Below are positions 1 to 64,000 of a DNA stretch of 64,000 nt, one piece after another (position 1 is the stretch's first letter; the number at the start of each line of letters is the position of its first letter). Under the pieces are notes generated by a model. The model was not told the origin of the DNA. It worked only from the letters and a program-made list of their open reading frames with translations, and ran no database searches. A program made the position numbers and the translations under genes. The DNA is taken from positions 1 through 64,000 of the forward strand of contig NZ_CANMDS010000002.1 in the NCBI RefSeq assembly GCF_947496725.1, given 5' to 3'. This DNA is from an uncultured Dokdonia sp. GTDB taxonomy: Bacteria > Bacteroidota > Bacteroidia > Flavobacteriales > Flavobacteriaceae.

Positions 1-3000
1 TCATTATCACAATCAAGAGCATTCCAAGCAGCACTTGCTGTCTCTGTAATACTAGCTGTTAAGAAATCACAACCATCTGTTGGATCTGTACCGTCTAATA
101 CTTCTTGCTCATTTGTTACTCCGTCACCATCACAATCACCAGCTAACCAAGCAGCATCGGCCACTACAGTTTGACTCGTAAAGTCAAGATCACAGCTATC
201 TAATGGATCTGTACCATCGGCAATTTCATCTGCATTGGTTACGCCATCTCCATCACAATCTGAAGTAGGCCAATCATTAGTAACGGTTATTGTTGCCGTT
301 ACATCTTCACAAGGCAACTCTTGACTAATTGTATATGTATAAACTCCTGCTGCATTTACTGCAGGATCAAACATTCCATCAAGTAGATTTGGACTCCAAG
401 TACCACCAGCATCTGCGGTTCCAAGAGCAGCAAATAAATCTACTGTGTCACAAGTTGCAGTAACTACTCCACTAACACCAGGATTTGCTTGAGGCACAAA
501 CTCCACTTCTACTGTTAATAAATCTAAGCTCTCACACCCTGCAGCATTAGTTTGACTAATTACAACCAAACTATCTGTCAAATCTGTTAATAATGTTGTC
601 GCTGGAATAGAAACTTTAGGTTCAGCTTCATAATCTGCTAACGTATCATAATAATTCAAGGTTAGTGTCTGTCCATCTGTTGTCACCTCTAAGTCTGCTA
701 ACGTTGCCGTAGCCATTTCCGACTCACAGAACTCTTGTAGTGTATCTCCGTTAGGATCTTCTGGTTCTGGATTTATAGTCACAACAAATTCTAATCTATC
801 TGAAACATCAGATATACAAGTAGAAGGTGCATCTTCTGCAAAACCTGCAAAATAACTTACTCCATCAGTTAAAGGAGTAGTACTTGACAATACATTACCA
901 GCAGCATCATACCACACCACAGTCGATCCCATAGGTGTATTATCTACTACTAAATCACCGATTGTATTAGCATCTGACACACAAGACACTGGCGTTGCAT
1001 CTGGAGATGTAGGTGCTGGCAAATCACAAGTATATGTAATTGTTATAAGTGCATTATCTGCTGGTGCATTAATATTTCCGTCGTTGTCTTTTATCGTATA
1101 AGCAACTGGTGTCGGGTTTCCTGTAAAGTCTGGAAGCGGAATAAACGATGTTGCTCCTGTAAATGGATTTACACTCCACGTTCCTTCTCCTGGCACATTA
1201 AATCCAGTTACATTTCCATCAACCACATTGATTCCTGTAGCTCCAGGTGGTATTACTAAACTTACACTAGTTACATCTACAGTTCCATCTGTATCAGAAT
1301 CAACAAGTGGATTAGGGTTACTCGGATCTTGATTGTTTGCAAAAACATCAACAGTCACTGTTGAACCTGCCACATTATCTAAATCAAAATCATCTTGTGG
1401 TACCGGAGGTATTTTCACGTAAGTGATTGTAAGTGTACCCTCATTCATAGATGTCAACCCTCCTAAATCATTTACTTCATAGTTAATAGGTGTAGGGTCT
1501 GCCGTAAATCCTGCTTGCGGAACAAATGTTACGTTTCCAGCAGGGTCTACAGTCCAAGTTCCCTCTCCAGGAACAACCAAAGTATCGTTAAATCCATCAC
1601 CATTAGAATCTGTCGCGTTTGGATCTACAAAGTTTACTGTAGACGGATCAATCGCGTTAGACGGGTCTGCTAATGTGTTTGCTGTATCGTTATCACCAAT
1701 AGGCGTATCCATAGTTACAGGTCCAGCGGCATTAAGTAAATCTTCATCATCCTCAACTATAGGTCCATCAGGAATACGTATTGTAACCGTTGTTGTGCTT
1801 GTATTTCCAGCTTCGTCTGTTATAGTATACTCAAATGTTGTCTCTCCTGACCATCCAGCTTCTGGTATAAATGTCATTGTACCATCTGGATCTACGAAGA
1901 CTGTACCATTTGCAGGTTGTGTGTAGCTAGAAACTACCGTATTCCCTTGTCCTAATATATCCTCATCATCGTGATCATCCCCAAATGCGTCATTTACCTC
2001 AAATAAGTTCTCAACAATAGATTGATTAATTCCAGTTATGAAATCATCTGGCATAGCTTGTATTGAAGCTCTTACCAAGCTCATAGGTATTTGAGTAGGC
2101 GCACACATACAATTTGCATCGCTAGGCTCCATTACAAAAACTAAACCTGTTGTCTCTGAACAAGCTTCTGTACCATTAAATTCAATTGACTCTGTTAATG
2201 ACCCTCCAGCTGGAATTCCTCCAACTAGGTTGCCCGTAAATATGCTCGCTCCCATAGGCTGTCCCATTGCATCAGCACAATAGAAATCAAACTCAGCGCC
2301 AGCAGGCATATCTAGCTCTCCTGAATTCTCTATTGTTAGGGTTGCTAACGAATATCCAAAAGTAGAAACCGTTTCCGAAAGTGTAGCTTCTGAAGCGGTT
2401 AAGGCTGCAGGAGTTGGCTTACGAATTTCTATATCATCTTGTCTACTTCCTGTTTGAATAATTGCTTCTGTACAAGAAGCTCCCGCACCTGTTGAACAAG
2501 TCGTTCCTGCTGTTTCTATGTAGTTACTTACAGATACAGAAGCAGCATCTGAACATATACCATTAATAGGTGTTACATCAAAAGAAAATTCTAATGTATC
2601 ATCATCTACCATACCGGGAGGATATTGTACTATAAGCTCATTAGGCATTTCACTAACGATAGTCATATCATCAGTACCACCACCAGTATTTGCAAGTGTA
2701 CCTGGAACATACTCAAGCCCTACTGGTATTTCAACACTAGCAAAATCTTGCGTACCTGTTATAGCAGCCGGATTACCAACTATATCTTTTACAGTAGATT
2801 TATTAACTATTGTAAAATTACCACCACATCCATCTATTGGATCTGGAACAGACAGCTCTGGAAACACCTCATAAGGCGCAGATAGACCATCTATAACGAT
2901 TCCATTAGAAAGAACTCTTGAGTTATCTCCAATAGCAGGGTCACCACAAGGTGCATTTCCATTAACCTTGAAGTTCAATGGTGCATTTGATTGATAATCA

Positions 3001-6000
3001 CAAGTAGTTTGTAATGTATAGCGAATTATGATTTTACGTTCATCAACACTCACACCTACAGCTCCTGTACCTGGAACTCCACCATACTGATCCATATCTG
3101 GATGTGTAAGTGGAATTTCATAACCCGTACCTAAATCAACAACTGTTGATGTAATATCTACCCAGTCATTTGAACCTTTTGGGTATTCAGATTCTATCAA
3201 TACAATATCAAGTGCAGACGTTCCTCCAAAAGGCTCTAATGTAGAAACAGCATCAACAACTGTACCTTTTAAACCTGCATTAAATTCATTTTCTATTATA
3301 AATGGAGTACAGTTATCAACTGTAGTAGTTGGTTGCGCAAGTAAAGTTTGTTGTACTAATGCTCCTGAAGGTATTAGTGCAATTGTCGCAACTTCCTTAT
3401 AACAAAAATCTGTTGTTGCAGCATAGTCAACCGGATATGCATCACAGTCATAACCAAGCTCAAAATCTATTGGCCTTTGCTCGCAAAAGTTATAAGTAGC
3501 AGCTATTCTAATATTTTTTGTTCCTCCAGCAGCAACAGCTCCTACCTGAACATAGCTATTACCGTCTGCATCTGTAAATATCTCAGTTGCAGGATCAACA
3601 GGTGTACCACCTCCAGAACCGTCTGAAGCAACATCAATATTTGCATTTGTCACAACAACACCTTGAGCAGGTACTCTTACCCAGTGATAAGGAATAGCAT
3701 TACTCGATGTATTAACTATCTGTAAATCAAAAAACGCTTCTGGTCCAAAACCATCTACATTTGATCCTGCTAGAGGCTGGAAATTATAAGTTGGTGAAGT
3801 ATAGCTTAACCTTATGGATGCTCCAGAGTATGTATTTCCAGCAGCTCCAGTTAAGTTATTACTTGTTACACCGTCATCTGAAAACACTACATTCTGTATT
3901 CTTGTTAAATCCTCTCCATATTTTCCAGGATCATCATAGACATTATGCGCCCAAGGGTACAAGTCCATTGTCGTAAACACATCAATTTGAGTTGTTCGTA
4001 ACAACTCACAACTCCCCTTCACATTAAGAACTGTTCTATATGCAGCTTGAGCTCTTTGATCTGTGTCCCTATAATTACTTCCAGGCACAGGTGTTGCTCT
4101 CCAATTATTCGCATCAATCTGAACAAGATCTAAATCTCCATTACTAGCTCTAAAGGTCCCCTCTGTAGTTTGCTGACTCGCATCTACAACTCTAAGACCA
4201 TCTGGCACTACATAGTCAATCTGCTTAATAGCAGTAATTGGTCTAAATTCACCCGGATGGAGGTGGCCTATAGAAGCTCGTATGTAGTTGTTATAATCTA
4301 TAGCCCCTAACTCTGTACAATCAGAAAAAGCTTGATTTGCACCTCCAGTAATAATTAATGGTCTGGTAAACTCAACAGAATCACCCCAGTCGTCACAACT
4401 CACCTCATCTGCAGCATTTGCATTAGAATGACCAGGCTCTATTGTGAAGAAACGACCCCTAAAGCCCATCACATTAAAATTTTGAGGATAATAGGTATCC
4501 AACTTAAAGTGCCAATCTATCTGAATAAAGAACTCATCTCCATTATCTACTGTACCCGAATCTAAAGTTGCTATTGCATCAGAAAAATCAAAATCTGCAA
4601 TAAAATCGTTACTTCCACTTGGATCTGGAATAATCACTGGCGGATTCAATGCTGTTACTGGAGTTGTTAAACCTGTAGACGCATCTATAAAATACACCTC
4701 CCCCTCTAAAAAGCTAATTGTCTCTTGACCTAAAGACGCTGCCGCTGGCAGATCATATTTTTGTCTAAAATGAAGATTATCTCCAATCAAAGGATTCGTT
4801 TCAGCAGCATTATTTGAGCTATTCATAAAGCCTTCTGCCTGTACACGCATATCATCACCTGCTAGGTATTGATCTAGCTCGTGAATAGCTGGATCAAGTG
4901 TAACCAGCGTGGTCATTGTATTGTCAGTATATCCAGGAGTGATTCTAAAAGAATCAAAAGCCGTTATATTAGGACCTTGACAAGGCTCACAACCGTGAAG
5001 TAACACTGGAAGAAATGTATCACAATGAATATCATTAGTCTTACAAATATCTCCATTAGTATCATACCAGTTATACGTTGTCTTATATGGTACTACTATT
5101 GGATTTGGTGTTGCACAAGTAGCTACTAAAGGAAAACGCACAAATCTATCGTCATCTCCTCCATTACGGTTACTATAACCGTTTATAAGGTCTGTAGTTG
5201 AATAGAAAACCGGCGTCCCTGGACCCCCTGGCTGACTAAACAAAGCTGGATCTGCAGATACATCTAGCGTTACACCTGCAGGCACATCTAGCTCTACCAC
5301 CATCTCATTATCTGCATCTGGCGTAAACATACCGTGACCATTATGCCTGTAACCAGTACCAGCATTTATAAAATACGGACTAATAGCCAGTTCAAAAACT
5401 TCACCATCAGACGTATCTGTATCCTGCTCCCTTAGAGTTGGGTTAACATAATCTCTACCTATATTACCATAACCTAAATCTGTACCTCCCACACGTGATA
5501 CATCACATTGAGTTTTTGCCAAAGCATTTAAAAATATATGCTCCCAATCTTGCAACCTATCATCTCCAGAGCTACAAGTGAACACATCGTCATCTACAAA
5601 CTCCATATCATAAGTAAGCGTAACTGTATCTCCTGGCGCAATATCATCAAAATACGTATCACCATCTACATCAGAAAATCCACCCGCACCATCCGGATCC
5701 ACCGTAAGTGTATTCTCCTCAAGCATTTGTGTGTCACCAAACTGAACATAACTAGCAACATCTGAAGTCCATCCAGATATATCACCCGAAATATTAGTTT
5801 CAGTTGTAGTACCCAACCTAAAATTGGTAAATATTTTTTGATCGTAACGCTGGCTTGACCAACGCACGTTATTATCATAATCTAAGTTAAGCAACTGACC
5901 ATTAGAACCCAATCCAAAAGACAATCTAACATCTTTTGCCCAAGAAGCAGCACCAGTACCTGTATTTGTAATTTCTACGATAACTTCATTAACCCCACAT

Positions 6001-7076
6001 ATTTCTCTAGGATTTTGAACCACGTTAAATGTAAGCGTAGGAACCGCTGTTCCAAAAAGAACCGATCCTACCACTTGATCAGAAAGATAACAATCCCAAC
6101 CAGCCCTGTGATCCACATTCGTATCTGCCGTACTATTACCACAAGAATTTAAGCTGAACTCCTCTGTAAAAACCAGCGTCTCACCATCATTAAATATACC
6201 ATCGCCATCCTCAAGCGTTGCATCATTAGGGTTCGCCACATTAAAAGGAGCCACTGTCATATCATATTGATATATAAGTGGGTTTGCATTAACATCAACA
6301 GGTGTAAGCTCTGTACCTAAATAAAATAACTTATAGTTGGTAACATTGGCTCCTAACAACACCGAGTGATATCCGGTTTGAACACCAGAATTACCAGCAT
6401 TTATATCTGATATGTCTCGCGTATGTGTACCCCCAACGATAGCTGGCAGAGATATTATAGGAGAATCAACTAATAATGATGGGGCTATTAAATCATAACC
6501 TCCAAAATTAGGATCTGTATCCTCTCCAGAACCATCACCTCCAGTATATGCAAGTGATATGTAATCTTTAAATGTTCCACTATTTTCAGAATGCACTACC
6601 GCATCACACCCAGCCTCTCTTTGAAAAGATAGAGAAGCAAAATTACCAGCCCCCCAGTTATTAGCCGGATCATTATTCCTATTTATAGCAAATACTGGCG
6701 CCGAAGGATTTGTGACATCTGCCTCTATAACCTCAAATTCTCCAGGTGGATTTGAAGTGGTTATTGTAGCCGTACCATTAATATAGGTTACACCAGGAGC
6801 AAGATTCATCGTGACAAGCACGGTATTAGTGCCTGAAACTAATGAGGTAATTGCCACTTCGTTAAAAGATTCATTACCCGAACCAATACCTATATCACCA
6901 TCTAATGCAAATGGCTGGTATGCTGCCCTGAAATCATCATTTTCAAAAACCTGCGCATAAGACGACCCCGCAAAACTCACAAAAGCCAGCACTAATAGCA
7001 AAAAACTTCTTTTCCTCAACTTTTGCATTGAGGTAAAATTATTTTTCAAAACGGATGGAAGCGTAATTTTTCCCAT
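1..7076 (-). CDS. Giant secreted multidomain adhesin-like protein, C-terminus outside window
   Basis: An uninterrupted minus-strand frame of 2,358 codons runs off the left edge, so the C-terminus is missing. The chosen ATG gives a 16-residue leader before a second in-frame ATG at 7028; after that second Met come a basic stretch and the hydrophobic core LLLVLAFVSFAG ending near YAQ, a clear signal peptide. The first ~1,650 residues are beta-rich and Gly/Asp/Thr-rich and resemble DUF11/Ig-like surface repeats. Around residues 1690-2010 there are three cadherin-like units, each with a GxGTWxVDPxG-type core (for example GEGTWTVDPAGNVTFVPQAG). From about residue 2270, thrombospondin-3-like calcium motifs CDGDGVTNxxE and DGTDP repeat up to the edge. 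Large flavobacterial proteins of this build usually end in a T9SS sorting domain, expected upstream of position 1. The ligand is unknown. Surface or secreted location is secure; adhesin function is inferred. Confidence 0.85.
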   Translation of the reverse strand, partial: MGKITLPSVLKNNFTSMQKLRKRSFLLLVLAFVSFAGSSYAQVFENDDFRAAYQPFALDGDIGIGSGNESFNEVAITSLVSGTNTVLVTMNLAPGVTYINGTATITTSNPPGEFEVIEADVTNPSAPVFAINRNNDPANNWGAGNFASLSFQREAGCDAVVHSENSGTFKDYISLAYTGGDGSGEDTDPNFGGYDLIAPSLLVDSPIISLPAIVGGTHTRDISDINAGNSGVQTGYHSVLLGANVTNYKLFYLGTELTPVDVNANPLIYQYDMTVAPFNVANPNDATLEDGDGIFNDGETLVFTEEFSLNSCGNSTADTNVDHRAGWDCYLSDQVVGSVLFGTAVPTLTFNVVQNPREICGVNEVIVEITNTGTGAASWAKDVRLSFGLGSNGQLLNLDYDNNVRWSSQRYDQKIFTNFRLGTTTETNISGDISGWTSDVASYVQFGDTQMLEENTLTVDPDGAGGFSDVDGDTYFDDIAPGDTVTLTYDMEFVDDDVFTCSSGDDRLQDWEHIFLNALAKTQCDVSRVGGTDLGYGNIGRDYVNPTLREQDTDTSDGEVFELAISPYFINAGTGYRHNGHGMFTPDADNEMVVELDVPAGVTLDVSADPALFSQPGGPGTPVFYSTTDLINGYSNRNGGDDDRFVRFPLVATCATPNPIVVPYKTTYNWYDTNGDICKTNDIHCDTFLPVLLHGCEPCQGPNITAFDSFRITPGYTDNTMTTLVTLDPAIHELDQYLAGDDMRVQAEGFMNSSNNAAETNPLIGDNLHFRQKYDLPAAASLGQETISFLEGEVYFIDASTGLTTPVTALNPPVIIPDPSGSNDFIADFDFSDAIATLDSGTVDNGDEFFIQIDWHFKLDTYYPQNFNVMGFRGRFFTIEPGHSNANAADEVSCDDWGDSVEFTRPLIITGGANQAFSDCTELGAIDYNNYIRASIGHLHPGEFRPITAIKQIDYVVPDGLRVVDASQQTTEGTFRASNGDLDLVQIDANNWRATPVPGSNYRDTDQRAQAAYRTVLNVKGSCELLRTTQIDVFTTMDLYPWAHNVYDDPGKYGEDLTRIQNVVFSDDGVTSNNLTGAAGNTYSGASIRLSYTSPTYNFQPLAGSNVDGFGPEAFFDLQIVNTSSNAIPYHWVRVPAQGVVVTNANIDVASDGSGGGTPVDPATEIFTDADGNSYVQVGAVAAGGTKNIRIAATYNFCEQRPIDFELGYDCDAYPVDYAATTDFCYKEVATIALIPSGALVQQTLLAQPTTTVDNCTPFIIENEFNAGLKGTVVDAVSTLEPFGGTSALDIVLIESEYPKGSNDWVDITSTVVDLGTGYEIPLTHPDMDQYGGVPGTGAVGVSVDERKIIIRYTLQTTCDYQSNAPLNFKVNGNAPCGDPAIGDNSRVLSNGIVIDGLSAPYEVFPELSVPDPIDGCGGNFTIVNKSTVKDIVGNPAAITGTQDFASVEIPVGLEYVPGTLANTGGGTDDMTIVSEMPNELIVQYPPGMVDDDTLEFSFDVTPINGICSDAASVSVSNYIETAGTTCSTGAGASCTEAIIQTGSRQDDIEIRKPTPAALTASEATLSETVSTFGYSLATLTIENSGELDMPAGAEFDFYCADAMGQPMGASIFTGNLVGGIPAGGSLTESIEFNGTEACSETTGLVFVMEPSDANCMCAPTQIPMSLVRASIQAMPDDFITGINQSIVENLFEVNDAFGDDHDDEDILGQGNTVVSSYTQPANGTVFVDPDGTMTFIPEAGWSGETTFEYTITDEAGNTSTTTVTIRIPDGPIVEDDEDLLNAAGPVTMDTPIGDNDTANTLADPSNAIDPSTVNFVDPNATDSNGDGFNDTLVVPGEGTWTVDPAGNVTFVPQAGFTADPTPINYEVNDLGGLTSMNEGTLTITYVKIPPVPQDDFDLDNVAGSTVTVDVFANNQDPSNPNPLVDSDTDGTVDVTSVSLVIPPGATGINVVDGNVTGFNVPGEGTWSVNPFTGATSFIPLPDFTGNPTPVAYTIKDNDGNINAPADNALITITYTCDLPAPTSPDATPVSCVSDANTIGDLVVDNTPMGSTVVWYDAAGNVLSSTTPLTDGVSYFAGFAEDAPSTCISDVSDRLEFVVTINPEPEDPNGDTLQEFCESEMATATLADLEVTTDGQTLTLNYYDTLADYEAEPKVSIPATTLLTDLTDSLVVISQTNAAGCESLDLLTVEVEFVPQANPGVSGVVTATCDTVDLFAALGTADAGGTWSPNLLDGMFDPAVNAAGVYTYTISQELPCEDVTATITVTNDWPTSDCDGDGVTNADEIADGTDPLDSCDLDFTSQTVVADAAWLAGDCDGDGVTNEQEVLDGTDPTDGCDFLTASITETASAAWNALDCDN

Positions 7077-7506
7077 AAATATAATTTATAAACTGATTCT
7101 TTATAATAGCTTTATTTCTCGTTTCAATAATGTGACTCAAATCTTGACAATCAAAAAATATTGTTGATTCACGAGAAAATGTAATTACTTACAAATATAA
7201 GTATATCTGACAAATGTAATGTTAATTCAATAACATAATAAATTATAATGTATTTTATCGATGATTTTAACCTTTTCGTCGATAATTTGAGCTAAATCTA
7301 CGATAAATAGCAGATTAATATCGACGAAATACACAACTCTACATCCTTCTTATTTTTTTCAAAGGACTGACTATGAATCGTTTCACTTAGAATCAAAACA
7401 AATTACCTTCCTTAAATGACAATTTAAATCTTCCTTACTGTAAGTTAACTCTAAAACAATCTGCGATTGATCCCATATTTTTTTTTATAAAAAGTTTAAA
7501 AAACCC
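7077..7506. other. AT-rich non-coding region upstream of the adhesin
   Basis: No credible coding frame is visible on either strand. Read on the minus strand, the octamers at 7192-7199 and 7211-7218 fit the Bacteroidota -7 consensus TANNTTTG and could drive the adhesin, but neither has a well-spaced TTG partner. The stretch 7256-7329 holds a small family of TATCGAYGA-like words, described separately. Confidence 0.6.
7256..7329. repeat. Cluster of TATCGACGA-like words with an 11-bp inverted repeat
   Basis: TTTCGTCGATA at 7274-7284 is the exact reverse complement of TATCGACGAAA at 7319-7329, with a 34-nt spacer. A related word TATCGATGA lies at 7256-7264 and TACGATA at about 7299-7305. The arrangement resembles a multi-site operator or a remnant repeat in the leader region of the adhesin. 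The protein that would bind it is unknown. Confidence 0.4.
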
Positions 7507-7536
7507 TTTGTAAAAACTAGAAAAGACTTAAATTTG
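7507..7536 (+). promoter_or_regulatory. Promoter of the tRNA-Gly/tRNA-Leu unit
   Basis: TTTG at 7507-7510 is followed after 18 nt by TAAATTTG at 7529-7536. This matches the Bacteroidota housekeeping promoter consensus (TTG or TTTG, 17-23 nt, TANNTTTG). The predicted start would lie near 7543, about 35 nt before the mature tRNA-Gly. Confidence 0.7.
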
Positions 7537-7578
7537 CATCCGCTATGAGAAATAGTGATGTTCTTTACAGAATGAAAT

Positions 7579-7650
7579 GCGAAAGTAGCTCAGGGGTAGA
7601 GCATCACCTTGCCAAGGTGGGGGTCGCGAGTTCAAATCTCGTCTTTCGCT
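7579..7650 (+). tRNA. tRNA-Gly(GCC)
   Basis: A 72-nt cloverleaf can be folded: acceptor arms GCGAAAG and CTTTCGC, D arm GCTC/GAGC, anticodon stem TCACC/GGTGG with loop TTGCCAA, T arm GCGAG/CTCGT with TTCAAAT loop, and discriminator T. The anticodon GCC is at 7611-7613. CCA is not encoded. It is the first gene of a two-tRNA unit ending at the terminator at 7812. Confidence 0.95.
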
Positions 7651-7667
7651 CAAATTTGAAATAATTA

Positions 7668-7683
7668 CGCTTTCGCGAAAGCG
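7668..7683. repeat. Dispersed palindrome CGCTTTCGCGAAAGCG
   Basis: Exact 16-bp copy lying in the spacer between tRNA-Gly and tRNA-Leu, so it is probably transcribed within the tRNA precursor. Confidence 0.9.
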
Positions 7684-7726
7684 TATAGAAAATATACCAA
7701 TTTTATTTTCACACAAGTGAGAATAT

Positions 7727-7810
7727 GCTCGAGTGGTGGAATTGGTAGACACGTTGGACTTAAAATCCAATGTCCATTAGGACGTACGGGTTCAAGTCCC
7801 GTCTCGAGTA
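7727..7810 (+). tRNA. tRNA-Leu(TAA)
   Basis: This is an 84-nt class II tRNA with a long variable arm (TGTCC ATTA GGACG region). The acceptor arms are GCTCGAG and CTCGAGT, giving a G1-U72 wobble end pair, with discriminator A. The anticodon stem TTGGA/TCCAA encloses the loop CTTAAAA, so the anticodon is TAA at 7761-7763. The T loop TTCAAGT is canonical and CCA is not encoded. It is probably cotranscribed with tRNA-Gly. Confidence 0.95.
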
Positions 7811-7811
7811 C

Positions 7812-7840
7812 AAAAGGCTTCCATCTAGGAAGCCTTTTTT
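7812..7840 (+). terminator. Rho-independent terminator of the tRNA unit
   Basis: The stem AAAAGGCTTCC / GGAAGCCTTTT has a 5-nt loop and runs into a T tract, two nucleotides after the tRNA-Leu 3' end. Confidence 0.85.
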
Positions 7841-7866
7841 ATTTAAATTAATTAGAAATCAACACT

Positions 7867-10485
7867 CTAAGGTGTTGACTTACTCTTTTTCTTAACAAGC
7901 ATTCTTTTTATCTCGTTAAGTTTCATAAGCGCCTCTACCGGTGTAAGCGTATCAATATCTATATGCAATATCTCCTCTTTAATTTCTTCTAGTAATGGAT
8001 CATCTAGATTAAAGAAGCTAAGCTGCATTTCTTCCTCTGCAGCATCTTTTAAGGTACCCGTAAGCTCTTCACTACCGTGAGACTTTTCTAGCTTACCCAT
8101 CATCTTAGTAGCGCGACGCAGTACTTGCTGTGGCATTCCCGCCATTTTTGCTACGTGTATACCAAAACTATGCGCACTTCCTCCTGGCACCAGTTTACGT
8201 AAGAATAAGACGTTGTCTTTAAGCTCTTTTACAGAGACGTTATAGTTCTTAATACGCTCAAAGGTTTCACACATCTCATTAAGCTCGTGATAGTGTGTTG
8301 CAAAAAGCGTTTTTGGCCTACCAGGGTGCTCGTGTAGGTACTCACTTATTGCCCAGGCTATAGATATACCGTCATAAGTACTTGTCCCCCTACCTATCTC
8401 ATCTAGTAAAACCAGGCTTCGGTCGCTCAAGTTATTAAGTATACTAGCTGTCTCATTCATCTCTACCATAAAGGTACTCTCACCCATAGATATATTATCA
8501 CTAGCTCCTACTCTAGTAAAAATCTTATCTACTAGACCTATATGAGCCGCTTGGGCTGGTACAAAACTTCCCATTTGAGCAAGCAGCACTATTAATGCTG
8601 TTTGCCTTAAAATAGCACTCTTACCAGACATATTAGGCCCCGTGATCATAATCATTTGTTGATCTGCACTATCTAGATATACATCATTTGTAACATATGC
8701 CTCTCCTAGTGGCAGTTGCTTTTCTATAACAGGGTGACGCCCTTCCTTTATGTCTATTACTTGAGACTCATCTAGGGTGGGTCTCACATAATTATTCTCT
8801 CTTGCAAGTTGTGTAAAGCCTAGCAAACAATCGAGCTGTGCAATTTGTGTTGCATTAGCCTGTACTTGCGGAATAAAACCACCCACCCAGCTCACCAACT
8901 CAGCAAATAGTTGCTGCTCTATACCTTGTATACGTTCTTCTGCCCCAAGTATTTTACCCTCATACTCCTTAAGCTCATCTGTAATGTAACGCTCAGCATT
9001 AACAAGAGTTTGTTTTCTGATCCACTCCTCAGGCACCTTATCTTTATGTGTATTTCTTACTTCTATATAATACCCAAAAACGTTATTTGAAGCAATTTTT
9101 AAAGAAGTAATACCGGTGCGCTCTGTCTCGCGCTCTAGCATCTTTTCTAGGTAATCCTTACCACCTTGTGATAATGCTCTTAAATCATCTAGCTCTTTAT
9201 GAAAACCAGGAGCAATTGCACCGCCCTTTACAATAGAGACAGGAGCTTCTTCTCTTAGAGTTTCTTTTATTTTAGAACGGAGTACTTCACAGTTCTGCAA
9301 CTGCTCACCTATAATTTTAAGCGATTCATTATCTGTACCAGATGCTAAGGCTTTAATAGGCACAATGGCCTCTAGCGAGTTTTTGAGTTGTATCACCTCG
9401 CGAGGGCTAATCTTAGCCGTGGCAACCTTGCTTATTAAACGCTCAAGGTCTCCTATCTGCTTGATATGACCCTGCATTTTATCAAAAATATCGCCGTTAT
9501 CTGATAAAAATGACACCACCTCGTGACGGCGTTTAATCTCATCCAGTCTTTTGAGTGGCAATGCGAGCCATCTTTTAAGAAGGCGCCCACCCATTGCAGA
9601 GGTAGTTTTATCTATTATATCTATTAAGGTAATAGCCTTTACACCAGAAGCAGAGTTATATAACTCTAGGTTACGTATGGTAAAGCGATCCATCCACACA
9701 TAATCATCTGCAGCAATACGACTTATGCTTGTGATATGCTGTAGCTTATGGTGCTGGGTTTCTCCTAAATAATGTAAAGCAGCCCCAGCAGCTATAATAC
9801 CTGCCATAAGACGCTCAACACCAAAACCTTTAAGAGACTTCACATTGAAGTGCTTATGCAATGATTCTCTCGCATAATCTATTTGAAAAACCCAATCTTC
9901 TTGATAAAAAGTGTGATAATCTGGCCCATACGATTCTATGAATTTCTTTTTTTGAGCCTTAGAAACAAGTAATTCACTAGGTGCAAAATTCTGGAGCAAC
10001 TTATCTACATAAGCGACATCTCCTTGAGCCGTAAGATACTCTCCTGTTGACACATCTAAAAAGGAAACACCCACCTTATCTTTTTCAAAATATACAGCTC
10101 CCAGAAAGTTATTTGTCTTTGCAGAGAGTATATCATCATTCATCGCAACACCAGGCGTAACAAGCTCTGTAACACCACGTTTAACGATTTTTTTTGTTTG
10201 TTTTGGGTCCTCAAGTTGATCACAAATAGCGACACGACAGCCCGCTTTTACCAGCTTAGGCAAGTATGTATTAAGCGAGTGATGCGGGAAACCTGCAAGC
10301 TCAGTGCGCTCTCCACCATTATTACGATTAGTTAACGTGATATTGAGAATGGCAGCAGCTTTTACCGCATCTTCACCAAATGTCTCGTAAAAATCGCCAA
10401 CTCTAAAGAGCAACAAAGCATCAGGATATTTTGCCTTGATACCATTGTATTGTTGCATTAATGGGGTCACTTTCTTCTTTGCCAA
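7867..10485 (-). CDS. mutS: DNA mismatch repair ATPase MutS
   Basis: MutS binds base mismatches and small loops, then uses its ATPase to recruit MutL. At 872 residues this is full-length MutS. The N-terminal domain carries the mismatch-probing Phe-x-Glu motif in [11 protein letters not shown] near residue 30. The C-terminal ABC-type ATPase has Walker [10 protein letters not shown] near residue 615, Walker [17 protein letters not shown] near 690, and the FATHYHEL switch motif. The last ~50 residues form an acidic and basic tail typical of the dimer-of-dimers region. It reads away from the SusC gene, and the shared 437-nt spacer must hold both promoters. The gene stands alone, with mutL not adjacent. 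Confidence 0.98.
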
Positions 10486-10582
10486 ACTGTAATTTTTAAG
10501 GAAAATAAAAATACGCCATTCTTTTGTGTTGACATTAATGACCTAAGGAATGTTATCCCCAGTTTTACACATTTTTTTAGTC

Positions 10583-10598
10583 CGCTTTCGCGAAAGCG
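10583..10598. repeat. Dispersed palindrome CGCTTTCGCGAAAGCG
   Basis: Exact 16-bp copy about 100 nt upstream of mutS in the mutS/SusC divergent spacer. Confidence 0.9.
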
Positions 10599-10891
10599 TA
10601 AAATAAAGCGTTTTAAGGATGTTTTAAACCGTAGAACACAAAACCATAAGCTGTGAAAAATAAAATCGATTTAAAACAGCTTAAAACAATCAATTTATTA
10701 TAGATAAAAACTATTTTTTCTATTTTAATAATAATACTAGACTATCCAAAATCACACTTCCGCCTAAATTATTGTGAGAAAAATCACTATTAATAACAAA
10801 ATGATGAATTATTCGCAAAAAACATATATTATTACCTAAATTCTTATCAAATGCCTATCATTTAGTGATTTATGTTAGATATTATTTATAA

Positions 10892-10917
10892 TTTGGATTT
10901 AAACTTTAAAATCCAAA
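10892..10917 (+). promoter_or_regulatory. Inverted repeat in the SusC leader
   Basis: TTTGGATTT (10892-10900) is exactly complementary to AAATCCAAA (10909-10917) across an 8-nt spacer, and the second arm ends 5 nt before the SusC start codon. It could be a regulator site or a leader hairpin that hides the translation start. Confidence 0.35.
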
Positions 10918-10922
10918 CTTAA

Positions 10923-13901
10923 ATGAAACAAAACCATCCATTACTCAAAATGGTGTTCTTGCTATTATTTTCAATTCCTTGTACATTACTAGCTCAGTCT
11001 GTAGTTACGGGAGTTATAAGTGATAGCGGAAACAACCCAATTCCTTTTGTAAATGTTATAGAAAAAGGAACATCAAACGGAACTACATCAGATTTTGACG
11101 GAAATTATTCCATAACATTATCTGGTGACTCTGGAACGTTAGAATTTACCTATTTAGGCTACGCAACTCAAGAAATTGCAGTTACTAGTTCACAAACACT
11201 TAATGTAACTCTTGAAGAATCTTCTGAATCACTAGATGAAGTTGTAATTTCTGGACTTGCGTCTTCTGTGAAGAGATCTAACGCGGCAAATGCTGTTGCA
11301 TCAATCTCTGCCGAACAAATTACAGGTACAACACCACCTCCTACTCTAGACGGTGCACTTTATGGAAAATTTGCCGGAGCGCTAGTGAGTCAAAACTCTG
11401 GAGCACCTGGTGGAGGACTTTCTATAAAATTACGTGGAGCAACTTCTATACAAGGTAACACACAGCCATTATATATTATAGATGGTGTATATGTAGACAA
11501 CTCTTCTATCTCTGCGGGTCTTAATGCAGTATCGGCAGCATCGGCTGGAGGTAGTGCTTCAAACCAAGACAACCCAACAAACAGAATAGCAGATATCAAC
11601 CCAGATGACATACAAAACATTGAGATATTAAAAGGAGCTTCTGCTGCTGCTATTTACGGGTCTCGTGCCGCAGCTGGGGTAGTTATTATTACCACAAAAA
11701 AGGGTAAAGCTGGAGAAACACAGTTTAAATTTGGTCAATCCTTCGGATGGACTCAAGTGACTAAACTCTTAGGATTACGTAACTACAACGAGCAGCGTGT
11801 AGAAGATAGTTTTGGTCCAGATGCTGTGCCACTTTTTATAGCAGCTAGAGATGAAGGTCGCCTAGTAGATTATGAAGAAGAAATTTTTGGCGAGAAAGGT
11901 CTTATAAGTAAAACCAACTTTAGTATGAGTGGTGGTGATACCAAAACTAGATTTTATGCTGGAGTTACACATAGTAATGAAAATGGTATCGTAAAAAATA
12001 CTGGATATGAAAAAACCTCTCTTAGATTAAATTTAGACCACAGAGCTACAGATTTCTTAAAAGTATCTCTTAATACAAACTACATTAATTCAAAATCTGA
12101 TCGTGGTTTCTTTAACAATGACAACTCAGGAACAACAATAGGGGTGACTTTAACAGGAACAACACCTTGGCTGGAATTATTTCCAGATGAAAATGGTGTG
12201 TATCCAGACAACCCAGCTGGTGCGTCTAACCCTTTACAGACACGCGATAGAGTTACAAATAGAGAAACAGTAGATAGATTTATCATAGGAGCATCTGCAA
12301 ATCTTGATATTTTTAAGGCTGAAAAGTCAAGTCTAGAATTAATAATGCGCGGTGGACTTGATACTTATGGACAGAAGTCAAGAGCAATCTTCCCTAAAGA
12401 TTTACAATTTCAACGACCTGAAAATGGTGGTCAAAATGGTGTTGCCGTACAAGGAGACACTCAAAATAGAAACTACAACCTAGCAGCATTTTTAGTTCAT
12501 AATTATAGAACAGATAATGATCTATCTTTTAGAACTCAAGCGGGTGTTACAAGAGAATATTTTGACAGAAATACACAGCTTATTACGGCTAGCGGACTTG
12601 TCGCTTCAGAAACTAATGTTGACCAAGCTGCAAATACAGGTACTAACCAGTTTAGATTACTTCAGGAAGATGCAGGTTTTTTTGTTCAAGAAGAGGTTAA
12701 CTATCAAGACAAGCTTATAGGAGCTATAGGTCTTAGAGGCGATAAATCTTCAAATAATGGAGATGCAAATAAGTTAAACTATTACCCAAAAGCTTCCCTT
12801 GCTGCAAATATCAACAAGTTTGATTTTTGGAAAGAAGATGGCTTTATAAACAAACTTAAGCTTAGAACGGCTTATGGAGAAGCTGGTAACTTTGCTCCTT
12901 TTGGTGCATTATTTACCTCATATACTTCATTTTCATCAGACGGGTTACTAGGCATAAGTCTAGTAGGTGTGCGTGGAGATGCTGGATTAAGCCCAGAACG
13001 CCAGAAGGAACTTGAATTTGGTACAGATATTACTTTCTTTAATAATAAGGTAGATTTTTCTGCAACTTACTATATCAAAACCGTAGATGATTTAATTCTT
13101 AACTCTGCTCTATCACCTTCTTCAGGTTTTACTAGCGAGTTTGTTAATGCAGGTGAATTACAAAATAAAGGTATTGAGCTATCTCTTAACAGTACTATTA
13201 TCGAGTCAGAAAACTTTATTTGGGATGCTAGTGTAAACTGGTTTAAGAACACTTCAAAAATCACTCGTCTTGATGTAGATCCTTTTAACGTAGGAGCTTT
13301 TGGAGCAACATTAGGAACCTTTAGAATCGAGGAAGGGTCAAGTGCTACGCAAATTGTAGGTATAGGCCCTAACCCTGGAGCAAATGGATTCCAAAAGTTT
13401 GGAGATTCTGAGCCAGATTTTCAAATGGCGCTTAACAACAGCCTTCAATACAAAGATTTTCAATTATCATTTTTATGGCAATGGAAGAAAGGTGGAGATA
13501 ACATTAACTTAACCACACTTCTATCTGATCTTAATGGTACAAGTGCAGATTATGACGACTCTGGTTTAGATCCAACTGGTACGCTTGCAAATGGACCATA
13601 TAGAGTAAGTCAACTAGGATCATCTGCAGATGTTTTTGTAGAGGATGCATCTTACCTGAGATTACGTGAGGTAGGTTTCTACTACACGCTTCCTTCTGCT
13701 ACTCTAGAAAACTTTTTAGGTGGTAATATAGACAACATTAAAGTTGGCTTTTCGGGTACTAACCTAATTAACATATTTGACTATAACAGTTATGACCCAG
13801 AAGTATCAAACTTTGGTGGTGGCGGTATCTTTACCGGTGTAGAGGTTACACCTTTCCCATCTTCTAAGCGATTCTTATTTAACCTAGCTGTAAACTTTTA
13901 A
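10923..13901 (+). CDS. SusC/RagA-type TonB-linked outer-membrane transporter
   Basis: This 992-residue protein has a signal peptide (MVFLLLFSIPCTLLAQ). A CarboxypepD_reg-like beta-sandwich follows (VTGVISDSGNNPIPFVNV, residues ~27-100), then the LDEVVISG linker and a plug domain with LRGATSIQGNTQPLYIIDG and GSRAAAGVVIITTKKG. The rest is a long beta-barrel ending in VNF, the terminal aromatic expected for BAM insertion. SusC proteins import ligands captured by the partner lipoprotein, using TonB energy. The SusD gene starts 9 nt downstream. No glycosidase, sulfatase or regulator sits next to the pair, so the substrate cannot be inferred; peptides or another non-glycan ligand are possible. Confidence 0.95.
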   Translation: MKQNHPLLKMVFLLLFSIPCTLLAQSVVTGVISDSGNNPIPFVNVIEKGTSNGTTSDFDGNYSITLSGDSGTLEFTYLGYATQEIAVTSSQTLNVTLEESSESLDEVVISGLASSVKRSNAANAVASISAEQITGTTPPPTLDGALYGKFAGALVSQNSGAPGGGLSIKLRGATSIQGNTQPLYIIDGVYVDNSSISAGLNAVSAASAGGSASNQDNPTNRIADINPDDIQNIEILKGASAAAIYGSRAAAGVVIITTKKGKAGETQFKFGQSFGWTQVTKLLGLRNYNEQRVEDSFGPDAVPLFIAARDEGRLVDYEEEIFGEKGLISKTNFSMSGGDTKTRFYAGVTHSNENGIVKNTGYEKTSLRLNLDHRATDFLKVSLNTNYINSKSDRGFFNNDNSGTTIGVTLTGTTPWLELFPDENGVYPDNPAGASNPLQTRDRVTNRETVDRFIIGASANLDIFKAEKSSLELIMRGGLDTYGQKSRAIFPKDLQFQRPENGGQNGVAVQGDTQNRNYNLAAFLVHNYRTDNDLSFRTQAGVTREYFDRNTQLITASGLVASETNVDQAANTGTNQFRLLQEDAGFFVQEEVNYQDKLIGAIGLRGDKSSNNGDANKLNYYPKASLAANINKFDFWKEDGFINKLKLRTAYGEAGNFAPFGALFTSYTSFSSDGLLGISLVGVRGDAGLSPERQKELEFGTDITFFNNKVDFSATYYIKTVDDLILNSALSPSSGFTSEFVNAGELQNKGIELSLNSTIIESENFIWDASVNWFKNTSKITRLDVDPFNVGAFGATLGTFRIEEGSSATQIVGIGPNPGANGFQKFGDSEPDFQMALNNSLQYKDFQLSFLWQWKKGGDNINLTTLLSDLNGTSADYDDSGLDPTGTLANGPYRVSQLGSSADVFVEDASYLRLREVGFYYTLPSATLENFLGGNIDNIKVGFSGTNLINIFDYNSYDPEVSNFGGGGIFTGVEVTPFPSSKRFLFNLAVNF

Positions 13902-13910
13902 TATAAAAAG

Positions 13911-15233
13911 ATGAAAAAATATTTTATAAAAAGCCTACTCGCATTAAGTATTTGCGCCGGGTTTTATTCTTGTGAAGTTCAAGAATATTCAGACTTAAAT
14001 AACCCTGAGGTTGATGCTTTTGCAGAAAACCTAACAAGGGGTGACCTACAAGATCTCGTAGGAGGGATTTTATACAGCTCAAGAGTTGGGCTTGGCACCT
14101 ATTATGACGACTGTGGAGTTATAGGAAGAGAATACTATAGATTCTCAAGTTCTGACCCACGTTTTACTAGTGATTTACTAGGTGGTGAGAACTCTGTGCT
14201 AGACAATAACACGTTTTATATCACAACACCTTGGTCAGCCCGCTATAGAACTGTAAAAAATGCAAATTTAATATTAGGTTTTCTCGATGCACAAGATCTC
14301 TCTGCCATATTTACAGACGAAGAGCTTAGCGCTACAAGAGGATTTCTTAATACAATGATTGCTCACGAGCTACTGCTCAACCTTAATCTTACAGACGAAG
14401 GTGGTATACGCATAGATGTAGCAGATGAGACTAACCTAGGACCTATTGTTTCAAAAAGTGAAGCGTTAAGCTTTATAAAGTCAACACTAGATGCTGCTGC
14501 CTTAGACCTAAGTGCTGGTGGTGATGCCTTTCCATTTATACTTTCTTCTGGCTTTGGAGATTTTGATACTCCAGCAAGCTTTAGCCAAGTAAGTAACGCG
14601 CTTGCGGCACGTGTAGCTGCATATCAAGGCGATTTTGCTGGTGTACTATCATCTCTTGAAGATTCATTTTTAACACTAGATAATAATGAATTAGATTTAG
14701 GTGTTTATCACAACTTCACTCAAGACCAGACAGATATTCTTAACCCTATGTTTTTTGCTCTCAACTCATCTACTGCTGGCGCGCGTATCGCACAACCATC
14801 ATTTATTACAGATGCTGAGACAGATGACCAACGTCTTGACAAAGTTGTGCTTAGAGAATCTGCTCTTACTCTAGATGGTCTTACTGGAGAGTATGATGTA
14901 TTTAGATATACAAGTAACGTAGACCCTATTCCAATCATACGTAAAGAAGAACTACTCTTATTATACGCAGAGGCAAACATTACAATCAATCCTATGGAAG
15001 CAGTAACAGCTTTAGATATCATACGTGATAGCGCTGGACTGGACCCTTATGCTGGAGCTATGGACGCTGCTTCTCTTACAGATGAGATGCTTACACAACG
15101 TAGGTACTCACTCTATGCAGAAGGACACAGATGGATTGATGTACGTCGTTATAATCGTCTTGATGAGCTCCCTATAGACAGAGCAAATGATGATGTATTC
15201 TCTCAATTTCCAATACCGCTTACAGAACTTTAA
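13911..15233 (+). CDS. SusD/RagB-family substrate-capturing lipoprotein
   Basis: The product has 440 residues and an N-terminal lipoprotein signal (LLALSICAGFYSC) whose Cys would be lipidated. SusD proteins form the lid of the SusC barrel at the cell surface. Family features include the helical TPR-like body and a C-terminal segment with RKEELLLLYAEANI, MLTQRRYSLYAEGHRWIDVRRY and FPIPLTEL, which matches the common SusD ending. The protein is somewhat shorter than the usual 480-550 residues. It is translationally close to the SusC gene and followed by a terminator, so the pair is a two-gene operon. Confidence 0.93.
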   Translation: MKKYFIKSLLALSICAGFYSCEVQEYSDLNNPEVDAFAENLTRGDLQDLVGGILYSSRVGLGTYYDDCGVIGREYYRFSSSDPRFTSDLLGGENSVLDNNTFYITTPWSARYRTVKNANLILGFLDAQDLSAIFTDEELSATRGFLNTMIAHELLLNLNLTDEGGIRIDVADETNLGPIVSKSEALSFIKSTLDAAALDLSAGGDAFPFILSSGFGDFDTPASFSQVSNALAARVAAYQGDFAGVLSSLEDSFLTLDNNELDLGVYHNFTQDQTDILNPMFFALNSSTAGARIAQPSFITDAETDDQRLDKVVLRESALTLDGLTGEYDVFRYTSNVDPIPIIRKEELLLLYAEANITINPMEAVTALDIIRDSAGLDPYAGAMDAASLTDEMLTQRRYSLYAEGHRWIDVRRYNRLDELPIDRANDDVFSQFPIPLTEL

Positions 15234-15256
15234 TATAAAGTTATTGAGCAATTCTA

Positions 15257-15284
15257 AAACACCCTACGTATAGGGTGTTTTTTT
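15257..15284 (+). terminator. Terminator of the SusC/SusD operon
   Basis: The perfect 10-bp stem AAACACCCTA / TAGGGTGTTT with a CGTA loop is followed by a T tract, 24 nt after the SusD stop. Confidence 0.9.
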
Positions 15285-15286
15285 AT

Positions 15287-15300
15287 GCTTTCGCGAAAGC
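15287..15300. repeat. Dispersed palindrome core GCTTTCGCGAAAGC
   Basis: Exact 14-bp core between the two convergent terminators, preceded by T rather than C. Confidence 0.9.
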
Positions 15301-15314
15301 GTAATTACCCACAA

Positions 15315-15351
15315 AAAAAAGCGCATTCAGCTTATTGCCGAATGCGCTTTT
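15315..15351 (-). terminator. Terminator of the RND efflux operon
   Basis: The stem AAAAGCGCATTC / GAATGCGCTTTT has a partly paired AGC..GCC top. On the minus strand it ends in a long T tract, 21 nt after the RND permease stop. Confidence 0.85.
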
Positions 15352-15372
15352 CTACACTAACTAACTAATCAC

Positions 15373-18300
15373 TTATGCTGCTTCTGGCAGCTCTTTTTCT
15401 TCTTCTACGGTTTCTTTACCTCCTCGTATTTTGAACTTAATACGATATACTATGTAATATAGCAATGGTACGATAATAAGAGTAAGGAAGGTAGCTATGA
15501 TTAATCCGTAGATTACTGTCCACGCTAGTGGTCCCCAGAAAATCACGTTATCACCTCCTACATAAATCCCTGCATCAAACTCTTGGAACAATCCAAAGAA
15601 GTCAATGTTAATTCCTATCGCCAGAGGTATTAGACCAAGAACGGTTGTGATGGCAGTAAGCAATACTGGGCGTAAACGCGCTCTACCTCCTTCTATTATC
15701 AATTCTTGCATTGTCTTTTTATCAAGTAATTGCTTGTCTTCAAGACCTAGCGCCACCTCTTTTCTGTCTACTAGCAATTGCGTGTAGTCCAGAAGTACCA
15801 CCCCATTATTTACTACAATACCAGCAAGTGATATAATACCCATCATAGTCATTATAATCACGAACGGAGCTCCACTTATAATAATACCTCCAAAAACTCC
15901 TATAAAGCTCAAGAAGATTGCAATCATAATAATGACTGGTTTTGATATAGAGCTAAACTGGAAAATAAGTAAGAAGAAAATTAACGCAAGACCTCCAAAG
16001 AAGGCACTTACTAAGAAGTTCATTTCTTTAGCTTGTTCTTCAATTTGTCCTGTATAATTCACCTTGATATCCTTAGGCACACCATCAAAGTTTTTCATCT
16101 CTTCTTGAATGGCTGCAACTACCACACCCGCATCTGTAAATCCAGCAGCGAGGTTAGAATATACCGTTACCACACGTTTTGAATCTCTGTGCTTAATCGC
16201 GCTAAAAGATGATGTGTTTTTTGTAGTAGTAACAGCACTCACCGGCACTTCTTTTACTTGCCCAGTTGCTGGGTCTCTAAACGTAATATTCTGATTAAAT
16301 AAAGCAGATTTATCATAACGCTGCTCTTCATTAAAGCGCACGTAGATGTCATAATCTTCTCCGTCTTTCTTATATACTCCAGCCTTATCACCAAAGATAG
16401 AACGACGTAGCTGCATACCCACTTGACCTGTTGCCACACCTAGCTCTCCAGCCTTCTGGCGATCTACGATGACCTCTGTACCTGGTTTACCTCTATTTAC
16501 ATTAATCTTAAGCTCATCTACACCTGGCACGTTACGGCTGTTGATATAGTTACGCATTTGCTCTGCTGCGATAATGAGTTCTTGGTAATCTTTACCTTCT
16601 AGCTCGATGTTAATAGGGTATCCTTGTGGTGGTCCTGCAGCATCTTTTTCTACTGTAATTACAACCCCTGGGTACACACCTCTCACGGCGTCTTGCACTT
16701 TAAAGCGCAGCTCTTCACTATCTGCCTCATTACGGTACTTATACTCACGCATTGTTGCCGTAATTTTTGCTTTATGCGGCATCTCGGCAGCACTACCGCC
16801 ATCTGTTTGAGGATTACCTGCACCCTCACCTACTTGTGATACAGAAGTTTCTACAAGAGCGTTGTAATCTTCGCCCTCTAGATATGCTTCGTCATTAAAT
16901 ACTTTAAAGACGCGTTGCTCTATCTCTTTAGTAATGGCATTTGTTTTCTCGATGGCTGTTCCTTCTGGATACTCGATATACACCGTAATCTGGTTAGGTT
17001 TATTATCTGGGAAGAACTCAACAGCTGTGCGTCCTGCCATCATAGAACCAACAAAACCACCCATCGTTAATAACAATAGCAGAAATATAGCAATAACAAA
17101 TGCAATAGGTCTGTAGCCTCTAATAGACCACCCTAAGAAGTTTTTGTACACCTTCTCAAGCCACGTAAGGAAACGCTGCTGAAAAACATCGGCGGCACCT
17201 TTAAGTAGGTATTTGTAGATCCACATAAAGATAATAGTCGCTAGTACTAGACTTCCTAGACCGCGTATGCTTCCACCTAAAAATAATATCATTAACCCAA
17301 TAGGCAACATAATGAGTGATGTGCGTATGAGAAATTTTCGCGAAAGCGCCTTCTCCTCTGTATTCATAAACTGTGATACGAGCATCGAGTTTATAAATAT
17401 TGCCACAAATAATGATGAACCTAGCACCACAGATAATGTGATAGGGAAGTAAATCATAAACTGTCCCATAATACCTGGCCATAATCCTAACGGCACAAAG
17501 GCTGCTACGGTTGTAAGTGTAGAAATGATAATAGGGAAAGCAATCTCTCCGATACCTTTTTTGGCCGCTTCTATGCGTCCCATACCTTCTTCATCCATAA
17601 GGCGGTATACGTTTTCTACCACCACAATACCGTTATCTACAAGCATACCTAGTCCCATAATGAGGGCAAAAAGTATCATTGTATTCATCGTATAACCCAT
17701 TAAATTAAGGATCATAAAACTCATAAACATAGACATAGGAATCGCAAAACCTACAAATAGTGCATTTTTAAACCCTAAGAAAAACATAAGTACACCTACC
17801 ACAAGTATAATCCCGAAGATGATATTGTTTACAAGGTCGTTTACTTGGTTTTCTGTTTTGGCACTCTGGTCATTTGCCGTACGTACGACTACATCTGGAG
17901 GAAAGACCTCTGCCGTGGCGTTTTTGATAATCTCGTTGATTTGCTCAACAGCTTCAATCATATTTTCGCCAGAACGTTTCTTTACATCTAGCATTACTAC
18001 TGTCTCGCTTATCTCCTCATCATCTACGGTGTCTCCATCATAAAGCGTAAGGTCACGCGCATAAGTAGTTTTATCTTCTTCTGTAAATGATACAGTGGCG
18101 ATATCCTTTAGGTATATCGCTCCATTTTCTGATTTGATCACAAAGTCTTCAAGCTCTTCTGGGCTTTGAATCTCTCCTATAACGCGTATGTTACGACGCT
18201 GCCCACTGCTTATAAGGTTACCTGCAGAGAGGGTCATATTCTCATTGCCTATAGAAGCAAGTATGTCGTTAAAACTTACTTGTGCAGCAATCATTTTATA

Positions 18301-18918
18301 CACATCTACCGCTACTTCTACCTCGCGTTCTTGAGCACCACGTATGGTAGCTTCCTTGATTTCTTTAAGGCTCTCTATCTCATCTTGCAGGTACTCTGCA
18401 TACTCCTTGAGCTTTATAGTAGGGTAGTTACCAGATACGTTTACATTAAGAATAGGTGTCTCTTCTGAGATACTTAGGTCAAAAACATTAGGCTCTACCT
18501 TTGCGTTGTTAAACGTAGGCCAGTCCTCATTTGCAGTTTCTGAGTCTACCTCATCCTTAACACGTTGCTTTGCAACTTGTACATCTACGTCTTCTTTAAA
18601 CTCTACTGTGATGATCGCATAATCTTCTTGTGAGGTAGATAATACTTCTACCACGTCAGAAAGATTCTGCAGTTTATCTTCTAGAGGGTCTACTATGAGA
18701 CGTTCTATATCTTCGGCAGTGTTACCTGGGTAAGGTGCAGAGATATAAATTTTAGTCTCATTAATTTCTGGAAAGTTCTCACGAGCCATCCCTAGGTAGG
18801 CTCCCATTCCTAAGGCAAGAAACAGCGCCATAAGAACGTAAATAATCGTAGGATTATCTATCGCCCAACTTGAAATCGCAAACTCCTTGTTTACATTTTT
18901 CTTTTTCTTATCTGTCAT
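15373..18918 (-). CDS. RND-family efflux pump, inner-membrane permease
   Basis: The product is an 1,181-residue AcrB/HAE1-like proton-driven exporter. It has the N-terminal transmembrane helix (IIYVLMALFLALGMGAYLGM), porter-domain motif YPGNTAEDIERLIVDPLEDKL, and a TM4 motif LGMLVDNGIVVVEN near residue 425, where AcrB has two relay aspartates and here one is followed by Asn. TM10 carries GIVVNNGVVLLDYTQLL. It is about 130 residues longer than AcrB; two extra hydrophobic stretches at ~525-590 (LIMLPIGLMILFLGGSI and LVLATIIFMWIYKYLL) account for part of this. It starts 3 nt after the adaptor gene in a four-gene operon. Drug versus lipid or metal substrate cannot be told from sequence. Confidence 0.95.
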   Translation of the reverse strand: MTDKKKKNVNKEFAISSWAIDNPTIIYVLMALFLALGMGAYLGMARENFPEINETKIYISAPYPGNTAEDIERLIVDPLEDKLQNLSDVVEVLSTSQEDYAIITVEFKEDVDVQVAKQRVKDEVDSETANEDWPTFNNAKVEPNVFDLSISEETPILNVNVSGNYPTIKLKEYAEYLQDEIESLKEIKEATIRGAQEREVEVAVDVYKMIAAQVSFNDILASIGNENMTLSAGNLISSGQRRNIRVIGEIQSPEELEDFVIKSENGAIYLKDIATVSFTEEDKTTYARDLTLYDGDTVDDEEISETVVMLDVKKRSGENMIEAVEQINEIIKNATAEVFPPDVVVRTANDQSAKTENQVNDLVNNIIFGIILVVGVLMFFLGFKNALFVGFAIPMSMFMSFMILNLMGYTMNTMILFALIMGLGMLVDNGIVVVENVYRLMDEEGMGRIEAAKKGIGEIAFPIIISTLTTVAAFVPLGLWPGIMGQFMIYFPITLSVVLGSSLFVAIFINSMLVSQFMNTEEKALSRKFLIRTSLIMLPIGLMILFLGGSIRGLGSLVLATIIFMWIYKYLLKGAADVFQQRFLTWLEKVYKNFLGWSIRGYRPIAFVIAIFLLLLLTMGGFVGSMMAGRTAVEFFPDNKPNQITVYIEYPEGTAIEKTNAITKEIEQRVFKVFNDEAYLEGEDYNALVETSVSQVGEGAGNPQTDGGSAAEMPHKAKITATMREYKYRNEADSEELRFKVQDAVRGVYPGVVITVEKDAAGPPQGYPINIELEGKDYQELIIAAEQMRNYINSRNVPGVDELKINVNRGKPGTEVIVDRQKAGELGVATGQVGMQLRRSIFGDKAGVYKKDGEDYDIYVRFNEEQRYDKSALFNQNITFRDPATGQVKEVPVSAVTTTKNTSSFSAIKHRDSKRVVTVYSNLAAGFTDAGVVVAAIQEEMKNFDGVPKDIKVNYTGQIEEQAKEMNFLVSAFFGGLALIFFLLIFQFSSISKPVIIMIAIFLSFIGVFGGIIISGAPFVIIMTMMGIISLAGIVVNNGVVLLDYTQLLVDRKEVALGLEDKQLLDKKTMQELIIEGGRARLRPVLLTAITTVLGLIPLAIGINIDFFGLFQEFDAGIYVGGDNVIFWGPLAWTVIYGLIIATFLTLIIVPLLYYIVYRIKFKIRGGKETVEEEKELPEAA
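17332..17348. repeat. Degenerate copy of the dispersed palindrome inside the RND gene
   Basis: TTTCGCGAAAGCGC retains the core and right arm, but the left arm reads ATTTT instead of GCTTT. In the gene it encodes the ALSRKF segment at the start of the extra hydrophobic insertion. Confidence 0.5.
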
Positions 18919-18921
18919 CGC

Positions 18922-20091
18922 TTAGTATGTTAAGATTTTTACTGGCTGGTTATCTTTTACAGATCTCGCACCTTCTACAATGATTTTATCTCCTACTTCT
19001 AGACCAGATAGTACTTCTATGTTAGGTCCTTGTGATTTACCTGTAGTGATGATTTTTTGCTGTGCTACCATTTCGTCCGCTTTCGCGAAAGCGGTATACA
19101 CAAATTGCTCACCAGCTGCATTTTCATTAATCACATTGAGAGGGATTAAAATTGCACTTTCTGCCGTGTAGTCGTTGATAGAAAGTCTCGCTGTAAGATT
19201 AGGTTTTACCTTCCCATCTTTATTAGGAACGTCTACTTCTATCGCAAAACTTCTGTTTGATGGTTTGATATAATTACCCGTCTGGCGCACGGTAGTCTCT
19301 ACAGACTCTCCTAGTACTGGAAACTCTACTTTTACCTTTTTACCAGCCGTTACTGTAGGTAGGTAGCTTTCTGGAATCTCTGCCGCTACATACATATTAT
19401 CAAGATTTACGATTCTGAATAATGCCATACCTGGAGCAACCACTGTACCTTGGTCTGTAATAACCTCATCTATTACTCCAGAAAATGGAGCTGTAACCGT
19501 TGTTTTACCCAGCTGACTTCTAATCTGGCTCACCATATTTTGTGATGACTCATATTGTGTTTTTGCCTGTAGGTATTGTATTTCTGACCCTATTTTTTGA
19601 TCCCAAAGTCTTTGCTGGCGCTCAAAAGTAGTCTTTGCAAGTGCTAGTTGAGATTCCATTTGTGCTACTTGACTGCTTAGACCACCGTCATCTATACGAG
19701 CCAGTGTTTGCCCTTTACGCACGCGCTGTCCTTCTTTTACAACTACACGAGATAAGGTACCTTGATACTCTGGGTAGATAAGTACATTTTGCTTAGTCTC
19801 TACATTACCTTGCACCTCTATAAAGTGATTAAACAAGGTGTCTTTTACCGTCATTGTGGTGATAAGAACCTCTTTTTTCTCTCTAGGATTCTTTTCTTCT
19901 AGCACCTTTTCTATTTGTGCTAGTTGATCATTAGTAGCCGTGATCTCTTCCTTAAGTGCTTTTTGTTTTGCCTGTAACTCCTCTACAGATCCAGACTCTA
20001 GAAGGGCCTCTACAGATTTTCCGTTACTGTCTCCACCGCAAGAAGCTAGCGCGATACTTAAGATGGCAAGTGTGATATATTTTTTCATCAT
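18922..20091 (-). CDS. RND efflux periplasmic adaptor (membrane fusion protein)
   Basis: The 389-residue lipoprotein has signal LAILSIALASC. It bridges the RND permease and the TolC-like channel. After a short coiled coil (residues ~30-65) come the barrel-sandwich halves, with GTLSRVVVKEGQRVRKGQTLARID and VTAPFSGVIDEVITDQGTVV flanking an alpha-helical hairpin, then beta-barrel and membrane-proximal domains (GLEVGDKIIVEGARSVKDNQPV). A copy of the dispersed palindrome lies in frame and encodes AFAKA within YTAFAKADEM. It is placed between the TolC-like and permease genes, which fixes its role. Confidence 0.95.
   Translation of the reverse strand: MMKKYITLAILSIALASCGGDSNGKSVEALLESGSVEELQAKQKALKEEITATNDQLAQIEKVLEEKNPREKKEVLITTMTVKDTLFNHFIEVQGNVETKQNVLIYPEYQGTLSRVVVKEGQRVRKGQTLARIDDGGLSSQVAQMESQLALAKTTFERQQRLWDQKIGSEIQYLQAKTQYESSQNMVSQIRSQLGKTTVTAPFSGVIDEVITDQGTVVAPGMALFRIVNLDNMYVAAEIPESYLPTVTAGKKVKVEFPVLGESVETTVRQTGNYIKPSNRSFAIEVDVPNKDGKVKPNLTARLSINDYTAESAILIPLNVINENAAGEQFVYTAFAKADEMVAQQKIITTGKSQGPNIEVLSGLEVGDKIIVEGARSVKDNQPVKILTY
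19078..19093. repeat. Dispersed palindrome inside the adaptor gene
   Basis: Exact 16-bp copy read in frame as AFAKA in the membrane-proximal domain of the RND adaptor. Confidence 0.9.
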
Positions 20092-20135
20092 TGTAATATT
20101 ACTGATTGGTACTATTTGGATTCTCTTTTTAAAAA

Positions 20136-21476
20136 CTAGTTGTTTGTATAGTTAGGCACATTAAGAATAGTCTCAAGCTCTGCTTTTGTGGTTACAATTT
20201 GTAGCATCGCCTGTATTAATTCTTGCTGCACTTGGTAAAGCTGCGTTTGTGCTTGTCTTAAATCAAAACTCGTACTAAGCCCTTCTCTAAACTTTACTTG
20301 GTTTTTATTTTCAATGCGCTCTGCCAGTTTGATATTCTTCAGCGCAGTGTTGTAGTTATCTATCGCAAGCTCGTGATCACTTTTTGCAGATGCATAAGCA
20401 AGTTTTATCTGTTGCTCTGTCTCCTCTCTTTGTGTCGCTGCTTGATCTAGCGCAATCTCTGCCTGCGCTGTTCTTGCATTACGCATACCAGAACTAAAAA
20501 TAGGGATGTTAAGCTGGAACCCAGTAATAGACTGTGCAAACCACTTCTCATCACTATCAAAAAAGTTAAACTCGTTACGCCCTGCAAAGGTACCTACGTT
20601 TATAAATGCTCCTAGTGTAGGTAAGGCCTTGCTCTTTTCTAGCTTGAGCTCTAGTGCTCTTTGCTCATTAAGATTATTTACAATCTTATAGTCTACATTT
20701 TGCTCAATGTTTACCGTATCATTAAGTAATCCTAGTGCTGGTACAGCAAGTGACTCTAGGCTATCTTTAAGAACCGTCTCCTCATCTACCCCTACACCTA
20801 TTGCGAGGTTAAACATTTGCTTTGCAATCACCACCATTCGCTTTGCATTTGCTCGCTGGTTTTGAAGCGACAAATAAGTGATTTGTAACTGCTCTACATC
20901 TTCCTCTTCTGCAAAACCATTTTCAAAAATGAGTTTTGTTTCCTTAAGGTTATCTTCTAGGTTTGCAATGTTTCGATCTAAAATTGCTACACTTTCTTGT
21001 GCAAGTAGCACACCGCCGTAAGCATTTATGACTCCTTTGCGTACTTCAAGTTGTGTTTTTTCATTTGCATTTTTAGAATAGTCTAGAAAGGTCTTTGCTG
21101 CTTGTAGACCTACAAGGTATGAACCATCAAAAATAAGCTGACTCAATGTAGCGGTGGCAGTAGCATTTTGCTGTGTTCCAAAAACTACAGGTATAAAAGT
21201 ACCAGGCTCTCCTCCAGTAAACTCGGCTGGTATAAGCTGTGTAGGCTGCTTGATTTGATAATTATAATCTAGACTTGCGCTTACCTGTGGTAACCCACTC
21301 GCTGTGGTCTCCCACTTTTGCTTTATAGCCTTTGCGATATCACGACGGCTATTTATTGCTGTGTAGTTGCTATCTAGAGCAAAAGTCACAGCCTCTTCTA
21401 CAGTAAAACTTCTAGTCTGTGCGGTCACACCTACACTAGCAAGAAGCATTACAGCTATATATAATCTCTGTATCAT
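20136..21476 (-). CDS. TolC-family outer-membrane efflux channel
   Basis: This 446-residue protein has a signal peptide (LYIAVMLLASVGVTAQ) and the two OEP repeats of TolC-like trimeric channels, rich in long Gln/Ala/Glu helices (for example TQREETEQQIKLAYASAKSDH and TSFDLRQAQTQLYQVQQELI). It provides the outer-membrane exit duct for the adaptor and permease encoded downstream. Its ATG overlaps the TAA of the TetR gene by one base (TAATG), which indicates translational coupling. Confidence 0.94.
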   Translation of the reverse strand: MIQRLYIAVMLLASVGVTAQTRSFTVEEAVTFALDSNYTAINSRRDIAKAIKQKWETTASGLPQVSASLDYNYQIKQPTQLIPAEFTGGEPGTFIPVVFGTQQNATATATLSQLIFDGSYLVGLQAAKTFLDYSKNANEKTQLEVRKGVINAYGGVLLAQESVAILDRNIANLEDNLKETKLIFENGFAEEEDVEQLQITYLSLQNQRANAKRMVVIAKQMFNLAIGVGVDEETVLKDSLESLAVPALGLLNDTVNIEQNVDYKIVNNLNEQRALELKLEKSKALPTLGAFINVGTFAGRNEFNFFDSDEKWFAQSITGFQLNIPIFSSGMRNARTAQAEIALDQAATQREETEQQIKLAYASAKSDHELAIDNYNTALKNIKLAERIENKNQVKFREGLSTSFDLRQAQTQLYQVQQELIQAMLQIVTTKAELETILNVPNYTNN

Positions 21477-22087
21477 TAGTTATGGTTAGATTTAATAAGT
21501 TTGTTTAAAATTTTTCTACCCTTAGGGGTTACAATACCGCGTATGTGATACTCTAGATACATATCGTGTAAGTCTCCTACAGGAAAAGCAGATCTAGGGA
21601 AAATCGTCTCATCTTTAATACCCGTCATACCGGTGAAGTAAATGTTTACCACAAACGGCACACTTATTTCACTAATAAAAAGTCCTTGCTCTATACCTCT
21701 AAGCACATTTCTAGTCACACAGCTCTGCATATAGTCGTACTGACTCTTTCTAAGGGTCTGGTGTATCTTAGGGTAATATTTTTGAAGTTGATACATAGAA
21801 GAAGTACGCTCTCCGTTTATATGCTCAAGTACATATTTCTTTATGTCGTGTAACTCTTCAATAGGATTTAATTCTTCATCAAGTATCCCATCTATACCTC
21901 CACACACAGAATTAAACATATTAAGTGCGCAGGCAGAGACAATAGCCTCCTTATTAGCATAATAACTGTACACCGTCTTTTTAGACATTCCCATCTCACG
22001 GGCAATATCATCCATAGTAATGCTCTTAAATCCTTGATTTAAAAACAGTTCGGTGGCGGTTTTTAATAATTGTTCTTTCATAGTCAA
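21476..22087 (-). CDS. TetR/AcrR-family transcriptional regulator of the efflux operon
   Basis: The protein has 203 residues. Residues 1-50 form a typical TetR DNA-binding domain: KEQLLKTATELFLNQGFKS, then the helix-turn-helix TMDDIAREMGMSKKTVYSYY and NKEAIV. The C-terminal ligand/dimer domain is divergent, as is usual. As first gene of the efflux operon, with an inverted repeat overlapping its own promoter, it most likely autorepresses the whole operon and is released by a pump substrate. The inducer is unknown. Confidence 0.92.
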   Translation of the reverse strand: MTMKEQLLKTATELFLNQGFKSITMDDIAREMGMSKKTVYSYYANKEAIVSACALNMFNSVCGGIDGILDEELNPIEELHDIKKYVLEHINGERTSSMYQLQKYYPKIHQTLRKSQYDYMQSCVTRNVLRGIEQGLFISEISVPFVVNIYFTGMTGIKDETIFPRSAFPVGDLHDMYLEYHIRGIVTPKGRKILNKLIKSNHN

Positions 22088-22091
22088 GGCG

Positions 22092-22131
22092 CAAAGATAC
22101 GCAGGAAACTTTTTAAGTTTTTAAAGTTTCC
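22092..22131 (-). promoter_or_regulatory. Promoter and probable TetR operator of the efflux operon
   Basis: On the minus strand, TATCTTTG at 22099-22092 fits the -7 consensus TANNTTTG just upstream of the TetR start. Immediately upstream, 22104-22131 holds GGAAACTTT and AAAGTTTCC, a perfect 9-bp inverted repeat with a 10-nt AT spacer (11 of 14 positions symmetric overall). The palindrome covers the -10 to -35 spacer, a usual position for a TetR operator. Confidence 0.65.
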
Positions 22132-22174
22132 GTTAACTTTAGTTAAAATTTAACAACTGTAAGTTTTTACTGTG

Positions 22175-22190
22175 CGCTTTCGCGAAAGCG
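22175..22190. repeat. Dispersed palindrome CGCTTTCGCGAAAGCG
   Basis: Exact copy in the divergent spacer between the TetR operon and the polyprenyl synthase gene. Confidence 0.9.
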
Positions 22191-22242
22191 TAATAGGGCA
22201 TAATCTCCTTTTATCACTTATTTTTACAAAAAATTGCCATTT

Positions 22243-23217
22243 ATGCACAGCATACCAGAATACACATTTATATTTTTAGAATATCTCAACAAGCACGCGC
22301 TAGAGAAGGAACCTAAAAATCTTTATGAGCCTATTAATTACATCTTACAGCTAGGTGGTAAAAGATTGCGTCCAGTACTTACACTTATGGCGTGTGAGCT
22401 TTTTGAAAAAGACTATAAGGATGCACTAGATGCAGCGCTGGCAGTAGAGATTTTTCATAACTTCTCTCTAGTGCACGATGATATTATGGATGATGCACCC
22501 TTGAGACGCGGGGAAGAAACGGTGCACGAGAAGTGGGATATTAATACGGGTATTCTTTCTGGTGATGCAATGCTTATACGTGCCTACCAGCTTTTTGAAA
22601 ATTATGAGGGAGCCACCTTTAAGGAGTTGGCAAAACTGTTTTCAAAAACAGCAATAGAGGTTTGTGAGGGACAACAGTATGATGTAGATTTTGAGACGCG
22701 TGACGATGTGACCATCCCAGAATATATGACGATGATTGAGTATAAAACTGCTGTTCTCGTAGGTGCTGCACTTAAAATGGGAGCTATTGTGGCTGGCGCA
22801 TCAAAGAGTTGTCAAGAAGGTATTTATAACTACGGGCGTGATCTTGGGCTGGCTTTTCAACTACAAGATGATTATCTAGATGCCTTTGGCGATCCAGAGA
22901 GTTTTGGAAAGCAAGTAGGTGGCGATATTATAGAAAACAAAAAAACATTTTTATACCTGACTGCCCTAGCTAATTCTAACAAGGATGATGCACAACAGCT
23001 AGAGCACTTTTTCTCTATTTCACCGGCAGACCCTACAGATAAAATAGAGACGGTAAAGCAACAATTTCTGGACTCAGGTGCCGCAAAAGCAACCGAAAAA
23101 GAAATAGCTAAGTATACTCAAAAGGCGTTTACCGCACTTGATAATGTAGATATATCAGAAGATAAAAAGGAAACGCTCAGGCTTTTTGGGCAAGGGCTTA
23201 TGAAGCGCACATACTAG
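22243..23217 (+). CDS. Polyprenyl (FPP/GGPP-type) diphosphate synthase
   Basis: The enzyme condenses isopentenyl diphosphate onto an allylic primer. At 324 residues from the ATG it shows all IPPS-family landmarks: GGKRLRPVL, the first Asp-rich motif DDIMDDAPLRRG, GDAML, EYKTAVLVGAALKMGA, and the second Asp-rich motif LAFQLQDDYLDAFGD with downstream KQVGGDI and NKKTFLYL. Phe lies five residues before the first Asp motif and there is no insertion inside it, a pattern linked to short-chain GGPP synthases; chain length remains an inference. The product could feed carotenoid and quinone synthesis. A TTG three codons upstream (22234) is a possible but less likely start. Confidence 0.93.
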   Translation: MHSIPEYTFIFLEYLNKHALEKEPKNLYEPINYILQLGGKRLRPVLTLMACELFEKDYKDALDAALAVEIFHNFSLVHDDIMDDAPLRRGEETVHEKWDINTGILSGDAMLIRAYQLFENYEGATFKELAKLFSKTAIEVCEGQQYDVDFETRDDVTIPEYMTMIEYKTAVLVGAALKMGAIVAGASKSCQEGIYNYGRDLGLAFQLQDDYLDAFGDPESFGKQVGGDIIENKKTFLYLTALANSNKDDAQQLEHFFSISPADPTDKIETVKQQFLDSGAAKATEKEIAKYTQKAFTALDNVDISEDKKETLRLFGQGLMKRTY

Positions 23218-23311
23218 CGAGCACACACCTTTTACAAGCAGTCCCCACGTAAACTTTTAACTAAGAGTTTATTATGGCACTCCGTTTGCTTAAATTTACG
23301 AGAACTAATTA

Positions 23312-24739
23312 ATGTTACTCGTGAAGTACTTTCTATTTATTTTATTTGCCGCAATGAGCTTGTCTAGCTGTGCTCAAACTACCTGGCATAGTGAGCAACT
23401 TGCTATAGATGACTCGTTACAGATTGCCGTCATACAGATACCAGAAAATAGAAAGCTATCACAAACAGAGGTTTTCTCACTGGGTAATAATTCATACACG
23501 CTTACCCTACATAGCACAGACTCCATATACAGCACAACTCACACCCTCAAGCTTAATAACAACACCTATAAAGCTTACATAACATCCCTACCGCTTATTA
23601 CTATAAACGTCTCGCAAGAAATTGTAAATGAGCCTAAACGTATGAGTCGCATTGGGTATGCAGATGAGGAAATCACATTTACAAGTTATGCCGGTATTGA
23701 GCTACGAGGTAGCAGTTCGCTTGTTTTTAAGAAGAAAACCTATGACCTCAACTTTTACAAAGACAGTCTAGGTTTTGAAAACCAAGACTACAAGCTGGCT
23801 GGAATGCGCTCTGATGATGACTGGATTCTGGATGGACTTTATAACGAGCCCTTACGTATGCGCTCTTTTATCTCTCTTAATCTCTGGAATGATATCTACA
23901 CACCACATTATCTAGATAAAGAACCTAAGGCAAAGGCTGGTGCGACCGCGGCTTATAGTGAGGTGTTTATAAATGGTCGCTACAAAGGTCTTTTCTTACT
24001 TCAGGAGCAGGTAGATCGCAAGCTAGTTAAGATAAAGAAAAACAAAGGCGATACCATACGGGGTGAGATCTTTCAAGGGGCACGCTACCTAGGTGCCAGT
24101 TCCTTTGACTCTATACCTCCAGCAAAGAACTTTTTAGCCAGCTGGGGTGGTTATGATATAAAATACCCATCGCCTACTAATGCGCCTTGGGACAATGTAT
24201 ATCCTTTTACAGACTTTGTAGTTAATAGTGATGATGACGCTTTCGCGAAAGCGATCTCAAAACAATTTGTACTTGACAATGCTATAGATTACTTCTTATA
24301 TATAAATGCCCTACGTGCACCAGATAATCTAGGAAAAAACCTCTACCTAATACGTTATGATGCTGGAGCGCCCTACTTTTATGCTCCTTGGGATCTGGAC
24401 GGAACACTAGGCACCATCTACAGCGGAAAGCGTATTAATACCACAAATGACTTTTTAAGCAACGGACTATTAAGAAGGCTTATCGCCACAGATGCAGATG
24501 ATTTTATTGCACGTTTTCAAGCGCGATGGCTCACCTTACGACAAGGAGTTTTAAGCGAAGAGCAGTTGCTCAAAAAACAAATGGACACTTATAACTCACT
24601 AAAAGAACAGAAGGTTTACGAGAGAGAAGCGCTCATATGGGACACGTTTATTTATGAGGAAGAAGGCATTACATATATGCAAGAATGGACAAAAAAACGC
24701 CTTGCCTTTTTGGATAAATACATTAGTGATTTAAAATAA
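23312..24739 (+). CDS. CotH-like kinase-family lipoprotein
   Basis: The product has 475 residues with a lipoprotein signal (FILFAAMSLSSC). CotH-family landmarks are visible: ELRGSSSLVFKKKTYDLNFY, the basic and acidic patch DDDWILDGLYNEPLRMRSFISLNLW, EVFINGRYKGLFLLQEQVDRKLVKI (the family's nucleotide-binding Lys region), and YFYAPWDLDGTLG with the likely catalytic Asp pair. CotH proteins are atypical secreted protein kinases first known from Bacillus spore coats; bacterial substrates outside spores are unknown. A dispersed palindrome lies in frame at about residues 310-314 (AFAKA). It converges on the HPPK-fusion gene with a 15-nt gap. Confidence 0.88.
   Translation: MLLVKYFLFILFAAMSLSSCAQTTWHSEQLAIDDSLQIAVIQIPENRKLSQTEVFSLGNNSYTLTLHSTDSIYSTTHTLKLNNNTYKAYITSLPLITINVSQEIVNEPKRMSRIGYADEEITFTSYAGIELRGSSSLVFKKKTYDLNFYKDSLGFENQDYKLAGMRSDDDWILDGLYNEPLRMRSFISLNLWNDIYTPHYLDKEPKAKAGATAAYSEVFINGRYKGLFLLQEQVDRKLVKIKKNKGDTIRGEIFQGARYLGASSFDSIPPAKNFLASWGGYDIKYPSPTNAPWDNVYPFTDFVVNSDDDAFAKAISKQFVLDNAIDYFLYINALRAPDNLGKNLYLIRYDAGAPYFYAPWDLDGTLGTIYSGKRINTTNDFLSNGLLRRLIATDADDFIARFQARWLTLRQGVLSEEQLLKKQMDTYNSLKEQKVYEREALIWDTFIYEEEGITYMQEWTKKRLAFLDKYISDLK
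24238..24253. repeat. Dispersed palindrome inside the CotH-like gene
   Basis: Exact 16-bp copy read in frame as AFAKA (DDAFAKAIS). Confidence 0.9.
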
Positions 24740-24754
24740 CAAGCTACTGTAAAA

Positions 24755-25873
24755 CTAAGCAGTAAAAGAGTTAATCACCTTCAAAAAGTCTTCGCGGTTT
24801 TTTACAAAATCAAGATCTGAGATGTCTATAATCTTTACATTAAGATTATGCTGTCCCTTTATAAAATCTAGATACCCTTGATTGATTTTTTCTAGATACT
24901 CTGGAGCGATACTTTTCTCATAACTACGGCCACGCTTCTTTATATTTTTAAGCAAACGCTCGGTGTTTTGATATAAATACACATACAAGTCTGGTTGTGG
25001 CATATCTTTATACATCATCTCGTGGAGACGCTTATACAGCACATACTCTTCTTCTTGTAACGTAACTTGTGCAAAGATGAGCGATTTATATCGATCATAA
25101 TCTGCACACATAAAGTCTTTAAACAAATCAAACTGGCCAATATCATCAAGCAATTGCTGATAGCGATCTGCCAGAAAAGACATTTCTAGAGGGAAGGCAA
25201 ACCTATCTGGGTCTTTGTAAAATTTAGGTAAAAATGCATTGTCTTTAAATCGCTCTAAAATGAGCTTTGCATTAAACTCCTCAGAGATCATTGTAGCGAG
25301 ACTTGTTTTACCAGCGCCTATATTACCTTCTATCGCTATATAATTGTAACCACCTAAATCTATACTGTCTTGTGGCTTCTTGAGCCACTTTGCTTGCTTT
25401 GTTAATGAGCTATCATCTTCACAGGCTTCTAGCAGCTCTGTAAAAGACTTATTAAAAATAGGAGCTACATCTTCTGCACTTATATCTACGAGCGGCTGCA
25501 ATACAAAACGACGCTTGAGCATATGCTCGTGCGGTATGGTTAATCGCTCTGTTTGCTTAACAACATCGTCATATAGTAATATGTCTATGTCGATATATCG
25601 TGATTGATATCCTTCTCCTTCTGTTTTATCTCTACCTAGTAACTTTTCTATAGCTTGCGTTGCATCTAAGAGCTTACTTGCAGATAGTGATGTTTCCATC
25701 TTTACAGCACAGTTATGAAAATCTGCTCCCTCAAAACCCCAAGCTGGGCTTTGATACACTGGTGAGATTTTGCGCACACGACCTACACGCTCAAAAAGCA
25801 ATTGAATTGCATTATTGAGTGCCTCGTACGTATTACCTTGATTACTGCCTAATGATAAGTATATAGTATGCAA
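24755..25873 (-). CDS. folK: Fusion of HPPK (FolK) and deoxynucleoside kinase
   Basis: Two complete enzymes are encoded in one 372-residue frame. Residues 1-160 are 6-hydroxymethyl-7,8-dihydropterin pyrophosphokinase of folate synthesis: SLGSNQGN start, VYQSPAWG, and the family signature SRYIDIDILLYDD at 91-103. Residues ~175-372 are a deoxynucleoside kinase: P-loop GNIGAGKT at 183-190, the nucleoside-site motif ERFKDNAFLPKFYKD, the (D)RY/E patch CADYDRYKSLIFA, and the LID region KNIKKRGRSYEKSI. The joint is a short linker without an internal start. The kinase half salvages deoxynucleosides for DNA synthesis, so the fusion links two routes to dNTP supply. Both halves look intact. Confidence 0.94.
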   Translation of the reverse strand: MHTIYLSLGSNQGNTYEALNNAIQLLFERVGRVRKISPVYQSPAWGFEGADFHNCAVKMETSLSASKLLDATQAIEKLLGRDKTEGEGYQSRYIDIDILLYDDVVKQTERLTIPHEHMLKRRFVLQPLVDISAEDVAPIFNKSFTELLEACEDDSSLTKQAKWLKKPQDSIDLGGYNYIAIEGNIGAGKTSLATMISEEFNAKLILERFKDNAFLPKFYKDPDRFAFPLEMSFLADRYQQLLDDIGQFDLFKDFMCADYDRYKSLIFAQVTLQEEEYVLYKRLHEMMYKDMPQPDLYVYLYQNTERLLKNIKKRGRSYEKSIAPEYLEKINQGYLDFIKGQHNLNVKIIDISDLDFVKNREDFLKVINSFTA

Positions 25874-25941
25874 TGAGATAGCTGTTCTAAGTTGGGCTTA
25901 AGATTTCACAACAAATTAAGGAAATCAAAATCACAATGCCC

Positions 25942-25949
25942 TAATTTTG
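25942..25949 (+). promoter_or_regulatory. Candidate -7 element for the queuosine-precursor transporter gene
   Basis: TAATTTTG matches TANNTTTG and would start transcription near 25956, 14 nt before the ATG at 25970. No good -33 TTG was found, so this is tentative. It argues against an upstream start at 25892. Confidence 0.4.
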
Positions 25950-25969
25950 AAATTGAAGTTATTAAGAAA

Positions 25970-26683
25970 ATGAATCAAATCTCTAGTCACTTAAATTCAA
26001 AGGACTTACAACTAGCCTATCGCATCTATTTTACACTAGGTGCTCTTTTTATATGTGCCCTGGTGGTATCTAACCTTATATTTCAAAAATTCTTTAGCTG
26101 GGACTTTTTTGGCATTTATACTTTTGAGATTTCTGTAGGGATACTTCCCTACCCTATCACCTTTCTTATTACAGATATGGTAAGTGAGATTTACGGCAGA
26201 AAAAAAGCAAACCAGATGGTCACTGCTGGCATTTTTGCCTCTCTATTTTCACTACTCATCGTTTATGTGGCAAAAGTAGTTCCTGCGACTAGCTGGTCGC
26301 CTGTAAGTGATAGTCTCTTTACCACCGTATTTGGTGCTACGGCGCTGGCGGTTTTTGCAAGTATGATGGCATACTTACTTGCACAATATGTAGACATACA
26401 CATTTATCATTTTTGGAAACGAGTAACCAAGGGCAAACACCTCTGGCTCAGAAATAACTTCTCCACCTTTTTATCACAATTTATAGATACGGCAAGTGTG
26501 CTTTTGCTCTTGTGCGCTTTTGGGTTAATAGAATGGGATTTATTTGGCGGACTATTATTAGGTGGATTCTTATTTAAAATTCTCGTAGCGGCATTCGACA
26601 CACCGTTCCTTTATCTAGGTGTATGGTTATTTAAGAAGCGTTTTAACCTTGAAGAAGGAGAAGAAATTAAGCTCCCTGTTTAA
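25970..26683 (+). CDS. Queuosine precursor transporter (YhhQ/QPTR family)
   Basis: The product is a 237-residue integral membrane protein with about six transmembrane segments. The family signature is clear: GILPYPITFLITDMVSEIYGRKKANQMV (an ITD..SE.YG element), the Gln/Asp/Trp segment AQYVDIHIYHFWKR, and a second half with LRNNFSTFLSQFIDTASVLLL. Members import preQ0 or preQ1 for queuosine modification of tRNA. The ATG at 25970 is preferred over an upstream in-frame ATG at 25892: the extra 26 residues are polar, unlike the family, and a promoter element lies inside that stretch. It reads away from the HPPK fusion. Confidence 0.93.
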   Translation: MNQISSHLNSKDLQLAYRIYFTLGALFICALVVSNLIFQKFFSWDFFGIYTFEISVGILPYPITFLITDMVSEIYGRKKANQMVTAGIFASLFSLLIVYVAKVVPATSWSPVSDSLFTTVFGATALAVFASMMAYLLAQYVDIHIYHFWKRVTKGKHLWLRNNFSTFLSQFIDTASVLLLLCAFGLIEWDLFGGLLLGGFLFKILVAAFDTPFLYLGVWLFKKRFNLEEGEEIKLPV

Positions 26684-26737
26684 ACAAGTATATTCACACT
26701 AAGGCAGATTGTAAAAGACAACATTAGAAAACAACAA

Positions 26738-29419
26738 ATGAAAAAGATATTTAAAATTATAGGCATTGTAGTTCTTGTACTTGTTATCGTGCTGGCTGCT
26801 TCTCCATTTTTGTTTAGAGGAAAACTAGAAGACCTCCTCAAGGAAACCATAAACAATAACCTCAACGCTCAAGTAGAATGGTCTTCTCTGGATCTAAGCC
26901 TCTTTAGGAGCTTTCCTGATGCTACGGTTATTGTAAATGATTTTACGGTAGTAAACAACGCTCCATTTGCTGGTGACACACTTGCGAGTGGTAAAGAAAT
27001 ACGCATTGAGATGGGCGTTACCCAGCTCTTTAAAAACACCGCAGATGAGCCTATTGCTATAGATGCACTATCACTTCTAGAAGCAAACGTACACGTACAA
27101 GTAGACTCCTTAGGTAATGCAAATTATGATATTGTAAAAGAGACGCCGACTACAGAGACTACTACTGAGGAGAGCTCAGAACCTTTTGTTTTTAATTTAC
27201 AAGAGTACAGCCTCGTAGACTCAAAAATAATTTATGACGATCGCTCTACACAAACTCACTTAGAACTTACAGAGGTAAACCACACGGGTTCTGGAGATTT
27301 TTCGGCTATTGAGAGTGAACTTGATACGAAGACCCACGCTGTAGTATCTTTTGATTATGGTGGCACGCATTACCTAGACGGGCACGACCTAGACCTCGAG
27401 GCTGTAATCCAAATGGAGCTAGAAAAGCAGAAGTATACTTTTAAGGAAAACCTAGCCAAAATAAACGAACTCCCACTAGAGTTTAATGGTTTTATAGAGC
27501 TTCTAGAAGATGGCAATCTTATGGACTTATCATTTAAAACACCTTCATCAGATTTTAAGAACTTTCTAGCCCTAATCCCTAAGGAATATAGAGCAAATCT
27601 CGATGGGGTGGAAACGAGTGGCGATTTTCGCGTAAGCGGAATTATAAAAGGGAAAACAACGGAGACTAACATCCCAAATCTTGATATTGAGATTGTGTCT
27701 AATAATGCTTCTTTTAAGTATCCTGATCTCCCTAAAAGAATGAATAACATCAATATAGATGTAAAGATTAAAAATGATACTGGCATTACAGAACTTACTT
27801 ATATCGAGATAAACGACTTACGTTTTAAGATTGACCAGGACACCTTTACGGCAAAGGGAACACTTAAAAACTTGATGGGTAATATGCTTGTTAATCTTGA
27901 CCTAGATGGTGCGCTAGACTTAGGTAACATTGACAAGGTGTATCCTCTTAACCTAGACCAGCCGCTTCAAGGTAGACTGGTTGCAGATGTGGTGACGAGT
28001 TTTGATATGAACGCTGTCGAGAAGCAACAGTATCAAAATATAAAAAGCTCTGGTAATGCTACACTTAGTGACTTCACTTATAGCACTCCAGAACTGCCTA
28101 ATCCCATTGCTATACAAAATGCAGATGTGAGTTTTAAAACCGGTAATATTGCACTTAACTCATTTGCCGCAACAAGTGGGACTTCAGACATAAATGCAAC
28201 GGGATCTATAGAAAACCTCATCCCTTTTGTGATGTCTAAGGAAGATTTAAAAGGACGTTTTGACGTGACTTCAAAGGTGTTTAATCTGGATGATTTTGCA
28301 ACCAGCACAGCAACTACAACAGGCACTTCACCAGCCAGTACAGGCGAGAGTGATACCGCTGTACAAATTCCAGATTTTCTAGATGCCTCTGTAAACTTTA
28401 ATGCCGCAAAGGTAATTTATGATGGGCTAGAACTTAGTAATACAAAAGGTAGCGTGACCATTGCAAATGAGCAGGCATCATTAAGCAACCTTAACTCTGG
28501 CATCTTTGGCGGTGCGGCAGGACTCTCTGGATCTGTCACCACACGCGATGGTGCTCCTACTTTTAATATGACTGTAGACTTGAGCAGTATAGACATAGAC
28601 CGCTCATTTAAGGAACTAGAGATGCTGCAAGGACTTGCTCCTATTGCAAAGGCACTACAAGGCGCGCTCAATACCAAAATACAATTGCAGGGACAGCTGG
28701 ATGACAACTTCAGCCCTATCCTTAGTACCATTTCTGGAGATGCCTTTGCAGAGATTTTGACCGCAGATGTAGATGCAGATAAAATGCCGCTTCTTAATCT
28801 CCTATCACAAAAACTTGATTTTATAAATCTTGACGACCTCAAACTAGACAAGCTCAAAACGAGCCTTACATTTAATGATGGTCAGGTGGCTGTAAAGCCT
28901 TTTGATTTTAACGTAAAAGGAATTAATGTAAAGGTAAGCGGTGGACATAGCTTTACAAATGAGATGAACTACACCCTCAACCTTGATCTCCCTGCAAAAT
29001 ATCTAGGCGGAGACGTGAGCGGCTTACTCTCAAAACTCACAGATGCCGAAAAAGAGAACATCCATATAGACGTTCCTGTTTCCCTTTCGGGAAATTTTAC
29101 TGCGCCTAAGGTAGATCTTAATCTAAAAGCAGCTACAACAGCACTTACTAACCAGATAATAGAGATCCAGAAGCAACGCGCAAAAGACAAAGTAGAAGAT
29201 AAACTTACTGATGTGCTAGGAGGTCTTTTAGGAGGAAACAAAACAACACCAAACACTACTGCGACAGATAGCACAACGACTGACACACAGACTCCTCAAA
29301 ACACCACCACAACCCCAAAAGCCGAAGATGCCATTAAAGATGTTGCCACGGGAATATTAGGTGGTCTCTTTGGAAAAAAGAAAACAACAAAAGAAACAGT
29401 GAAGGATACGGTTAATTAA
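26738..29419 (+). CDS. AsmA-family inner-membrane/periplasmic protein
   Basis: This 893-residue protein has a single N-terminal transmembrane anchor (IIGIVVLVLVIVLAASPFLF), then the AsmA-like start with WSSLDLSLFRSFPDATV. The body is repetitive beta-taco sequence (residues ~40-800) with the C-terminal AsmA region ITELTYIEIND and LNTKIQLQGQLDDNFSPILSTISGD. AsmA-like proteins are thought to carry phospholipids between the membranes or to tune outer-membrane assembly. The tail is a Thr/Lys-rich low-complexity stretch with two GGLLGG/GGLFG elements. Its stop codon lies inside a 20-bp palindrome shared with the convergent neighbour. Confidence 0.9.
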   Translation: MKKIFKIIGIVVLVLVIVLAASPFLFRGKLEDLLKETINNNLNAQVEWSSLDLSLFRSFPDATVIVNDFTVVNNAPFAGDTLASGKEIRIEMGVTQLFKNTADEPIAIDALSLLEANVHVQVDSLGNANYDIVKETPTTETTTEESSEPFVFNLQEYSLVDSKIIYDDRSTQTHLELTEVNHTGSGDFSAIESELDTKTHAVVSFDYGGTHYLDGHDLDLEAVIQMELEKQKYTFKENLAKINELPLEFNGFIELLEDGNLMDLSFKTPSSDFKNFLALIPKEYRANLDGVETSGDFRVSGIIKGKTTETNIPNLDIEIVSNNASFKYPDLPKRMNNINIDVKIKNDTGITELTYIEINDLRFKIDQDTFTAKGTLKNLMGNMLVNLDLDGALDLGNIDKVYPLNLDQPLQGRLVADVVTSFDMNAVEKQQYQNIKSSGNATLSDFTYSTPELPNPIAIQNADVSFKTGNIALNSFAATSGTSDINATGSIENLIPFVMSKEDLKGRFDVTSKVFNLDDFATSTATTTGTSPASTGESDTAVQIPDFLDASVNFNAAKVIYDGLELSNTKGSVTIANEQASLSNLNSGIFGGAAGLSGSVTTRDGAPTFNMTVDLSSIDIDRSFKELEMLQGLAPIAKALQGALNTKIQLQGQLDDNFSPILSTISGDAFAEILTADVDADKMPLLNLLSQKLDFINLDDLKLDKLKTSLTFNDGQVAVKPFDFNVKGINVKVSGGHSFTNEMNYTLNLDLPAKYLGGDVSGLLSKLTDAEKENIHIDVPVSLSGNFTAPKVDLNLKAATTALTNQIIEIQKQRAKDKVEDKLTDVLGGLLGGNKTTPNTTATDSTTTDTQTPQNTTTTPKAEDAIKDVATGILGGLFGKKKTTKETVKDTVN
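27620..27638. repeat. Weak degenerate copy of the dispersed palindrome
   Basis: ATTTTCGCGTAAGCGG keeps the CGC core and the GCG end but not the symmetry. It lies in the AsmA-like gene, and chance similarity cannot be excluded. Confidence 0.25.
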
Positions 29420-29431
29420 TTAACCGTTTTT
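29408..29431. terminator. Palindrome over two convergent stop codons, possible bidirectional terminator
   Basis: ACGGTTAATT and AATTAACCGT form a perfect 20-bp palindrome at 29408-29427 followed by T residues on the plus strand. The TAA of the AsmA-like gene (29417-29419) and the TAA of the opposite gene (29420-29422) both lie inside it. The hairpin is AT-rich, so its termination strength is uncertain. Confidence 0.5.
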
Positions 29432-32080
29432 ATCACGCTCATTTTCTAACCTATTTTCGAGACTATTATATTCCTTAGGAGTTTCTGCACTCTCTATAAC
29501 TTGAACACTAGATTGCTCTACTGTCTCTGGTGGGGCTACATATCCAGGAGCTCTTTTCACAAAGGTTTCCTTTACTCGTTCTGACATAATAAAGTACGGA
29601 ATCCAAACAGCACACCTAAAAATAGCCTTAATAATTTCTTTAAGCGACTCTTGATTCTCTTCTGGAGTAAACATATCTGAAGCAAGTGCATTTGCTGCAA
29701 CACTATCTAAAATTAAGAAAGTAAGTGTGCCAGCATATAGAATAATCATTAACCTAGGAACAATTGTCCTTCTCTTAAAGAACAATATAATTACCACAAA
29801 ACTATATACGATAAGCGCTACATTAACAATCATCTCTATGGCGATGAGTATAATCATTGGCTTTCCTGTTAAGCCTTCAGAATTCCATAGAGCAGACCAA
29901 GTATAGGCATCAAAATAACCGTCTTCAGAAAGTATTTGCATTAAAATAACGATAGGAGTAAAAACAAGACCTATTGCAATAAGTATGAGCCAGCCTCCTA
30001 TATTTTTCCCTTGTGTATCCTTAACCTGAGCGGGAACATCATATTCGTAATAAAGTCTATAAGCTCCATACCCAAACAACATCAAGCTAATTACTAGTAG
30101 GAAAATAGCGATATAACTTAATCCTGAGGTTTCCATCGCAGAGGCTGCTTCTAGGTCATAAGTAATAAAATAAGAAAGATCATCTTGAATCTTACTATGA
30201 TCAGATATGTACTTACGCACGTCACCAGCCTCAACAAAATCTTTCTTTCTAGAGTAATTATGAGTTACTAGTAGTTTGTTTCCAAAATGGCTTGCTTGCT
30301 GTTCATACTTAAAATATGAGCTTTCGACCGTATTTTTATAGTCTTCAAATTCCCAAGGCTCCGGTAAGTTGACTGTGATATTAAACTCAATATCTAATGG
30401 ATAGTTTATAGCATATGGCGCCGTGCGCTCTGGTGATGTAGTAGGGTTTACATAACTCTCTAATAATAACGGATAGGTCTCAATATATATAAGCTGCTCA
30501 TTGTCTGGTGACTTTGCCCAGATAGAATCTATAACGTAAGACTCTCTTACTATAAACTCATTACGAGTATTTCTTAAATCCTCTACCTCAAGGTCATCTC
30601 CCTTTTTTATATTAGGATATAATGTACTGTAAAATCGCAAATAGTCTTTTTGTATTGAAGCATTACTACGCTGGTCAAAATCTGCACGTAATCTATCTGC
30701 ATCACTCCCTTTATATGTAGTTACAACGGTTAATGCTCCAGACCCATTAATCTCATCTACATCATATATCTCACTTATAGCAACCCCTCCTGTTGGCTTA
30801 AAATCAATTTGAGTCAGCCCTTTTTCTCCAGGTTTTAAAACGAGCCCCTTCTCATAATTTGGAAAAAATTTACCCTTTGCTCCTGTACCCTGATTTGAGA
30901 TTGTGGGATCGATATAATAATCTTCACCGTCTAGATTATAGGTAACAACACAATGGTCAAAGAGATTAGGCGTTGGGAGTTTATCACCTATACTCTTTCC
31001 TGCGGTACTGTTTACCAGCATAGGGTATGCCTCAATGCCATTTGCTTGTAGTAACTCACTTAGCAAAAATGACTTCCCTTTACAATCTCCAAATCTTTGC
31101 TCAAGCACCTTAAGTGGTGACTCTGGTTTATGAGAATTCATCCCATTTTCGAAACCAAAATACCTAACATCATCTTGTACAAAATCTATAAGAGTATTTG
31201 CAATCTCCTCCTTAGAAGGAGCAAGATCTTTGGTCTCACTTTTTATATTTTGATCTGACAGTCGTTTTAATCGTTTTTTATCTGCGGCACTTAATGTGTA
31301 GATCTCTTTATACTGATTTACAATACTCTCCCACGATTCATAATTTACAAATTGCACAAAACCATAATCATCATACCACATAGGCTCGTTAGTATCATAA
31401 AACTTAGGTGCAACATCTTCTAGCGTCCATTCGTAAACCTTGCTATTACCTGAAATACTTTCTGCTGGCTTAGGCGCATTATTGAAGTATTTAAACTTAA
31501 AAGAGTCATTATTAGGCACAGTCACCGTAAAGTGTAGTTTACCTACAGGGGCTGCATATTGAAAATAAAGACTGCTACTATATCCTCCTTCATAAATAGG
31601 ATTCTCTCCAGCTATAGAGTATGCATAGTCTATCACATCGCCCTCTCGCACATCTGTAAGATTTACAAGACTTGTAAGTCTCCCGTCATATAGATTCTTT
31701 TCTAGATTAGACTCTCTTTGTATAGTCTCAATCTTATTAAGATTAAGTTGAGAGATACGCTCCCCATCACGTACGATATCGATTTTATGAAAAATGAGCT
31801 TCTCGTAAGATGGGTCAAATTCAAACGTTAGATTAGACATTTGAGTTATGCCCTCTCCATTTATAATTTTAACTACAGAGTTACTATATCTAGTTTTATT
31901 TAGAGCATTAAGCTGCTTATCATATAGAAGATAGTAGTAGCCACTTTCTGCTTCTTCATTTTCAATATTCTCCTTGTAGTCAACTTTATTTACCCACGAT
32001 GGGATTTGTTTTATACTAGGATTTTGAGAATAGAGTGTTGTAAAAAAAAGAACGAATAGTAAACGTAAAATATGCTTCAA
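29420..32080 (-). CDS. DUF3857/transglutaminase-like protein fused to DUF2569-type membrane domain
   Basis: The 886-residue product has a signal peptide (LFVLFFTTLYSQ), then a DUF3857 beta domain (residues ~40-250). A transglutaminase-like papain-fold core follows: FGDCKGKSFLLSELLQANGIEAYPMLV with the Cys near residue 333, a His in FDHCVVTY and an Asp in YYIDPTIS. A second beta domain (DUF3858-like) extends to ~640. The C-terminal third is membrane-embedded, with GGWLILIAIGLVFTPI near 690 characteristic of DUF2569. The Cys/His/Asp triad suggests a periplasmic peptidase or crosslinking activity, but no member has an assured function. The tail after ~850 is hydrophilic. Confidence 0.85.
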   Translation of the reverse strand: MKHILRLLFVLFFTTLYSQNPSIKQIPSWVNKVDYKENIENEEAESGYYYLLYDKQLNALNKTRYSNSVVKIINGEGITQMSNLTFEFDPSYEKLIFHKIDIVRDGERISQLNLNKIETIQRESNLEKNLYDGRLTSLVNLTDVREGDVIDYAYSIAGENPIYEGGYSSSLYFQYAAPVGKLHFTVTVPNNDSFKFKYFNNAPKPAESISGNSKVYEWTLEDVAPKFYDTNEPMWYDDYGFVQFVNYESWESIVNQYKEIYTLSAADKKRLKRLSDQNIKSETKDLAPSKEEIANTLIDFVQDDVRYFGFENGMNSHKPESPLKVLEQRFGDCKGKSFLLSELLQANGIEAYPMLVNSTAGKSIGDKLPTPNLFDHCVVTYNLDGEDYYIDPTISNQGTGAKGKFFPNYEKGLVLKPGEKGLTQIDFKPTGGVAISEIYDVDEINGSGALTVVTTYKGSDADRLRADFDQRSNASIQKDYLRFYSTLYPNIKKGDDLEVEDLRNTRNEFIVRESYVIDSIWAKSPDNEQLIYIETYPLLLESYVNPTTSPERTAPYAINYPLDIEFNITVNLPEPWEFEDYKNTVESSYFKYEQQASHFGNKLLVTHNYSRKKDFVEAGDVRKYISDHSKIQDDLSYFITYDLEAASAMETSGLSYIAIFLLVISLMLFGYGAYRLYYEYDVPAQVKDTQGKNIGGWLILIAIGLVFTPIVILMQILSEDGYFDAYTWSALWNSEGLTGKPMIILIAIEMIVNVALIVYSFVVIILFFKRRTIVPRLMIILYAGTLTFLILDSVAANALASDMFTPEENQESLKEIIKAIFRCAVWIPYFIMSERVKETFVKRAPGYVAPPETVEQSSVQVIESAETPKEYNSLENRLENERDKNG

Positions 32081-32164
32081 AGCTTGACTGATTTGTGGGT
32101 AAAAGACTACAATATAAGCTGTTCCAACTTAATTAGCAACGTATAAACTCTCAAAAATGTTTCC

Positions 32165-32178
32165 GCTTTCGCGAAAGC
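32165..32178. repeat. Dispersed palindrome core GCTTTCGCGAAAGC
   Basis: Exact 14-bp core seven nucleotides beyond the patatin stop codon, in the spacer before the downstream gene. Confidence 0.9.
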
Positions 32179-32184
32179 TGATTA

Positions 32185-33102
32185 CTACCCCTCATCATCT
32201 ACCTTAATCTCGTTGAGCTCTTCGTTTTTATACTTGGCATAGTCAAAACCACTCTTCCACCAGATTTTCATTTTTTCTTTATTAAAAATGAGCGAATTTG
32301 TAGTGAGTACCGTCGGTGTATAATAGAAGTTAATTATCGCCTCTTTTTGATTGGCTGCATATTTACCTATGGTGATATTTTGCTTTTCTATACGGTCCAT
32401 CATAAAACCGTGTAGATTGCTCAACAGGGAGAACACATTAGTAGAAGGGAGATTGTTATAATAAGTCACTTCTGTTTCTAATATGATAACATCTATCTCT
32501 GTTGCGCCACGTTCTACAGCTTCTTTAATAGGCACAAGCGCGCCAAAACCTCCATCTGCATACTCGCATCCATTTTTTGACGCTAGGCTCATAAAAGGGA
32601 TATAATTACACGACATCCATACCCAGTCACAAAAATCTTCGTAGGTCTCTTCCTTACTGGATTTATATTCCGTTTTATGAAGTGAGAGATTAGAAACTGT
32701 GACTAGTACTTCTTTACCACTAGCTTGTAGCTGTTCATAATTTTCACGGGTAAAGGTTTTTTCTATAAGCTTGCGTAGCTTCTTACTTTCTCCAAAGGTT
32801 TTAGAGCCTTTTAAAAAATTGCGCAGTACGCTCCAGTGATCTATAGCAATAGATTGCTCGCCAAATTTATCTTTCTTTATTACAAAAGGACATACATTAA
32901 AAATAGCATTTTGATTTACAGAGGTGTATACCTCTTTTATCTTTTCGATATTTTGAAGCGCAAGATGAGGCACTAATAGACTTCCTGTAGAGGTGCCTAC
33001 AAGCATATCATAATCCTTTCCCATTTCTTGCATAAGGTACTGAGCAACACCGCCGCCAAAAGCGCCTTTACTTCCTCCTCCTGAAATGACTAATGCTCGC
33101 AT
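32185..33102 (-). CDS. Patatin-like phospholipase
   Basis: The 305-residue protein has no signal peptide, so it is probably cytoplasmic or delivered without cleavage. The oxyanion loop GGGSKGAFGGGVAQYL is at residues ~8-22, the nucleophile elbow GTSTGS with catalytic Ser near 40, and the DGGFGALVP motif with catalytic Asp near 188, so the Ser-Asp dyad of patatins is complete. Patatins hydrolyse acyl esters of phospholipids or other lipids. It lacks the POTRA and barrel domains of the type V secreted PlpD class. Dispersed palindromes flank it on both sides. Confidence 0.93.
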   Translation of the reverse strand: MRALVISGGGSKGAFGGGVAQYLMQEMGKDYDMLVGTSTGSLLVPHLALQNIEKIKEVYTSVNQNAIFNVCPFVIKKDKFGEQSIAIDHWSVLRNFLKGSKTFGESKKLRKLIEKTFTRENYEQLQASGKEVLVTVSNLSLHKTEYKSSKEETYEDFCDWVWMSCNYIPFMSLASKNGCEYADGGFGALVPIKEAVERGATEIDVIILETEVTYYNNLPSTNVFSLLSNLHGFMMDRIEKQNITIGKYAANQKEAIINFYYTPTVLTTNSLIFNKEKMKIWWKSGFDYAKYKNEELNEIKVDDEG

Positions 33103-33160
33103 ACCTCGTTTTAACTAATAGCTAGTCGAAAATAAGGTTTTTAAATTACAAATAGTTTTA

Positions 33161-33176
33161 CGCTTTCGCGAAAGCG
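33161..33176. repeat. Dispersed palindrome CGCTTTCGCGAAAGCG
   Basis: Exact copy ending one base before the stop codon of the outer-membrane barrel gene (minus strand). Confidence 0.9.
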
Positions 33177-33177
33177 T

Positions 33178-35958
33178 CTAAAAGAACATTATCCCACCAT
33201 TATCTGTCTCGCCTTTTTTACCTAGCGTGTTAAACTTCCAGCTCAAACTAAGCATAAAATATTGTTGCAATACCGTACTCTGTACGTCTTGTATAAAGTT
33301 TGCATTTGCCGTACGACGGGCGTTTGTATTTTGATCAAGCACGTCATACACCTTAAGTGTAGCTGTTGCTCTTTCTTTAGCAAAAGAGTATGCTAGTGTC
33401 GAGTTCCAGAACAAAGCACTTTGCTGAAAGTCACTTGCAATATTAGGGTTATAGTTATAGTTTATCTCATTACGCCATTCCCAGTTTTTTGGCACAAAAA
33501 GAGCCGTACTCAAGCGCACTGTGTGCGAGATAAACTCTTGATCATCAAATGCATCTAGACCAAACTCTGTTTTTGAAAATGAGATGTTATAACTAGGGCG
33601 CACCTCAAAGAGGTCTTTCCAAGTAAAAGTCACATTTACTCTTGGGGTAAGTGATCTTGTTTTACTTGCATACTTCACATCATTATTGAAGTTTACATTA
33701 CGGCCAAAGTTCCCGTAAATACCTCCACCATATTTTATGGTTCTTAGTGAATCTATCTTGAGCGTTTTATTATAACCACCACCGGCGCCTACGTTATAAT
33801 TACCATCTACATTTTCATATGTAGTTGTACGCACAAGGTTTTCATCTATCGTAGTTTTATTTACCACGGCATCATTTGTAACACTACCATTACCATTTAA
33901 GTACCAACCACCACCTTTCTGGAAGTCAAAATTATTAAACCCTCCATAAAAGTTATAGACATTAGAAGGTGATAAATCTGGATTACCCACAGTGATATTA
34001 AGTGGGTCTGACACATCTACAAAAGGATTGAGCTGTTGCACATCTGGCGGACTATTACTCTTACTCACACTGGCATATAATGATGCCTTTGGACTAAAAC
34101 GATAGTTGATATAAGAGTCTAGTTCTAGCGCTTCAAAATTTTCCTTTACGTTAAGTTCTGGACGCAGGTTATCTGTATTTTCTAGTGTTCTAAAGACATA
34201 ACCTGCTCCAAAGTTTATATTAAACTTTTCTGTGTTATAATTAAGTCCCAGCTTAGGTGTTGTGCGCATATTGCGCCCCTCAAAGTCTGTGCTTAACACC
34301 TCATTAAGTGTGCTGTACTGCTGGGTATTTTCATCAAAATCAAAAGTGGTTCTTGATCGCTTTCGGCTATCATCACGATGCCCAAAATCTGCATCTAGAA
34401 ATAACTTTTTTGCAATAAGTGGTATGCGGTATGTAAAGTTAAGATTGTATCCATCCAGCTTAGTCTCACCATCTGTAAACTGGTTGCGCTCTATAAGCTC
34501 TGGAGCATCTCCTAGTATGGCAGTATTAGAGACTATAAAATCTTCACTCTCTTGTCTGTTTATTTCGTTCTGAAGACGAGCACGCACGTAGGCACCTTTG
34601 TCACCCCACTTTTTTGTAATACTCAAAGTGTTTTCAAAATTCTTCCCTTGATCTTTTATAAAGTTTGCATTATCAGACTGGTTTATAAGATCCCCATTTT
34701 CATCAAGAGACTCTTCATCACGAGTATAGCGCGTCTCACTTTTCGCATAAGAAAACTTAGGGCGTATGTTTATAAGAATTGTAGAATCCTTCTTAATATT
34801 TATAGTTGCATTTGCACTATGATTATCAGAGTTTGAGTCACTTCTTGAGTTGCTATTTGTAAAAAAACGACGATCTGGCAAGATGTTCTCACGCTCGATA
34901 CGTGTCTCGTCAAAAGAGTTTGCTGCAGAGTAGAAGTAATCCATACTCGCATCAAAACCTTTTGCATACTCATCTGTATAATTTGTCCCGATGCTGCGAC
35001 TGTTTGTAATACCCTGGCCACCACCAAAACTGCGCCCGTCTATACCAAAACTTCCATTACCGTTAAAATAGACACTTCTCCCACCGCCAAACATCTTGCG
35101 TATCTCCCCAAAGCTAAAACCAGCCTCGTTTATATTATTACCTCCAGCAAGTACACTTATGCGCCTGTCATTATCAAAAGCATTTACAATACCGGCATAC
35201 TCAAAGCGCTCATCTGTACCAGCACCAGCAGCTACACGGCCAAAAACACCCTTGTTCTTCTCTTCAGAAATGGTCAGATTTATGGTTTTATTCTCTTGGT
35301 CACCATCTTCACCAGCAAAGGCTTCATCATCTGTTTTTGTATCTACCACTTGTATCTTTTCTACCATCTCCTTAGTAAGGTTACGTGTAGCTACCGTAGG
35401 GTCATCGCCAAAAAAGGGTTTCCCATTTACAAGTATCTGGTTAACTTCCTTACCATTTACTAAGATTTTACCATCTTCATCTACCTCAACACCTGGCAGC
35501 TCCTTGAGAAGGTCCTCAATATTTGCATCCTTTTTAGTTTTGAAAGAGGATACGTTAAACTCTAAAGTATCTTTTTTTACGGTAATAGGGGCCCTACTTT
35601 TTACCACAACCTCTCCCAGTGTGTTAGTCGCAAGTCCCACTTCTATAACACCTAAAGAAATATCACCCGCACTAAGGTCTACTTGCTTGCTATAATTTTC
35701 ATACCCTAAAAAAGATATATTAACTCGAGCATCCTTTTCTTGGGCTCTCCCTTCTAAGGTAAAAGCTCCATTTTGATTTGTGATGGTGTACGTGATGAGC
35801 GTACTATCTTTTACGGTTTCAAGAAAAACGGTAGCAGCCTCAAGTGGCTCTTTTGATTCCTTGTCTGTAAGTGTACCTGTAACTGAGAAGTTTTGCGCTT
35901 TCGCGAAAGCTGAAACTAATAGAAGTCCAACTAAGATTACTAAATGACGTAATTGCAT
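33178..35958 (-). CDS. TonB-receptor-like outer-membrane beta-barrel protein
   Basis: The 926-residue protein starts with a signal peptide (VILVGLLLVSAFAKAQ), and the cleavage region AFAKA is itself encoded by the dispersed palindrome. A CarboxypepD_reg-like domain (VTGTLTDKESKEPLEAATVFLE, residues ~25-110) precedes a plug-like domain with LLKELPGVEVDEDGKILVNGK and ILVNGKPFFGDDPTVATRNL. The remainder is an Asn/Thr/Ser-rich barrel ending in MFF. Such proteins resemble TonB-dependent receptors but often lack a SusD partner, as here. The substrate is unknown. It precedes the patatin gene with a 75-nt gap and may share its transcript. Confidence 0.9.
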   Translation of the reverse strand: MQLRHLVILVGLLLVSAFAKAQNFSVTGTLTDKESKEPLEAATVFLETVKDSTLITYTITNQNGAFTLEGRAQEKDARVNISFLGYENYSKQVDLSAGDISLGVIEVGLATNTLGEVVVKSRAPITVKKDTLEFNVSSFKTKKDANIEDLLKELPGVEVDEDGKILVNGKEVNQILVNGKPFFGDDPTVATRNLTKEMVEKIQVVDTKTDDEAFAGEDGDQENKTINLTISEEKNKGVFGRVAAGAGTDERFEYAGIVNAFDNDRRISVLAGGNNINEAGFSFGEIRKMFGGGRSVYFNGNGSFGIDGRSFGGGQGITNSRSIGTNYTDEYAKGFDASMDYFYSAANSFDETRIERENILPDRRFFTNSNSRSDSNSDNHSANATINIKKDSTILINIRPKFSYAKSETRYTRDEESLDENGDLINQSDNANFIKDQGKNFENTLSITKKWGDKGAYVRARLQNEINRQESEDFIVSNTAILGDAPELIERNQFTDGETKLDGYNLNFTYRIPLIAKKLFLDADFGHRDDSRKRSRTTFDFDENTQQYSTLNEVLSTDFEGRNMRTTPKLGLNYNTEKFNINFGAGYVFRTLENTDNLRPELNVKENFEALELDSYINYRFSPKASLYASVSKSNSPPDVQQLNPFVDVSDPLNITVGNPDLSPSNVYNFYGGFNNFDFQKGGGWYLNGNGSVTNDAVVNKTTIDENLVRTTTYENVDGNYNVGAGGGYNKTLKIDSLRTIKYGGGIYGNFGRNVNFNNDVKYASKTRSLTPRVNVTFTWKDLFEVRPSYNISFSKTEFGLDAFDDQEFISHTVRLSTALFVPKNWEWRNEINYNYNPNIASDFQQSALFWNSTLAYSFAKERATATLKVYDVLDQNTNARRTANANFIQDVQSTVLQQYFMLSLSWKFNTLGKKGETDNGGIMFF
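35897..35910. repeat. Dispersed palindrome inside a signal peptide
   Basis: Exact 14-bp core read in frame as AFAKA, directly at the predicted signal-peptidase site (AKA before QNF) of the outer-membrane barrel protein. Confidence 0.9.
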
Positions 35959-36113
35959 TATACTGATTGATTGATGAGTACGTAAATAACTAACCTTTTA
36001 GTGAGAAGTTTTAGGAGGATATTGATTTTAATATAATTTTAACAATTTGAGGTGCTTGCAACTTCACAGGTAGTTGCTAGTTATAAATATGCAACCTTAT
36101 TAGTCTTAAAATT

Positions 36114-36524
36114 TTACTGCCAAAATTTCCACCATTTTTTATCTTTAAGTAGTGGATTGGAACGTGTTGTATCAGGAAACATTTCTTTCAAAGATTCTTC
36201 ATCATAAATCTCGCCTTCTTCTCCTTCAATAAATGCATCTAATGACCTAGCGACTTCAATCATTTTTGTAATTATTTTTTCATCAGGATTCTTCACAGTG
36301 ATTTCTCCATACTTTTCAGAAAATGTAAATGGAACCGAAAACTTCTCAAACTCCCATAAACCCGCATTGGGAGTACTTATTGTAAAAGATTCTCCATTAT
36401 TCATTTCTGTTGAAAACTCTTCAATCTGAAGAAATTGAGAATCTGACTGTAAATATACAAGCCATTCATTTTTACTTATTTTATTAACATCGTCTTCTCG
36501 TCTAATATTTAGTTCGTATCCCAT
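36114..36524 (-). CDS. Small hypothetical protein
   Basis: I do not recognise this 136-residue family with certainty. It has no signal peptide or membrane segment and is acidic. It begins MGYELNIRRED, has a central WEFEKFSVPFTFSE segment and an acidic stretch (FIEGEEGEIYDEES), and ends KDKKWWKFWQ. The look is that of small cytoplasmic immunity- or SMI1-like orphan proteins, but no toxin gene is adjacent. It lies alone, between the barrel gene and der, with a variant dispersed palindrome upstream. Coding is supported by the steady frame and an AT-rich leader before the ATG. Confidence 0.75.
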   Translation of the reverse strand: MGYELNIRREDDVNKISKNEWLVYLQSDSQFLQIEEFSTEMNNGESFTISTPNAGLWEFEKFSVPFTFSEKYGEITVKNPDEKIITKMIEVARSLDAFIEGEEGEIYDEESLKEMFPDTTRSNPLLKDKKWWKFWQ

Positions 36525-36589
36525 TTTTGATATATGTTTTTTGTTGCTTTACTAACTGTCTAAATATAAAAGTTTAAAAATAAAGTATT

Positions 36590-36605
36590 CGCTTTCCCGA
36601 AAGCG
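36590..36605. repeat. Variant dispersed palindrome CGCTTTCCCGAAAGCG
   Basis: One base differs from the exact 16-mer, at the centre (CCCG for CGCG). It sits between the small unknown gene and the der terminator. Confidence 0.8.
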
Positions 36606-36647
36606 TAAAAAAACCTACAACTGGAAATAAATCAAGTATCTAAAACA

Positions 36648-36676
36648 AAAAAAGCGACCTATAGAGGTCGCTTTTC
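36648..36676 (-). terminator. Terminator of der
   Basis: The perfect 10-bp stem AAAGCGACCT / AGGTCGCTTT with an ATAG loop is followed on the minus strand by a T tract, 19 nt after the der stop. Confidence 0.88.
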
Positions 36677-36694
36677 TTATATATAAAAGTGGTT

Positions 36695-38002
36695 TTACTT
36701 CTTTCTAAAGTAAATAGAAATAGGCACTCCAGAGAAGTCGTAAGCTGCTCGCAGTTTATTTTCTAAAAATCTTCTGTAGCCTTCTTTAAGGTATTGCGGC
36801 AGGTTACAGAACAACGCAAACTGTGGTTGTGGTGTAGGTAGCTGCATACAGTACTTGATTTTTACATATTTACCCTTAATAGCCGGTGGAGGGAATGCCT
36901 CTACTAGCGGTAAGAAAAACTCATTAAGCTCACTGGTCTTGATACGTTTTGTTTTACTCTCGTAAACTTTTACGGCAGTCTCAATAGCTTTAAAAATACG
37001 CTGTTTCTCAAGCACAGAAATAAATACAATAGGTACATCTGTAAATGGCTCTATTTGCTGTCTAATGTGCTTTTCAAATTCTTTCATTGTGTTAGTCTTC
37101 TTTTCTACAAGGTCCCACTTGTTTACTAAGATTACTATTCCTTTTCTGTTGCGTTCTGCAAGCCAGAATATATTTTGCACCTGGCCGTCAAAGCCTCTTG
37201 TTGCATCTACTACAAGTAGTACAACATCTGCGTGCTCAATAGCACGTACAGACCTCATCACAGAGTAAAACTCAAGATCTTCTTTTACCTTAGCCTTACG
37301 ACGTATACCTGCCGTGTCTACAAGGTTAAATTCAAAACCGTAGCGATTATACTTTGTATCCATCGCATCACGAGTGGTTCCTGCAATATCTGTTACGATA
37401 TAACGCTCCTCACCTATTAATGCATTTATAAAAGAAGATTTACCTGCATTAGGACGACCTACTACCGCAAAGCGTGGTAGCTCATCTTCTTCGTTTTCTT
37501 CTTCTTTTTCTGGTAATGCCTCAACTACAGCATCCAGAAGATCTCCTGTACCACTACCATTTGTAGCAGCAATGGTATAAAAATCACCAAGACCAAGATT
37601 ATAAAACTCTACAGCATCTGCTGCACGCTTATTATTATCTACTTTATTTACAGCAAGAAAAATAGGCTTCTTAGATCTACGTAGCAAGTTTGCAACCTCT
37701 TCATCCATCCCAGTGATACCGTGCTCTACATCTACCATAAAGATGATAGCATCTGCCTCATCTATGGCAAGCTCTACTTGCTTGTCTATCTCTGCTTCAA
37801 AAATGTCGTCACTTCCCACAACATATCCACCAGTATCTATGACTGTAAACTCACGTCCATTCCAATCTGTTTTTCCGTAGTGGCGATCTCTAGTCACACC
37901 ACTCACGGCATCAACAATTGCCTCACGACGTTGCACTAACCGATTAAAAAAAGTGGATTTCCCTACATTAGGGCGCCCCACGATAGCTACTATGGTACTC
38001 AT
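36695..38002 (-). CDS. der: Ribosome-assembly GTPase Der (EngA)
   Basis: Der is a tandem GTPase needed for maturation of the large ribosomal subunit. The first G domain has GRPNVGKS (G1), DTGG (G3) and NKVD (G4). The second has GRPNAGKS, DTAG and NKWD. The C-terminal KH-like domain ends with FPPPAIKGKYVKIKYCMQ and GVPISIYFRKK. The frame could extend 27 codons upstream, but family proteins begin at MSTIVAIVGRPN, so the ATG at 38002 is used, giving 435 residues. It is monocistronic, with a strong terminator. Confidence 0.97.
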   Translation of the reverse strand: MSTIVAIVGRPNVGKSTFFNRLVQRREAIVDAVSGVTRDRHYGKTDWNGREFTVIDTGGYVVGSDDIFEAEIDKQVELAIDEADAIIFMVDVEHGITGMDEEVANLLRRSKKPIFLAVNKVDNNKRAADAVEFYNLGLGDFYTIAATNGSGTGDLLDAVVEALPEKEEENEEDELPRFAVVGRPNAGKSSFINALIGEERYIVTDIAGTTRDAMDTKYNRYGFEFNLVDTAGIRRKAKVKEDLEFYSVMRSVRAIEHADVVLLVVDATRGFDGQVQNIFWLAERNRKGIVILVNKWDLVEKKTNTMKEFEKHIRQQIEPFTDVPIVFISVLEKQRIFKAIETAVKVYESKTKRIKTSELNEFFLPLVEAFPPPAIKGKYVKIKYCMQLPTPQPQFALFCNLPQYLKEGYRRFLENKLRAAYDFSGVPISIYFRKK

Positions 38003-38178
38003 TGTAAAATTTTTAGGTCTGCAAAGATAGGCTTTTAAAAAGGACAAAGACATTGTATACAACGCAAATACACTGCAACGCAATAGGCTAGATATTACTT
38101 AAAATGCTAATGATATGATAAACTTAATGAGTACTAGGTATGTATAATTTAATTTTACATCCTTATAAAGCACTTTAA

Positions 38179-38793
38179 TTGATTTTACTTTTATTACTTC
38201 TTGGTTTTGGGATTGCCTTAATAGCTACTATTATACCTAGCGCGACTAATTTACTAGTGCTTAAAAAAGCCACAGGCGGTAGTATTTTTAAAGCAATGTT
38301 TGTTGCTTATGGAGCAGCCCTTGGAGAAACTATTGTAGCAGGGTTTGCCATAAGTTTTGGTTTTTTGGTAAAAAAGCTCTACCAAGATTATTTATGGATA
38401 CAGATTGCTTTTGTAGTATTAATGCTCTTAGCTGGCATCTTGCTTATTCTAAAAAAATCCAGCTCACAAACTTCAGAAGATGAAGCGCATCAAAACTTTG
38501 GCACTGGTTTCTTACTTGGCTTTTTAAACATCCCTATGTTTATTTTTTGGGTAGCCGTGCTGTCTTCTATTTCGAGCTATGTGTTTATAGGCAAAAACTC
38601 TCCTTGGAGTGTTATACTCTCTTTTCTTTCGGGAGTTCTAATAGGAAAAGTTGTGATGCTTTATGCATATGCAAGACTGAGTGATTTTTTTTCAAAGAAG
38701 TTTTCTAATCTTGAGAATAAGATGAATATAGTGATAGGTATTGTACTTATAAGTGCTGCGGTCTTTCAGTCCATAAAGCTTATTACTGCATAA
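38179..38793 (+). CDS. LysE-like small transporter, first of two
   Basis: The 204-residue protein has about six hydrophobic segments and the LysE/RhtB-like pattern: an N-terminal helix with a Pro-containing IIPSATNLLVLKKATGG loop, GAALGETIVAGFAISFG, and a C-terminal half with FLLGFLNIPMFIFWVAVLSS. Family members export amino acids or other small metabolites; the substrate here is unknown. No ATG precedes the first helix: an in-frame TAA lies directly before the TTG at 38179, so TTG is the likely start. The next gene is a paralogue 49 nt downstream. Confidence 0.82.
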   Translation: MILLLLLLGFGIALIATIIPSATNLLVLKKATGGSIFKAMFVAYGAALGETIVAGFAISFGFLVKKLYQDYLWIQIAFVVLMLLAGILLILKKSSSQTSEDEAHQNFGTGFLLGFLNIPMFIFWVAVLSSISSYVFIGKNSPWSVILSFLSGVLIGKVVMLYAYARLSDFFSKKFSNLENKMNIVIGIVLISAAVFQSIKLITA

Positions 38794-38842
38794 ATAAGCG
38801 CAGATAGCGTAAGTTTTACCGTAACGCAACTACTAATGCTTT

Positions 38843-39457
38843 ATGATTATTCTTGCTTTCATCATAGGCTTTACAGCCACAGTTATAGGTGCACTGCCAC
38901 CAGGAGCATCAAACCTTGCAGTGATTAAGGCACGAGTAAAAGGGTCTTATCAAGACGCTACAAAATTGAGCTATGGCGCTGGCCTAGGTGAGGCATTACT
39001 TGCGCTTACTGCTTTAAGCTTTGGGATGGTTGTGCAAGAGTTTATCTCTATGAACTACTGGGTGCAATATCTCGTTGCATTTTTACTTGCTCTTGTGGGC
39101 GTCTATTTTATAGTAAAGAAGCATTCTCAAAAAAATCCAAAAGCAAGAAAACAATCTCAATACTTTGTAGGCTTTATTTTGAGCTTTATAAATCCTCCCG
39201 TTTTAATCTATTGGGTAGTTGTGTTTTCACTACTAAGTAAATGGATGCTCACCGCCGGATCCCATTCTTATGTATGGACCATTTTATTACTTGCAGGCGT
39301 GTTCTTAGGTAAAATAGCCACACTCTTGATGTACAGCAAGTTTGGCTCTCATATCAAACAAAGGTCTACCTCTAGCCCTAATTCTCTTAATCGTTATATA
39401 GGGATTACACTTATTGTACTCTCGGTGATACAGCTCGTAAAACTAGTAGTTAGTTAA
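38843..39457 (+). CDS. LysE-like small transporter, second of two
   Basis: It also has 204 residues and aligns end to end with the preceding gene: IGALPPGASNLAVIKARVKG, SYGAGLGEALLALTALSFGMV, FVGFILSFINPPVLIYWVVVFS. Tandem duplication followed by divergence is the simplest history. The more canonical PPGASNLAVIKA loop suggests it keeps the ancestral role of small-metabolite export; alternatively the two proteins form a heteromer. Its end overlaps the convergent DUF2797 gene by 8 nt. Confidence 0.85.
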   Translation: MIILAFIIGFTATVIGALPPGASNLAVIKARVKGSYQDATKLSYGAGLGEALLALTALSFGMVVQEFISMNYWVQYLVAFLLALVGVYFIVKKHSQKNPKARKQSQYFVGFILSFINPPVLIYWVVVFSLLSKWMLTAGSHSYVWTILLLAGVFLGKIATLLMYSKFGSHIKQRSTSSPNSLNRYIGITLIVLSVIQLVKLVVS

Positions 39458-40247
39458 GGATCTCTAGTCGCACCACATAACCTTCCCAGCTACGTACATT
39501 AAAAACAGTGTCGTCTTCAAAAATGAGGTATTGCCCCTTTATTCCTTTAAGAGTTCCCTCGTATGCAGGTGTTTTATCTAAGTTAAGTGTCTTAAGTTTT
39601 TCTGGATAACGCTCTACAGGAAAGTGCACGTGCGTTTCCTCATTAGTAGGGATAAAATATTGCTTTGCTTCTTCTGGTATATATTGTCTTAATATTTCTC
39701 GATGCTCCTTAAGATCTACATCTTCTATGTCATTTTTGAGCATTTTACGCCAGTTTGTTTTGTCAGAAACGTGTTCCTTTAACGCAAGCTCTGTAATACC
39801 TGCAAGGTAGCGGTTAGGTACTTCTACAATTTCTATAGCCTCGTGAGCACCTTGGTCTATCCATCTTGTAGGCACTTGGGTTTTACGAGTTACTCCTACT
39901 TTTACATTGCTAGAATTTGCTAGATAAACTATGTGCGGTTGTAGTTGGACACTTTGCTCATAAGCGAGATCTCTATCTTCTTCTCCTAGATGCGCTTTAG
40001 ACAGTTCTGGTTTCATAATCCACTCTGCAGCTTGGGGTACTTTATAAAAATCATCATAGCAATATCCTTGTCTAAAAATCTTCTTATTCTCCCCACAGGC
40101 AAGGCACTCATATTTTACAAACTCGATATGCAGTCTCTTATTAAGCAACTGATTCACCTGTATAAAATCACCTTCCATCACGAGGTAATAATTTATAGGA
40201 TCTGTATGCTCCGTTTGCATTTTCTTGAGGACACCTTGGTATTGCAT
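39450..40247 (-). CDS. DUF2797-family protein
   Basis: The product has 265 residues and no signal peptide. It contains CLACG with a second Cys (GYCYDDF), suggesting a metal-binding knuckle at residues ~54-70. The segment HIVYLANSSNVKVGVTRKTQVPTRWIDQGA at ~107-136 resembles the GIY-YIG-type hairpin of this family. A C-terminal beta domain follows (YEGTLKGIKGQYLIFEDDTVFNVRSW). The biochemical role of DUF2797 is not established as far as I know; a nucleic-acid enzyme is conceivable from the GIY-YIG-like element. The gene stands alone. Confidence 0.85.
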   Translation of the reverse strand: MQYQGVLKKMQTEHTDPINYYLVMEGDFIQVNQLLNKRLHIEFVKYECLACGENKKIFRQGYCYDDFYKVPQAAEWIMKPELSKAHLGEEDRDLAYEQSVQLQPHIVYLANSSNVKVGVTRKTQVPTRWIDQGAHEAIEIVEVPNRYLAGITELALKEHVSDKTNWRKMLKNDIEDVDLKEHREILRQYIPEEAKQYFIPTNEETHVHFPVERYPEKLKTLNLDKTPAYEGTLKGIKGQYLIFEDDTVFNVRSWEGYVVRLEILN

Positions 40248-40292
40248 TTATAAGTATTTTGATTACTGCATTGTATAAAAAAGGGTAAATTA

Positions 40293-40306
40293 GCTTTCGC
40301 GAAAGC
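40293..40306. repeat. Dispersed palindrome core GCTTTCGCGAAAGC
   Basis: Exact 14-bp core flanked by A/T, in the divergent spacer between the DUF2797 and GH3-like genes. Confidence 0.9.
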
Positions 40307-40347
40307 AAAAAAACAACCCATCACACACGTGTAAATATACCAACTTT

Positions 40348-41859
40348 ATGCCGATCCCTTTAGTGCATTCTATTGCTTCTTGGTTCTTAAAAAAGCGCAT
40401 TCACCAGATGGAGCTTTTTATGAAATACCCAGCCGAGGTACAAGAGGAATTGCGTGCAAAACTTATCGATAAAGCAAAGGATACCGAGATAGGTAAAAAG
40501 TATGATTTTAGATCCATACGTAGTTACAATGACTTTGCCCAGACAATCCCCATCACCTCTTATGAGGAGAATCAAGCTTACATAGAAAGAAGTCGTAAAG
40601 GAGAGTCTAACATCTTATGGCCTACCCCTATAAAATGGTTTGCACAGAGTAGCGGCACTACAAATGCACGAAGTAAGTATATACCCGTAAGTCCAGAGTC
40701 GCTAGAAGATTGTCATTATGCAGCAAGTAAAGATTTACTGTGTATGTATCTCAATAATAATGAAGGTTCGCATTTATTTTCTGGTAAAGGTTTACGTCTA
40801 GGAGGCAGCAAGCAACTATATCAAGACAATGGCACTGTATATGGTGATCTGTCTGCCATACTTATAGATAATATGCCTTTCTGGGCAGAATTTAGTAGTA
40901 CTCCTAATCACGACATCTCACTGTTAAGTGACTGGGAGGTAAAAATGCAAGCTATCGTAGATGAGACGATACAGCAAGATGTAACCAGCCTTGCAGGTGT
41001 CCCATCGTGGATGCTTGTGCTACTCAATAATGTTCTAGAAACTACGGGAAAAGACAGTATATTAGACATCTGGCCTAACCTAGAAGTTTACTTTCACGGA
41101 GGTGTAAATTTTGACCCTTATCTTAATCAATACCAGAAAATCATTCCATCAGATTCTTTTAAGTATTATGAGATTTATAATGCCTCTGAAGGATTTTTTG
41201 CCATACAAGGGCAGAATGACTCAAAAGAGTTGCTTCTTATGCTAGATTACGGGATATTTTATGAGTTTATCCCTATGAACACCTACGGAACTTTAGATCA
41301 AAAAATCATCCCTCTAAGTGAGGTAGAAGCTGGTGTAAACTATGCAATTGTTATCACTACAAATGCTGGATTGTGGAGATATAAAATAGGTGATACGGTG
41401 CGTTTTACTTCTACCAGTCCATATAAAATTAAAGTTACTGGTAGGACGAAACATCACATTAACGTTTTTGGCGAAGAGCTTATCATAGAAAATGCAGAAC
41501 AGGCTCTTAAAAAAGCCACACAAGAGACTGGCTGTGAAATAAAGGATTATACAGCTGCACCCATATTTATGGACGGCAAAGAAAAAGGTGCACACGAGTG
41601 GGTTATAGAATTTAAAAAGCCTCCAAGAGATATGAGCGCCTTCAACGCACGCCTTGACCTTGCACTACAAGAGGTGAATAGCGACTACCAGGCAAAGCGT
41701 TTTAATAACACCACGCTTAATGCTCCAAAAATACACGCAGCGCGAGAAAACCTTTTTTATGACTGGTTGCGAGAAAATAACAAACTAGGAGGACAACATA
41801 AAGTCCCTAGACTGTCAAATAAACGTGACTTTATAGAAGCCCTACTTAATAACAATTAA
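40348..41859 (+). CDS. GH3-family acyl-adenylate-forming enzyme
   Basis: The 503-residue protein belongs to the GH3 branch of the adenylating superfamily, known in plants for joining amino acids to jasmonate or auxin. The three nucleotide motifs are present: FAQSSGTTNARSKYIPVS near residue 97, YYEIYNASEGFFAIQ near 271, and GLWRYKIGDTVRFTS near 345. The C-terminal cap has VTGRTKHHINVFGEELI. Bacterial members are common in Bacteroidota, with unknown acid and amine substrates. There is no neighbouring biosynthetic gene to suggest a pathway. No signal peptide is present, so it is cytoplasmic. Confidence 0.93.
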   Translation: MPIPLVHSIASWFLKKRIHQMELFMKYPAEVQEELRAKLIDKAKDTEIGKKYDFRSIRSYNDFAQTIPITSYEENQAYIERSRKGESNILWPTPIKWFAQSSGTTNARSKYIPVSPESLEDCHYAASKDLLCMYLNNNEGSHLFSGKGLRLGGSKQLYQDNGTVYGDLSAILIDNMPFWAEFSSTPNHDISLLSDWEVKMQAIVDETIQQDVTSLAGVPSWMLVLLNNVLETTGKDSILDIWPNLEVYFHGGVNFDPYLNQYQKIIPSDSFKYYEIYNASEGFFAIQGQNDSKELLLMLDYGIFYEFIPMNTYGTLDQKIIPLSEVEAGVNYAIVITTNAGLWRYKIGDTVRFTSTSPYKIKVTGRTKHHINVFGEELIIENAEQALKKATQETGCEIKDYTAAPIFMDGKEKGAHEWVIEFKKPPRDMSAFNARLDLALQEVNSDYQAKRFNNTTLNAPKIHAARENLFYDWLRENNKLGGQHKVPRLSNKRDFIEALLNNN

Positions 41860-41866
41860 GCATAAA

Positions 41867-41882
41867 ACATCTAGCTAGATGT
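41867..41882. other. 16-bp perfect palindrome after the GH3-like gene
   Basis: ACATCTAGCTAGATGT lies 7 nt after the stop codon. No T tract follows, so it is a weak terminator candidate at best, or a protein site. Confidence 0.35.
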
Positions 41883-42016
41883 GTCTTAATTGATAATTTA
41901 CAGTCGCTCATCGGCAAAACATATCTTCTTATCTAAAAGTCAGGCTTTTACTTTATTGTTAACTAGATCACTCTTAATTTAGGGCAATGCGATTCCCCAG
42001 AATCATAATTAAGAAG

Positions 42017-43630
42017 ATGAAAATAACCCTATCTTATTTTACAATTACAGCTTTATTGCTTTGCACATTTACAGCACTAGGTCAAGACCAATTAACCTAT
42101 GCTGCTCTTGCAAATAATACGGAAAATTACACTACCAAAGAGAAGCCATTTTATGGAGATAATGGCTTCAAGTTTAAAACCTTTAATACAGGTATAAACT
42201 CAAAATATTCTGACTACGGCATAGGCTTCTTTAGAGAGAAATTTATTTCTTTTTCTGCTCGTAAAATAGGTGGCCTTGCAAAAAAAGACCCCATATCAAA
42301 AGAACCGTATACTAAGTTATATTGCTCAGACATCACCTATGATTATGACTTAAAAAGACCCTTATTATTCTCGTCTATTTTAAATCGGAATGACAACCTA
42401 GGCACACTTGCCTTTTCTCAAGACGGCAATACCTTATATTTTACACAAAGTAAAGAAGATCACACACAAAGCTTTGAACTCTATCGTGCAGAGATGAACC
42501 CAGAGCGTGAAGGCGAGTGGATAAACATCACAGCACTATCTGTAAATGGAGACTACTCTGTTGAAAATCCTCATTTGAGCAGAAGTGGTGAATGGCTTTA
42601 CTTCTCATCAAATAAACCAGAAGCTATAGGAGGTTTTGACATTTTTAGAATTGCAGTAAAAGACAATGAACTTATAGGAAAAGCAGAGAGGATTGAGGGT
42701 AGTGTAAACACGGTTCTTGATGAGAAGTTTCCGCAAACGTCTCTTGATGGCAAGTACCTTTACTTCTCTTCAAAAGGACACGATAGCCAAGGTGGTTATG
42801 ACATATTTAGGTCAAGAAAATCTAAGCTTGGTTTTGTTTCTACAAGAAACTTAGGAAGCACCATTAACTCTCCAAAGGATGAAGTTGCATTTATACAGGC
42901 AAATGAGAACATAGGTTATATGACCTCAAATAGAGATGGGGGTAATGGAGGTTATGATATTTATAAAATAGAAGAATCTATACTAGCACTTAGCGTTGCA
43001 GGAAAAGTGATAGACGCAGAGACAGAGATTGCACTGGCAAACGCTACTGTTGCCCTACTTGATGATTATGGTGAAGAAGTAGCAAGTTTACGTTCTAATC
43101 CAGATGGCAGTTATAACTTTCCTGTAGAGGGGTTTGTAAACTATACGGTTATTGCTTACAAAGATGGATTTGAAACTACTCGAGAGACATTTAATACAGC
43201 GGCTCAAGAGGATAAAATATTCGTCAAAAATCTCATACTTGGAGCCACACCAGCCCCTATTGTAAAAACAGCAGAAAAAACGATACTAAAAATAGATAAT
43301 ATTCTGTTTGACCTTGATAGTGATAGAATTAAAGAAGTTTCAACAATCACTCTTAATACTGTGGTTGCTACCCTTAAGGCAAATCCATCTATTAAAATTG
43401 CTATTAATGCCCATACAGACGCACAAGGTAGCGCAAGCTACAATAAGAGACTGTCTATGCGAAGAGCCGCCTCGGCGATGAATTATCTATTAAGCAAAGG
43501 AATTTCAAAAGATAGGTTACAGTCTCAAGGTTTTGGAGAAGAACAATTACTCATAAACTGTACATCTTGTACTCCTCAAGAAAATGAACTTAACAGACGC
43601 ATCGAGTTTGTAGTTATTTCAAATGAGTAA
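42017..43630 (+). CDS. OmpA-family protein with PD40 propeller repeats
   Basis: From the ATG at 42017 the product has 537 residues and a normal signal peptide (FTITALLLCTFTALGQ); an in-frame ATG at 41987 would add ten basic residues. Residues ~125-320 hold PD40/TolB-like propeller blades (DGNTLYFTQSK, GEWLYFSSNKP, DGKYLYFSSKG, each ending GGYDIF or similar). A CarboxypepD_reg-like domain follows (VAGKVIDAETEIALANATVALL, ~330-400). The C-terminal OmpA domain has NILFDLDSDRI, INAHTDAQGS and the peptidoglycan-binding NRRIEFVV. This resembles the T9SS component PorE, but PorE usually also has TPR repeats, which I do not see. It probably links the outer membrane to peptidoglycan. Confidence 0.9.
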   Translation: MKITLSYFTITALLLCTFTALGQDQLTYAALANNTENYTTKEKPFYGDNGFKFKTFNTGINSKYSDYGIGFFREKFISFSARKIGGLAKKDPISKEPYTKLYCSDITYDYDLKRPLLFSSILNRNDNLGTLAFSQDGNTLYFTQSKEDHTQSFELYRAEMNPEREGEWINITALSVNGDYSVENPHLSRSGEWLYFSSNKPEAIGGFDIFRIAVKDNELIGKAERIEGSVNTVLDEKFPQTSLDGKYLYFSSKGHDSQGGYDIFRSRKSKLGFVSTRNLGSTINSPKDEVAFIQANENIGYMTSNRDGGNGGYDIYKIEESILALSVAGKVIDAETEIALANATVALLDDYGEEVASLRSNPDGSYNFPVEGFVNYTVIAYKDGFETTRETFNTAAQEDKIFVKNLILGATPAPIVKTAEKTILKIDNILFDLDSDRIKEVSTITLNTVVATLKANPSIKIAINAHTDAQGSASYNKRLSMRRAASAMNYLLSKGISKDRLQSQGFGEEQLLINCTSCTPQENELNRRIEFVVISNE

Positions 43631-43681
43631 CTCTCTAGTACATAATTAAAATAGCAATCACTACGTGATGTAATGATTGTA

Positions 43682-43719
43682 AAACAGCTATCAGTTGGGG
43701 GACCGATAGCTGTTTTTTT
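43682..43719 (+). terminator. Terminator of the OmpA-family gene
   Basis: The 11-bp stem AAACAGCTATC / GATAGCTGTTT has a G-rich 12-nt loop and is followed by a T tract. Confidence 0.88.
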
Positions 43720-43743
43720 ATGTTTACTTGGTACATTTAAAAC

Positions 43744-43779
43744 AAAAAAGAAGCATCCTTGTCCGGATGCTTCTTTTTA
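43744..43779. terminator. Bidirectional terminator between the OmpA-family gene and clpX
   Basis: The stem AAAAAGAAGCATCC / GGATGCTTCTTTTT has a TTGTCC loop, with T tracts on both strands. It ends clpX transcription on the minus strand and backs up the terminator at 43682. Confidence 0.88.
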
Positions 43780-43804
43780 ATACAATCTATTATGTCTTTT
43801 ACAA

Positions 43805-45037
43805 CTATGAAGCAGCTTTAAGCTTCTTAAGCGTAGACTTATTAAGTTTACCCTCTGCATATGTTTTAGTCACATTAAGTGACTTCTCATCTGAGCTAGG
43901 CAAATCAAACATTGCATCTGTTAAGATAGCTTCACATAAGCTACGTAGCCCTCTAGCTCCTAGTTTATATTCTATAGCCTTATCAACAAGATAATCTAGC
44001 GCATCATCTGTAATGCTAAACTCTATATCATCCATCGCAAAAAGCTTCTTATATTGCTTTATAATCGCATTTTTAGGCTCTGTAAGGATTGCTCTAAGCG
44101 TCCCTGCATCAAGAGGGTTCATATGAGTTAATACAGGGAGTCTACCTATAATTTCTGGTATAAGGCCAAAGTCTTTTAGATCTTTAGGTATAATATACTT
44201 GAGCATATTATCTTTTTCTAGGGCCTCATCACTTTTACTTGCCACAAATCCCATAGCTTGCATATTAAGACGCTTTGAGATATGACGCTCTATACCGTCA
44301 AAAGCTCCACCAGCTATAAATAAGATATGCTCAGTATTTACTTCTATAAACTTCTGGTCTGGGTGCTTACGCCCTCCCTTAGGCGGTACGTTTACAACCG
44401 TCCCTTCTAGTAACTTTAATAACGCTTGCTGCACACCTTCACCACTTACATCACGTGTAATAGATGGGTTATCACTCTTACGAGCAATTTTATCTATCTC
44501 ATCTATAAATACAATACCGCGTTGAGCTTTCTCTAGATTATAGTCTGCTGCTTGTAATAATCGAGTTAAGATACTCTCTACATCTTCACCTACATAACCA
44601 GCCTCTGTAAGAACCGTTGCATCTACTATAGCAAGTGGTACGTTAAGCATACGTGCAACTGTTTTTGCTATAAGCGTCTTACCAGTACCAGTTTGTCCCA
44701 CCATCACGATGTTACTTTTCTGGATTTCTATATCATCATCTGTAGCTGGTTGTAACAATCTCTTGTAGTGATTATAAACCGCTACAGACATTACTCTCTT
44801 TGTAAATTCTTGACCTATCACATACTCATCTAGAAACGACTTTATCTCTTGTGGTTTCTTTAACTTGAGTTCTCCTTCAAGATCATTTGTAGCTACATCC
44901 TTAGACTCTTCTATAACAATACCGTGAGCCTGCTCGATACATCTATCACATATGTGTGCATCTAGCCCTGCAATAAGCAGGTTAGTCTCTGGTTTTTTTC
45001 TGCCACAAAATGAACATTCTAAATCTTCCTTTGCCAT
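43805..45037 (-). CDS. clpX: ClpX ATPase subunit of the ClpXP protease
   Basis: ClpX unfolds tagged proteins and feeds them to ClpP. This 410-residue protein has the N-terminal zinc-binding domain (CSFCGRKK and CDRC, residues 9-36). Its AAA+ core carries Walker A GQTGTGKT near residue 114, pore loop GYVGED, Walker [10 protein letters not shown] and the RKH-loop GGRKHPD. The C-terminal small domain includes [13 protein letters not shown]. It follows clpP by 51 nt, with a 22-bp form of the dispersed palindrome between the two. Confidence 0.98.
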
Positions 45038-45060
45038 TCTATTTACTATTTTGACTTGAA

Positions 45061-45082
45061 TTACGCTTTCGCGAAAGCGTAA
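45061..45082. repeat. Longest copy of the dispersed palindrome, between clpP and clpX
   Basis: The symmetry extends to TTACGC...GCGTAA around the common core, giving a 22-bp perfect palindrome. It lies inside the clpP-clpX spacer and would form a stable hairpin in a joint transcript. Confidence 0.9.
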
Positions 45083-45088
45083 ACCTTT

Positions 45089-45763
45089 TTAGTCTCTCTT
45101 CAAAATTTCGTCTATCATACCGTACTCAAGGGCTTTATCTGCCTTCATCCAGTAATCACGATCACTATCGTTATATACTTTATCGTAATCTTGACCTGAA
45201 TGCTTTGCAATGATATCGTACAGCTCCTTCTTGAGCGTAAGGATTTCCTTTGCGGTAATCTCTATATCACTTGCTTGACCTTGAGCTCCACCCATAGGCT
45301 GGTGTATCATCACACGGCTATGTGGTAGACCACTACGTTTTCCTTTTTCTCCAGCACATAACAACACGGCTCCCATAGAGGCTGCCATACCTGTACAAAT
45401 AGTAGCTACATCTGGCTTTATAAACTGCATTGTATCATAAATACCTAAGCCAGCATACACGCTTCCTCCTGGTGAGTTTATGTAAATCTGAATGTCCTTG
45501 TTTGCATCTGTACTTTCTAAAAACAGTAGTTGTGCCTGTACAATGTTTGCTACCTGGTCATTTATTCCAGTACCCAAGAAAATGATGCGATCCATCATTA
45601 AACGTGAGAACACGTCAAAGATCGCGATATTCATCTGGCGCTCTTCTATAATGTTAGGAGTAAGTCCCTGAGGAAGCATACTCGTTATGATTTTATCGTA
45701 ATAGTTAGAGCTTACACCCTGATCTTTAATTGCAAATTTTTTAAATTCTTTTCCGTAATCCAT
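45089..45763 (-). CDS. clpP: ClpP proteolytic subunit
   Basis: This is a serine protease of 224 residues that assembles as a double heptamer. Catalytic Ser129 is in CTGMAASMGAV and His154 in RVMIHQPMGG; the Asp lies in SDRDYWM. The INSPGGSVYAGLGIYDTM handle region is intact. The N-terminal ~30 residues before LTPNIIEER are longer than in E. coli ClpP and may be a processed propeptide. The order tig, clpP, clpX is a conserved bacterial arrangement. Confidence 0.98.
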   Translation of the reverse strand: MDYGKEFKKFAIKDQGVSSNYYDKIITSMLPQGLTPNIIEERQMNIAIFDVFSRLMMDRIIFLGTGINDQVANIVQAQLLFLESTDANKDIQIYINSPGGSVYAGLGIYDTMQFIKPDVATICTGMAASMGAVLLCAGEKGKRSGLPHSRVMIHQPMGGAQGQASDIEITAKEILTLKKELYDIIAKHSGQDYDKVYNDSDRDYWMKADKALEYGMIDEILKRD

Positions 45764-45790
45764 ATCTATTCTAGCAATATTTTCTTTAAT

Positions 45791-45826
45791 AAAAAAGCGT
45801 TTTACCTAGTCTAGTAAAACGCTTTA
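45791..45826 (-). terminator. Terminator or attenuator between tig and clpP
   Basis: The stem AAAGCGTTTTAC / GTAAAACGCTTT has a CTAGTCTA-type loop and a T tract on the minus strand. It follows the tig stop by 26 nt and precedes clpP, so clpP needs its own promoter or read-through. Confidence 0.85.
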
Positions 45827-45852
45827 AAGATACTTATTATCTAGGAGGTATT

Positions 45853-47175
45853 CTAATTGTATACTTCCTTAACAAATTCGTCAAAGGTTACTTCCTTCTC
45901 CTTAAGTTTTACATTTTCTTTAAAGAATGTAAGCATTTTTACATTCATAAGCTGTTCAGAAAGACGCTTTACTTCTTCTTGATTACCAAGTATACGTGCT
46001 GCGATATCATCAAGCTCTTTTTCTTCTGGGTTCATTTGCCCGTACTGCATCATTTGTGCTTTGATCATATCTTTAGAATAATCTTTAAGCTCGTCAAATG
46101 TTACTTGAAGTTCGTTTTCAGTAACGACTTTACCTTCTATAAGCTGCCATCTTAAACCTTTTTCAGAGCGTGTAAACTCTTCTTTTGCTTCTTCTTCTGT
46201 CATAGGCTTTTCTCCCGTAGACTGAATCCATCTAGCTAAGAAGTCTGAAGGTAGGTCAAACTTAGTTTCATCAATAAGACGCTCTGTAACGTCATTCATA
46301 AGTTGCTGGTCGCTCTGTTGTGTAAACTGGCGCTCACCATCTTCTTTTATTTTATCTTTAAGCTCTGTCGCAGATTTTACAACGTCCTTTCCAAATAACT
46401 TATCAAAAAGCTCTTGATCAAGATCTGCTTGCTCACGCTTGTTTGTTTCTGTTACTGTAAAAGCAACTTCTGCATTCAGGTCTTTTGCTTCGTCTTCAGA
46501 GATTTTTAATGCTGCTTGGTATGTTCCAGGCTCTGAGAAAAGACTTTTAGTCTTAACCGTAATTACATCTCCAGGTTTTGCTCCTACAAATGCCTCTACA
46601 TTTTTCTCCCCTTTAAGTTGCTCTATCTCAAAAGTAGCTTGGTTATCTATACCAGCTTTCTCACTTGCAAATGTTCCAGTTACTTCACTGTCTTTTGCAA
46701 CCTCAGTTTGAGAGATTAACTTCCCGTATTGTTTTCTAATAGTAGTTACTTGACTATCTACCATTTTATCATCTACCTTAATCTTATAGCTAGTGATTGC
46801 TTTTTTAGGCTTAAGGTTTACATCAAACTTAGGCGCCATTCCTAGCTCAAACTCAAAGTTATAATCTTCTGCATCCCAGTTAAAATCTTCTTGATTTTTT
46901 GGAAGCGGATTACCTAATACATCAAGCTTCTCCTCTTGTAAGAACTTACCTAGAGCTTCTTGAAGTATTTTATTTACCTCATCTACACGCACAGCCATCC
47001 CGTATTGCTTCTTCACCATTCCCATAGGTACGTGACCTTTTCTAAAACCAGGAATATTTGCTGTTTTACGATAGTTCTTAAGTATAGACTCTACCTTCTC
47101 GTTATAGTCATCCTTAACGATTTCTACCTTCACTACTGCGTTTAGGTCGTCTATTTGCTCTTTTGTAATATTCAT
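45853..47175 (-). CDS. tig: Trigger factor, ribosome-associated chaperone
   Basis: Trigger factor meets nascent chains at the ribosome exit. The family start is MNITKEQIDDLNAVVKVEI, so the ATG at 47175 is chosen over an upstream in-frame ATG; this gives 440 residues and fits the promoter position. The ribosome-docking signature GFRKGHVPMGMVKKQYG is at ~44-60. The central PPIase-like domain is poorly conserved, as usual in Bacteroidota, and a long helical C-terminal domain follows (~250-440). Confidence 0.96.
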   Translation of the reverse strand: MNITKEQIDDLNAVVKVEIVKDDYNEKVESILKNYRKTANIPGFRKGHVPMGMVKKQYGMAVRVDEVNKILQEALGKFLQEEKLDVLGNPLPKNQEDFNWDAEDYNFEFELGMAPKFDVNLKPKKAITSYKIKVDDKMVDSQVTTIRKQYGKLISQTEVAKDSEVTGTFASEKAGIDNQATFEIEQLKGEKNVEAFVGAKPGDVITVKTKSLFSEPGTYQAALKISEDEAKDLNAEVAFTVTETNKREQADLDQELFDKLFGKDVVKSATELKDKIKEDGERQFTQQSDQQLMNDVTERLIDETKFDLPSDFLARWIQSTGEKPMTEEEAKEEFTRSEKGLRWQLIEGKVVTENELQVTFDELKDYSKDMIKAQMMQYGQMNPEEKELDDIAARILGNQEEVKRLSEQLMNVKMLTFFKENVKLKEKEVTFDEFVKEVYN

Positions 47176-47196
47176 TATAATGTAATTTTGAGGGCG

Positions 47197-47227
47197 CAAA
47201 AATACGATATTTTTACAACTCCAACAA
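47197..47227 (-). promoter_or_regulatory. Promoter of tig
   Basis: On the minus strand TATTTTTG (47204-47197) matches TANNTTTG. TTG words at 47224-47222 and 47227-47225 give spacers of 17 and 20 nt. The predicted start near 47190 leaves a leader of about 15 nt before the ATG at 47175. Confidence 0.6.
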
Positions 47228-47253
47228 TCTTTTAATAAGTGCTTAACGTCCTC

Positions 47254-47598
47254 TTACTTATCATCTTTAAGTAGCGAGAATAATATACTCTGAAAAATAC
47301 TGAGCAAAATACTAAAGAGGAGTGCTATCCAAACGCCACTTACAGAAAAACCTCCCACAAAATAATCTGCTATTAATATGATAATGGCATTTATGATAAA
47401 TAAAAACAGTCCAAATGTCACAATAGTAACTGGCAAGGTAAGTATCACAAGTATAGGCCTCACTATAAATTTAAGTAACGCAAGTACTACGGCAACAATG
47501 ATAGCCGTCACAAAACCATCTACGGCTACTCCTGGCAAAAACTTTGAGAGCACTACTACAGCAACCGCCGTAAGTAATATTTTAATAATAGTATTCAT
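47254..47598 (-). CDS. Phage-holin-4-like small membrane protein
   Basis: The 114-residue protein has four hydrophobic helices (IIKILLTAVAVVVLSKFL; VTAIIVAVVLALLKFIV; ILTLPVTIVTFGLFLFIINAIIILI; WIALLFSILLSIFQSILFSLL) and the family motif RPILVILTLPVTIVTFGLF. Pfam groups such proteins as phage_holin_4_2, but the chromosomal ones are widespread without prophage and their role is unknown. No lysin or phage gene is near. It is about 80 nt upstream of tig and transcribed the same way. Confidence 0.88.
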   Translation of the reverse strand: MNTIIKILLTAVAVVVLSKFLPGVAVDGFVTAIIVAVVLALLKFIVRPILVILTLPVTIVTFGLFLFIINAIIILIADYFVGGFSVSGVWIALLFSILLSIFQSILFSLLKDDK

Positions 47599-47623
47599 AA
47601 TGGTTGTTTTAAGGGTTAAATAC

Positions 47624-47637
47624 GCTTTCGCGAAAGC
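47624..47637. repeat. Dispersed palindrome core GCTTTCGCGAAAGC
   Basis: Exact 14-bp core just upstream of the holin-like gene, next to the terminator at 47652. Confidence 0.9.
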
Positions 47638-47651
47638 ATAAATTTACGCAT

Positions 47652-47684
47652 AAAAAAAGCGCCTTTTATAAAAAGGCGCTTTTA
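47652..47684 (-). terminator. Terminator of the FadL/GDSL operon
   Basis: The stem AAAAGCGCCTTTT / AAAAGGCGCTTTT has a 3-nt loop and a T tract on the minus strand, 24 nt after the GDSL gene stop. Confidence 0.88.
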
Positions 47685-47707
47685 CTATATAGTATGTGTT
47701 GTAAAAC

Positions 47708-49291
47708 TTAGTTTACATCATTACTAAGTGTTACTGTACCGTAAGATCCTATATCTACTCCTGGTATGGTAGAACCATACTGCTCATTAATAGCATCTAT
47801 AATAGCGTTTGCAGTAAATGCATAACCTCTAGGTGTAGGGTGTACACCATCTAGAGAGAAAGCCCCTCCAGTTACAAAATCTGATGTAAGAACTCCACCG
47901 TTAAATGAAACTCCACCATTTGCAACTACTTGAAGTGCTGTACGAGCATCTACAAAAGCAAGGTCATTAGATTGTGCTAGTGCCTGTATAGTAGCATTGT
48001 ACTGTGTTTGTGCTGTCGTGATAAGCTCTTGCTCTTGTGACGTAAGTACAAACTGGTCTTGTAAAGGACGTGACACACCATTTATAGCCTGTAGTGCAGC
48101 CTGCTCTGCAGGGATTCCTAAAGAAACTAATAGATTTAAGAAATCTTGATCTGTAGTTCCAAGTACTCCCGCTGTAGTAAGTGGCACTAAGTCATCATTT
48201 GTAGTCTGGCGTAATTGAGATAATAATCCCGCAGTAATAGGGTCCAAGTTAAAAGGAGGTCCTTGTACTATTGCAGAGATATCTGTAAGGTCTTCATCTT
48301 GTATTGTGATAAAGTTTGCTCCTTCGGCAAATGTAATTTGACGAGCAGCAGCCTCATCTGCAGTGATGATTCCAAAAGATGCTAGACCTGGTAACACTTG
48401 AGTGTTATATGCTGCAAATGCAGCATTAAGTGTAGCAGCCGTAGTTGCATCTAGTGGTATTGCTTGTGAAGGTACCGTTGTAAAGAAAGGTATAGATGTT
48501 ACATCTGGAATATTTACAAGTGCTCCCTGCGCACCAGAAGCTACAAGAAGACTTACCTCTTGAGAATAAACGTTTGCAAAAACGTTAGGGTCTGTAATAT
48601 CATTAGATCCGTACGTAGTAGGATCAAAATTACCTGTTTGGTCTACACCAGCACCACCAGAAGTAGCAAAAGATAAAATATCATTATTACCTATCCATAG
48701 TGAGAAAAATGATGGGTTTGCCGCAAGTGCGTCTCCCATTACTGTCGCGTTAGCCTCAGATGCAAATCTTGCAAAATATGGGTTTGCTTGTCCCGTAGGT
48801 ACTCCAGCTACATTACCATAACCTGGCGCTACAAGGTGAAAACTCTTTGCTCCTGGCACACCTACATTGTTAAAAGGTCCTGTTACAACATTTGTAATAT
48901 CTGTTGTAGGCGTTCCTGTTAGTAACGCTGGACCTGGATTACCATTTTCATCTGTAGCTAGTACAAAACGGTTATTGGTAATTTGAGTTCCACCTAGAGT
49001 AAGTCCTCCTAAGTTATCATTTACAAGTGGCTGTGTAAATTCTCCTCCACCTGCAAGCGCAAACTGTTGCGCCATAATGTTAGGGTATGAATTCTCTTGA
49101 CCAGTTATATAAAGTGCTCCATCTGCAAAACCTGCAGTAAGGGAGTTACCTACAGCTACGTATGAAGAAAAGTTTGCCTCTCCACTTGTGTACACTGTTC
49201 CGTCCTCAATTTCATTTTCAAATTCTGGCTCACAAGCAACAAGGCCAAGTGCAAGCGCAGGAAGTGCGATATAATTAAAATATTTTTTCAT
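47708..49291 (-). CDS. SGNH/GDSL-hydrolase outer-membrane lipoprotein
   Basis: The 527-residue product has a lipoprotein signal (LPALALGLVAC). SGNH blocks are present: YVAVGNSLTAGFADGAL (block I, with Asn in place of the Asp of GDSL), FNNVGVPGAKSFHL (Gly block), SLWIGNNDIL (Asn block) and LDGVHPTPRGYA (Asp/His block), so the Ser-Asp-His machinery is complete. About 200 residues between the Asn and His blocks form an Ala/Gln-rich insertion. It is an esterase or lipase at the outer membrane. The gene follows a FadL-type porin by 10 nt, which suggests cleavage of lipids or esters at the surface and uptake of the released acids. Confidence 0.9.
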   Translation of the reverse strand: MKKYFNYIALPALALGLVACEPEFENEIEDGTVYTSGEANFSSYVAVGNSLTAGFADGALYITGQENSYPNIMAQQFALAGGGEFTQPLVNDNLGGLTLGGTQITNNRFVLATDENGNPGPALLTGTPTTDITNVVTGPFNNVGVPGAKSFHLVAPGYGNVAGVPTGQANPYFARFASEANATVMGDALAANPSFFSLWIGNNDILSFATSGGAGVDQTGNFDPTTYGSNDITDPNVFANVYSQEVSLLVASGAQGALVNIPDVTSIPFFTTVPSQAIPLDATTAATLNAAFAAYNTQVLPGLASFGIITADEAAARQITFAEGANFITIQDEDLTDISAIVQGPPFNLDPITAGLLSQLRQTTNDDLVPLTTAGVLGTTDQDFLNLLVSLGIPAEQAALQAINGVSRPLQDQFVLTSQEQELITTAQTQYNATIQALAQSNDLAFVDARTALQVVANGGVSFNGGVLTSDFVTGGAFSLDGVHPTPRGYAFTANAIIDAINEQYGSTIPGVDIGSYGTVTLSNDVN

Positions 49292-49301
49292 TGCTGTAAT
49301 T

Positions 49302-50573
49302 TTATAATTTGTAGGTTAATCCTAATCCTGGTGCAAATGCACTTGATCTATACGTTCCTGCAAATGGAGCCTCAACACCACTTTCTGTATATGCATCATA
49401 AGAAGCATCAACCTCTCTAAATGTTAGGTATAGGAAAGAAGCATCTATAGCTAGTTTTTGTGTTACGTTATAAGAGAATCCTCCTGTAAAACCAAAAGAA
49501 TCATTACGTGGAGTTTCTGGTGAGAAGAATCCTTCTTGTACAGGAGACTCATCAAAATAAGCTCCACCTCTTAAAGCAAACTTATCACTTACTGCATACT
49601 CTGCTCCTAGACGTAATGTCCAAGCGTTTTGGTAATTTCTTGGGTTAATAGACTCTAGAGCTACAGATCCATCTGCATTTAGGAAATTAAGGTCAAGAGA
49701 GTTATATATATCCCACTCTGCATAGTTTACATCTGCATTAAGAACCCACTTATCTGTAGGCTTGTAAGTTACACCTACTGTCCACTCTGCTGGTAATGGT
49801 AGTGTTGCTGTAAAGTCAAAATCTCCATTTGTAGTAGGCGCAAGTGGTGAGTTAGGAACATTTGAGAATGTTGCTGTACCCTCTCCTTGCTCTACCTCGA
49901 TATCAATTCTAGATCTATAGTTTACACCAAAAGACCACTTATCGCTAAACTTAGCATAACCTCCTACAGAAAAACCATATCCTTTTACTCCAGAAGCATC
50001 TACCTCTACGTTAGAACGGTTACCGTCTGTATCTGCTAAGCTTCTTGTAAGATTACGGTTAAAGTTAACACCACCTATAGCTAGTATAGGTCCTCCTCCA
50101 AAACTCACGTTTTCTGTAAGCTTTGTTGAAAATATAGGCTGTATAAAAATAGCAGACAACTCAATACTGTTTACTAAGTGAGATCCAGACCAATCTGTTG
50201 GATACTCTACCGTACTACCATAAGGAGTATATACTGCTAGCGCTACAGAAGACTTCTCACTAAGCTTGTAAGCTGCATATAGATATAGTGGTGTTCCTGT
50301 AGGACTATCTGTTTGTGAAGATGTTCCAAACTCAGTATTCTGATACTTTACATCAGAAAAAACACCAAATCCACCTACAGATACACTTAGTTTACTTTCT
50401 AGGTGCACAAGGCCACCTGGGTTAAAAAATGCTATCTCAGCACTATTTACATAAGCCACACCTGTGTGACCCATTGCTAAACCTCGTTGTCCTTGTAGAC
50501 TCACTCGGTAACCTCCGGCATACGTCACTGCACAAACTAGTAGCAGAACAATGACACTCAATACTTTTTTCAT
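49302..50573 (-). CDS. FadL/OmpP1/TodX-family outer-membrane transporter
   Basis: The 423-residue protein has a signal peptide (VIVLLLVCAVTYAGG). The N-terminal hatch region GYRVSLQGQRGLAMGHTGVAYVNSAEIAFFNPGGLVHL is typical of FadL, with its NPGGL/NPA element. The rest is a barrel with alternating strands ending in GLTYKL. FadL porins admit long-chain fatty acids or aromatic hydrocarbons by lateral diffusion. It is the first gene of a two-gene operon with the GDSL lipoprotein. Confidence 0.92.
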   Translation of the reverse strand: MKKVLSVIVLLLVCAVTYAGGYRVSLQGQRGLAMGHTGVAYVNSAEIAFFNPGGLVHLESKLSVSVGGFGVFSDVKYQNTEFGTSSQTDSPTGTPLYLYAAYKLSEKSSVALAVYTPYGSTVEYPTDWSGSHLVNSIELSAIFIQPIFSTKLTENVSFGGGPILAIGGVNFNRNLTRSLADTDGNRSNVEVDASGVKGYGFSVGGYAKFSDKWSFGVNYRSRIDIEVEQGEGTATFSNVPNSPLAPTTNGDFDFTATLPLPAEWTVGVTYKPTDKWVLNADVNYAEWDIYNSLDLNFLNADGSVALESINPRNYQNAWTLRLGAEYAVSDKFALRGGAYFDESPVQEGFFSPETPRNDSFGFTGGFSYNVTQKLAIDASFLYLTFREVDASYDAYTESGVEAPFAGTYRSSAFAPGLGLTYKL

Positions 50574-50621
50574 AATTTAATTTAGGTTATGGGAATTGTG
50601 TTATTCGTAAAAATGTACCTT

Positions 50622-50629
50622 CAAAAATA
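50622..50629 (-). promoter_or_regulatory. Candidate -7 element for the FadL/GDSL operon
   Basis: On the minus strand it reads TATTTTTG, matching TANNTTTG, about 50 nt before the FadL start codon. No clear -33 TTG was found. Confidence 0.4.
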
Positions 50630-50701
50630 AGCTATTTATAAAGGAAACATTCTTTTTTTACACATTTACTATGCATACATAGCTTTTTGTGATTGACAAT
50701 A

Positions 50702-51469
50702 CTATAAAAAATTTATCACTTCTTTATAAAAATCTTTAGGATTTTCTGCGTGAAGCCAGTGACCAGCGTTAGAAATTGTCTTGATTTGCGCTTTCGCGAA
50801 AGCGTTATAAATCCCATTTTTATCTTCCTCGAGGATGTAATTAGATTTATCTCCTCTTAGGAATAAAGTAGCATCGCTATAAGTTGCGCCCAGCGGTAAC
50901 GGCTTCCCTATTTCTTCTATATTTTGAATAAGAGCCGCTAGGTTGATACGTAGACCTAAAACTCCTTTTTCTACCCAATAAAGATTTTTAAGTAAAAACA
51001 TTCTCGTCCCTAAGTCTGATATATAATTTGCTAGAAATTGATCTGCTCCAGACCTACTAGACATTGCTTCGCTATTATTTGAAAGCGCCGTGAGGCCTTC
51101 TAAAATAGTCTGGTGATGCTGGGGATATTCTTTAACTCCTATATCTGCAATGATGAGTTTATCTACCATAGCTGGATACGTAACCGCAAAGAGCATTGCT
51201 GTTTTACCTCCCATAGAGTGTCCTAATAAGTGTATCTTATCAAGTCCATTTTCTACACAATAGTCTTTAAGATCTTCTACGAGCAACTCATAACTAAAAG
51301 CGTCACTATGAAAACTACGGCCGTGATTGCGCTGATCTATAAGATGTACTTGATAACCATCTGCCGCAAATTGTTTTGCAAGCGTTTTCCAGTTATCACC
51401 CATTCCTAAAAACCCGTGTAAAATTACCAGTGGCTTGCCTTCTCCTATAACATTAGAGTGCACAATCAT
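50702..51469 (-). CDS. Alpha/beta-fold hydrolase (YbfF-like esterase)
   Basis: The 255-residue cytoplasmic protein has HGFLGMGDNWKTLA near the oxyanion site, DQRNHGRSFHS, the nucleophile elbow GHSMGGKTA with Ser near 99, and the catalytic His in AGHWLHAENP near 238. These match the YbfF esterase group. A dispersed palindrome is read in frame as AFAKA just before the His region; alignment with relatives from memory shows no extra residues there, so the palindrome appears substituted in rather than inserted. The stop of pdxJ and the start of this gene abut, so the two are cotranscribed. Confidence 0.92.
   Translation of the reverse strand: MIVHSNVIGEGKPLVILHGFLGMGDNWKTLAKQFAADGYQVHLIDQRNHGRSFHSDAFSYELLVEDLKDYCVENGLDKIHLLGHSMGGKTAMLFAVTYPAMVDKLIIADIGVKEYPQHHQTILEGLTALSNNSEAMSSRSGADQFLANYISDLGTRMFLLKNLYWVEKGVLGLRINLAALIQNIEEIGKPLPLGATYSDATLFLRGDKSNYILEEDKNGIYNAFAKAQIKTISNAGHWLHAENPKDFYKEVINFL
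50789..50804. repeat. Dispersed palindrome inside the alpha/beta hydrolase gene
   Basis: Exact 16-bp copy read in frame as AFAKA (YNAFAKAQIK), about 10 residues before the catalytic His. Confidence 0.9.
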
Positions 51470-52183
51470 TTATTGTAATTTTTTAAGATAAGAAGACATC
51501 ACCGTCTCAAAACCTAGATATAATGACTCTGCCATAAGAGCGTGGCCTATAGAAACTTCTAGCAAGTCAGGAATACTGTTATGAAAATACTCTACATTAT
51601 CTAGGGAAAGATCGTGCCCAGCATTAATACCTATACCAAGATCGCTGGCTAGAAAAGCTGCTGCGATATATGGTTTTATGGCCTCCTCCTTGTTTTCGGT
51701 ATAACCGTCTGCATAGGCTTCTGTATACAATTCTATTCTATCTGCACCAGTTTCTTTTGCTCCTTCTATCATTTCTAATACAGGATCAACAAAGATTGAA
51801 GTACGTATTCCCGCATTTTGAAACTCAGCTATAACCTCTTTTAAAAAGTCCTTATGTTTTATTGTATCCCAGCCTGCATTACTCGTAATTGCATCTACAG
51901 CATCTGGCACGAGGGTTACTTGTGTAGGTTTTGTCTCAAGTACGAGGTCTATGAATTTTTGAATAGGATTACCTTCTATATTAAACTCTGTAGTTACTAC
52001 ATCTACGAGATCACGGGCATCTTGATATCTTATATGGCGCTCATCAGGTCTAGGGTGTATGGTTATTCCTTGAGCACCCATATTTTCCAGGTCGCTAGCC
52101 ACCTTTAATAAATCTGGCACATTACCTCCTCTAGCATTACGCAAAGTAGCTACCTTATTAATATTTACACTTAATTTTGTCAT
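51470..52183 (-). CDS. pdxJ: Pyridoxine 5'-phosphate synthase PdxJ
   Basis: PdxJ condenses 1-deoxyxylulose 5-phosphate with 3-amino-2-oxopropyl phosphate to make vitamin B6 phosphate. The product has 237 residues from the chosen ATG; an ATG three codons earlier (52192) is equally possible. Signatures are SVNINKVATLRNARGG, ITIHPRPDERHIRYQD, FNIEGNP, RIELYTEAYADGY and GINAGHDLSLDN, covering the TIM-barrel phosphate sites and catalytic Glu/His residues. It is the first gene of a two-gene unit with the hydrolase. Confidence 0.97.
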   Translation of the reverse strand: MTKLSVNINKVATLRNARGGNVPDLLKVASDLENMGAQGITIHPRPDERHIRYQDARDLVDVVTTEFNIEGNPIQKFIDLVLETKPTQVTLVPDAVDAITSNAGWDTIKHKDFLKEVIAEFQNAGIRTSIFVDPVLEMIEGAKETGADRIELYTEAYADGYTENKEEAIKPYIAAAFLASDLGIGINAGHDLSLDNVEYFHNSIPDLLEVSIGHALMAESLYLGFETVMSSYLKKLQ

Positions 52184-52208
52184 AGCAATCATATATTATT
52201 TGATATCA

Positions 52209-52216
52209 CAAAAATA
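52209..52216 (-). promoter_or_regulatory. Candidate -7 element for pdxJ
   Basis: It reads TATTTTTG on the minus strand, matching TANNTTTG. The predicted start near 52202 leaves a 10-19 nt leader. No convincing -33 was found in this short divergent spacer. Confidence 0.4.
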
Positions 52217-52261
52217 CAAAGACACCAGTGCTAGGCGGGTATTTTTTCATTATTTTGCATT

Positions 52262-52918
52262 ATGACGTTAACAGATTCTATTATAAATGATATTAAGCCT
52301 GTCTCAGAAAAAGAGAATATAGGCGAGGTACAATCTATTTTTACTCAGACCACATACTCTCACGTACCTATAGAGCGAGACGGCGTTTATGTAGGCTCTT
52401 TACCAGAAAATGACACACATTGCCTAGATGCAGATACGCCCATAAGTGAGTATAGCCACGGCTATGAGCATTTTTTTGTGAGATTTGAGACTAACTGGCT
52501 AGATGTGCTAGAAGCCTTTGCTCAAAATGGCTGTAACCTGATGCCTGTACTAGGAGAAAACAACCAGTACCTCGGATATTATGAACTTGAAGATGTGATG
52601 AATTTCTTTAACAACACACCATTTATAAATGAGCCTGGTAGCGTTGTTGTAATTGAAAAAGGAGTGCAGGACTACTCTTTTAGCGAGATAAGCCAGATTG
52701 TAGAGTCTAATGATGGTAAACTATGGGGAATGTTTATCTCAAAAATAGAAAATGATGTAGCAGAGATTTCTCTTAAAATAGGAAGGTCAAACTTTAACGA
52801 TATACTAGCAGCCTTTAGAAGATACAGCTACATAATAGTATCAAGTCATCAAGAAGACACTTTCCTTACAGACTTGCGAGCTCGATCACAATACCTAGAA
52901 AAATACTTAAACATATAA
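52262..52918 (+). CDS. CBS-domain protein with ACT-like C-terminal half
   Basis: The 218-residue protein starts with a CBS pair (residues ~1-125: IQSIFTQTTYSHVPIERDGVYVG-like first unit, and LEAFAQNGCNLMPVLGENNQYLGYYEL second unit). The C-terminal ~80 residues (GSVVVIEKGVQDYSFSEISQIVES to SLKIGRSNFNDILAAFRRYSYII) look like an ACT-type regulatory fold. CBS and ACT modules bind adenosyl or amino-acid ligands, so this is a sensor without an enzymatic domain. NAD kinase starts 6 nt downstream, which hints that it senses adenylate or NAD status, but a direct link is inference. Confidence 0.88.
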   Translation: MTLTDSIINDIKPVSEKENIGEVQSIFTQTTYSHVPIERDGVYVGSLPENDTHCLDADTPISEYSHGYEHFFVRFETNWLDVLEAFAQNGCNLMPVLGENNQYLGYYELEDVMNFFNNTPFINEPGSVVVIEKGVQDYSFSEISQIVESNDGKLWGMFISKIENDVAEISLKIGRSNFNDILAAFRRYSYIIVSSHQEDTFLTDLRARSQYLEKYLNI

Positions 52919-52924
52919 TTAACT

Positions 52925-53809
52925 ATGAAAATAGGTATATACGGGCAGTTCTACCACGAGGCAGCGGGACAATACATCCAGCAGCTTCTAGACATTCTTG
53001 ACAAGAAGCAAATAGAAGTTATTATAGAGAAAAACTTTCTTAAACTCATTCACGAGAATGACACCATAGAGAAGGATTACAATCACTTTTCTACCTTTAG
53101 AGAACTAGACAACACTTACGACCTTTTTGTAAGCATAGGTGGAGACGGTACAATTCTAAAAACTGTTACATATGTACGAGATCTCAACATACCTATAATA
53201 GGTATAAACACAGGTCGACTAGGTTTCCTTGCCACTATCAAGAAAAATGATATTGCCGCCTCTATAGAAAAAATACTCACCGGCAAGTACAGCATCTCAA
53301 AAAGAAGCCTACTACAAGTCACTACAAACAACCCAAAGGACCCCATAGGAGAACTCAACTTTGCACTTAACGAGATTACCGTAAGCAGAAAAAACACCAC
53401 TTCTATGATTTCTGTAAAGACAAAGTTAGACGGTGAGAATCTTACTAATTACTGGGCAGATGGCCTTATAGTTGCTACACCCACAGGCTCAACAGGCTAC
53501 TCACTAAGTTGTGGAGGGCCGGTCATCACACCACAAACATCAAGTATAATACTCACACCCATAGCACCTCATAATCTCAATGCAAGACCACTAGTTATAC
53601 CAGATGATACCATAATCGAGCTGAGCGTGTCTGGTAGAGCAGATCAACATCTTATCTCTCTTGACTCAAGAATAGCTACGGTCGATAATGAAACAATTAT
53701 AACACTACAAAAAGCACCATTTGAGATAAGTCTTATTCGTTTAGAAGGAGATAGCTTTTTAAAAACACTTAGACACAAGCTACTCTGGGGAGAAGATAAA
53801 AGGAACTAG
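52925..53809 (+). CDS. nadK: NAD kinase
   Basis: NAD kinase phosphorylates NAD to NADP. The 294-residue protein shows the GGDGTIL motif near residue 76, INTGRLGFLAT, the NE/D short motif FALNEITV, and TPTGSTGYSLSCGGP. These cover the nucleotide and catalytic Asp sites. It is coupled to the CBS/ACT sensor gene upstream and followed by a spacer with a dispersed palindrome and the promoter of the next operon. Confidence 0.97.
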   Translation: MKIGIYGQFYHEAAGQYIQQLLDILDKKQIEVIIEKNFLKLIHENDTIEKDYNHFSTFRELDNTYDLFVSIGGDGTILKTVTYVRDLNIPIIGINTGRLGFLATIKKNDIAASIEKILTGKYSISKRSLLQVTTNNPKDPIGELNFALNEITVSRKNTTSMISVKTKLDGENLTNYWADGLIVATPTGSTGYSLSCGGPVITPQTSSIILTPIAPHNLNARPLVIPDDTIIELSVSGRADQHLISLDSRIATVDNETIITLQKAPFEISLIRLEGDSFLKTLRHKLLWGEDKRN

Positions 53810-53867
53810 ACAATAATTATGCACAAAGGCTGTTTTCTTTTAGGACTGGCCATATAGGGTTTAAAGA

Positions 53868-53883
53868 CGCTTTCGCGAAAGCG
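53868..53883. repeat. Dispersed palindrome CGCTTTCGCGAAAGCG
   Basis: Exact copy in the spacer between nadK and the promoter of the PorG-like/bamA operon. Confidence 0.9.
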
Positions 53884-53915
53884 AACACTCACATAATCAT
53901 CTTAATAACCTCTTA

Positions 53916-53947
53916 TTGCTAGTACCATCACAGAATTGTTATATTTG
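53916..53947 (+). promoter_or_regulatory. Promoter of the PorG-like/uppS/bamA operon
   Basis: TTG at 53916-53918 and TATATTTG at 53940-53947 are 21 nt apart, fitting the Bacteroidota consensus. The predicted start near 53954 leaves about 11 nt before the ATG at 53965. Confidence 0.65.
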
Positions 53948-53964
53948 CAAACTTTTACGGCTAT

Positions 53965-54639
53965 ATGAAGTACCTGACGATTGTTTTAATCGCCATTTTT
54001 TGGAATATCGAAGCACAAGGGCAAACCTATGAAATAGGAGCCTTTATTGGCGGATCAAATGTTGTAAGCGACATTGGGTCAACTAATTATATTGCACCGA
54101 ATAAACCAGCTTTTGGAGCGATTTTAAAATGGAACCGAAGTTCAAGACATTCCTTCAGGTTTACAGCGCTGTTTACAGAGCTAGAAGGAAACGATGCAGA
54201 TAGTCACGAAGCTAGAAGACAAAGTAGAGGATTATCTTTTACAAATAGTTTACAAGAAGTCTCACTGGGACTGGAGTATACCTTTTGGGAATTTGATATG
54301 TTTAAAGATCGTAATGCAAATGCACCGTATTTATACTCTGGTATAACCGCATTTAATCACGAAAACATTTCTAGAGTAAGTGGCATTACTCAAGATGGAA
54401 ATGCTTTAGACTTTGCAATACCTATCGTGTTAGGCTATAAAGTAGCTTTTAACTCTATGGTAATAGCTTTAGAAGGTGGTGCCCGCTATACATTTACAGA
54501 TAATCTGGATGGAAGCGCACCCGTAGGAGATGACAATACGATAAGTATTGGGAATAGAAATAATAATGACTGGTATGTGTTTACAGGTGTGACTGTAAGC
54601 TTTACCTTTGGCCGCAGACCTTGTTTCTGCGCATTTTAA
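53965..54639 (+). CDS. DUF6089/PorG-like outer-membrane protein
   Basis: The 224-residue protein has a signal peptide (YLTIVLIAIFWNIEAQG) and a small beta-barrel-like body that begins YEIGAFIGGSNVVSDIG and ends FTGVTVSFTFGRRPCFCAF. The N-terminal pattern and the position directly before uppS, bamA and two ompH genes match the locus I know for the T9SS component PorG of Porphyromonas gingivalis and its DUF6089 relatives. The C-terminal Cys-x-Cys is unusual for a barrel end. Assignment to T9SS rests mainly on synteny. Confidence 0.8.
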   Translation: MKYLTIVLIAIFWNIEAQGQTYEIGAFIGGSNVVSDIGSTNYIAPNKPAFGAILKWNRSSRHSFRFTALFTELEGNDADSHEARRQSRGLSFTNSLQEVSLGLEYTFWEFDMFKDRNANAPYLYSGITAFNHENISRVSGITQDGNALDFAIPIVLGYKVAFNSMVIALEGGARYTFTDNLDGSAPVGDDNTISIGNRNNNDWYVFTGVTVSFTFGRRPCFCAF

Positions 54640-54646
54640 ATATATA

Positions 54647-55387
54647 ATGGACGCACTCGCCCACATTGACAAAAATAAATTACCCCAGCACGTTGCCATC
54701 ATTATGGATGGTAATGGACGATGGGCAAAAAAACAAGGGCTCCTTAGAGCCGTAGGTCATAAAAAAGGCACAAAAGCTGTAAGAGAAGCCGTTGAGGCTG
54801 CTGCAGAGCTGGGCATACCCCACCTTACACTATACGCTTTTTCTACAGAAAACTGGAACAGACCTAAAGCCGAGGTAGATACACTTATGAATCTACTTGT
54901 TTCTTCTCTTAAAAAGGAAATTTCTACACTGCAAGACAACGATGTCTCTCTTAACACCATAGGTTTAACAAGCTCTTTACCTAAAAAAGCGCAGCGTGAA
55001 CTTAGTGAAGTGATAGAAAAAACAAAAGACAACAAAAGGCTTAAGCTCACACTAGCACTGAGTTACGGAAGCAGAGAAGAACTTATAAAAACAGTACGAG
55101 AAATAAGCGATAAAGTTAAAAATAACCTAATTTCGCCGGCTGAAATAGATGAGTCTTGTATAAATCAGCATCTTTACACCTATGACATACCGGATGTAGA
55201 TCTATTAATACGTACAAGTGGAGAGCAACGAGTGAGCAATTTTTTACTATGGCAAATTGCCTATGCTGAATTTTACTTTACAGAAGTATTGTGGCCAGAT
55301 TTCAGAAAGGAACATTTACATGACGCTATTTACAATTATCAGAAAAGAGAACGAAGATTTGGAAAGACAAGTGAACAGATTAAATAG
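54647..55387 (+). CDS. uppS: Isoprenyl transferase, probable undecaprenyl diphosphate synthase
   Basis: The 246-residue cis-prenyltransferase makes the C55 carrier lipid for peptidoglycan and O-antigen. Family motifs are HVAIIMDGNGRWAKKQG (catalytic Asp), GHKKGTKAVREAV, LYAFSTENWNRPK, and PDVDLLIRTSGEQRVSNFLLWQIAYAEFYF. The frame extends upstream into the preceding gene, but the ATG at 54647 gives the normal length. Its 3' end overlaps the start region of bamA. Confidence 0.96.
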   Translation: MDALAHIDKNKLPQHVAIIMDGNGRWAKKQGLLRAVGHKKGTKAVREAVEAAAELGIPHLTLYAFSTENWNRPKAEVDTLMNLLVSSLKKEISTLQDNDVSLNTIGLTSSLPKKAQRELSEVIEKTKDNKRLKLTLALSYGSREELIKTVREISDKVKNNLISPAEIDESCINQHLYTYDIPDVDLLIRTSGEQRVSNFLLWQIAYAEFYFTEVLWPDFRKEHLHDAIYNYQKRERRFGKTSEQIK

Positions 55388-58001
55388 TACAGCTACTTTT
55401 TCAAAAGTAACAGGCAGATGGATTTTTATTTTAGCCTTATTATGTAGCACCTTAGTAAACGCTCAGAGAGACATACCACTCGATCCAGATATCAAGTATG
55501 AAATTGCAGATATAAAGGTTACCGGGACTTCTACCTATAATGAAAATACCGTAATTGTATTTACAGGCTTAAGAGTAGGAGAGCGCATATCATTACCTGG
55601 TACAAAAGTTTCTAATGTAATTAAGAAACTATGGTCCCTAGAACTCTTTTCTGACATTAATTTATATGTTACTGCGGTAAATGGTGACAAAGTAGATTTA
55701 CAACTCGATATTAAAGAAGTTCCAGAACTTAACGAAGTACGCTTTAAAGGAATAAAGCAGAAAAAAGGATCTAGCTTTATTAAAGACAACGGTCTTAACA
55801 AAGGAGCAAAGGTTACTGAAAACCTAGAAACGACCACTACAAATTATATTGAGAACTCGTACAAGAAAAAAGGGTTCTTAAACTCTAAAGTATTTATAAA
55901 TACGGTACCTGCAGCAGACACTATTGGCAAAAATAAAGTCAATATGATTGTAAATGTTGATAAAGGTGAGCGCGTAAAGGTTAAGGAAATCAACTTTAAT
56001 GGACGTGAGAAACTTCAAGAAGGTAAACTTCTTGGATCTATGAAGAATACAAAGGAGAAAAAAATCTGGCGTCTTTGGAAAAGATCAAAGTTTATTAAAG
56101 CAGATTATGAAGAGGATAAAGTAGCCATCATAAACAAATACAAAGAAAAAGGTTATCGTGATGCAAGAGTAGTTTCTGACTCTATTATCAAGAACAATGA
56201 CCAAAGTATTACGGTTGAAATTAATATAGAAGAAGGACGTAGATACTACATAGGTGATATAGACTTTATAGGAAACTCTGTCTACACAGACGAGCAGCTA
56301 AGTAGACAATTAGGTCTTAAAAAAGGAGATGTTTATAACGGCGTTTTACTTCAAGAACGTATCAAAGATGATACTGATCCTGATGCTGATAACATCGCAA
56401 ACCTTTATCAAAACAGTGGTTACTTATTCTCAAACGTAAACCCTGTAGAAACAAGTGTACAAAACGACACGATAAACTTCGAAGTACGTATTACTGAAGG
56501 TAAACTTGCATACTTTAACAAAGTAACTGTAAAGGGTAACGACAAGACTAAGGATAAAGTTATCTATAGAGAACTACTCACTAAGCCTGGACAGCGTTAC
56601 AGCAAAAAAGCAGTAGTAGGTACAATACGTGAGCTAGGTCAACTAGGCTTCTTTGATGCGCAACAGCTTACTCCTAATTTCAATAATTTTGACCCAGTAG
56701 GTGGAACTGTAGATCTAGAGTATAACGTGGTTGAGCAAGGAGCAAGCCAGATAGAACTTCAAGGAGGTTTTGGTGGTGGAGGTTTTGTGGGAACTTTAGG
56801 ACTCTCATTTAACAACTTCTCTATACAGAACATATTTAATAAAGATGCCTACAACCCATTACCTATGGGTGATGGCCAGAAGTTTTCTTTGAGAGCACAA
56901 GCGAGTCAATTTTTCCAAACATACAGTGCATCACTCACAGACCCTTGGTTTGGAGGGAAACAACCAGTACAGTTTTCAACATCATTCTCGCACACGATAC
57001 AATATTTATTTACAGGTATTACAACTGGAAGTGCTAGTGATCGTGTAGATAGAAACAGTAAGTTCTTGATTACGGGAGGTTCTGTAGGGTTATCTAAGCG
57101 TCTTAAATGGCCAGATAGAAACTTTAGCTTATCACACGCTATAAGTTTCCAGCACTTTGATTTACAAAACTACAACACAGGTCTATTTACCTTTGGAGAT
57201 GGAGCTTCAGAAAACTTAGCCTATACTATAGGTCTAAGTAGACGTGAGCTTTATGGAGGATTAATCTTCCCTACAAGTGGATCTGACATAAGTCTAACAG
57301 CAAAATTAACCTTACCATACTCTGCTTGGAATGGTGTTGATTATAAGGGTTTAGCAATAGAACGTGATGAAGCTATCGCAGATGGTCTTAGCAGTACAGG
57401 TAAAACTGTAGGAGAGATAGACCAAGAACGTTTTAACTGGCTAGAATACTATAAAGTAAAGTTTACTGGTAAGTGGTATACACCACTTGTAGGTAAGTTT
57501 GTATTACAATCTGGTGTAGAGTTTGGATGGCTAGGTGCTTACAATCAAGATAGAGGTGTACCACCTTTTGAGCGTTTCTTCTTAGGAGGTGATGGTCTAG
57601 GAGGCTTCTCACTTGATGGTAGAGAGATTGTAAGACTTAGAGGATACCCTAACCAGTCTGTAACTCCTATAGATAGAGGAGCTATTTTACAGAGCACAGG
57701 GCAGGCTAATGATGGTGCTACTATTTACAATAAATTTAGTCTTGAACTACGTTATCCTATTACCTTTAGCCCGCAAGCGAGTATCTATGCATTAACTTTT
57801 GCAGAAGCAGGATCATCTTATGACAATTTTAGAGATTATAACCCGTTTCAATTGAGTAGATCTGCTGGGGCAGGAATTCGTATATTTATGCCGGCCTTTG
57901 GATTATTAGGTCTGGATTTTGGATATGGATTTGACCCAATTCCTGGTACAACAGGAGCAAATGGATGGGAAACCCACTTCATTATCGGACAGCAGTTTTA
58001 A
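55371..58001 (+). CDS. bamA: BamA outer-membrane protein assembly factor
   Basis: BamA inserts barrels into the outer membrane. The frame is open upstream of uppS's end. An ATG at 55320 would give a 49-residue leader and a 68-nt overlap; the GTG at 55371 gives a standard signal peptide (GRWIFILALLCSTLVNAQ) and a 17-nt overlap, so it is preferred, with moderate certainty. From there the protein has 876 residues: five POTRA domains (~40-430, e.g. VKVKEINFNGREKLQEGKL, RRYYIGDIDFIGNSVYTDEQ) and a C-terminal barrel with RGY(P) in RLRGYPNQSV and end FIIGQQF. Linker inserts make it longer than E. coli BamA. Confidence 0.95.
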   Translation: MNRLNSTATFSKVTGRWIFILALLCSTLVNAQRDIPLDPDIKYEIADIKVTGTSTYNENTVIVFTGLRVGERISLPGTKVSNVIKKLWSLELFSDINLYVTAVNGDKVDLQLDIKEVPELNEVRFKGIKQKKGSSFIKDNGLNKGAKVTENLETTTTNYIENSYKKKGFLNSKVFINTVPAADTIGKNKVNMIVNVDKGERVKVKEINFNGREKLQEGKLLGSMKNTKEKKIWRLWKRSKFIKADYEEDKVAIINKYKEKGYRDARVVSDSIIKNNDQSITVEINIEEGRRYYIGDIDFIGNSVYTDEQLSRQLGLKKGDVYNGVLLQERIKDDTDPDADNIANLYQNSGYLFSNVNPVETSVQNDTINFEVRITEGKLAYFNKVTVKGNDKTKDKVIYRELLTKPGQRYSKKAVVGTIRELGQLGFFDAQQLTPNFNNFDPVGGTVDLEYNVVEQGASQIELQGGFGGGGFVGTLGLSFNNFSIQNIFNKDAYNPLPMGDGQKFSLRAQASQFFQTYSASLTDPWFGGKQPVQFSTSFSHTIQYLFTGITTGSASDRVDRNSKFLITGGSVGLSKRLKWPDRNFSLSHAISFQHFDLQNYNTGLFTFGDGASENLAYTIGLSRRELYGGLIFPTSGSDISLTAKLTLPYSAWNGVDYKGLAIERDEAIADGLSSTGKTVGEIDQERFNWLEYYKVKFTGKWYTPLVGKFVLQSGVEFGWLGAYNQDRGVPPFERFFLGGDGLGGFSLDGREIVRLRGYPNQSVTPIDRGAILQSTGQANDGATIYNKFSLELRYPITFSPQASIYALTFAEAGSSYDNFRDYNPFQLSRSAGAGIRIFMPAFGLLGLDFGYGFDPIPGTTGANGWETHFIIGQQF

Positions 58002-58038
58002 TTTTTGGCACGATTATTTCTAATGCAACTCTGAAACT

Positions 58039-59043
58039 ATGAAGACAAACGTTTTTATCTTACTAATAGCAACTTTCCTTATAAGCCTTAGCGCTCAAGG
58101 ACAACGAGCAAGTGGTGTACGTATAGGTTATATTGATATGGAATACATTCTCGAGAATGTTCGAGAATATCAAGAAGCCTCATCACAACTGGACGAAAAA
58201 GTTGCAAGATGGAAAGGAGAGATAGAAACAAAGCTCGAAGAAGTATCTGCTATGAAAGAACAGCTAGATAATGAACGAGCACTGTTAACAAAAGAACTTA
58301 TAGAAGAGCGTGATGAAGAAATCACCTTTGAAAGAGATCAGGTTTTAGAATATCAACAAAAGCGTTTTGGACCAGGAGGAGATCTAGCGATTCAAAGAAG
58401 ACAACTCGTAGAACCTGTACAAGATCAAGTTTTTAATGCAGTACAAGAAATATCTGCAGCTAAGAAATTTGATTTAGTTTTTGACAAATCTTCAGATTTA
58501 ATGATGCTATATACTGCAGACCGTCTTAATATAAGCGATCAAGTTTTAAGAAGTATAACTCGTGCTGCAAAGCGCAACCAGATAAACAGTAAGAAAGAAG
58601 AAAGAGATTTTGATATAGACGAAGCAAAAACTGTAGAGCAAGACAAAGCAACACAAGAAAGACAACGAGCTATAGAAGCCAAAAAATCTGAGCGTGAAGC
58701 AGCACTAGAAGCCCGCAATAAAGAGCGTAATGCTCAAAAGGCAGAACGTCAAGCAGCGTTTGACGAGAGGAGAAAGAAACTTCTTGAAGAGCGTAAACGT
58801 AAGAAAGACTCTATAACTGCCGTACGTGAAGCAAAAGCAGCAAGCAGAAATTCTGGAGCTCCTACTTTAGGTAAAAAACCAGGTGATGCACTCTCTGCAA
58901 AAGAAGCAGCACTAGAAGCTAGAAAAAGAAGAAAGGACTCTATAATTGCCGTACGTAAAGCAAAAAGAGACTCAATTATACAAGCTAGAAAAAGAAAAGC
59001 AAATCCTTCACAAGCAGATGGCGAAGATGGAGGAGGTATTTAA
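58039..59043 (+). CDS. OmpH/Skp-like periplasmic chaperone with charged C-terminal tail
   Basis: Residues 1-170 are a Skp/OmpH chaperone: signal peptide (FILLIATFLISLSAQG), then RIGYIDMEYILENVREYQEA, a long coiled coil, and KKFDLVFDKSSDLMMLYTADRLNISDQVL. Skp holds unfolded barrel proteins for BamA. Unlike ordinary Skp (about 160-170 residues) this protein continues for ~165 very basic and acidic residues, with the element KDSI(T/I)AVR(E/K)AK present twice and a related RDSIIQARKRK third. The tail is predicted helical or disordered. It lies between bamA and a normal-length OmpH paralogue. Confidence 0.93.
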   Translation: MKTNVFILLIATFLISLSAQGQRASGVRIGYIDMEYILENVREYQEASSQLDEKVARWKGEIETKLEEVSAMKEQLDNERALLTKELIEERDEEITFERDQVLEYQQKRFGPGGDLAIQRRQLVEPVQDQVFNAVQEISAAKKFDLVFDKSSDLMMLYTADRLNISDQVLRSITRAAKRNQINSKKEERDFDIDEAKTVEQDKATQERQRAIEAKKSEREAALEARNKERNAQKAERQAAFDERRKKLLEERKRKKDSITAVREAKAASRNSGAPTLGKKPGDALSAKEAALEARKRRKDSIIAVRKAKRDSIIQARKRKANPSQADGEDGGGI

Positions 59044-59082
59044 CCTTTATTAAATTTTACACTTAACTCAAATTAGATTACA

Positions 59083-59595
59083 ATGAAACAGTTTACAAAA
59101 GTATTAGCAGCAATTGCACTTATCGTAGGAATGAGCAGCGCTATGCAAGCACAAAGCAAAGTTGCACACATTAACTCGCAGTCACTTGTAGAAGCTATGC
59201 CTTCATATAAAACGGCAATGTCAGAGCTAGAAAAACTACAGAAGTCATATGATGCAGATATCTCAGGAATGGGTAACGAGCTTCAAAAAACACTAGAGCG
59301 TTACAACCGTGAGGCAGAAACGCAAACAGATGAGGAGAACCAAAGACGTATGAGTGAAGTACAAGATACTCGTTCTAACATCGTAAAGTACCAACAGACT
59401 GCAATGCAAAAACTTGAGGTAAAGCAACAAGAACTTATCAAGCCTATCTTAGAAGAGGCAAGACTTGCTATCCAAAAAGCAGCACGTGCAAAAGGTTATG
59501 AATTTGTACTAGACTCTACACCAGGAGCAGGAGGAGTTCTTATGGCAGATGGTTACGATCTTATGGCAGATGCAAAAGCTGCTCTAGGTATATAA
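59083..59595 (+). CDS. OmpH/Skp-like periplasmic chaperone
   Basis: The 170-residue protein has a normal Skp build: signal peptide (VLAAIALIVGMSSAMQAQ), KVAHINSQSLVEAMPSYKTA, a central coiled coil of the jellyfish arms (~45-120), and RAKGYEFVLDSTPGAGGVLMADGYDLM. It is the last gene of the PorG-like/uppS/bamA/ompH operon, followed by a terminator, and should deliver outer-membrane clients to BamA. Confidence 0.95.
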   Translation: MKQFTKVLAAIALIVGMSSAMQAQSKVAHINSQSLVEAMPSYKTAMSELEKLQKSYDADISGMGNELQKTLERYNREAETQTDEENQRRMSEVQDTRSNIVKYQQTAMQKLEVKQQELIKPILEEARLAIQKAARAKGYEFVLDSTPGAGGVLMADGYDLMADAKAALGI

Positions 59596-59644
59596 ATCTA
59601 AAGCTTGATAAGCACTCACTGAGTACACTATCAAATAGTATATA

Positions 59645-59674
59645 AAAACTGCCCTTTCTAGGGCAGTTTTTTTT
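59645..59674 (+). terminator. Terminator of the bamA/ompH operon
   Basis: The stem AAAACTGCCC / GGGCAGTTTT has a 6-nt loop and is followed by a T-rich tract, immediately before murI. Confidence 0.9.
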
Positions 59675-59685
59675 ATTTTAGAACA

Positions 59686-60492
59686 ATGAGTAACAAGAAT
59701 GTTATAGGAGTTTTTGACAGTGGTATAGGCGGCACCTCCATCTGGAAAGAGATAGTCGCTAGACTACCCGGAGAAGACACCATATATCTTGCAGATAGCA
59801 TAAATGCACCATACGGCGCAAAGTCTAAAGAAGACATTATTGCTCTCTCTGTAAAAAACACAGAAAAACTCATTAATCTAGGCGCCAAAATCATTGTAGT
59901 AGCTTGTAACACGGCAACTACAAATGCTATAGACTATCTTAGAGAACACTACAATATTCCGTTTATAGGTATAGAACCTGCCATTAAACCTGCAGCTGTA
60001 CAATCTCAGAGCAAGGCAATAGGTATACTCGCTACAAAGGGCACACTTAACAGTGCGCTTTTTCAAACCACCTCAGAGAGATGGACACAAGGCGTAGACG
60101 TTATTGAGGTCATTGGAGAAGGTCTAGTACCTCTTATAGAGCAAGGGGATCTAGAGAATCTTGAGTTATACAACTTATTAGAATCCTATATACAGCCTAT
60201 GGTAGAAAAAAACATAGACTACCTCGTGCTAGGTTGCAGCCATTACCCCTACCTCATACCATTATTAAAAAAGATGCTGCCTCCTCACGTAGCAATTATA
60301 GACTCTGGGCTAGCTGTAGCTAGACAGACAGAGGCAGTTTTAAAAGAATTAAACAATCTTTCGGGGGATGCATCAAGTGATCACTACATTTATACTAATG
60401 GAGACGTGAAGGTGCTTAAAAAGGTGTTGTCACGCTTTCGCGAAAGCGTAAAACCCACCACTACCATTACCATATCACACAAAGATTTTTAG
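59686..60492 (+). CDS. murI: Glutamate racemase
   Basis: MurI makes D-glutamate for peptidoglycan. The 268-residue protein has GVFDSGIGGTSIWKEI at the N-terminus, the first catalytic Cys in VVACNTATTNA and the second in LVLGCSHYPYL, and IDSGLAVARQT near the end. A dispersed palindrome lies in frame near residues 250-254, read as RFRES, in the C-terminal segment. The gene converges on the response-regulator gene with a 6-nt gap. Confidence 0.97.
   Translation: MSNKNVIGVFDSGIGGTSIWKEIVARLPGEDTIYLADSINAPYGAKSKEDIIALSVKNTEKLINLGAKIIVVACNTATTNAIDYLREHYNIPFIGIEPAIKPAAVQSQSKAIGILATKGTLNSALFQTTSERWTQGVDVIEVIGEGLVPLIEQGDLENLELYNLLESYIQPMVEKNIDYLVLGCSHYPYLIPLLKKMLPPHVAIIDSGLAVARQTEAVLKELNNLSGDASSDHYIYTNGDVKVLKKVLSRFRESVKPTTTITISHKDF
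60433..60448. repeat. Dispersed palindrome inside murI
   Basis: Exact 16-bp copy, read as RFRES (a different frame from the AFAKA copies) near the murI 3' end. Confidence 0.9.
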
Positions 60493-60498
60493 AAACGT

Positions 60499-61233
60499 TT
60501 ATTGAAAGTAAGCAAGCAGGTTAGACTTCTGACTAGCCGAAACAAGCACTTCTTTACCCGTACTCATAACTACACTCCCACCCTTTCCTTTTTTGTAACC
60601 AGTAATCTCATTTACATTTACAAGAAAAGACTTGTGCACGCGAGCAAAACCGAAATCTGTAAGAGCCACTTCAAAAAACTTAAGCGTTTTACTTACTAGC
60701 TTCTTATCGCCAGATTTCATAAAAATCTGAGTATAATTATCATCTGCCTGGCAGTATAAAATATCTTTTGCCGGGAGTACCTCAAAACCATCTTGTACAG
60801 GTATAGTTATCTTACCCTGCTTATCCATATTGTGTGTGGTAAGCACCTTGTTTTCTAGTGCGTTTTCTTTAGATTTTATCTCCGTCACATAGTCTACTGC
60901 TTTTATAAGCTCATCTATAGAAACAGGTTTAAGTAAGTAATATGAGGCGTGTGTATTAAGCGCATCCATCGCATACTGATTATATGCCGTGACAAAGACT
61001 GTCTCAAATGTACGATCGCCCACTTGCTCAAGCAGGTCAAAGGCATTGCCCTTAGGCATCTCAACATCTAAAAAGACAAGATCAAGTTTATGATTGCGTA
61101 TTAAGACAAGGGCTTCATCTACATTTTCGGCCTCGCCTACAATAGTTACTTTTGGGCAGTATTTTGTAAGGTAGTTGCGCAGTATCTCTCTACTTGTCTC
61201 TTCGTCTTCTACTATGATTGTTTTGAGCTCCAT
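60499..61233 (-). CDS. LytTR-family response regulator
   Basis: The 244-residue protein has an N-terminal receiver: acidic pocket VEDEE at 8-12, phosphoacceptor Asp56 in LVFLDVEMPKG, and conserved Lys in YYLLKPVS. The C-terminal LytTR DNA-binding domain spans ~140-244 (ILYCQADDNYTQIFMKSG, FARVHKSFLVNVNEI). LytTR regulators bind direct repeats at target promoters. The gene begins 2 nt after the kinase gene ends, so they form a two-component pair. Target genes are unknown. Confidence 0.95.
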   Translation of the reverse strand: MELKTIIVEDEETSREILRNYLTKYCPKVTIVGEAENVDEALVLIRNHKLDLVFLDVEMPKGNAFDLLEQVGDRTFETVFVTAYNQYAMDALNTHASYYLLKPVSIDELIKAVDYVTEIKSKENALENKVLTTHNMDKQGKITIPVQDGFEVLPAKDILYCQADDNYTQIFMKSGDKKLVSKTLKFFEVALTDFGFARVHKSFLVNVNEITGYKKGKGGSVVMSTGKEVLVSASQKSNLLAYFQ

Positions 61234-61235
61234 AA

Positions 61236-63440
61236 TTATGCTTTTTTAATAAAGAGTTGTACTTGTGTTCCCTCTCCGTTTTCAAAAATATCTGATACCG
61301 CAACACTTATTCTATCGCCATACATCTCGTTAAGGATTGCAATACGCTTTTTGATATTACCCATTCCTTTAGATTTCTGTTTCTTTTGATTTTCGGTTTT
61401 CAACTCCTTGCTTCGCTTGCGTCCCACTCCATCATCAGACACGGTTATTACCGCCGTTTCTTCATCTTTTTGAGCAAAGGTTATTTGTAGTTTTCCTTTT
61501 TCTTCTTTGTACCTCATACCGTGCCATACCGCGTTTTCTACATAAGGCTGGAGCAACATAGGAGGTATCATAAATGCATCTACATCGAGCTCTTTATCTA
61601 CTACTATCTCGTAGTCAAATCTATTTTTGAACCTAAAATGTTCTAGCATTGTATAGCGCTTTATGAGATCTATCTCGCTAGAGAGTGGTATAAAATCCTC
61701 CTCACTATTTTCTAAAACGGCACGCATTAGTATAGAGAAATCAGACAAGTATCTATTTGCAGTGCGCTCATCATTAGTAGCTATAAAGCTATTAACAGAA
61801 TTAAGGGCATTAAAGATAAAATGCGGATTCATCTGTGAGCGTAGACTTTTAAGAGCAAGTACATTATTTGCATACTGCTGCTTTTTACTACTACGGTACA
61901 TTGCAAAAGCTGTAAGCATAAGCAAGGCTGTCACTAGGATTAATGACCCTATAATCACCTTTTGTCTAGTATCACGTGCCTTTACAAGCTCTTGCTCTTG
62001 AAAAGCTAGCTGATATCTACTCTCATTGAGTTGTCTATCTTTTTCTAAGCTTATGATTCGGTTTTGTTGTTCTGTTATATCTTTTGCAAATCTTGTAGCC
62101 TGCGAAATCTCTTGTTCCTTACGATTGTAACTAAGATCTACCACCTCCTTATAAGCCTCGTAAGCTTCTTTAAACTTATCTATGTCACCTTTATCTCTAT
62201 ATACCTCAGAGAGCCTTCTACGTGCATTAGTTTCTACCGTGAGGTCTTCTTTGCGCTTTGCTTCTTCAATACTTTTATTAAGAAATGTTATAGACTCGTC
62301 GTATTTATTTTGAGCAGCCAGTGCAAATCCTATCTTATAATTTTGCTTTTGAGTGGTAATCACATCATCATTAGAAATAGAGTCTGGTGCAACCACACTC
62401 AAGTCTTCTATAGCAGATTTACGTAACTCGATCTCTGCGTCATAAGACTTGTTTCTACTATAATAATCTGCAATGTTTGTTTTTGCTCTTACAGAAGATT
62501 CTGTTTTCTCAAGACTAGATAACTGCGCCGCTTTATTATAGTTTGATGCTGCTTCTTGTTGCGCTCCTTGCTGGTCATAAGCATCACCTATTTTTGTACG
62601 TACGCGTGCAGCTTCTGAGACTTTATTAAGCTCTGAAACCGTACGCTCTACAGCCTCATAATTTGTAATAGAAGTCACATAGTCACCAGTAGCAACATAG
62701 GCGTCTCCCAGACCTTCTTTTACTGTAACAAGCTGTTGGGGTGTAAGCTTTTTGCTTTCTAACCTTTTGTAGAGACGTATACTCTCTTGATAACTCTTGT
62801 TATTATAATATGCCTTTGCAAGAGCAATCTCTACCGCAGTGCTGGGGGTATTCTTTATACTAAGCTTATAGTTTGTAATGGCAAGATCATACTGTTTCCA
62901 GAAACTATAAATATCACCTAGTAACTTAAAACTCTCTGCTCGCTCTTGTGATGACAAGCCCTCTATGGCAAGTGCTTTTGCAACTTGATCTACGCCAGCA
63001 GCGGCATCTCTTCTATATACAGATTGTGCCTCGCTGAGATATGTTTTATAGCTTACTAACTCCTCTTCTACATCTTGCATTTGCTCAAGCGCTATTGCTT
63101 CTTCAAGCGGCCTTACCTCTACCCTAATGCGCTGCTTGTCTTTTACTGTATAATAAACGGTTTCAAAATCTTCACTTTTAACCACAAGCTCATCACCTAC
63201 TTTTGCCTCTATACGAAACTCACCATCGCGGCCAGTCTTTGTGTAAGCACCTCCAGTAACCTCTACATTTACCTTATTTACAGGCTTCATAGTTTCGGTA
63301 TCTAGCACACTACCTCTTAAAATGAAGATCTCGTTTGTGCTACGACTTACAGCTCTATTTTTTTGCTGTGCTTGCATTGCTGGTGACAGCAAGGCAATAC
63401 AGAGTATGCATAATATGTAAATTCTAGTTCTCATTGACAT
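61236..63440 (-). CDS. LytS/His_kinase-type sensor kinase with CarboxypepD_reg and TPR domains
   Basis: The 734-residue protein has a signal peptide (IYILCILCIALLSPAMQAQ) and a periplasmic CarboxypepD_reg-like domain (ILRGSVLDTETMKPVNKVNVEV, ~40-115). A series of TPR repeats follows (~150-450, e.g. ESFKLLGDIYSFWKQYDLAITNY), then a coiled coil, one transmembrane helix (VIIGSLILVTALLMLTAFAMY, ~495-515) and a cytoplasmic His_kinase domain with LRSQMNPHFIFNALNS (phospho-His near 540) and an HATPase with PPMLLQPYVENAVWHG. The ATG at 63440 is used; 63434 is an alternative. Its partner regulator is directly downstream. Confidence 0.93.
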   Translation of the reverse strand: MSMRTRIYILCILCIALLSPAMQAQQKNRAVSRSTNEIFILRGSVLDTETMKPVNKVNVEVTGGAYTKTGRDGEFRIEAKVGDELVVKSEDFETVYYTVKDKQRIRVEVRPLEEAIALEQMQDVEEELVSYKTYLSEAQSVYRRDAAAGVDQVAKALAIEGLSSQERAESFKLLGDIYSFWKQYDLAITNYKLSIKNTPSTAVEIALAKAYYNNKSYQESIRLYKRLESKKLTPQQLVTVKEGLGDAYVATGDYVTSITNYEAVERTVSELNKVSEAARVRTKIGDAYDQQGAQQEAASNYNKAAQLSSLEKTESSVRAKTNIADYYSRNKSYDAEIELRKSAIEDLSVVAPDSISNDDVITTQKQNYKIGFALAAQNKYDESITFLNKSIEEAKRKEDLTVETNARRRLSEVYRDKGDIDKFKEAYEAYKEVVDLSYNRKEQEISQATRFAKDITEQQNRIISLEKDRQLNESRYQLAFQEQELVKARDTRQKVIIGSLILVTALLMLTAFAMYRSSKKQQYANNVLALKSLRSQMNPHFIFNALNSVNSFIATNDERTANRYLSDFSILMRAVLENSEEDFIPLSSEIDLIKRYTMLEHFRFKNRFDYEIVVDKELDVDAFMIPPMLLQPYVENAVWHGMRYKEEKGKLQITFAQKDEETAVITVSDDGVGRKRSKELKTENQKKQKSKGMGNIKKRIAILNEMYGDRISVAVSDIFENGEGTQVQLFIKKA

Positions 63441-63687
63441 CAAACATACACTATAAATCTAGCATCCTAAAATCACAAGGCCTCGCAACTTGCTTATAAA
63501 TGGCATTTTACACTCATATTTTACCACTTTACTCAAATCACTGGTGCGTTCCCTCACCCGTAGTGCTAGTTTACTCAATAGCGATAATTTCTAGACAAAG
63601 TCCTTGCTACTTTTGACTTGTAACTAATTCAAAAAGAGACATTAGACATAACTCTCAACATTTTTATTCATCTCAAAAAACAAACTT

Positions 63688-64000
63688 ATGAAAACGCTAT
63701 TGCTACTTGCTGCTACCCTGGGAACACTCACAAACAGTATCGCAGGAGAACTTAAAGTGGAGAATTACGCTTTCGCGAAAGCGGAAACCTCATCACTACA
63801 CATCTCTACACCAAAACCTGACGCAAATACCATAAAAGTCGCTTTGCTGCTGGACACCTCAAATAGTATGGATGGTCTTATAGACCAGGCAAGGGCTCAA
63901 CTCTGGGAACTTGTAAACGAGCTCGCACTTGCAAAATGCGGCAATGACTCACAACCAGATCTTAAAATTGCCCTTTATGAATACGGTAATGATCGCCTTA
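63688..64000 (+). CDS. Secreted VWA-domain protein, truncated by window end
   Basis: The first 104 residues are visible. A signal peptide (LLLLAATLGTLTNSIAG) is followed by a short linker in which the dispersed palindrome encodes AFAKA at residues 28-32. A von Willebrand A domain then begins: VALLLDTSNSMDGLIDQARAQLWELVNEL holds the MIDAS motif DxSxS for metal-dependent adhesion. An octamer TACTTTTG at 63608-63615 could be its -7 element. The rest of the protein, and so its class, is outside the window. Confidence 0.85.
   Translation, partial: MKTLLLLAATLGTLTNSIAGELKVENYAFAKAETSSLHISTPKPDANTIKVALLLDTSNSMDGLIDQARAQLWELVNELALAKCGNDSQPDLKIALYEYGNDRL
63768..63783. repeat. Dispersed palindrome inside the VWA-protein gene
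   Basis: Exact 16-bp copy read in frame as AFAKA just after the predicted signal peptide. Confidence 0.9.

Follow-up and report, generated by a model that had tools for sequence, protein, structure and literature searches.

Among highly iterated DNA words, the closest described counterparts of the 14-bp palindrome reported here are HIP1 (GCGATCGC) and the alternate HIPs of cyanobacteria, which are likewise palindromic, highly iterated and lineage-restricted. The uptake signals of Pasteurellaceae (USS) and Neisseriaceae (DUS) combine an exact core with weaker A-rich flanks, have few one-mismatch copies, turn over by point mutation and are evenly spaced. USS are also conserved between orthologs and occupy tolerant places in coding sequences. 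Chi, read by AddAB/RecBCD when DNA ends are processed, is a frequent exact word across the whole chromosome, and Chi words are short and directional. Finally, parS and Noc sites are 14- to 16-bp palindromes with dimeric readers and TTTC/GAAA half-sites, and the known ones are far fewer than hundreds.

Here, the palindrome GCTTTCGCGAAAGC from an uncultured Dokdonia sp. (Flavobacteriaceae) was compared with these systems. Whereas HIP1 has 8 bp, the flavobacterial word has 14 to 16 bp, occurs about once per 3.6 kb genome-wide, is strongly even in its spacing, has extended G-poor flanks and shares no methyltransferase among three families. Unlike USS and DUS, it is palindromic and two-fold symmetric and occurs in Bacteroidota; it is also rarer than USS, with one copy per 3.3 kb compared with one per about 1 kb. 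Unlike Chi, it is neither short nor directional, which argues against a Chi role. In contrast to parS and Noc sites, it has another core and spacing and hundreds of even copies. In the literature collection searched, no paper contained the 14-mer or its 12-base core.

The window, i.e., the whole 64,000-nucleotide stretch analyzed (G+C content of 37 to 40% in 8-kb steps), carries 16 exact copies (Table 1), each starting where the preliminary description had placed it. The expected number was indeed far below one, as dinucleotide shuffles of the window gave a mean of 0.01 matches with up to one mismatch allowed. A check against the open reading frame lists returned the same division as before, with 10 copies intergenic and 6 coding (copies 4, 6, 9, 13, 15, and 16). 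The extension of the symmetry into the flanks was also recovered, since 11 of the 16 copies reach CGCTTTCGCGAAAGCG.

Table 1. Copies of the palindrome in the window and their surroundings
Feature	Position	Context	Remark
Copy 1	7669..7682	between tRNA-Gly and tRNA-Leu genes	
Copy 2	10584..10597	spacer, mutS (-) / SusC-family gene (+)	
Copy 3	15287..15300	spacer, convergent genes	
Copy 4	19079..19092	within HlyD-family gene (18922-20091, -)	
Copy 5	22176..22189	spacer, divergent genes	
Copy 6	24239..24252	within CotH-family gene (23312-24739, +)	inexact in G005, G008, and G012 (last bases of core changed)
Copy 7	32165..32178	spacer, tandem genes	
Copy 8	33162..33175	spacer, tandem genes	
Copy 9	35897..35910	N-terminal part of outer-membrane barrel gene (33178-35958, -)	translates as AFAKA; position resembles signal-peptide end
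One-mismatch copy GCTTTCCCGAAAGC	36591..36604		sole one-mismatch copy in window
Copy 10	40293..40306	spacer, divergent genes	
Copy 11	45065..45078	spacer, tandem genes	
Copy 12	47624..47637	spacer, tandem genes	one substitution in G016
Copy 13	50790..50803	within alpha/beta hydrolase gene (50702-51469, -)	
Copy 14	53869..53882	spacer, tandem genes	
Copy 15	60434..60447	close to 3' end of Asp/Glu racemase-family gene (59686-60492, +)	
Copy 16	63769..63782	reading frame leaving the window (63688-, +)	reads AFAKA

The excess extended to the whole 3.29-Mb genome, in which GCTTTCGCGAAAGC occurred 905 times and the reversed control not once; the genome-wide count was thus not near background. In a 464-kb sample (14% of the genome, from which the mismatch and flank figures of this genome were taken), 136 copies were observed against an order-2 Markov expectation of 0.0007. 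A frequency far over expectation is also a mark of HIPs (Elhai 2015). The density was about one site per 3.3 to 3.6 kb. Near-misses were scarce, with 5 one-mismatch copies beside the 136 exact ones. In HIPs, one-base deviations gather at the outer positions (Elhai 2015). For 43 one-mismatch copies, among which those of this genome and G016 overlap by descent, the changes fell at folded positions 1 to 7 in 14, 6, 1, 1, 7, 10, and 4 cases, respectively.

Around the 14-bp core, the full site includes symmetric flanks that extend about 20 nt in both directions and are poor in G and rich in A and C. The same pattern was found in Dokdonia and in the genus G027, and a conserved core with weaker extended flanks is also the build of USS and DUS. 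A directional element hidden under the palindrome was rejected: for 272 Dokdonia sites modeled by EM, a directional model improved on the cross-validated fit of a symmetric one by just 6 log units in 27,000. From this two-fold symmetry, we infer that a dimeric DNA-binding protein reads the palindrome.

The placement of the sites relative to genes was assessed with crude gene calls (longest open reading frames, no gene finder). On the C1 stretch, spacers were about seven-fold denser in sites than genes, and convergent spacers were about twice as dense as other spacers. In 36 tandem spacers, the site lay a median of 46.5 nt beyond the stop codon of the upstream gene and 82 nt ahead of the next start codon. 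These figures, together with a short stem in the RNA fold of all four window copies folded, would suit a transcription element, whether an intrinsic or bidirectional terminator, an RNA hairpin or the operator of a global regulator. However, 74 of 135 classified copies were scored as coding (one of them, copy 1, wrongly; copy 16 was unclassified), and no pairing covariation was seen past two bases outside the core. U-tracts were depleted, as 5 of 456 outward flanks of 14 nt contained T5 compared with 3.7% of background windows, in keeping with the earlier remarks that T tracts are mostly missing and that a terminator role does not fit by itself. Thus, the intrinsic terminator and the RNA hairpin were rejected for want of U-tract and covariation support, although a stem can form, and a transcription element of any kind is very improbable. 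Within genes, the first 32 codons held 20 of 73 coding copies (copy 1 dropped) against 8.1 expected, and 15 of these 20 used the AFAKA frame.

At orthologous positions, 24 of 31 sites were retained at 78% DNA identity, and 6 of the 7 losses occurred without any indel. The partner of a lost site mostly had the same length and differed by 1 to 3 substitutions, so that losses arise mostly by point mutation and not insertion, as in USS and DUS. In the comparison with G005, two exceptional losses combined 8 mismatches with a 2- or 3-bp indel, and 3 of the 4 sites present only in G005 (gains) faced 7 to 8 mismatches in the partner. Over aligned positions only, identity was 0.949 to 0.963 in the core and 0.71 to 0.83 in the four adjoining flank bases, and at intergenic sites it climbed back to 0.87 at 61 to 80 nt out. 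Between Dokdonia and G027, only one site of each was alignable and neither was shared, which is too few for a comparison.

The palindrome is therefore a DNA site found throughout the genome, whose decay proceeds mostly through point mutations and whose individual copies are kept exact where they stand. Because of the retention at orthologous positions, the losses by point change and the higher identity of the core than of the flanks, it is a symmetric site maintained individually, as opposed to a mobile repeat, a hairpin or a terminator. A REP-like element, one of the candidates in the preliminary description, or another mobile short repeat would account for many identical, dispersed copies. 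However, the flanks vary from copy to copy, and the copies are spaced apart, with smallest gaps of 522 bp on C1 and 197 bp (one gap) in the G016 stretches. For the compared sites, a REP- or MITE-like insertion unit was rejected, since the empty orthologous sites are set apart mainly by substitutions and not by the presence or absence of a unit; mobility is thus extremely improbable.

The proposed likeness to HIP1 held insofar as the palindrome is highly iterated genome-wide in genes and spacers. The word TTCGCGAA was also over-represented outside the full site (13 observed, 1.6 expected), which would fit the model of Elhai (2015), in which a DNA methyltransferase acting together with mismatch repair creates and preserves the word and is present where the word is frequent. 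However, none of the families PF00145, PF01555, and PF02086 was found in all carriers tested, leaving no cognate methyltransferase among them. The m5C methyltransferase family PF00145 was present in 5 of 12 carriers and missing in 7 (G000, G003, G005, G008, G013, G014, and G246). PF01555 gave no match above the cutoff in 12 of 12 Dokdonia genomes and matched in G027 and G246, and PF02086 was missing in 5 of 14 carriers (G005, G007, G008, G027, and G246). A typical methyltransferase site is also shorter than fourteen bases. With no tested family common to the carriers, HIP1 membership is unsupported, as is the suggested methylation site for these three families, and a methyltransferase origin is very improbable.

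Three features are additions to the earlier account: the evenness of the spacing, the conservation at orthologous positions and the flanks poor in G. In 400 kb of the 3.29-Mb genome, the variance-to-mean ratio of 10-kb counts was 0.22 (random, 1.0), and the coefficient of variation of the spacing was 0.50 compared with 0.99. In each of two gene-aware nulls, built on the crude gene calls, 0 of 5,000 placements were as even. Sites in the longest G016, G005, G011, and G027 stretches were likewise evenly spaced; in G246, evenness was not significant (0.16). Around the complete G016 chromosome, density was similar, at 2 to 7 sites per 20-kb stretch (21 sampled), and no origin-terminus gradient was seen in these stretches.

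Such regularity bears on the main rival to an uptake signal, a chromosome-organizing or segregation site (nucleoid and segregation proteins were among the candidates of the preliminary description), in which a lineage-specific dimeric nucleoid protein would bind about 900 even palindromes and bridge, loop or mark the chromosome, each lost site costing slight fitness. The strong evenness, the two-fold symmetry and the density around the G016 chromosome are all consistent with it. The missing gradient, the patchy occurrence in the family and the variable density within Dokdonia described below argue against it, and we regard it as possible but doubtful. The same doubt attaches to the broader proposal of a new class of chromosomal element, independent of methylation and uptake, in which a putative dimeric reader would organize or mark the chromosome through an even, symmetric site in a few flavobacterial genera.

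All 17 other Dokdonia genomes searched carried the palindrome, with 369 to 903 copies, and densities per Mb differed about two-fold. The relatives thus hold hundreds of copies each, and a small number of these align with window positions that lack one. In the family, 3 of 199 genera (one genome per genus) were rich in it, namely, Dokdonia, G246, and G027. On a MutS tree, G200 grouped with Dokdonia and G246 and had only 13 copies of the 12-base core, an odd pattern for a core function; the tree forces at least two changes in palindrome richness. Among non-carrier genera, seven stretches of 20 kb (G019, G023, G025, G030, G031, G034, and G059) contained no other palindromic 14-mer more than twice; four of the 20 stretches chosen were contigs of 1 to 2.5 kb and were excluded. 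A 35.7-kb Nonlabens phage had no sites. In addition, a 14.4-kb tract was 98% identical to G007, compared with 80 to 82% in the other stretches compared, which shows recombination between species.

We tentatively favor a self-DNA uptake signal akin to USS and DUS, at somewhat below an even chance. This reading rests on the sharp exactness, turnover by point mutation, ortholog conservation, even spacing and core with weaker flanks, and further on the tolerant coding places, patchy distribution, two-fold density variation, interspecies recombination and phage without sites. A putative competence receptor would prefer fragments bearing the palindrome, and recombination of such fragments would repair mutated copies and slowly add new ones where the sequence tolerates them, as in spacers, signal peptides and linkers. 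One site per fragment would suffice, and sites would spread to about one per 3.3 kb. In published accounts, USS have a core with AT-rich flanks and uptake drive is expected to give them a relatively even distribution (PMC7811141), and they evolve gradually, by point mutation (PMC1939737). Even chromosomal spacing was shared by the palindrome, G246 not reaching significance.

Several observations count against an uptake signal. There is no sign of spacing-dependent turnover: crowded sites were not preferentially lost in G005 (P = 0.73 for 10 lost and 34 kept sites; P = 0.37 by nearest neighbor), and the idea that a nearby gain makes up for a lost site, hinted at in the window, was unsupported on the C1 stretch (P = 0.47, 4 gains). 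The nonsignificant spacing in G246 and the single 197-bp gap in G016 weigh in the same direction. To our knowledge, the two known uptake signals, USS and DUS, are not palindromes. comEC (PF03772) was present in 20 of 20 genomes tested and has no discriminating value, since carriers and non-carriers alike possess it, and no receptor was found.

Since hundreds of exact sites are held singly against mutation, each must be needed by some process or driven by it. The palindrome points to a putative protein that reads it for self-DNA recognition or chromosome organization, and the comparison of Dokdonia and G246 with the near non-carrier G200 offers a way to find this reader. The palindrome is also usable as a tag for tracing DNA exported from carrier genera; metal-resistance islands seen in this analysis are an example of DNA that left them. 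As an uptake signal, it would be palindromic and come from Bacteroidota, a phylum for which a literature search on DNA uptake sequences yielded no title on such a signal. As an anchor, it would belong to a chromosome organizer with unusually regular spacing.

The exact 14-bp palindrome occurred 905 times in the genome of the uncultured Dokdonia sp. (G000), and the reversed word, used as a control, was absent. All 16 copies listed for the window in the preliminary description were recovered at their positions, as was their division into 10 intergenic and 6 coding sites when checked against ORF lists; one extra copy had a single mismatch (see table). Shuffled window sequence gave a mean of 0.01 matches. 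In a 464-kb sample of the genome (part of contig C1 plus the window, which spans bases 1-64000 of contig C2), 136 exact copies were counted against 0.0007 expected from an order-2 Markov model, with 5 one-mismatch copies (0.04 expected) and 14 two-mismatch copies. A second 14-base palindrome, CCGATAGCTATCGG, occurred 3 times in the same 464 kb.

Sequence stretches and positions used in the comparisons
Genome and contig	Position	Feature	Observation
G000, window	15030-29423	Tract compared with Dokdonia G007	98% identity
G000, window	36591	Extra copy of the word	One mismatch
G000, window	40000-59900 and the piece after	Other stretches compared with G007	80-82% identity
G000, C1	1-400000	With the window, the 464-kb sample	
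G000, C1	165-312 kb	Stretch compared with Dokdonia G005	78% identity
G005, C1	~100000-151500 (L345-L347)	51.5-kb stretch facing only ~9.8 kb in G000	6 sites vs 38 in the other 148.5 kb
G011, C1	1-160000 (L262-L269)	Stretch searched for inexact copies	

The abundance of the word extended to the genus, as 369 to 903 copies were present in each of the 17 other Dokdonia genomes searched. Among 42 other genera of the family (one genome each), G027 carried 578 copies and the remainder 0 to 6, and 39 genomes from other families of the order carried none. Searching 199 family genera (G000 included, one genome each) with the 12-base core gave at least one copy in 55, but only G000 (937), G027 (586), and G246 (445; G+C, 46%) were rich, the next highest holding 19, 19, 13, and 11. 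In a class-wide survey of 295 genomes, only G000 exceeded 4 copies. Among the 80 matches listed for the extended 16-mer, 32 were from Dokdonia, 31 from Nonlabens, 4 from strain BBFL7, and 13 from other organisms with one copy each; the Nonlabens share indicates that G027 is probably a Nonlabens. In a MutS tree of 30 genomes, G246, the noncarrier G200, and Dokdonia grouped together (100/99), and G027 took a separate place on a long branch. Well-supported branches force at least two changes in word presence: either it was gained twice, or it was gained once and then lost in places. Five Dokdonia sites could be aligned with G246, at 64-71% identity; three of them, each in a different place, were exact there, one had 3 mismatches, and one an indel (small numbers). 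Between G027 and Dokdonia, one site from each side could be aligned and neither was shared, again in small numbers.

Clusters of the word also lay in G134, G143, G157, and G029 (stretches L300 and L304-L308), genomes of other genera otherwise nearly devoid of it. By eye, the G134 stretch resembles a copper/metal-resistance island (CusA-like pump, TolC-like protein, P-type ATPases, and multicopper oxidase); 11-13 kb of it was ~78% identical to the G143 and G157 stretches, in which two copies recurred with a spacing of 933 bp. These clusters look like DNA exported from a word-bearing genus. In G023, GTTCCACGTGGAAC occurred twice within 20 kb (L295); this word is similar to a parS site.

Of the window sites with alignable flanks, those kept in other Dokdonia were 15/16 in G016 (94.7% identity), 13/13 in G007, 10/10 in G002, 12/13 in G008 (11/12 under a stricter filter), 11/14 in G005 (81%), 7/10 in G012, and 3/6 and 2/5 in G017 and G014 (both 74%). 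Sites without a window counterpart numbered one each in G005 and G008 and two in G017. Along C1, 24 sites were kept in G005, 7 were lost, and 4 were found in G005 only. The best partner matches at the lost sites had 1, 2, 1, 3, 1, 2, and 8 mismatches, six without an indel; among the more distant genomes compared with the window, some lost sites left no recognizable remnant. At one G005-only site, the facing G000 sequence had 2 mismatches and differed by 1 base in length; the other three faced 7-8 mismatches, one with an additional 4-base length difference. Over six relatives, core identity was 0.963 for coding sites and 0.949 for intergenic ones, and that of the four adjoining bases was 0.71-0.83.

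Reading outward on both sides, the flanking consensus was G (0.90), T (0.62), A (0.76), and A (0.65), and G was scarce (~0.05-0.08) over ~20 nt, an effect that faded by 40. G027 shared this pattern, its second place being A or G, and G246 did so weakly. The core is able to fold as RNA, but a hairpin or terminator was rejected because left/right covariation was not found past the second base and U-tracts at the flanks were rarer than background. Allowing for direction in the model added only 6 of 27,000 log units on cross-validation. We infer that this anatomy fits the mark of a dimeric protein that makes extended but weak contacts with the flanks. The ratio of one-mismatch to exact copies was 11:118 in G016, 6:58 in G005, 12:34 in G011, 5:45 in G246, and 4:32 in G027, so sharpness varies among carriers. 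The G011 stretch, where inexact copies were far commoner than in G000 (5 to 136), appears as if upkeep were weaker there.

By crude ORF calls, 52 of 120 C1 copies lay in spacers, which make up ~10% of the stretch. Among coding copies, the frame encoding AFAKA was favored (45 vs 15 and 14). In 36 tandem spacers, the median distance was 46.5 nt to the upstream stop versus 82 nt to the downstream start. The first 32 codons held 20 of 73 coding copies (8.1 expected), about half directly following a hydrophobic stretch that, by eye, resembled a signal peptide end. The site thus sits in places where protein sequence can tolerate it.

Gaps on C1 averaged 3285 bp (minimum, 522 bp) with a CV of 0.50 (random, 0.99), and 6 were below 1 kb versus 31 expected. 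Gene-aware nulls, keeping the coding/spacer share or allowing one site per spacer, never fell below 0.73 (5000 draws each), and the variance/mean of 10-kb counts was 0.22 (lowest of 20,000 random draws, 0.36). For other carriers, CVs of the longest stretches (with the fraction of 5000 draws as low) were 0.66 (0.0018) for G016, 0.70 (0.0044) for G005, 0.72 (0.025) for G011, and 0.52 (0) for G027; evenness was not significant in G246 (0.84; 0.16). The smallest gap in G016 was 197 bp, and 21 sampled 20-kb stretches of its complete chromosome each held between 2 and 7 sites, the skew being positive in some and negative in others. The site-poor G005 stretch appears as if it were newer DNA still to be filled. 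A chromosome-organizing element would account for the symmetry and evenness but leaves the patchy presence unaccounted for, and we consider it rather unlikely.

Methylation, another candidate of the preliminary description, fared worse. The HIP model of the cyanobacterial palindrome, in the available part of its account, requires a cognate methyltransferase (PMC4390886), but none of three methyltransferase families examined was common to the carriers tested; we consider maintenance of the word with such an enzyme very improbable. In the part of the literature searched, no earlier report of the 14-mer or 12-base core was found, and no title on Dokdonia palindromes, overrepresented Flavobacteri palindromes, or Bacteroidetes DNA uptake sequences was on point. 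Where "Dokdonia" and "palindrom" co-occurred in the excerpts examined, it was in other senses only, and the one work examined on highly iterated palindromes contained neither "Bacteroidetes" nor "Flavobacter."

Our favored, though tentative, reading is that the site may be a signal for the uptake of self-DNA, subject to molecular drive. Against this count its palindromic form, the failure to find a receptor, the presence of comEC in carriers and noncarriers alike, and the lack of any sign of spacing-dependent gain or loss. In its favor are the exact copies and their loss by point mutation, the core bordered by weaker flanks, the even spacing, the placement at tolerant positions, a patchy presence bound to lineage, and the two-fold density range. 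The uptake signal sequence of H. influenzae is described, in the available parts of the sources, as a core with AT-rich flanks, spread relatively evenly as expected from uptake bias (PMC7811141), and as changing gradually through point mutations, singly mismatched copies being few (PMC1939737); the Dokdonia site likewise has a core with weaker flanks, an even spread, and point-mutation loss. The uptake reading is further favored by the 14.4-kb tract of high identity between G000 and G007, whose other compared stretches are more divergent; it shows that long tracts pass between these Dokdonia species.
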